Part shown: in pieces, positions 1 to 20,507 of the stretch
Numbering within the stretch: the stretch's first letter is position 1
Layout of the letters: the number at the start of each line of letters is the position of its first letter
Virus record (IMG/VR): IMGVR_UViG_3300020468_000096
Coordinates: 1-20,507 of that record
Strand: one strand, 5' to 3'
DNA: 20,507 bases
Source of the DNA: a virus
Made by a program: the position numbers and the translations under genes
The notes under the pieces: generated by a model
Seen by the model: the letters and a program-made list of their open reading frames with translations, nothing else
Told to the model about the DNA's origin: nothing
Databases searched by the model: none

Positions 1-140
1 ATTCTTGTTGTAAAATATAAGTCGTAAATCAAATCTCCATTCCTTAGTAGGAATGGAATAAACTTCTCTTCAAGAAATTCAGGAATCAGTTTCGGGTTTA
101 TTGGAAGACTGAAGACGTTCTTGGAGGTTGTTGTGTGCAT
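1..140 (-). CDS. 5' end of an unidentified gene, cut by the window edge
   Basis: An open frame starts at the ATG at 138-140 and runs off the left edge, giving about 46 residues. It begins MHTTTSKNVFSLPIN and continues through LIPEFLEEKFIPFLLRNG and LIYDLYFTTR. The mix of aromatic, acidic and hydrophobic residues looks like a real folded protein. An AGGAG lies 11 bases upstream of the ATG, a long but usable spacing. The first 62 bases overlap the 3' end of the upstream gene in another frame. I do not recognise the family from this fragment. The rest of the gene outside the window would settle it. Confidence 0.6.
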   Translation of the reverse strand, partial: MHTTTSKNVFSLPINPKLIPEFLEEKFIPFLLRNGDLIYDLYFTTR

Positions 141-1005
141 AATCAGAGAGAACTCCTGCTGTATCAAATAGTTGAGGTGGTTTACCTTCCATCATTTTAT
201 CGACTCTTGCTTCTGCTGCTTCTTTGATTCCACCAACGGAACGATTAACAGCAGTAGAATAAGTCATTGCGAGATCTAGACATGCTGCCTGATCTTCTGG
301 GTTCATTTGTAAAATAGATTCTAAGTTACCTGCTTGAACTCTACCAGTAGTCAACAAATCAATTGCTGACTGTTTACCCATACGAGCAATCCAGTACTTA
401 TGCTCTTCAACTTCCTCTAGTTCCTTGTTCTCTAGGATGTTTGTAATTTCTACAGGGTCATCAGTTCCTGCTTTCTCTTTGATAATATTAAAGAGACCAT
501 CAAGTTCGTCCTTACATTGTTTGATCTTATTAATCCAGATCTGCCTATCAAGGAAGAGTAATTCTAATTCATATTGCTTATCTTGCTTCTCAAACTCATC
601 CCTTAGAGGGTCATCCATATCATGTTTAACCCTTGCAATGTCATTCATACATCGCTTAAGTTGAATAGTGCTTTTAGATAGAGAGTTAGTCCTACCTTGG
701 ATCTCCATCATTGCTTGTCTGATCTGCCTATATGGTGTGACCTGACTGTTAACAACATAATACTTATTTTGAAACTCAGTTTGACCGAAATGTTGTTGTT
801 CAGACCAGTCCATCAATTTGACAGACATCTCTTCTACATCCCAATCATCGATACTTTTAAGTTCCTCTAATACATCTGCGACTCTATAATCGTACTGATT
901 TGGATCAGAACTTGAGTCCGCCTGAGTAGTCGAAAGTGACTTTTCTTTCGATGTTTCCTGTTTCTTCATTGGTTGTGCATCTTCCATATTCAAGACATTG
1001 TGCAT
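79..1005 (-). CDS. Conserved-looking phage protein of unknown function, helical, possibly virion-associated
   Basis: A 308-aa, strongly charged, mostly helical protein. The N-terminal ~40 residues are low-complexity (Lys, Ser, Thr, Glu, Gln). The body contains VADVLEELKSIDDWDVEEM and WSEQQHFGQTEFQNKYYVV, then a long probable coiled coil at about residues 115-200. No enzyme motif is visible. It follows the tail-fibre genes and probably shares their transcript. The start is uncertain: ATGs at 1005, 987 and 969 are all in frame, and the one at 969 has a GGAAG 11 bases upstream. Every one of them overlaps the preceding gene by at least 65 bases. The next in-frame Met (residue 60) would remove the well-formed VADVLEELKSIDDWD segment. 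A structural or chaperone role is only a guess from position. Confidence 0.75.
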   Translation of the reverse strand: MHNVLNMEDAQPMKKQETSKEKSLSTTQADSSSDPNQYDYRVADVLEELKSIDDWDVEEMSVKLMDWSEQQHFGQTEFQNKYYVVNSQVTPYRQIRQAMMEIQGRTNSLSKSTIQLKRCMNDIARVKHDMDDPLRDEFEKQDKQYELELLFLDRQIWINKIKQCKDELDGLFNIIKEKAGTDDPVEITNILENKELEEVEEHKYWIARMGKQSAIDLLTTGRVQAGNLESILQMNPEDQAACLDLAMTYSTAVNRSVGGIKEAAEARVDKMMEGKPPQLFDTAGVLSDYAHNNLQERLQSSNKPETDS

Positions 1006-1672
1006 TTGACATTGCTTCTGAGAAATAATCTTCTAGAACAACGTTCAGTTCACGAACACTAGAACATCCATCAATAATATGGATCATCTTTTGTTCTGCG
1101 ACTGCTAGGTCGTAGAGTTTGGTTGAGAACTCTGCTTGCTTGTCAACTATTTTAGTCGCAAACTGCAAAGTTGTCAAGTCCCTCACCTCTGCTAACTTAT
1201 GTATAAGTTTTGTTGTGAAGTCATTATCAGCAAGGTATGCGATTGCCTCACATAACTGATCTGTCCATGTTGCTTGCTCAAGTGTAGAGAAGTCTGTATT
1301 GAGGATGTTGAGTCTGTGTTCAAAAGTTTCTTGCACACTCATAACAATAACCTTTTTCATAAAGGGTATAACATACTCTGAGAATGTAGTATCTTCAATA
1401 GTTTCTTTCTCTTTATTAGTAGTTCCTTCCTCGTTTACACCATAGGTTGATTTTGTCTGCCTGATTTCTCCCCAATACTTCTCTCCTAAGATTCCTTCTT
1501 TACTGGGAAATCTAAGATATGTAACGTCTTGTGGAATATACTGATAAAACTCGTCTGCAAGATGATATACCTCTAGACCTAGATGAGTACCAAGTTGAAT
1601 ACCCCACTCGCCTGCTTTGGGAAATTTCTCGACATCAATTACGATGACGTCATTCGATGTTGTGCTTGTCAT
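905..1672 (-). CDS. Conserved-looking phage protein of unknown function downstream of the tail fibres
   Basis: A 255-aa protein beginning MTSTTSNDVIVIDVEKFP. The first ~60 residues look like a mixed alpha/beta domain (AGEWGIQLGTHLGLEVYHLA). The rest is helical and charged, with several repeats of hydrophobic-heptad character at about residues 120-225. There is no signal peptide or membrane segment, and I see no catalytic motif. Its ATG shares one base with the stop of the upstream fibre gene (TAATG), so it is almost certainly translated by reinitiation. The fibre-distal position would suit a fibre-assembly or minor virion protein, but that is inference. Its last 38 codons also encode the N-terminus of the next gene in another frame. 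Confidence 0.8.
   Translation of the reverse strand: MTSTTSNDVIVIDVEKFPKAGEWGIQLGTHLGLEVYHLADEFYQYIPQDVTYLRFPSKEGILGEKYWGEIRQTKSTYGVNEEGTTNKEKETIEDTTFSEYVIPFMKKVIVMSVQETFEHRLNILNTDFSTLEQATWTDQLCEAIAYLADNDFTTKLIHKLAEVRDLTTLQFATKIVDKQAEFSTKLYDLAVAEQKMIHIIDGCSSVRELNVVLEDYFSEAMSNAQCLEYGRCTTNEETGNIERKVTFDYSGGLKF
1149..1177 (-). promoter_or_regulatory. Sigma70-like promoter candidate inside a coding region
   Basis: TTGACA (1172-1177) is followed after exactly 17 bases by TAAAAT (1149-1154), one mismatch from TATAAT. It lies within the 255-aa gene, so codon constraint may explain it. If active, it would express the 308-aa gene and the gene running off the left edge independently of the fibres. Confidence 0.35.
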
Positions 1673-3057
1673 TAGTAGTTAGGAATGTTAGTACCGTAAT
1701 CGTAGTTGCCCTGTCCTGATACAGAACTAGAGGAAGAGCAGTGTGCAGATGACATGCCACCATGTCCTGATGGTGGTGAACTACCACCTAAGTTAGCGTA
1801 ACTGTCACTATTGTAGTCAACTTTAAAGGTATTGTTGTTCTGGGAACCATTATAGTTACCTAAACAATAACCTTTTCTCATACCCATTTCAAAGTTTTCC
1901 TCACCCATGTTACCGAAGTTAAGTCCTCTGACCTGAATACCAGTGAGGTCACTACACTTCTGGTTTCCGTTCTGGTTGTTATTACCTGTACCAACGTACA
2001 TATGTCCTAACATAGTAGGAAGAATTTTCTTCCAACCATCACCACCTGGACCATGTTCCCATGATACCCAAGATTCAGTCTTGAAGAACTGACCTCTTCT
2101 AGTACCAGATCTCTTGACCCAACCGTAGAGTCTACCATGTCCACCCCATGTAGGGTCATCGCCACCATCAGGATAGTCTGGTGGCCACCCTGAGGTTCTC
2201 ATGACTTCAGTTTTTAAGTTAAATACGTCAGTTCTTGAACTACCACCACCGTATAGGTAAGAGTAACCTCCTGCAAACACATGATCTTGGTGAGATCCCA
2301 TTGAACCTCTGTTCACTGTCATGTTCCACGATGACTGATGAGTTACACCAGACTCTGAACCCATGTCCATCGCATTGGTATAGTTTGAAGAACCTCTGTA
2401 AGTGTTCTCCATAGAGTGAAAGAAGTGCCTAGTATCATGCCATGATCCTGACATGTAAGCACCTGATCTGTCTAAAATATCTCCTAAGTTTGTTGATGTA
2501 TCAGTAGCATGAACTGTTCTGTTTACGTTTCTCCAAGGTGAACCATTTTGATATCCACCTCCAACATATCCGTGTGTCCAAATTCTTGCTGTTGACCATC
2601 CTGTATCGTTCTCTCCATCAAATGACCAGTAGGCATCTGTACCATCGGAGCGTAAGATTGCACCAACTGTGTAGTTTGCACTATATCTGTCTGTAGATTG
2701 ATCAGGAGTTCCACTACCTGCTGCACCTGCAATTGGACCCCATTGTACCTGTGCTGCAGTTTGATCGTATGAATAACCTTCAAAAGTTCTATCTGTACTA
2801 TTATATCTGAATAATCCTTCTACTGCTGCCCCAGGTCTTTGTGCGGTAGTACCTACAGGTACTTTCATTCCGTCAGTACCTGAGATATCTAACGTATAAC
2901 TAGGAGTTGCATCATTAATACCGATTCTATTGTTAGTAGAGTCAACGTAAAGAGTTCCAGAGTCAAAGTTAAAATGCCCAGACGCCTCCAATTGGAACTC
3001 AGCGGTTCCTGATCCCCCTGTTAGGGATACAACTTTATCAACATTTAACTGAGACAT
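1672..3057 (-). CDS. Tail-fibre-like protein with Gly/Ser/Asn-rich repetitive body
   Basis: A 461-aa probable receptor-binding fibre. Residues 1-63 form an N-terminal region beginning MSQLNV, the leader style shared with the two fibre genes upstream. Residues 64-100 carry the adapter motif VPVGTTAQRP...GLFRYNS, found in five genes here. The body (about 145-420) is rich in Gly, Ser, Asn, Trp and Tyr, with degenerate repeats such as HGYVGGGYQNGSPWRNVNR and VFAGGYSYLYGGGSSRTDVF. These recall kelch-like blades, though I cannot prove that fold. The C-terminus is a Ser/Gly-rich tail ending in NIPNY. A late-promoter motif and a good ribosome site (GAAGGAGT) precede it, so it may be transcribed separately from the other fibres. 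The exact receptor is unknown. Confidence 0.75.
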   Translation of the reverse strand: MSQLNVDKVVSLTGGSGTAEFQLEASGHFNFDSGTLYVDSTNNRIGINDATPSYTLDISGTDGMKVPVGTTAQRPGAAVEGLFRYNSTDRTFEGYSYDQTAAQVQWGPIAGAAGSGTPDQSTDRYSANYTVGAILRSDGTDAYWSFDGENDTGWSTARIWTHGYVGGGYQNGSPWRNVNRTVHATDTSTNLGDILDRSGAYMSGSWHDTRHFFHSMENTYRGSSNYTNAMDMGSESGVTHQSSWNMTVNRGSMGSHQDHVFAGGYSYLYGGGSSRTDVFNLKTEVMRTSGWPPDYPDGGDDPTWGGHGRLYGWVKRSGTRRGQFFKTESWVSWEHGPGGDGWKKILPTMLGHMYVGTGNNNQNGNQKCSDLTGIQVRGLNFGNMGEENFEMGMRKGYCLGNYNGSQNNNTFKVDYNSDSYANLGGSSPPSGHGGMSSAHCSSSSSVSGQGNYDYGTNIPNY

Positions 3058-3078
3058 GTGTAGTAATTACTCCTTCGT

Positions 3079-3088
3079 ATTATTTATG
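3079..3088 (-). promoter_or_regulatory. T4-type late promoter motif before the 461-aa fibre gene
   Basis: CATAAATAAT, matching T4 TATAAATA at 7 of 8, ends 21 bases before the ATG. It overlaps the stop codon of the preceding gene (GCA TAA). A GAAGGAGT ribosome site lies between motif and start. Confidence 0.55.
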
Positions 3089-4193
3089 CAGGTCGAACAA
3101 GTACACAACCTCTCTTAAGGTATGTATCTTCGTTTCCAGTGTCTTGATCTGAGTGAATAACAACGTGCATGTTGTCACTATAAGATGTTCCTAAATCAAC
3201 AGTGAACCATGCATCACCATTGAATACGTTTGGACCTGTACCACCAGAGTTATCCCCTGCCTGTATAGTAAAGTTTCTCACATACTCTGAAGTGTAACTA
3301 GATCCAGATCTAGAGAAACATGTATATCTGTTACCCATGAAACCACCTGGGTTGTTACCACCTGCAACGTGTGTTGGTTGCATTCCTGCTACTGAAGGGC
3401 AAGAGTTACCATCATTATTAGAGATAGCAGTATAGTATGTGAAGATGTGTTGTCCATCACCTGCACCAGAGTTGTCACGCATGATCGTTAGACCATCACC
3501 AACACTCGATGAAATATTTAGGAAGTTACGTCCGTTAACACCATCATTGGAATAGTAGTTATAGAGATTGAATCTCATCTTGACATAACGATATGATACA
3601 CCCCTATTACTAAAGGTTGCATATTTAAAGTCAGATCCACTTGCGTTTCTGTAATAACCCCAAGTACTATTAGAAGCGAAAGTACCCGTAGGAGTTGAAT
3701 CTCCTTGATCACTTAAGTTCTGTCCTGATAATGATGATGCATTACTAAAGAATGCAGCACCACCGCCACCCCAGTTACCGATTAGGATATAATAGGGATG
3801 ACTATTGATAGGTATAAAGTATCTACGAGTTGTACCATCTAGGTTCATATAATAGTTACCATCTGCAGCAACACCTGCATCCATGAGTTCTTGAACACTA
3901 GACGCTGCTGTAGCAGGGGTTCCACCATCATTACCACCTGCAGATGCTCTGATTACTTGTACCCATGAACTACCATTATAAACTTCTACTTGTAATAATT
4001 CTGTATTGAACCTAATCATTCCTGTAGAAGGAGATGAAGGTCTTTGTGCTGTAGTTCCTGTAGGTAAACTTAGTTGACCCAATGCACTCATATTACATGT
4101 ACCTTGAACGATCAATGCTTCTCCATCATCGAAGTTGATCTCGAAGTTATGCAGCGAAGATGCGTGTAGTTCGTTAACGTTTAGAGTACTCAT
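3084..4193 (-). CDS. Tail-fibre-like protein with possible fibrinogen-like C-terminal domain
   Basis: A 369-aa protein beginning MSTLNVNELHASSLHNF. Residues 41-80 hold the shared adapter motif (LPTGTTAQRPSSPSTG, then RFNT and VEVYNGSSW). After a short linker, AASSVQELMDAGVAADGNYY and YYILIGNWGGGG recall the opening of fibrinogen-related domains (..QELLDAG...DGVY.I...G..LIGNW). That resemblance is by eye and needs a profile search. The rest is Gly/Asn/Ser-rich beta structure. Such a domain would bind glycans at the host surface. It starts 3 bases after the stop of the previous fibre gene and is surely co-transcribed with it. Confidence 0.75.
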   Translation of the reverse strand: MSTLNVNELHASSLHNFEINFDDGEALIVQGTCNMSALGQLSLPTGTTAQRPSSPSTGMIRFNTELLQVEVYNGSSWVQVIRASAGGNDGGTPATAASSVQELMDAGVAADGNYYMNLDGTTRRYFIPINSHPYYILIGNWGGGGAAFFSNASSLSGQNLSDQGDSTPTGTFASNSTWGYYRNASGSDFKYATFSNRGVSYRYVKMRFNLYNYYSNDGVNGRNFLNISSSVGDGLTIMRDNSGAGDGQHIFTYYTAISNNDGNSCPSVAGMQPTHVAGGNNPGGFMGNRYTCFSRSGSSYTSEYVRNFTIQAGDNSGGTGPNVFNGDAWFTVDLGTSYSDNMHVVIHSDQDTGNEDTYLKRGCVLVRPA

Positions 4194-4196
4194 GTC

Positions 4197-5228
4197 TTAT
4201 GCGTAGAAGAATAACCAGTACATATGATTTTGGGATCCAGGGTTATTTATCCCCCAATCACCAGACCAGTTAGGTTCTGGGAAGTTTTGATTAGAATAGT
4301 TGTTTCCTGTCTGTCCTACCCATGCATGGTGCTCAACGTTACATCCATTAGATGAACAACCTAGAGCATTAATCATACTGAAAGTATAGTTTTCACAGTT
4401 TGCTGGTGAAACGTGCCAAGTATTGTTTGGATTAAGTTCACCTGCACTACTACCTCTATATCTATTATCTGATGCCTGTGCAGATCCTTTGAGGAAGGTC
4501 ATACCACTAATCTGTGTACCACCGATGTTACCATGGTTTCCTAAAGAGATATGGTCGTTAAACATAGCATACATGCTACCACCTCTGTTAGTGAAACAAC
4601 CAGATATGTATCCAACTTCAGTAGATGTATCATAAGGTGTACCAGATGTAGCAAACCCCTGCATAATCAATACATCGTTAGCACTCCAACCTCTGTAATG
4701 ATTTGACTTAAAGTCAGATGCCATTGCAGTTCTTGCAGTACCAGTAGTTGATGTAGTTGTCCAGTTACCATACCAGTGATCCGAACCACCTGTATAACTA
4801 CCATGTGAAGTATTGTCTGTAATAGATGCAACCATCACCCAATACTTACCGTTGGCATCTTTATATGCGTATACTTCTTCTATATTAGTTCCGTCAAACT
4901 TAACATACCAATACCCAGATCCAGGGTCATTACTTGATAAGTTTGCTAGTGATGTAAATGGTGCGTTAGATGTACCATTCTCTCCAAAATATTGTAACCA
5001 AGTACTACCTGTATAAACTTCTACACAATTGTCCTGAGTATTATATCTTATATAACCTGTAGTAGGTGATGATGGTCTCTGCCCAGTTGTACCTGTAGGT
5101 AGACGCAAAGCACCAGTACCATCATGATATACATTACCATTGATCTGTAATGTATGTCCTGCAGGAACAGTTATTTGATTCAGTGATGCAGGTATGCCAC
5201 CTAGACTACCGACAGTTAGTTTGCTCAT
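4197..5228 (-). CDS. Tail-fibre-like protein, paralogue of the next fibre gene
   Basis: A 343-aa protein with the same plan as its downstream neighbour. It has a short N-terminal region (MSKLTVGSLGG), the adapter motif at residues 41-80 (LPTGTTGQRPSSPTTG, RYNT, VEVYTGSTW), then a ~260-aa C-terminal domain. That domain includes GSGYWYVKFDG and GKYWVMVASITDN, positioned like the conserved core of fibrinogen-related domains, and ends in Asn/Trp-rich sequence with YWLFFYA. The C-terminal domain has diverged from its neighbour far more than the adapter, as expected for receptor-binding parts. It opens a late transcription unit, with CAATAAATAG ending 19 bases before the ATG. Family assignment beyond fibre-like is inference. 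Confidence 0.75.
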   Translation of the reverse strand: MSKLTVGSLGGIPASLNQITVPAGHTLQINGNVYHDGTGALRLPTGTTGQRPSSPTTGYIRYNTQDNCVEVYTGSTWLQYFGENGTSNAPFTSLANLSSNDPGSGYWYVKFDGTNIEEVYAYKDANGKYWVMVASITDNTSHGSYTGGSDHWYGNWTTTSTTGTARTAMASDFKSNHYRGWSANDVLIMQGFATSGTPYDTSTEVGYISGCFTNRGGSMYAMFNDHISLGNHGNIGGTQISGMTFLKGSAQASDNRYRGSSAGELNPNNTWHVSPANCENYTFSMINALGCSSNGCNVEHHAWVGQTGNNYSNQNFPEPNWSGDWGINNPGSQNHMYWLFFYA

Positions 5229-5246
5229 TACTTAAGCGATTTAGTT

Positions 5247-5256
5247 CTATTTATTG
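5247..5256 (-). promoter_or_regulatory. T4-type late promoter motif before the fibre genes
   Basis: CAATAAATAG, an AATAAATA variant of T4 TATAAATA, ends 18 bases before the ATG of the 343-aa fibre gene. It overlaps the stop region of the oxygenase gene and would restart structural-gene transcription after it. Confidence 0.5.
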
Positions 5257-5880
5257 ACCTGGGGTCGGATACTCCTCTACCCATGCAGTAACGATGTACT
5301 TATCTTTATTTAGGGGCGGATTACCTCGGTGTGTCCATGCCCAATCACAAGGGAAGATAACAAACTTACCTGCCTTCGGAGTGATTCTACAATGTTGATA
5401 TAAAAATTCTGTCTCACCACCTTCAAATCCATCATTAAGATAGATCATAGTTGCTAACTTACGATAGGGTGCAGCGGGTGTACTTTCATAATGCCATGCG
5501 TGATAACCCTGTCCTGGCTCAGTCTTTTGGAGTTTTGCCATCGTATGTTGAAACCTACGACCAACCAGAATATCATACTTTAGTACATATTCTCTCAGTG
5601 CTTGCTCAGTAAGATAGTTCCAACGTTGGAAGACTGATCGAGATAGATTGTCATGAAAATATTCTACAGGCAATTCGTGCATAAAGACTTGAGAATCAGC
5701 AGCACCTTTCTCTGCGTGTCTCTTGATTGTCAAACCATTATCTGCAATATAGTGATAATAATCAATTATTTCTTGACAGTTTAATGTTGTTTCAAACTCA
5801 CTGATAAAGTTATCATGATGAATTGAATTAGTGATTACTGGTTCGCCTCCATACTGAGAAGCGAAAGGACTCATTACCAT
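5251..5880 (-). CDS. 2-oxoglutarate/Fe(II)-dependent oxygenase (prolyl-4-hydroxylase-like)
   Basis: A 209-aa protein with the double-stranded beta-helix signature of this family. The first metal pair is probably H130-Y-E132 in GYHAWHYES, an HxE variant of the usual HxD. This is followed by ATMIYLND and EGGETEF (a core strand pair typical of prolyl hydroxylases). The distal histidine is H184 in WAWTHRGNPP, and the 2OG-binding basic residue is likely K194 in KDKYIVTAWV. Length suits a stand-alone catalytic domain. The enzyme would hydroxylate a protein or small molecule using O2 and 2OG. Sitting between virion-protein genes, it may modify a fibre protein, but no substrate is evident. The first ATG is at 5880. 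The second, at 5874, overlaps the upstream stop as TAATG and is equally likely. Confidence 0.88.
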   Translation of the reverse strand: MVMSPFASQYGGEPVITNSIHHDNFISEFETTLNCQEIIDYYHYIADNGLTIKRHAEKGAADSQVFMHELPVEYFHDNLSRSVFQRWNYLTEQALREYVLKYDILVGRRFQHTMAKLQKTEPGQGYHAWHYESTPAAPYRKLATMIYLNDGFEGGETEFLYQHCRITPKAGKFVIFPCDWAWTHRGNPPLNKDKYIVTAWVEEYPTPGQ

Positions 5881-6014
5881 TTATTGATCGGGCAGTGGAA
5901 TATTGGAAAGCGTGCCTTCACTGCAAGTACACAGTTACATTTAGTACAGATCCCAATAGGTGATTTGTACTCACACTTATCACATATTGTAATCCGATTT
6001 TGATATAATGTCAA
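5874..6014 (-). CDS. Short Cys-rich probable zinc-binding protein
   Basis: An open frame ends in TAA (5874-5876), one base into the oxygenase ATG at 5874. With a TTG start at 6012-6014 it encodes 46 residues. Four cysteines form two CxxC knuckles (C11/C14 in CDKC and C23/C26 in CTKC), followed by C28 and a C-terminal FHCPINKW. This layout fits a small zinc ribbon. I recall phage small proteins ending in CPxxKW, but have not checked. The start is doubtful: there is no good ribosome site, the TTG coincides with a promoter -35 box, and longer non-ATG starts are possible. Function is unknown. Confidence 0.5.
   Translation of the reverse strand: MTLYQNRITICDKCEYKSPIGICTKCNCVLAVKARFPIFHCPINKW
5986..6014 (-). 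promoter_or_regulatory. Near-consensus sigma70-type promoter before the oxygenase
   Basis: TTGACA (6009-6014), a spacer of exactly 17 bases, then TACAAT (5986-5991), one mismatch from TATAAT. Transcription would begin near 5979, about 100 bases before the oxygenase start and inside the short Cys-rich frame. A 12-base palindrome lies 3 bases upstream of the -35 box. Confidence 0.6.
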
Positions 6015-6017
6015 GTC

Positions 6018-6029
6018 GGGGACGTCCCC
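6018..6029. promoter_or_regulatory. Perfect 12-base palindrome next to a promoter
   Basis: GGGGACGTCCCC is a perfect inverted repeat with no loop, three bases upstream of a TTGACA box, in otherwise AT-rich sequence. It could be an operator half-site pair or part of an RNA stem. Its role is not shown. Confidence 0.3.
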
Positions 6030-6040
6030 ATCCTCTACTA

Positions 6041-6310
6041 TTAACCTGCCCAAATTCCGTTGTTGTATACTTCTAATCTACTACTACCCGTATTAAATCT
6101 CAACTGCCCGTTTACATATCCTCTGTTAGGTGATTTATTAATCACTGCATCATTGAACTGTTGAGTTGTACCATATGGTAGGGGTAAAGAGTTTTGAGAA
6201 CCTGTGATTCTTAGTTCTGCTCCACCTTTAAATGCAAAGTCACTATCATGATCTAATGTGACAGTAAATCCTGGTGTTAATCCTTGTAAGTTCTGTGCTC
6301 GTACCTTCAT
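6041..6310 (-). CDS. Small fibre-module protein without a receptor domain
   Basis: An 89-aa protein that is almost entirely the shared fibre adapter. A short N-terminal segment (MKVRAQNLQGLTPGF) leads to the motif at residues 43-88: LPLPYGTTQQF, then GQLRFNTGSSRLEVYNNGIW. It stops three residues later (WAG), exactly where the larger fibre proteins go on into their distal domains. The QRP of the motif is replaced by QQF, and a ~10-residue insertion follows. Its ATG overlaps the upstream stop (ATGA), so it is translationally coupled. It may be a stand-alone cap or connector, or a fibre gene that lost its distal part. I see no evidence that decides. Confidence 0.75.
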   Translation of the reverse strand: MKVRAQNLQGLTPGFTVTLDHDSDFAFKGGAELRITGSQNSLPLPYGTTQQFNDAVINKSPNRGYVNGQLRFNTGSSRLEVYNNGIWAG

Positions 6311-6729
6311 CTAACACTCCATGATGCACCTGACTCCACTGTAACAGTGAAACCAGAATTAATTGTGATAGGACCTGCACTCATTCCGTTGGTAAACTCA
6401 GCACCATTGTTAGCACTTGGTCCAACTGTAAGGTTTTCTGCGATTACACTATTGTTTGTTCTAATAATACTATCAGTTCCTAAGGCAGGTCCACCACCTG
6501 CAACGGGTGACCATCCTGCAGACCCCGTTCCATCATCTGCTTTGTAAATCTCTGCAGAGTCAAGATCAGTATTAAATCTTAGTGTGCCAACTGATACACC
6601 AGTAGGTCTTTGTGCTTGAGTACCTGAAGGGATTCTTAAAACTGAGTTAGTATTTAAGAAACTTAAGGTTGTTACGATTGCTTGTGTACTGGTGGCAATT
6701 TGATTACCACTTACTCTTGAAATTGCCAT
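6307..6729 (-). CDS. Small fibre-module structural protein
   Basis: A 140-aa protein with the adapter motif at residues 31-74 (RIPSGTQAQRPTGVSVGTLR, FNTDLDSAEIY, GW). A ~65-residue tail follows with two short valine-rich strands (SVIAENLTVGP and TINSGFTVTVESGASW). These are typical of trimeric beta-rich phage fibre stems. It begins 4 bases after the stop of the 1322-aa protein without a clear ribosome site, so translation probably depends on coupling. It likely forms a connector in the same fibre or baseplate appendage as its neighbours; this is inferred from position and motif. Confidence 0.75.
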   Translation of the reverse strand: MAISRVSGNQIATSTQAIVTTLSFLNTNSVLRIPSGTQAQRPTGVSVGTLRFNTDLDSAEIYKADDGTGSAGWSPVAGGGPALGTDSIIRTNNSVIAENLTVGPSANNGAEFTNGMSAGPITINSGFTVTVESGASWSVR

Positions 6730-6733
6730 GTGA

Positions 6734-9700
6734 TTAGATAGGTAGTTCTAAGATGTGAACAGTGTCTGATGCAAGTGGAGCATCACCAGAGGAGAATACA
6801 ACGTTTGCTCCGTTAGAGTCGACTGTGTAGTTGGTTCCTGCAATCTGTGCTACACCATTAAGGAATACTAATAGTGAATCGTCAGAGTGCTTAATAGTTC
6901 CACTATATGTAGTTACAGCAAACGTTAAAGTAGTACCATCTCCTGTATATGATTTAGTAATATACTTGTCAGCACCAACACCACCTCGACCAGTAACAAC
7001 TAAGTCTCCATCAACTTTTGCGTTGCCCAACATGCCCACTCTGAATCCAGATACCGCAGCAGTACCAATACCAATATGTTGAGTGCTATTAAAAGTATCA
7101 ATATTGATCTCGCCAGTATCTGTAAGACCAAATTCTTTCCAAACACCACCATAGTAGATCCAACCTAAAGATTTACCAGGAGTCCAGTTGATATTATAAA
7201 CAAGGTCACCATCAGAAGGTGTATCGTAGTTGGTAATATTAGCAAAATTAGGTTGTCCATTTGCTAATGCAGGTGCTAGTAAGGTTTGCTTAATAACAGT
7301 ACCATCTTGGTTATAGTAAGAAATCTTTCTTGCTTGAACGTTATTCGTAAAGGTTGATAGACCTTGGAATGTAACAGGACCTGCAAAGATAGATTCTAAC
7401 TGGTTAGATGCACCACCAAGAACGGTTAGTTTATCGGTAAGAACCAACTCAGAGAATGTCTGAATAGTTGTGTTCTCTTCACCAACAACGTTCAACTGTG
7501 CAATATCTTCATTAGTGATCTGACCTGTAACAGGGTTGATAACTTGGTTACCAATGAATAGGTCACCGTTAGAGTTAAGTCCAGAGTAGAATGAAACTCC
7601 TCCTTCTTCTTTAATAGACTGAGAGAATCGGATCTGTTCTTGAGTTAGAGTCTCTACCTGTGTTTGAGGGAACGCTGTACTATAGTTTCCAGGTCCGAAA
7701 CCAAGGTACTCAAATGTGTGATTACCTGATCTGAGGATGGAGTGACGTCTGAACTCGATATTGATCGGTGCGACTGTTCCATCATTATTTTCTCGAATCT
7801 TAATTTTTCGTGTCTCTTCATCGCCAGCCCGTGCAGTAAGTTGCACATTTGAGAGTTTTGCGTTGTTTGAGTCATAGTTTGGCGTAGTACCAGGTTGAGT
7901 CCAACCTGTATCAGTTAGAAGGAACTGAATACCTTCCTTAGTAATAGATCTCTTGGGATCTTTTGCAGGAGTTGGTGTTGCACCATCAGTAGCATTGACG
8001 AGACCGATAATAACATTGTCAGCAACAGAAACTGCAGGAAGAGGATCAGCAACTGGGTTATCTCTATCGAATGTAGGATAAACTTCGTTGACGTTCTGTG
8101 AGAACTTTCTATTGTCAAAGTTAGATGTGCTTGGTGCAATAGAACCGCACAATAATGTTAGATAATAGATACCATCATTGACACCTCTTTCAAATGGTTG
8201 TACGATTTCAATATCATAGATGTAGAAACATTTAGTTAAGTTGAATGTTGTAGTGTCACTATTCAAAGGTTGCATTACGAAACCAGAGATAGGATCTCTA
8301 GGTAGAGGATTAGACTTGTCCTTATCAATGACCATTCTTACACGATAAGTTCTATCTTGTAAGTCACGAGGGTCAGGGATTCTCTTAAGGAATGTACTCG
8401 GAGTAAAGTTTACGTTATTATATTGCGTATTTGTAGATAAAGTTTGATAGATTTCAGAGTTTGCTGTAACACTTAGATACCAACCACCAACTGAACCTGC
8501 TACACCATTAATTGTATATGTTGCACTATCATACTGGATCGGTGATCCTGCTACACCTGCTGCTAGTCCAGATACACTAGGACCATAAGGTGAAATACTT
8601 GCTCCTTGTGTTGTTGCAGTCGTTGCACCGTTTGCAACTAAGAGACAGTTGATTTTGTCTGCAATAGCACTCGCACCTGTGCCATCTTGACGTGCACCAA
8701 CGGTGAAACCCTGCACTCTAGTTGTAGGAGGTGACGCTTCAGTCGTATATCCGTAGAGATAGAGTCTAGTTCCAGGGGTACCGCCTTGACCTGCGAGCGA
8801 TGCGTTAACGACCTTAGTCCTTTGAATATCAATGTTAACCCAGTTAACAGAAGTTTCTTCGCCAAAGATTATATTACCTGCTACGATGTTTCCAGTGAGA
8901 GTGTTACTAAGTGTAATAGCACCAGTGTTTGTATTGACCGTTCCAACAGTTGTACTATCGGGAATGTTAGTTCCTGTTACAGTCATACCTTGAATGATAC
9001 CCAGAGCATCACCAACTTTTGCAGAAGTTAAAGTGATAGTATTAGTACCATTAGAACCATTTGCAAGAGTAGAGATGACGTTGAGTGCTTTAGGTGGAAT
9101 GATATGTGTGATTGCACCTGCTTTATCTTTCGAGAATGACTTTGCTTTGAATCCTGCTGCTCTTAACGCTGTGTTACCAAAGTTAGAGTTAGAGTTCGTA
9201 ATTGACATGTCAGCACCACTCTCAGCAGTGAAGTGACCAAAGTATCCCACAGCGAACACAGAAACTGCCTGAATGAATGAGTCATTAGAACACTTGATGT
9301 GCTCATGTCCCCATCCTTTTCTATACTCAGCAAATCCGTCTAGGTGTGCACCATCACCAGATGTTGCAGCATCATAGTTTCCAGTTGATTGATTATATCT
9401 AACAAATGCTCTATCATCTTTTTGGAGTGACAATCCAGTAAACTGTGCCACAACCATTGATTTGAAACCAGTTGCTTTTGCACCGTTTGCGTGCATACCA
9501 TTCATACCCCACACACTTCTTAGTGATAGGTTGAATGCGTATGGTGATGCTGAGTCAACAGTATCAATCTCAGTCTTAACAGTAATATTAGAACCTACAG
9601 CGTTTCCTGTTGGTTCTCCTTGCATTTGGTATGTGAAGACGTTACCAGATGCGGATGTGACTGTGAAACTTCCGTTATAAAGTCCTGCATCAACTTCGGA

Positions 9701-10702
9701 TTGCGGTCCAGTTGATCCTGTAACACCACTAACGTTGATGTTAACACCAACAGAAAATCCGTGGTCCCTGGGATTATCAAACTCGTCAACAGTGACAGCC
9801 GTTGCTGTCTGTCCATTTCTTGTGACCTGTAAGACTCTGTATTCATCTGAAATCGGTCCAACGATTCTATTTTCTTCGACCCTTGGTTGAATCTGGTCAG
9901 CAGCAGGATCGCCAGAGGTATCAGGAATCGTTGCGAATGCTTTCGATACCTTCTGATAATAAATCTCTAGGTCAGTTCTTTCAAGAATGTTAGGAACAGC
10001 AGAATAGTCTGTGTTCGGAACTGTACCATCAGTAATAAGTTTGGAGAGGGGGTTAAGACCATCAGCAAACTCAAAACAAGTTAATCTATGGTGTGAGAAC
10101 TTAGGTGCAAGTGTCTCTACGCTATCAGGTTTGAAGTATACACCTTCTTCAGCACCGTCAAAGAAAGAGAATTGCCAGAAATAAGTACCACCAGTAACTT
10201 TGAAGATTGCTGTCCTTGGAGGGACTTGATCTTCTGTGTTAATGCCTTTTGCAGCATAAGTTGTAGGGTATGGAACATATTTTGGAATGATCTTTGTACG
10301 ACGGAGGTCAGTACCAACGAGGGAACAACCTCTAGGTACGATGATACCACCTTCAACAGAGTTATACTTATATAATACGTTGTTTGGTGAGGTTAAGTCT
10401 AGGTTAGAGTTTGCATCAATAGGTGCAACGTTTGTATATAATACGTCTCCAGGTCTATTATCTACTTGATACTCAGCAGGATAGAGCATGATACTGAAAG
10501 CATCAAACTCGTCATTACTTAAACCAACTCTATATGAAAATCTTGCTACTTCTAGGAATGCCCTTTGGATCGATTTAAATGGACGCAAAGCAGAGTTACC
10601 TCTGTTATCGATAGCATCAGATGCATCGAAATCGTCAGGGTTGACATAGATAATACGTCCAGTTCTGGACGTAATAATATTCTTTAGTCTAGTTAGGGAC
10701 AT
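6734..10702 (-). CDS. Large virion structural protein, beta-helix/fibre type
   Basis: At 1322 aa, the largest protein in the window. Residues 18-85 carry VNPDDFDASDAIDNRGNSA, then RPFKSIQRAFLEVARFSYR, then FSIMLYPAEYQVDNRPGD. Together with GIIVPRGCSLVGTDLRRTKI (119-138) they are in the style of pectate-lyase-like right-handed beta-helices, where PFKTIQxA and a Tyr-Pro/Gly-x-Y strand recur. The middle is Gly/Thr/Asn-rich. The end holds a fibre-type domain (KSYTGDGTTLTFAV, then SLLVFLNGVAQIAGTNYTV and SGDAPLASDTVHI) that I recognise from other phage fibres. No signal peptide or catalytic set is evident. A late-promoter motif lies 19 bases upstream and AGGAA forms the ribosome site. A role in a baseplate appendage or fibre is likely. 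The matching T4 gene, if any, is unclear. Confidence 0.8.
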   Translation of the reverse strand: MSLTRLKNIITSRTGRIIYVNPDDFDASDAIDNRGNSALRPFKSIQRAFLEVARFSYRVGLSNDEFDAFSIMLYPAEYQVDNRPGDVLYTNVAPIDANSNLDLTSPNNVLYKYNSVEGGIIVPRGCSLVGTDLRRTKIIPKYVPYPTTYAAKGINTEDQVPPRTAIFKVTGGTYFWQFSFFDGAEEGVYFKPDSVETLAPKFSHHRLTCFEFADGLNPLSKLITDGTVPNTDYSAVPNILERTDLEIYYQKVSKAFATIPDTSGDPAADQIQPRVEENRIVGPISDEYRVLQVTRNGQTATAVTVDEFDNPRDHGFSVGVNINVSGVTGSTGPQSEVDAGLYNGSFTVTSASGNVFTYQMQGEPTGNAVGSNITVKTEIDTVDSASPYAFNLSLRSVWGMNGMHANGAKATGFKSMVVAQFTGLSLQKDDRAFVRYNQSTGNYDAATSGDGAHLDGFAEYRKGWGHEHIKCSNDSFIQAVSVFAVGYFGHFTAESGADMSITNSNSNFGNTALRAAGFKAKSFSKDKAGAITHIIPPKALNVISTLANGSNGTNTITLTSAKVGDALGIIQGMTVTGTNIPDSTTVGTVNTNTGAITLSNTLTGNIVAGNIIFGEETSVNWVNIDIQRTKVVNASLAGQGGTPGTRLYLYGYTTEASPPTTRVQGFTVGARQDGTGASAIADKINCLLVANGATTATTQGASISPYGPSVSGLAAGVAGSPIQYDSATYTINGVAGSVGGWYLSVTANSEIYQTLSTNTQYNNVNFTPSTFLKRIPDPRDLQDRTYRVRMVIDKDKSNPLPRDPISGFVMQPLNSDTTTFNLTKCFYIYDIEIVQPFERGVNDGIYYLTLLCGSIAPSTSNFDNRKFSQNVNEVYPTFDRDNPVADPLPAVSVADNVIIGLVNATDGATPTPAKDPKRSITKEGIQFLLTDTGWTQPGTTPNYDSNNAKLSNVQLTARAGDEETRKIKIRENNDGTVAPINIEFRRHSILRSGNHTFEYLGFGPGNYSTAFPQTQVETLTQEQIRFSQSIKEEGGVSFYSGLNSNGDLFIGNQVINPVTGQITNEDIAQLNVVGEENTTIQTFSELVLTDKLTVLGGASNQLESIFAGPVTFQGLSTFTNNVQARKISYYNQDGTVIKQTLLAPALANGQPNFANITNYDTPSDGDLVYNINWTPGKSLGWIYYGGVWKEFGLTDTGEINIDTFNSTQHIGIGTAAVSGFRVGMLGNAKVDGDLVVTGRGGVGADKYITKSYTGDGTTLTFAVTTYSGTIKHSDDSLLVFLNGVAQIAGTNYTVDSNGANVVFSSGDAPLASDTVHILELPI

Positions 10703-10720
10703 TTCCTATTACTGCTTTTG

Positions 10721-10730
10721 ATTATTTATT
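10721..10730 (-). promoter_or_regulatory. T4-type late promoter motif before the 1322-aa gene
   Basis: AATAAATAAT lies 18 bases before the ATG, matching T4 TATAAATA at 7 of 8. It falls just upstream of the TAATAGGAA that serves as ribosome site. Confidence 0.5.
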
Positions 10731-10735
10731 GGGGT

Positions 10736-12223
10736 TTAACTTCCACCGCCAGAACCAGAAGTTCCTGCAGTTTGAGCATAAGCACGAGTAGTGAATCCAG
10801 TAGAACTGTCTTCAAAACCAACTAATGTAAACGAACAATCTGCGTCATTGTTCTCAACGACCAGTCTTTGCCCTGGTCCAATAATAAGAGACTTGATCTC
10901 TTCTGTATTATTCGCAGTGATAGCATTATCCTTACGAAGGTAATGCTTAGTCTCTAATGTTGCACCCGAAGAAGTAACAGAAGAAACTGTTACAGTAGAA
11001 CGAGCACCAGTTGTTAAGACAGGATTATCTAAGAAAGTATCCGAACCAGAGATGTTTGCAGAACCTTCTCCAAGAACAACATATAGAGCAGTTCCTGTGT
11101 ATTCACGAACAAATCCGTAAGGACCTGCAGTCTGACTAGTAACAGTATAAGTTACACCGTTGTATGTAAAGGTATCTGTGTTGTCTACCCAGGTCCCAGA
11201 AACATTGTATACGAAAATAGAGTCATAAGAATATGAACCCGACGTAGTGAGCAACCTGTCGGTTCCTCCATAGTTTGCGTTAGCAGCAGTTCCAGTTGTT
11301 CCTTCATAGTAAAATAGGTTAGATGGTAAACTTGTGTTTGCAGTTAGATCGTACTGAACATAAGCACCACTAGAACCTGCAGTTCCGTTAGTGGTCTTAC
11401 CTGTAGTATACTCAGTACCATCATCGGAGTTACCTGCAGTTCCGTCAGGACCCCACTCACCGTTTGCAGTCTCAGAGATTTTGAATACCAAACTACTCAT
11501 ACTTGAGTCTGCTACGTTAAAGCGATATGTTCTATCACCTAATACTGTTAAAGCAGTTCCAAGATAAAGATTTTCAGTTCCACCAGACGTTGTAAAGGTA
11601 AACTCGTTTGCAGCAGTACCAACACCACCAGATGAGATAGTACCAGTTGCACCACCAGATGCAGTAATAGAATCACCTGCAACAAATTCAGATCCAGAAC
11701 CATTCAAGGTAGAAGGACCGATATAAAGAGTTGAACCACCAGAACCAGATGCTACAGCAAAGATAGTTGCAACAGATGTGTTACTACCTGCCCCCTTTGA
11801 AATAGTATTACCAATGGCAAATGTACCAGTCACAGATTCAACTGCAATCGATCTAACTGCCCTACTCTTTACTGTAATTTCAGTAAATGGTGGAATATAA
11901 AATGATTCAAATACTGCTGTTTTTTCATTATCAGCAGAAGATAATGCTTGATTGACGTTAAGACCTTGGTCAGCACCAACTGCTGTACCTAAGTTAAATC
12001 TATAACCAGTGAATACGTCACCAGTGTGTAGTTTGTAAGTTGAAGCATCTAAGACGACATGTTGATCGTAGTCTTTGATACCGACATCGAATGAGGTGTT
12101 TGATCCACCTTGTGCACTCACAGACAAAACCGTACTTGCAGACGCATCGATAGGTGCTTTATAGAGCACCGTGTTGGTAGTCGCACCTGGTTTTGCTGAG
12201 GCAAGTAGTCCTTGTTTAGCCAT
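10736..12223 (-). CDS. Virion structural protein, Thr/Ser/Gly-rich beta protein
   Basis: A 495-aa protein with an N-terminal domain (MAKQGLLASAKPGATTNTVL, then YKAPIDASASTVLSV) that looks folded and conserved. A long Gly/Thr/Ser/Ala-rich middle of low lysine content follows, typical of fibre shafts. A C-terminal segment is rich in LIIGPGQRLVVENNDADCSF, a jelly-roll-like strand pair often seen in phage tail proteins. The sequence ends in SGSGGGS. It starts 6 bases after the stop of the 441-aa gene with no strong ribosome site, so it is probably translated by coupling. I infer a tail or baseplate appendage role and cannot name a T4 counterpart. Confidence 0.75.
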   Translation of the reverse strand: MAKQGLLASAKPGATTNTVLYKAPIDASASTVLSVSAQGGSNTSFDVGIKDYDQHVVLDASTYKLHTGDVFTGYRFNLGTAVGADQGLNVNQALSSADNEKTAVFESFYIPPFTEITVKSRAVRSIAVESVTGTFAIGNTISKGAGSNTSVATIFAVASGSGGSTLYIGPSTLNGSGSEFVAGDSITASGGATGTISSGGVGTAANEFTFTTSGGTENLYLGTALTVLGDRTYRFNVADSSMSSLVFKISETANGEWGPDGTAGNSDDGTEYTTGKTTNGTAGSSGAYVQYDLTANTSLPSNLFYYEGTTGTAANANYGGTDRLLTTSGSYSYDSIFVYNVSGTWVDNTDTFTYNGVTYTVTSQTAGPYGFVREYTGTALYVVLGEGSANISGSDTFLDNPVLTTGARSTVTVSSVTSSGATLETKHYLRKDNAITANNTEEIKSLIIGPGQRLVVENNDADCSFTLVGFEDSSTGFTTRAYAQTAGTSGSGGGS

Positions 12224-12229
12224 TTTTAA

Positions 12230-13555
12230 TTAAAATCCTGCGTAGAAGAATTGTTGTTGTCTTGTTAACCCAGTGAGGTTGTTTGCTCCAATACCTGCAC
12301 CAAATGTAACGTCATCAACAGTAACGTTTTCAGTAGATAGGAGTGTGGCATCAGCGTCAGGGAACTTAATGACTCTCGGACCTGAGATACCTTCAGTAGA
12401 CAGTGTAATCTGTCCCTGAGTGTTTCCAGTACTTTTAAGGACTGGAGAATTGAGAGTCTTGTTAAAGAGTTCTCCTGCAGACTTCTCAGTAAGAAGCATA
12501 TTATATGTGTCTGCACCTCTATTTAGACCGTCTGTGTTTGGGAATCTAAAAACTTCGCTAGTTGATGTGTTTACGTTAGCAAGATTGAATGAAACCTTCT
12601 TAGTTGTATCAGTATTGTCCGTAAATATCGCATTCTCATAACTCTTGTTAGCGAGTGTTTGAGTTGTCGTTGTACCAACAAACGTTAATGATAAATCAGG
12701 AACGGTGAGGATCCTGTTTGCAGTTAGAGCAGATGTGTTGAAGATTGCATAGTTAGTTGCAGTCTCAGCGTTTGCTGCCAACTTCAGATCTACAACAGTC
12801 TTATTAAGTGTAGTCTGTTCTGTTTTAGTGTCAAGTAAAGTAGATGCAGTTGCAGTAGGTTCTGCAGTAGTTGTTACTGTACCTGCGTCAGGTAAGAAGT
12901 AAGAACGTCTTGCACCAGAAGTAGTTGCCCAGTTAATCTGGAAGATTGCTTCTTCTGTACCATCAACAATAACAAAGTTATCCTCATCAATAAGAATAGT
13001 CTTATTTGTCAGCGTCTGCTGAGTATCAGCACCAACAACGGTAGTTCCATTACCAGAGGTAATAGCAGGAAGGGTGAAGATACGAGTATTAGTACCAGTA
13101 CCAATATTACTAACTTCAAATCTTGCTTTAGGACCTTGAGCATCTTCTAAGATAAATGTCTGGTCAGAGATAAGGAAATTACCCGTAACCTTGACAGCAC
13201 CCGTACCTTTCGGTGCGAGCACGATGTCAGTATTATTTGCAACATCATCAACTGCAGTAATGTACAGAGATGTACTACTGTTACCATTATCAATACGAGT
13301 ACAGTAGAAACCGCCATCACCAAAGGCAATGCCGAGTTGATCGTATGCATTCTGATACAATCCACTGTCTCTATCTAAGTCAAAACATAATCCTGGGGAT
13401 GCTTTTGTTCCCTGTGACAGTCCTTTGAATAACTGATTTATCTTTGCTTTTCTGTTTGGAATCAAGGGATCCGACACCACCACAGGAAGAATCGCTTCTC
13501 CAGACAGGTTAGCGTCTGATATTGTCTCCAGTTGTGAAATCTTTCTGGTTCCCAC
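12230..13555 (-). CDS. Repeat-containing virion structural protein
   Basis: A 441-aa protein. The N-terminal domain includes TRKISQLETISDANLSGEA and LPVVVSDPLIPNRKAKINQL. From residue ~155 there are five degenerate repeats whose marker is R-x-(F/L)-x-(F/V/L)-P: RIFTLP at 158, RSYFLP at 217, RILTVP at 281, VFRFP near 334 and RVIKFP at 394. Spacings are 59, 64, 53 and 60 residues. Each of the first four is followed by a TLTNKT-like segment (181, 249, 300, 363). Such repeats occur in phage fibre shafts. The start codon is GTG. No ribosome site is obvious, but TATAAATAAA, the best late-promoter match in the window, lies 25 bases upstream. Confidence 0.78.
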   Translation of the reverse strand: MGTRKISQLETISDANLSGEAILPVVVSDPLIPNRKAKINQLFKGLSQGTKASPGLCFDLDRDSGLYQNAYDQLGIAFGDGGFYCTRIDNGNSSTSLYITAVDDVANNTDIVLAPKGTGAVKVTGNFLISDQTFILEDAQGPKARFEVSNIGTGTNTRIFTLPAITSGNGTTVVGADTQQTLTNKTILIDEDNFVIVDGTEEAIFQINWATTSGARRSYFLPDAGTVTTTAEPTATASTLLDTKTEQTTLNKTVVDLKLAANAETATNYAIFNTSALTANRILTVPDLSLTFVGTTTTQTLANKSYENAIFTDNTDTTKKVSFNLANVNTSTSEVFRFPNTDGLNRGADTYNMLLTEKSAGELFNKTLNSPVLKSTGNTQGQITLSTEGISGPRVIKFPDADATLLSTENVTVDDVTFGAGIGANNLTGLTRQQQFFYAGF

Positions 13556-13580
13556 GAATAATCACACTATTTGATACAGT

Positions 13581-13590
13581 TTTATTTATA
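13581..13590 (-). promoter_or_regulatory. T4-type late promoter, exact TATAAATA
   Basis: TATAAATAAA contains the exact T4 late consensus TATAAATA. It lies 25 bases before the GTG start of the 441-aa gene and just after the stop of the 220-aa gene. It is the best such match in the window. Confidence 0.7.
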
Positions 13591-13597
13591 AAGGTTA

Positions 13598-14260
13598 TTA
13601 AAGGTCTGATTCTTTAACTTCCTCTTCAGTTCGATATGCCCACTCTTCAGTATGTCCAACAGACCACCATTTAGGTAGAGTTTCCACCGCATAGTTCTGT
13701 GTACAAACTTTAAAGTCAGGTCTCTTAAGATTATTATTATCCACCAAACTGTTATCGAAGAACTGACATCGATTGTTTGGTTGTGCTGCAAACTGTCCGT
13801 TATCTAGAGCAATAATATTAAATGTTTTATGCTCTGGATCATGCTCTGAGAAGTTAGTATCTAATACAGAGAAGTCGGGGTGTGCAGTATCAATCGTAAA
13901 TTCATATTCACCTGGGTGCATCTTCTTGTCTTTACCAAAGAAAGAACACCTACCTAAAATAGGTTTTTCAACTACAGTGATATTATAATCAAAGCAGTCC
14001 CATAGTTCTAATACATCTAATGGTAACTGATCATCTGGATTGATGTCTGGTTTCCATACAAATGCACTGAGTGGTAACTTATCAAATAAAGCACCATAAT
14101 CAGTAAGTAATGTCTCGAAGTATAATGCTTTTGCTTGTATACTTCTTACTGAGATCCATAGACCTGGGGTGAGTTCCCCATGTCCTTTTTCAAGATCATA
14201 AAGATATTCTTTCTTCACCCAGACCTTTCTAGGTGGTAGAGGATGAACTAGGTATGCCAT
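13598..14260 (-). CDS. Conserved-looking protein of unknown function
   Basis: A 220-aa soluble protein starting MAYLVHPLPPRKVWVKKEYL. It is rich in aromatic and acidic residues and has no signal peptide or membrane segment. Notable segments are GELTPGLWISVRSIQAKALY, WDCFDYNITVVEK, and a C-terminus with ETLPKWWSVGHTEEWAYRTE. I recognise no catalytic motif. Its ATG shares one base with the stop of the upstream gene (TAATG), so the two are coupled and probably function together. The pair lies behind a late-promoter-like motif and directly before large virion genes, suggesting a late, perhaps minor virion or assembly role. I do not recognise the family with confidence. Confidence 0.75.
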   Translation of the reverse strand: MAYLVHPLPPRKVWVKKEYLYDLEKGHGELTPGLWISVRSIQAKALYFETLLTDYGALFDKLPLSAFVWKPDINPDDQLPLDVLELWDCFDYNITVVEKPILGRCSFFGKDKKMHPGEYEFTIDTAHPDFSVLDTNFSEHDPEHKTFNIIALDNGQFAAQPNNRCQFFDNSLVDNNNLKRPDFKVCTQNYAVETLPKWWSVGHTEEWAYRTEEEVKESDL

Positions 14261-14607
14261 TAAGAATAATAAGATTTAGTCACAATTCCCTCTTCAAATG
14301 TTACCATGCACCGAGGGGTAGGTGCATAATGAACTCCCCATTTTGCAGGGTACAGTTCAAGTTGTTTAGTTATACAGAAAGGTGAAACTTTTCCATGATT
14401 CTGACTTTTTGCAACTTTAATGCATTCAGCATCTTCAAGTTCATAAGTTCCTGAATAATCAACACTCCAGAGATGACCCTTCGGATCGATATAATATTGA
14501 CTCAGGAATCCGTCAAGATCCTGAGTTCTCAATTCTCGATTCCAGAATCCTGGACCGAGATCAAATTGAGAGTATATTATATCATAGATTCCCATAAAGT
14601 TTAGCAT
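14260..14607 (-). CDS. Conserved-looking protein of unknown function, coupled to the 220-aa gene
   Basis: A 115-aa protein: MLNFMGIYDIIYSQFDLGPG, then YYIDPKGHLWSVDYSGTYEL, ending TFEEGIVTKSYYS. The beta-rich, Tyr/Trp-rich pattern suggests a small globular domain. Two ATGs are possible (14607 and 14595). A CTAAATAATT motif ends only 3 bases before the first. If that motif is the promoter, the message would be nearly leaderless, which would favour the second ATG or an upstream start of transcription. No function is apparent. Confidence 0.7.
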   Translation of the reverse strand: MLNFMGIYDIIYSQFDLGPGFWNRELRTQDLDGFLSQYYIDPKGHLWSVDYSGTYELEDAECIKVAKSQNHGKVSPFCITKQLELYPAKWGVHYAPTPRCMVTFEEGIVTKSYYS

Positions 14608-14610
14608 TTT

Positions 14611-14620
14611 AATTATTTAG
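14611..14620 (-). promoter_or_regulatory. T4-late-like motif directly after the tRNA
   Basis: CTAAATAATT begins at the base immediately after the tRNA 3' end and lies 3 bases before the 115-aa gene's first ATG. It is one mismatch from T4 TATAAATA over the core. The spacing to the start codon is unusually short. Confidence 0.4.
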
Positions 14621-14704
14621 TAGGAGTAGGGAGACTTGAACTCCCACGAGCACATGCTCAACAGATTTTAAGTCTGGTGCGTCTACCTATTCCGCCACAC
14701 TCCC
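14621..14704 (-). tRNA. trnL-UAA: tRNA-Leu, anticodon UAA
   Basis: An 84-base cloverleaf can be drawn. The acceptor GGGAGTG pairs with TACTCCT (two G-U pairs), with discriminator A. The D arm begins GCGGAATAGG. The anticodon stem CAGA/TCTG holds the loop CTTAAAA, so the anticodon is TAA. A long variable arm (GAGCATGTGCTC) marks a class II tRNA. The T arm is GGGAG-TTCAAGT-CTCCC. CCA is not encoded; the next bases are CTA. It reads UUA and UUG leucine codons, useful for an AT-rich phage. Its 5' 22 bases overlap the end of a small ORF. Confidence 0.95.
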
Positions 14705-14814
14705 AATTTATTTTTTAATGCTTTCAACCGTTCCTTGGCAGCACGAAGTGCTTGAGGTTTAAGATGCCTCTTTTGCTCCTTCTTTGAATGGTGCTGCCAG
14801 TTTGGTAGTTTCAT
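14683..14814 (-). CDS. Very basic 43-aa protein overlapping the tRNA
   Basis: The ATG at 14812-14814 overlaps the stop of the 225-aa gene (ATGA). The frame gives MKLPNWQHHSKKEQKRHLKP and then QALRAAKERLKALKNKLG. It ends at TAG (14683-14685), inside the 5' part of the tRNA gene. Nine Lys and five Arg against two Glu make it strongly basic, and the second half should be an amphipathic helix. Nucleic-acid binding is a guess from charge alone. The last six codons are shared with the tRNA, so RNase P cleavage would cut its message before the stop. Confidence 0.65.
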   Translation of the reverse strand: MKLPNWQHHSKKEQKRHLKPQALRAAKERLKALKNKLGVWRNR

Positions 14815-15488
14815 TCAATCATATACCCCTGTTCGACTAGATACTTTTTGGTTAAGGGGGTAGGTTTATATACATTCCACATCGCACCAGTTGAACATGC
14901 AGCAAGTGCATTAGCAGTCATGCCTTGAGTTCTACCTGCCCAAGTTGCTTCTTTCTCCCAAGGAATTGCCCCTGGTTGAAATGCATAGGTCCTGCGTGCC
15001 ATCTCTTGCCACATCTGAGGAACACTTTCTTCTGGTAGGATAATAGCAATCAAACTATTATCAATCGTGCCTGCCATACAATCCTGTGCAGCGTGCCATC
15101 CTTCATGACGCATCACACTCATCAAAACATGAGGACGACTCATGAAAGTTTTGTTTAAAAAGAAATTATTACTCACAGTATGATAGACACCTCGATGTCC
15201 TACTGGAAAATACTTCTCATCAGCAAGATATACATTCACTCCCACTTGGTTCAATGACACAAGCATATTGTTAAACTCTTGTGCCACTGAAGTAAATGAT
15301 TCAGGGTTGTCATAATTTGAGGAGATATCCAACAAAGTATGCACTTCCTTCACATCATCCCTACATTCACCAAGTAGCATACATCCCATGGAATGGTTAC
15401 TATAGTAGTCCTCCTTTCCAATAGGGTCTGCCATAACTGGTGCTGTTGCAAGACATGTTGTCATCAATGCTGCAATAATTTTTTTCAT
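14811..15488 (-). CDS. Secreted putative zinc metalloprotease (HExxH)
   Basis: A 225-aa protein. Residues 1-20 form a Sec signal peptide (MKKIIAALMTTCLATAPVMA), with likely cleavage after A20. The zinc motif is H128-E-G-W-H132 in MRHEGWHAAQDC. A third ligand may be E178 or E180 in PWEKEATWAGR, 46-48 residues downstream, as in gluzincins. Four cysteines in the mature part (36, 42, 137, 198) could pair in the periplasm. It would act on protein or peptide outside the host cytoplasm, for example during lysis or superinfection blocking, but no substrate is indicated. It is coupled to its neighbours by ATGA overlaps at both ends. Confidence 0.7.
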   Translation of the reverse strand: MKKIIAALMTTCLATAPVMADPIGKEDYYSNHSMGCMLLGECRDDVKEVHTLLDISSNYDNPESFTSVAQEFNNMLVSLNQVGVNVYLADEKYFPVGHRGVYHTVSNNFFLNKTFMSRPHVLMSVMRHEGWHAAQDCMAGTIDNSLIAIILPEESVPQMWQEMARRTYAFQPGAIPWEKEATWAGRTQGMTANALAACSTGAMWNVYKPTPLTKKYLVEQGYMIE

Positions 15489-15649
15489 TGGAAGGGTTCA
15501 AAAACTTCAGTTGGTGGGTGAAATGCACAATATTCGTTAAAGGTGATTTTCATCTCCTTATTGGTCAGTTTGCAATGCTTTGCTGCTGTTGGTAAGTTCC
15601 AAGTAGCAGTAAATAAATTCTCCATTGCTTCTCTAGTCTCAGGTCTCAT
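15485..15649 (-). CDS. Small conserved-looking protein, 54 aa
   Basis: Starting at the ATG at 15649 this encodes MRPETREAMENLFTATWNLP, then AAKHCKLTNKEMKITFNEYC, ending in VFEPFQ. A GTG at 15685 would extend it but has no ribosome site and would overlap the preceding gene by 47 bases, so I reject that start. LPTAAKHCKLTNKEMK resembles a helix-turn-helix-like segment (a short helix, a turn, then TNKEM), but this is weak. The stop overlaps the next ATG (ATGA). Function is unknown. Confidence 0.65.
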   Translation of the reverse strand: MRPETREAMENLFTATWNLPTAAKHCKLTNKEMKITFNEYCAFHPPTEVFEPFQ

Positions 15650-15788
15650 CTCGTTTTTGGTGGTATACAAGTACAAATGCGTCACAACGAGGGCAAGATA
15701 GATTAGTTTCTATCTCATATTCAGAATCTTCTGAATCGTGATCTCCGCCCCATATTAAGTTTGGAAATCCACAGGACCAACAGTTCAT
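15639..15788 (-). CDS. 49-aa probable zinc-ribbon protein
   Basis: The ATG at 15786-15788 begins MNCWSCGFPNLIWGGDHDSE and ends in QKRDET with TGA at 15639-15641. Two CxxC knuckles (C3/C6 and C32/C35 in CPRC) flank an acidic stretch (DHDSEDSEYEIE), the layout of a small zinc ribbon. AGGAA immediately precedes the ATG and the upstream micro-ORF stop overlaps it (ATGA). It overlaps the next gene by 11 bases. It may bind a host protein or nucleic acid, but nothing in the sequence says which. Confidence 0.75.
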   Translation of the reverse strand: MNCWSCGFPNLIWGGDHDSEDSEYEIETNLSCPRCDAFVLVYHQKRDET

Positions 15789-15865
15789 TTCCTATTCTCT
15801 CGCCAGTAAATTAGGAAAAGTCCGAGCGTAACCCAGAATACAACTTCAAGTCCGTAATTAGTCAC
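15785..15865 (-). CDS. 26-aa single-span membrane micro-protein
   Basis: A GTG start (15863-15865) encodes a peptide with VVFWVTLGLFLIYW as one hydrophobic span, followed by the basic tail RENRK. That arrangement predicts a short inner-membrane peptide with its C-terminus in the cytoplasm. GGAGGAG lies 10 bases upstream. The frame overlaps the previous stop at its start and the next ATG at its end (ATGA), exactly as for the other genes of the cassette. This tight fit is the main evidence that it is real. Confidence 0.6.
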   Translation of the reverse strand: MTNYGLEVVFWVTLGLFLIYWRENRK

Positions 15866-16082
15866 TTTTAACTGTCTCCTCCATAAATGATTTTTTAAAC
15901 TCTTCTACCTGATTCTGAATTTCTTCAGGAACTGGTGGAACCTCGTTGACTGGAACCATCATAGCGGATTTCCCGTCAGGACGAGTAATTTTCCAACATA
16001 CCCGTTGGGTTTCGGTTAGATCCATAATAAAATCAAAATGATCCTCTGCTTGGCGCAGGGTGATTCCAATAGGTCCAATCAT
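15858..16082 (-). CDS. Small protein of unknown function, 74 aa
   Basis: MIGPIGITLRQAEDHFDFIM leads into RVCWKITRPDGKSAMMVPVN, then a Pro/Glu-rich helical tail (VPPVPEEIQNQVEEFKKSFM). The front half looks like a small beta-sheet domain and the tail like an amphipathic helix. There is no membrane segment or metal site. The ATG overlaps the upstream stop (ATGA). It belongs to the sigma70-driven small-gene cassette. Function is unknown. Confidence 0.72.
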   Translation of the reverse strand: MIGPIGITLRQAEDHFDFIMDLTETQRVCWKITRPDGKSAMMVPVNEVPPVPEEIQNQVEEFKKSFMEETVKSD

Positions 16083-16282
16083 GCTTCTACTTCAGCAAAA
16101 CAATAAGTGATGAGATCGTGATCGACCGTATCTTGAATAGCACTGACGACTTCAGCGAAACCTTCAGCACCTTCCTTGTTCCACATCCAATCGATAACTC
16201 GATCGAATCCCTCGTTGTCCAAGAGTTTTACAGACCGCTTGGAAAAGTTGATAAAGACGTGTTCTAGGTAAGTGTCGTTCAT
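16079..16282 (-). CDS. Small acidic protein of unknown function, first gene of the cassette
   Basis: The ATG at 16280-16282 (MNDTYLEHVFINFSKRSVKL, 67 aa) is preceded by AGGAG at 5 bases. A longer frame from TTG at 16330 exists, but that codon is part of a promoter -35 box, so I chose the ATG. The protein is acidic and helical (DRVIDWMWNKEGAEGFAEVV) and ends AEVEA. It is the first gene behind the sigma70-type promoter and so is probably made early. I do not recognise a family. Confidence 0.75.
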   Translation of the reverse strand: MNDTYLEHVFINFSKRSVKLLDNEGFDRVIDWMWNKEGAEGFAEVVSAIQDTVDHDLITYCFAEVEA

Positions 16283-16301
16283 AAATCTCCTGTACCTATG
16301 T

Positions 16302-16330
16302 AGTATAGCAGACTGCCCTGCCCCTGTCAA
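16302..16330 (-). promoter_or_regulatory. Near-consensus sigma70-type promoter for the small-gene cassette
   Basis: TTGACA (16325-16330), exactly 17 bases, then TATACT (16302-16307), one mismatch from TATAAT. Transcription would start near 16295, giving a ~13-base leader that carries the AGGAG ribosome site of the 67-aa gene. The promoter occupies the gap right after the gp5 stop, so it is not explained by coding constraint. Confidence 0.82.
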
Positions 16331-16331
16331 G

Positions 16332-18866
16332 TCAGTTTAAGAAAATAGTCTTGGCAGTCAGTTTCATGACAGCACCTGATGTCAGTGCCATAGCACCCTT
16401 GGTAGCAGTGATGGTTACAGCACCTGCAACAGCAGTCATATTGATAATACCTTTAACTACGTTCACATTATGGGCACCCTCTAGAACTTGCTGATTATAT
16501 CCTGTCAGACCACAAGTCACAGACACAGGACCAATAGGATTCAATAGTTTGTTGAATGGAAAAGGAATTGTCTTAGAAGGATTTTGTACAGTTGTAATAT
16601 TACCATGACAGGTAGTATAAATTCCTGGTGCAGGAACTAAAGATGTTGCTTCAGTATTAATCAGTTGATTCAGTACAGGAGTTAGGCAATTAATAACACT
16701 ATTTCCTGATAACACTAACTCATTTCCTGCCATCTTTTGAAGCTTATATGAGTTCTCAAAAGTAGATCCAGTAAACTTAGTATTTGGTGCACCAAGAGAA
16801 AATTCTGATGCTTGTATCACCATCGCAGCACCTGCACTCTTAATATCTACGTCAGATCCGAACGTGATAGCATGTTTCTGAATCTTACTGCTCTTCTTCT
16901 TACCATTTTTATCAACAGTCTTAGGTGCACCAGATGCGTTCAGGAAGAAACCTCCACCAACTTCTACATGCATATCACCAGTAATTTTTAATCTATAATC
17001 ACCCTCTACGTTTAGAACACCATCACCATCTACAGTACAACAATCGTCACCCATAACATCTACGGTGTGATTTCCTGCGTAACTGGAGTGATCAGCAACT
17101 AAATTACCAGTATCATCTTTACTACCACCTCTGTTAGTCTTCTTATATTCTTCTGTCTTTTTCTTAACTTCTTCATCTGAAATATCAGGATTTTTTTCTC
17201 TTAATGCTTTTAGATAAGTCCACTCTGCAAAAGTGTTGTTATTGATATTGTAAGATGAGTGAGTCGTTCCACTAGGTTCTTTGACAACGTGTGCCTGACG
17301 ACCTGGGGTTCCTACATGGTGATCGAATGAACCATCTACAAATGTTTTTGCTACAGAAAGATAAGGATCTGCTTTTGTAAAGATTTGATCAAGAACACCA
17401 GTTGGAGAACTATCACCTTCACAACTTCCTCTATTACTACCCCTCAGTTTATTAATATTTGCTAGTTCTTCATCACTACAGTTGGTAACACCGAATAGTG
17501 GGAAATATCCATGACTATCAGTACCACCATCAGGTTTTCTATCACAACCACCACCAAGAAACTTAACAAACAGAGCAAGTAAACCTGCAAGACCACTAAG
17601 TCCATTTTGGAACATGTCAGATCCACCATCAAAGATGCCAGATCCTTTTTCCCAACTGCTGATGATATCCTCAACACCTGCAACTGCACTAGTTGCTGAT
17701 TTTACTGTGTTGATAACACCCTTAAGTTGACTGAGAACGTTCTGTACAGAACAAACAATACTATCAATAGTATCTTGAACACCCTGCATTACCATTTGTG
17801 CTTTACTGATAGCACCACTAAGCAAACTGTTAATACCACTTTGAATAGCACTCACAGGATCATTAATGAAACTGGTGATCTGACTATCAAAAATACAGAG
17901 AGATGATAAAATCTGAGTCACTGCAGTCTGAATAAGTGCCATTTGTGCAAATGGAATTCCTGGAATCAGACTACCAAAGTCTAACAAACCACCAAGTTGT
18001 TCAGCAAGTTGTGATGTTGCCTCTCTAATTGCAGAGATAATTTGGGAGAAAACAGAACCTAGAAAGTTTTGTAGTTTTGCTGTAAGTTTTTCAATAGTTA
18101 CAACTTTACCAGATACAATATCAATGAAAGAACCGTCTTCAGTTGCAACCAGTGTACCTGCTGTATCTGCAATATCTTCAATAAGATAGTTTAACTTAGA
18201 TTCCACAGATTTCCAAGGTCCGCCTACACCATTACCAGTAGCAATTGGTTTAGAAGGTGATCTTGGTTTTTGAGCATTACCTGCACTTCCTGGGAGGTGT
18301 ACACCTACATTATTGGGTGATCCTGGACCTGCAGGTTCTGGTGATACCTTACTTCCAGGCATTTTTACAGAATTACCCCCAGAAGCATTAATTTTATTAT
18401 TAATATCAATACTATTAGGATCGGCAGTTCTTCTAAGTGCAGGGTTGACTGCACCTGTACTTCCATCCTCCATGTTTTCACCTGTGAGGGTGAAGTCATG
18501 CTTTGTACTTGTACTCTTCTGTACACGCAAAACACCAATAACTATTGGCATTTGAGCATCTTCACCATCCATGAAGAAACCCATAACAACAGCACCTGGC
18601 TGTAGTTGTCCCGAACTTTCACCTTGTCCGTCGTTACCTGCCTGAGAAGTATGTTGTAATACTGTTGCCCATGGTAAGTTATCTGTAGGTAGATCAGCAA
18701 CTGTGCCACCTCTTACGTTAGTGTAATATCCAAGCACACGAACTTTACACCGACCAAGTTCCATCGGATCTTCGTTGTCTTCGACTTCACCAACCCACCA
18801 GAAAAATCCGTCTTTACCGACAAAGTTTACTGTAGGTTCATTTAGGATACCTTCAACTGTTTGCAT
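16332..18866 (-). CDS. gp5: Baseplate central spike, gp5-like, without lysozyme domain
   Basis: An 844-aa protein. Residues ~15-115 form the OB-fold typical of gp5/VgrG spikes (FFWWVGEVEDNEDPMELGRC, KVRVLGYYT, LPWATVLQHT, QPGAVVMGFFMDGEDAQMPI, VIGVL). A Pro/Gly/Ser linker follows (~125-215), then a long helical, partly hydrophobic region (~240-440). The C-terminal third has beta-prism repeats (HTVDVMGDDCCTVDGDGVLN, YRLKITGDMHVEVGGGFFLN), matching the gp5 needle. I see no T4-lysozyme-like Glu/Asp/Thr catalytic region, although the protein is longer than T4 gp5 (575 aa). It sits at the centre of the baseplate with gp27 and pierces the outer membrane. The late motif CTAAATAATC lies 16 bases upstream. 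Confidence 0.88.
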   Translation of the reverse strand: MQTVEGILNEPTVNFVGKDGFFWWVGEVEDNEDPMELGRCKVRVLGYYTNVRGGTVADLPTDNLPWATVLQHTSQAGNDGQGESSGQLQPGAVVMGFFMDGEDAQMPIVIGVLRVQKSTSTKHDFTLTGENMEDGSTGAVNPALRRTADPNSIDINNKINASGGNSVKMPGSKVSPEPAGPGSPNNVGVHLPGSAGNAQKPRSPSKPIATGNGVGGPWKSVESKLNYLIEDIADTAGTLVATEDGSFIDIVSGKVVTIEKLTAKLQNFLGSVFSQIISAIREATSQLAEQLGGLLDFGSLIPGIPFAQMALIQTAVTQILSSLCIFDSQITSFINDPVSAIQSGINSLLSGAISKAQMVMQGVQDTIDSIVCSVQNVLSQLKGVINTVKSATSAVAGVEDIISSWEKGSGIFDGGSDMFQNGLSGLAGLLALFVKFLGGGCDRKPDGGTDSHGYFPLFGVTNCSDEELANINKLRGSNRGSCEGDSSPTGVLDQIFTKADPYLSVAKTFVDGSFDHHVGTPGRQAHVVKEPSGTTHSSYNINNNTFAEWTYLKALREKNPDISDEEVKKKTEEYKKTNRGGSKDDTGNLVADHSSYAGNHTVDVMGDDCCTVDGDGVLNVEGDYRLKITGDMHVEVGGGFFLNASGAPKTVDKNGKKKSSKIQKHAITFGSDVDIKSAGAAMVIQASEFSLGAPNTKFTGSTFENSYKLQKMAGNELVLSGNSVINCLTPVLNQLINTEATSLVPAPGIYTTCHGNITTVQNPSKTIPFPFNKLLNPIGPVSVTCGLTGYNQQVLEGAHNVNVVKGIINMTAVAGAVTITATKGAMALTSGAVMKLTAKTIFLN

Positions 18867-18882
18867 CTATCTGCAGATTTTT

Positions 18883-18892
18883 GATTATTTAG
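18883..18892 (-). promoter_or_regulatory. T4-type late promoter motif before gp5
   Basis: CTAAATAATC, one mismatch from TATAAATA in its core, lies 16 bases before the gp5 ATG and just after the likely cpeT terminator. Confidence 0.55.
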
Positions 18893-18910
18893 TAAAAAAC
18901 CCTAAGAGTC

Positions 18911-18943
18911 AAAAAATGGCGGGATTTTTTTACCCCGATTTTT
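18911..18943 (-). terminator. Likely intrinsic terminator after cpeT
   Basis: On the minus strand, AAAAAT-CGGG, a 10-base loop, CCCG, a two-base bulge and ATTTTT form a stem that ends in a T-run. It starts a few bases after the cpeT stop (18948) and is nearly symmetrical, so it might work both ways. The GC core is only 4 pairs, so strength is uncertain. Confidence 0.5.
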
Positions 18944-18947
18944 GAAA

Positions 18948-19397
18948 CTAAAAGGCGTTTTTGGTTTTAACAAACTTATATGTTTCTTTGCTACCCCAGA
19001 TCATACGTCCATCGACATAACCTTGGTCACAACTATGTAGTTTGTCTCCGAAGAGTGACATCTTTGATTTGATCTCAACTCCTTTGACGACACAATTGCC
19101 CACAACAGAACCGTGCCATGCGTTACCATCGAAGGTAAACATCATACCACACTCTTCAGATTTAGTCCAGTCTATATCGTAGTTCTCAATTAATATTTGG
19201 GTGTCAGATATTATAACTTTCTTATGAAATCTTTTTCGATATGGGTTAGAGGGTCCGTCTTTTCTGTAGTAATTTTGAGACTGCAAACCCCCTTCTATTT
19301 CTTGCCAGTGCATAAAGATTGATGCGTAGGCATGGGGATTTGCTTGTGCTTGTGCTATGTTATTCCAAAGTCCTAAGAGATAAGACTCAATCGTCAT
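18948..19397 (-). CDS. cpeT: CpeT/CpcT-like phycobilin lyase
   Basis: A 149-aa protein, shorter than the ~200 aa of cyanobacterial CpeT/CpcT but of the size I recall for phage versions. Residues ~18-56 contain QANPHAYASIFMHWQEIEGG, then SQNYYRKDGPSNPYRKRFHK. The ANP...YA and PYR.R signatures belong to this lyase family, which attaches or chaperones bilins for phycobiliproteins. Later features are NYDIDW and a C-terminal GRMIWGSKETYKF. It would act in the host cytoplasm to tune light harvesting during infection; the exact activity of phage CpeT is not established by sequence. The ATG overlaps the cp12 stop by 11 bases, so the two are coupled. Confidence 0.88.
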   Translation of the reverse strand: MTIESYLLGLWNNIAQAQANPHAYASIFMHWQEIEGGLQSQNYYRKDGPSNPYRKRFHKKVIISDTQILIENYDIDWTKSEECGMMFTFDGNAWHGSVVGNCVVKGVEIKSKMSLFGDKLHSCDQGYVDGRMIWGSKETYKFVKTKNAF

Positions 19398-19614
19398 AGA
19401 CTAGACATTCTGGTTCTGAAGGGTTCTGATCACAGTAAAGTTCAAGAGCAGTAGGGTCATGATGATCTCCTGCTTCAATATCTTTTTTGTGATGCTGAAC
19501 GTACTCTTCTAACTCATGAAGTTCGCCTTCAATGTGTCTACGAGTCTGAGGACTTGTTTGAGGATTGTCTAAGATTTTTTTATCTTTTTGAATGTGGTCT
19601 TCTAATGTTTTCAT
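19387..19614 (-). CDS. cp12: CP12-like Calvin-cycle regulator
   Basis: A 75-aa protein. The N-terminus (MKTLEDHIQKD) and C-terminus (ALELYCDQNPSEPECLVYDD) match cyanobacterial CP12. C61 and C70 are eight residues apart with the family's NP between them, and the last residues YDD correspond to the GAPDH-docking tail. CP12 clamps GAPDH and phosphoribulokinase into an inactive complex, shutting the Calvin cycle. A phage copy would divert reductant and carbon to nucleotide synthesis. The N-terminal cysteine pair, which docks phosphoribulokinase in many CP12s, is absent, and the AWDxVEEL core is replaced by GELHELEEY. It is co-translated with cpeT. Confidence 0.85.
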   Translation of the reverse strand: MKTLEDHIQKDKKILDNPQTSPQTRRHIEGELHELEEYVQHHKKDIEAGDHHDPTALELYCDQNPSEPECLVYDD

Positions 19615-19637
19615 GTAAGTACCTGATTGATACAGAA

Positions 19638-19645
19638 CTATTTAG
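19638..19645 (-). promoter_or_regulatory. T4-late-like motif before cp12
   Basis: CTAAATAG overlaps the stop codon of the gp27-like gene (CCC TAA) and lies 23 bases before the cp12 ATG. It could give late expression of cp12-cpeT, in addition to the sigma70-type candidate inside gp27. Confidence 0.4.
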
Positions 19646-20507
19646 GGGATTACGCCATCTTTCATTAGTAACATCTCTGATGAAAAGTTATCAGGAGTAC
19701 CTTTATGGGAGACCGTAACGATCATATAACGACCGCTAAATCGTTTATCCATCTTGGTTTTGTCTCCAGATTTTTCGGTAGATGGTAACGTAATGTGAAT
19801 TCCGTAACCTCCATATAGATCCAAGTTTCCTGGGACGACTACTTGCACTCTCGTGTTTTTCATCGTTTCCATTCGCATCCATTGATATGCTTGCAACTCT
19901 ACGAGTGCTTCATAGTTTTTCTGCGAACTGAGTGCCGAACCAGGGGATGTTTTCTTATCGAAAATTTGGTTCGGAAGTATACTATAACGCACCCTTTTAG
20001 GGTTGTCAACGAGATTTTTAAAGGCGTCATCAAGTCGTGACATAGGGTTTACTGAGTTCTTACCACCCAAGTGTGACATGCTCTTCCATGCATCAGAAAC
20101 TTTATACCTGTACATGTCTGCTGATAGTTCTGAACTCTCTCCACCCCACCTAGATTGATTAACTGTGACAGGATCAAATCCAACGCTGTAACCTGACCAA
20201 GCACCGTGTCTCAGACCCATCAAAAAGTTCTTTTCTTCTGGAAAACTAACACTATCAATCTTAAATTGATCTCCTTCACCAGTATCAATTTTCTTAGCAG
20301 AATAGACATACTTATACAGTCTTGCTATACCTGTAGATGGATTAGTTTTAGTTTCTACATCCTGTTTGTTAATATCCTCAATCATACCATCGATAGATTT
20401 GAAATGGTATCCCATTGCATTCTCAAAGAAAGTAAACCCGTTCTGGAATCCACCACCCGTTTTTTTCTTTCTGATTGATCTCTGTGCAATCCAATAGATC
20501 GCATCCA
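19642..20507 (-). CDS. gp27: Baseplate hub subunit, gp27-like, C-terminal part
   Basis: The frame is open to the right edge, giving about 288 residues. The ATG at 20415 is internal, because the coding sense continues upstream with AIYWIAQRSIRKKKTGGGFQ and NGFTFFENAMGYHFKSIDG. The FQNGFTFFEN...GYHF-KSI segment and the adjacent gp5 spike identify a gp27-like hub, the trimeric ring that carries gp5 and joins the tail tube to the baseplate. The visible part includes FLMGLRHGAWSGYSVGFDPV and a C-terminal beta domain (DLYGGYGIHITLP, RFSGRYMIVTVSH). T4 gp27 is 391 aa, so roughly the first quarter is missing here. The T4 equivalence is well supported by order, less so by sequence. Confidence 0.82.
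   Translation of the reverse strand, partial: DAIYWIAQRSIRKKKTGGGFQNGFTFFENAMGYHFKSIDGMIEDINKQDVETKTNPSTGIARLYKYVYSAKKIDTGEGDQFKIDSVSFPEEKNFLMGLRHGAWSGYSVGFDPVTVNQSRWGGESSELSADMYRYKVSDAWKSMSHLGGKNSVNPMSRLDDAFKNLVDNPKRVRYSILPNQIFDKKTSPGSALSSQKNYEALVELQAYQWMRMETMKNTRVQVVVPGNLDLYGGYGIHITLPSTEKSGDKTKMDKRFSGRYMIVTVSHKGTPDNFSSEMLLMKDGVIP
19981..20009 (-). promoter_or_regulatory. Sigma70-like promoter candidate inside gp27, upstream of cp12-cpeT
   Basis: TTGACA (20004-20009), exactly 17 bases, then TATAGT (19981-19986), one mismatch from TATAAT. It lies in gp27 coding sequence (VDNPKRVRYSIL), about 370 bases before cp12. The spacer also holds ACCC-TAAAA-GGGT, a short inverted repeat. It is a candidate for early expression of cp12 and cpeT. 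Confidence 0.45.

Follow-up and report, generated by a model that had tools for sequence, protein, structure and literature searches.

Introduction

Host-like sigma70 promoters are known from T4-like cyanophages, including S-PM2, Syn9 and the psbA gene of S-PM2d. The 2016 transcriptome study of Syn9 by Doron and colleagues reportedly found that middle genes are driven by host-like promoters and early genes by a novel element, and these promoter elements are said to be conserved among T4-like cyanophages. For late transcription, excerpts of one study give NATAAATA as the T4 gp55-type late promoter of S-PM2, describe early-plus-late double promoters for middle genes in RB49 and S-PM2, and report that a few such S-PM2 genes showed no middle profile by Q-PCR (PMC2984593). 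Excerpts of Sullivan et al. (2010; PMC3037559) name a gene hot spot "near gp5 with tRNAs". When cyanophages express the genes they have acquired matters for the way in which infection redirects photosynthesis and carbon flow.

Here we analyze a 20.5-kb fragment of a T4-like cyanomyovirus (20,507 nucleotides; hereafter the window), for which the nearest named record found was metaG-MbCM1 (96%). An initial annotation of the window proposed three promoters (S1, S2, and S3), each placed before a cassette of accessory genes. One of these (S2) looks real, and the other two are unproven or apparent by-products of protein coding.

Results

Near-consensus promoter-like sites are in modest surplus

The window contains 17 TTGACA hexamers against a shuffle mean of 21.8, i.e., the hexamer itself is not enriched. 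Eight lie on the minus strand (1141, 1172, 5728, 6009, 8113, 12829, 16325, and 20004), and four of these are followed at exactly 17 bases by a TATAAT box with one mismatch (TATAGT, TATACT, TACAAT, and TAAAAT); none of the nine plus-strand hexamers is. The initial annotation had counted eight and four by eye and had seen no such box on the plus strand, and it was right on both points. With a near-consensus site defined by at most one mismatch in 12 positions and a spacer of 16–18 bases, there were four sites on the minus strand and none on the plus strand, compared to dinucleotide-shuffle means of 0.48 and 0.40 (P = 0.001 for at least four on the minus strand; P = 0.009 for at least four in total). 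The codon-preserving shuffles that the annotation had called for did not score equally with the window: four sites were observed against a mean of 1.39 (P = 0.0013), with S2 kept fixed because it is intergenic. No excess was found at looser thresholds, either for promoter-like sites in positions 1–20000, with S1 outside this range (54 observed, 55.0 expected), or for sites with at most two mismatches (12 compared to 13.8 in shuffles). The surplus of near-consensus sites above chance is modest but real.

Absence of a surplus at looser thresholds is what might be expected if all four sites were products of chance or of coding. That explanation is nevertheless very improbable for the four together, since near-consensus sites track gene orientation in all ten whole genomes compared (12–20 sense versus 1–2 antisense). 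In Syn9, nine of 16 such sites lie 18–44 nt upstream of an annotated start, and the genes behind them include those for DNA polymerase, primase, and a high-light-inducible protein. Sense sites within genes likewise exceed codon shuffles in MbCM1 (11 versus 2.4) and Syn9 (8 versus 3.1). These counts are approximate: for both MbCM1 and the window the ORF caller chose a TTG start that put S2 inside a gene, and the 59-aa Cys-rich ORF discussed below escaped it.

A conserved predicted promoter precedes the DUF7294 gene

S2 (16302..16330, minus strand) is a predicted host-sigma70-type promoter consisting of TTGACA (16330–16325), a 17-base spacer, and TATACT (16307–16302). It matches consensus at 11 of 12 positions, carries an extended -10 (TGC before TATACT), and lies in the 49-bp gap that follows the baseplate gene gp5, 19 nt from the ATG of a gp21-like gene (16079..16282, minus strand; PF23966 DUF7294, phrog_662). 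We compared it across 22 related phages; 18 of these were picked by hand, with diversity in view, among 60 listed records out of 274 that matched. In a matched test of the 120 nt upstream of each gene, a sigma70 site of at least 11/12 was present before the DUF7294 gene in 14 of the 22 phages, window included, and before cp12 in four; none was present before gp5 or the fibre-like gene in any of the 22. S2 reaches 12/12 in Syn9 and S-H35, and is weaker in Syn30 and ACG-2014d (9/12), S-SSM4 (8/12), and P-RSM6 (7/12). The Syn9 transcriptome of Doron and colleagues may already map S2 in that phage. In P-HM2, where another gene stands between gp5 and the DUF7294 gene, the latter is still preceded by TTTACA-17-TATACT with TGC (10/12).

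A second set of loci was retrieved from IMG/VR by protein rather than by promoter, taking the nearest 80 of 337 to the window's protein, of which 79 were usable and 58 distinct, in 39 clusters. The 22 phages are related to one another and these loci partly represent the same phages, so the counts are not independent. An S2-type site of at least 11/12 preceded the DUF7294 gene in 34 of the 39 clusters, a score reached by 0.26% of shuffles; this count leaves out L274, with 27 nt of upstream sequence, and L288 has no ATG at the expected place. The spacer was 17 bases in 37 clusters and TGn preceded the -10 in 32. In the related phages and the IMG/VR clusters alike, the distance to the start codon is near-constant and the -10 mostly extended. 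This pattern of conservation makes it very probable that S2 is a true promoter of the host sigma70 type, and its conservation within an intergenic gap argues against its being a by-product of chance or coding.

The island behind S2 has fixed ends and variable cargo

The DUF7294 gene is the first gene of an island of small genes and a tRNA, and it occupies the island in all 22 phages. Behind it on the minus strand stand a gp22-like gene (15858..16082; phrog_375, listed as Phd-like antitoxin), which 19 of the 22 phages have in their island; a small gene (15485..15649) corresponding to T4-GC_160 in the MbCM1 annotation; the phrog_591/T4-GC_945 gene (14811..15488), with an apparent signal peptide and a HEGWH motif recognized by eye; tRNA-Leu (TAA) (14620..14704); the GC_755/phrog_1615 gene (14260..14607); and, last, the GC_171/phrog_3704 gene (13598..14260; listed as ferredoxin or PurM). 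The true start of the GC_755 gene is probably 14595, 12 nt further on, since the PHROG profile begins at residue 5. Across the 22 phages the island varies in content and measures 793–6982 bp. S2 does not travel with the cargo: it keeps its place upstream of the DUF7294 gene however the cargo differs.

At its far end the island is closed by a late box, TATAAATA (13583..13590, minus strand), upstream of a fibre-like structural gene (12230–13555), which forms its fixed 3' end. TAAATA occurs within 60 nt upstream of the fibre-like gene in 22 of 22 phages (at -36 to -15 in 21), of cp12 in 22, of gp5 in 21, and of the DUF7294 gene in one; for cp12, gp5, and the fibre-like gene it is a gp55-type box, i.e., TAAATA-type and about 20–35 nt before the start codon. 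The promoter that the annotation assigned to the small-gene/tRNA cassette is thus supported, with S2 conserved in relatives and, in all 22 phages, a late box ahead of the structural gene that follows. The late-type motif that it placed after each of the three cassettes is also present, as TATAAATA at 13590–13583, CTAAATA at 18892–18886 (minus strand) upstream of gp5 (16332–18866), and ATAAATA at 5254–5248 (minus strand) upstream of the gene at 4197–5228. In relatives the box is retained before gp5 (21 of 22, absent in Syn9) as it is before the fibre-like gene. Sequences within one mismatch of TATAAATA show no overall excess in the window. The window represents part of a phage genome; the Syn9 annotation includes gp55 and gp45.

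Two further late boxes went unmentioned in the initial annotation, one before cp12 (19645–19639) and one before the gene that follows the tRNA (14620–14614). The latter, a late-type CTAAATA on the minus strand upstream of the GC_755 gene, lies within the cassette, and the island's last two genes may therefore be late as well. Further sites of at least 11/12 occur inside seven of the 22 islands (Syn9, Syn30, S-RIM8, S-H35, ACG-2014b, S-MbCM25, and P-RSM1), where transcription of the whole island therefore need not depend on S2.

S1 appears to be a by-product of a tail gene

S1 (19981..20009, minus strand) is a promoter-like sequence inside a tail gene (19642–20415). It ends 366 nt upstream of cp12 (19387..19614, minus strand; PF02672), which is followed by cpeT (18948..19397, minus strand; PF06206), and it mirrors a conserved peptide. 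Over 21 phages (P-RSM6 was left out owing to an insertion that stretches the codon alignment) its mean score was 7.81/12, compared to 7.25 expected from the encoded peptide. It reaches 11/12 only in the window, MbCM1, and S-MbCM25, i.e., in two of 20 other phages, each with P of about 0.03 alone. S1 is ruled out as a maintained cp12 promoter, as its overall score is no better than the peptide predicts. From these comparisons we judge S1 a coding by-product.

The host-type promoter that the annotation supposed for cp12–cpeT is not upheld: S1 is not maintained, and a late box, CTAAATA (19639..19645, minus strand), stands 31 nt upstream of cp12 in the window, with a box at this gene in 22 of 22 phages. 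A strong sigma70 site (at least 11/12) is found at -66 to -98 before cp12 in S-TIM4, S-CAM8, S-IOM18, and P-RSM3, four of the 22, the window not among them. A terminator-like hairpin lies between cpeT and gp5 (18920..18937, minus strand); it is one of 23 such matches in the window, compared to 10.5 in shuffles. No cp12 is present in the stretch around gp5 in P-HM2, so the published cp12 timing of that phage is not tied to this slot.

These observations bear on the broader idea that accessory cassettes are separate units, each of which brought a host-type promoter of its own into the late cluster. The four gene-sense sites above chance, the sigma70 sites before cp12 in four phages, and the internal sites of seven islands are in its favor, and some accessory genes may indeed carry promoters. 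As a general account it is unlikely, given the scarcity of S1 at 11/12 and its peptide-level score, the universal late box of cp12, the location of S3 inside the first gene of its own cassette, and a promoter at S2 that stays with the resident DUF7294 gene as the cargo changes. On this last observation, the annotation's inference that accessory genes arrive as units together with promoters for the host polymerase is not supported at the gp5 junction.

S3 and S4 lie within coding sequence

S3 (5986..6014, minus strand) is a promoter-like sequence inside a Cys-rich ORF (5874..6053, minus strand; PF19668 DUF6171, phrog_13558), 105 nt upstream of a 2OG-Fe(II) oxygenase gene (5251..5880, minus strand; PF13640). 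Because of this location S3 could drive only the oxygenase, as a start there would fall past the first cysteine of the ORF. Its comparison covered 36 of 64 loci and four further sequences; the loci left out, including the most diverged, were incomplete or had no match from the gene start. Of 26 distinct upstream sequences, 23 have TTGACA-17-TA(C/G/A)AAT at 11/12, and the score of 10.69 stands about three matches above the codon-sampled expectation of 7.74 (13 distinct cores), with P of about 0.01 for each close relative against the encoded peptide. Together with the excess of intragenic sites of the same class in two genomes, this would fit a real internal promoter for the oxygenase alone. Yet the 23 sequences are closely related, three diverged rows (S-RIM2, L187, and L189) drop to 9/12, and the stretch encodes a conserved peptide; we regard such a promoter as possible, with the balance somewhat against it.

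S4 (1149..1177, minus strand), a promoter-like sequence inside the ORF at 905–1672, scores 11/12 in its near relatives, and S-RIM2 has 10/12 (P = 0.005–0.010 each against codon sampling, with three distinct cores only). It was rejected as a specially constrained site: 64 of 246 windows of the gene are equally conserved, as a by-product origin would have it, even though its score is above the codon-sampled expectation. S4 may be either a promoter or a coding by-product.

The annotation's picture of S1, S2, and S3 each standing before a non-structural cassette needs correction for S1, which lies inside a tail gene, and for S3, which lies inside the Cys-rich ORF. As a promoter for both the Cys-rich ORF and the oxygenase, S3 fails for the former and is doubtful for the latter. 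The comparison with related cyanomyoviruses that the annotation had suggested gave a divided outcome, with S2 kept, S1 not, and S3 at 11/12 in close and 9/12 in diverged relatives.

Discussion

The reading that we favor, and consider likely on the comparative evidence, is that S2 is a working promoter of the resident DUF7294 gene that opens a variable island, with a late box restarting the virion genes. From sequence, position, and conservation we infer that S2 is active and that host RNA polymerase would start there and transcribe the small-gene/tRNA island as a whole. Transcription would presumably fall in the early or middle phase, alongside genes for replication and metabolism, even though the island lies inside the late virion cluster; the gp55-type TATAAATA box that closes the island would then restart virion transcription late. 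Differences in cargo among the phages suggest that S2, the DUF7294 gene, and the late box are the fixed parts, and that genes come, go, and are exchanged in the space between, some of them with sites of their own. A fixed promoter before a changing block would explain pre-late timing of new genes inside a late operon.

More tentatively, the gp5 junction may be a fixed expression slot and the cp12–cpeT slot a late one, with the phrog_591 gene swapping timing classes between them. Most of the family retains both ends of the former slot, namely the host-type promoter with its DUF7294 gene on one side and the gp55-type late box on the other, and the phrog_591 gene is found in the gp5-junction island in seven of 22 phages and in the cp12–cpeT slot in seven; it lies before gp5 in S-RIM2 and S-CAM8, for example, and after gp5 in S-RIM8. 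The internal promoter-like sites of seven islands make this idea somewhat less likely; we consider it possible, though less likely than not. If true, a recombined gene would gain pre-late timing at the gp5 junction without bringing its own promoter, the cp12–cpeT slot would impose late timing, with some lineages adding a sigma70 site, and the phrog_591 gene would be a natural swap between two timing classes. Its occurrence in either slot offers a direct test of whether slot position sets timing.

The promoter class of S2 and the tRNA hot spot are already known. The window's island matches that hot spot in place and in kind of content, i.e., tRNAs and small genes, as far as the excerpts of Sullivan et al. 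(2010; PMC3037559) describe it. A conserved promoter and late box bracketing the gp5 hot spot are not described in those passages, nor was such an arrangement around the gp5 island found in print within the parts of the open-access literature consulted. Like the host-like sigma70 promoters of S-PM2, Syn9, and S-PM2d psbA, S2 has TTGACA/TATAAT-type hexamers before a non-structural gene. Many Syn9 sites of its class stand before replication and metabolic genes, whereas S2 is surrounded by the virion cluster and leads into an island of variable content. Compared to the double promoters of RB49 and S-PM2, cp12 of S-TIM4, S-CAM8, S-IOM18, and P-RSM3 is similar in combining a strong sigma70 site with a late box; cp12 in the window differs in having only the late box nearby, with S1 distant and not maintained. 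The late boxes resemble T4 gp55-type promoters in placing TAAATA about 22–35 nt before cp12, gp5, and the fibre-like gene (for the last, in 21 of 22 phages). They differ from the S-PM2 late promoters, as given in the excerpts of PMC2984593, in often reading CTAAATA rather than ATAAATA, and a box also stands directly before a metabolic gene, cp12, in all 22 phages.

Near-consensus sigma70-type sites on the gene strand

The window is a whole virus record of 20,507 bases from a T4-like cyanomyovirus with its genes on the minus strand. Overall, 327 phage records match it; among the named ones, Synechococcus phage metaG-MbCM1 (96%) is closest, followed by cyanophage P-RSM1 (87.7%). In gene sense, a tail gene is followed by cp12, cpeT, and gp5. 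Next come the small-gene island, which includes a tRNA-Leu, and fibre-like structural genes; a Cys-rich ORF paired with a 2OG oxygenase and further fibre-like and hypothetical genes complete the order. The metaG-MbCM1 annotation splits the oxygenase (8251-8880) and GC_171 (16598-17260) in two; both are intact in the window, which suggests frameshifts in that record.

TTGACA occurs 17 times in the window, and a -10 box one mismatch from TATAAT lies at exactly 17 bases from four of the eight minus-strand copies, as the initial annotation had counted by eye, versus none of the nine plus-strand copies. These minus-strand sites are S1 (20009-19981), S2 (16330-16302), S3 (6014-5986), and S4 (1177-1149). 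Dinucleotide shuffles gave a mean of 0.48 minus-strand sites with at most one mismatch (P = 0.001; both strands, P = 0.009). Near-consensus sites also exceeded codon-preserving shuffles with S2 held fixed (4 vs. a mean of 1.39; P = 0.0013); scans of the window at looser mismatch thresholds showed no excess over shuffles.

Genome-wide, this class of sites is real: all ten related whole genomes contain 12-20 on the gene-sense strand versus 1-2 on the opposite strand, and a reversed-pattern control in the same genomes gave 0-4 per strand. Nine of the 16 sense sites in Syn9 lie 18-44 nt upstream of annotated starts, including those of DNA polymerase, primase, and a high-light-inducible gene; another lies 106 nt upstream of psbA. 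With approximate gene models, intragenic sense sites outnumber those in codon shuffles in MbCM1 (11 vs. 2.4, a figure that takes in S1, S2, and S4) and Syn9 (8 vs. 3.1), making internal promoters plausible in general.

Sites within genes

S1 and S3 had been placed before cp12-cpeT and before the Cys-rich ORF plus oxygenase, respectively, but both lie inside genes. S1 is within the tail gene, ends 366 nt upstream of cp12, and encodes in its hexamers part of the conserved peptide (V/I)DxPKRVRY(S/T). Across 21 aligned phages (P-RSM6 was left out for an insertion), it is poorly kept, with a mean of 7.81 of 12 matches to TTGACA plus TATAAT versus 7.25 expected from the peptide at window codon usage; it scores 11/12 in the window, MbCM1, and S-MbCM25 (P about 0.03 each) and 10/12 in P-RSM1 and S-RIM8. 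Intragenic, distant from cp12, and near the peptide expectation, S1 is probably not a promoter. A TAAATA-type late box precedes cp12 by 22-35 nt in all 22 phages compared. Strong sigma70 sites lie 66-98 nt upstream in four of them (S-TIM4, S-CAM8, S-IOM18, and P-RSM3). Promoters of this kind can thus be acquired by cp12, but there is none near the window's copy (best 8/12 within 160 nt).

Transcripts starting 5-9 nt beyond the S3 -10 would begin after the first cysteine codon of the Cys-rich ORF, so S3, if it is a promoter, could serve the oxygenase only. Using 36 of 64 loci, we found S3 at 11/12 in 23 of 26 distinct sequences, these 23 being from close relatives, and at 9/12 in S-RIM2, L187, and L189; its score is about 3 above the codon-sampled expectation. 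A perfect 12-base palindrome, GGGGACGTCCCC (6018-6029), lies three bases 5' of the S3 -35 and is not retained in several relatives. The candidate site S4 also exceeds codon-sampled expectation (11/12 in near relatives, 10/12 in S-RIM2), but its codons are not unusually conserved (64 of 246 windows of the same gene match that level).

A probable conserved promoter upstream of the DUF7294 gene

By sequence and conservation, S2 is very probably a host-sigma70-type promoter. The gp5 gene stops 49 bp short of the ATG of the small DUF7294 gene, and S2 fills that interval. The site is kept in most of the related phages compared: the best sigma70 site at this place scores 12/12 in two of the 22 phages, 11/12 in 12, 10/12 in four, 9/12 in two, and 8/12 and 7/12 in one each. 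TGC directly precedes the -10 in 18/22; the -10 is mostly TATACT or TATAAT (at times TATAGT, TATGAT, or TAGAAT) and mostly ends 18-25 nt from the ATG. The spacing is 68 nt in S-TIM4 and 0 nt in ACG-2014g, counted to an annotated start that precedes the conserved start by 21 nt; S-SSM4 and P-RSM6, without a good site, also fall outside the usual range. From the nearest 80 of 337 IMG/VR loci encoding the DUF7294 protein, 79 had sufficient upstream sequence and gave 58 distinct sequences in 39 clusters, partly overlapping the 22 phages; 34 clusters score at least 11/12, three 10, and two 9, and 0.26% of shuffles score 11/12. In a matched control, sites of at least 11/12 lie within 120 nt upstream of the DUF7294 gene in 14/22 phages, of cp12 in 4/22, and of gp5 or the fibre-like gene in 0/22. 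In P-HM2 (Eurybiavirus), TTTACA-17-TATACT, with TGC before the -10, precedes the DUF7294 gene despite an extra gene between it and gp5, indicating that the promoter goes with that gene.

The window contains 13 sense and three antisense late boxes of the form NTAAATA; seven sense copies lie 13-34 nt upstream of the starts of cp12, gp5, GC_755, the fibre-like gene (start 13555), and three more genes (starts 10702, 5228, and 3057), and the other six are intragenic. TAAATA precedes gp5 in 21/22 phages and the fibre-like gene in 22/22, bearing out the proposed late restart after cassettes, and the DUF7294 gene in only 1/22. At these three starts, therefore, an S2-type site almost never occurs together with a late box. 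Another late box (14620-14614) divides the small-gene/tRNA cassette, the last two genes of which may be late as well. In ten of the 22 phages (L003, L128-L133, L135, L137, and L141), a short ORF (43-61 aa) whose product ends in ..RYNEL(Y/F)P..YK, unannotated in most of these records, has its stop codon within the TATAAATAA late box upstream of the fibre-like gene; L138 and L139 have a related ending, and at that position the window carries another reading frame, of 36 aa.

A proposed fixed slot with changing cargo

The island, bounded by gp5 and the fibre-like gene, spans 793-6982 bp among the 22 phages. The DUF7294 gene is present in all and a phrog_375 gene in 19; other content varies, including 0-5 tRNAs. 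A phrog_591 gene lies in the island in seven phages, the window among them, in the cp12-gp5 stretch in seven others, and in neither in eight. The window's copy (14811-15488) had no Pfam match; its product, read by eye, appears to carry a signal peptide, has an HEGWH motif, and is possibly an exported metalloprotease. A small Cys-rich ORF of about 49 aa, also seen by eye, lies in the island at 15639-15788, at about the place of an ORF annotated "protease" in P-RSM1. P-HM2 carries cpeT (11863-12267) after gp5 rather than before it, one more gene in the other slot.

The best explanation, which we consider likely, is that S2 is a working host-type promoter of the DUF7294 gene that opens a changeable island. 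Genes would enter a slot already furnished with S2, and it is possible, though we hold this only tentatively, that the fixed promoter and late box set the timing of incoming genes. The initial annotation had instead proposed that accessory cassettes each arrived with their own host-type promoter. At S2, the one solid site, fixed ends and a varying middle reverse that picture: promoter and DUF7294 gene are constant, the remaining cargo is variable, and genes appear to join a slot where the promoter pre-exists. Seven of the 22 islands (Syn9, Syn30, S-RIM8, S-H35, ACG-2014b, S-MbCM25, and P-RSM1) contain further internal sites of at least 11/12, so some cargo may also own promoters; this argues against a pure form of the slot reading, slightly lowers our confidence in it and in the best explanation, and slightly raises that in arrival with promoters, which we nevertheless regard as unlikely.

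Relation to known cyanophage promoters

Middle genes of Syn9 reportedly have host-like promoters. Early cyanophage genes are thought to rely on unmodified host polymerase, and the S-PM2 late motif is given as NATAAATA (PMC2984593). According to the same source, T4-middle genes of S-PM2 carry both promoter kinds, and the few such genes tested by Q-PCR showed no middle profile. Two other studies describe both kinds at S-PM2d psbA (PMC5931967) and place P-HM2 metabolic genes, with cp12, in a middle cluster (PMC5082946). Taken together, these lead us to expect S2 to be active in the early-to-middle period. The open-access papers searched gave no description of a conserved promoter combined with such a slot; the Syn9 transcriptome paper, outside that scope, may contain one. 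Neither the promoter class nor the late box is new, and the gp5/tRNA hot spot has been described before (PMC3037559).
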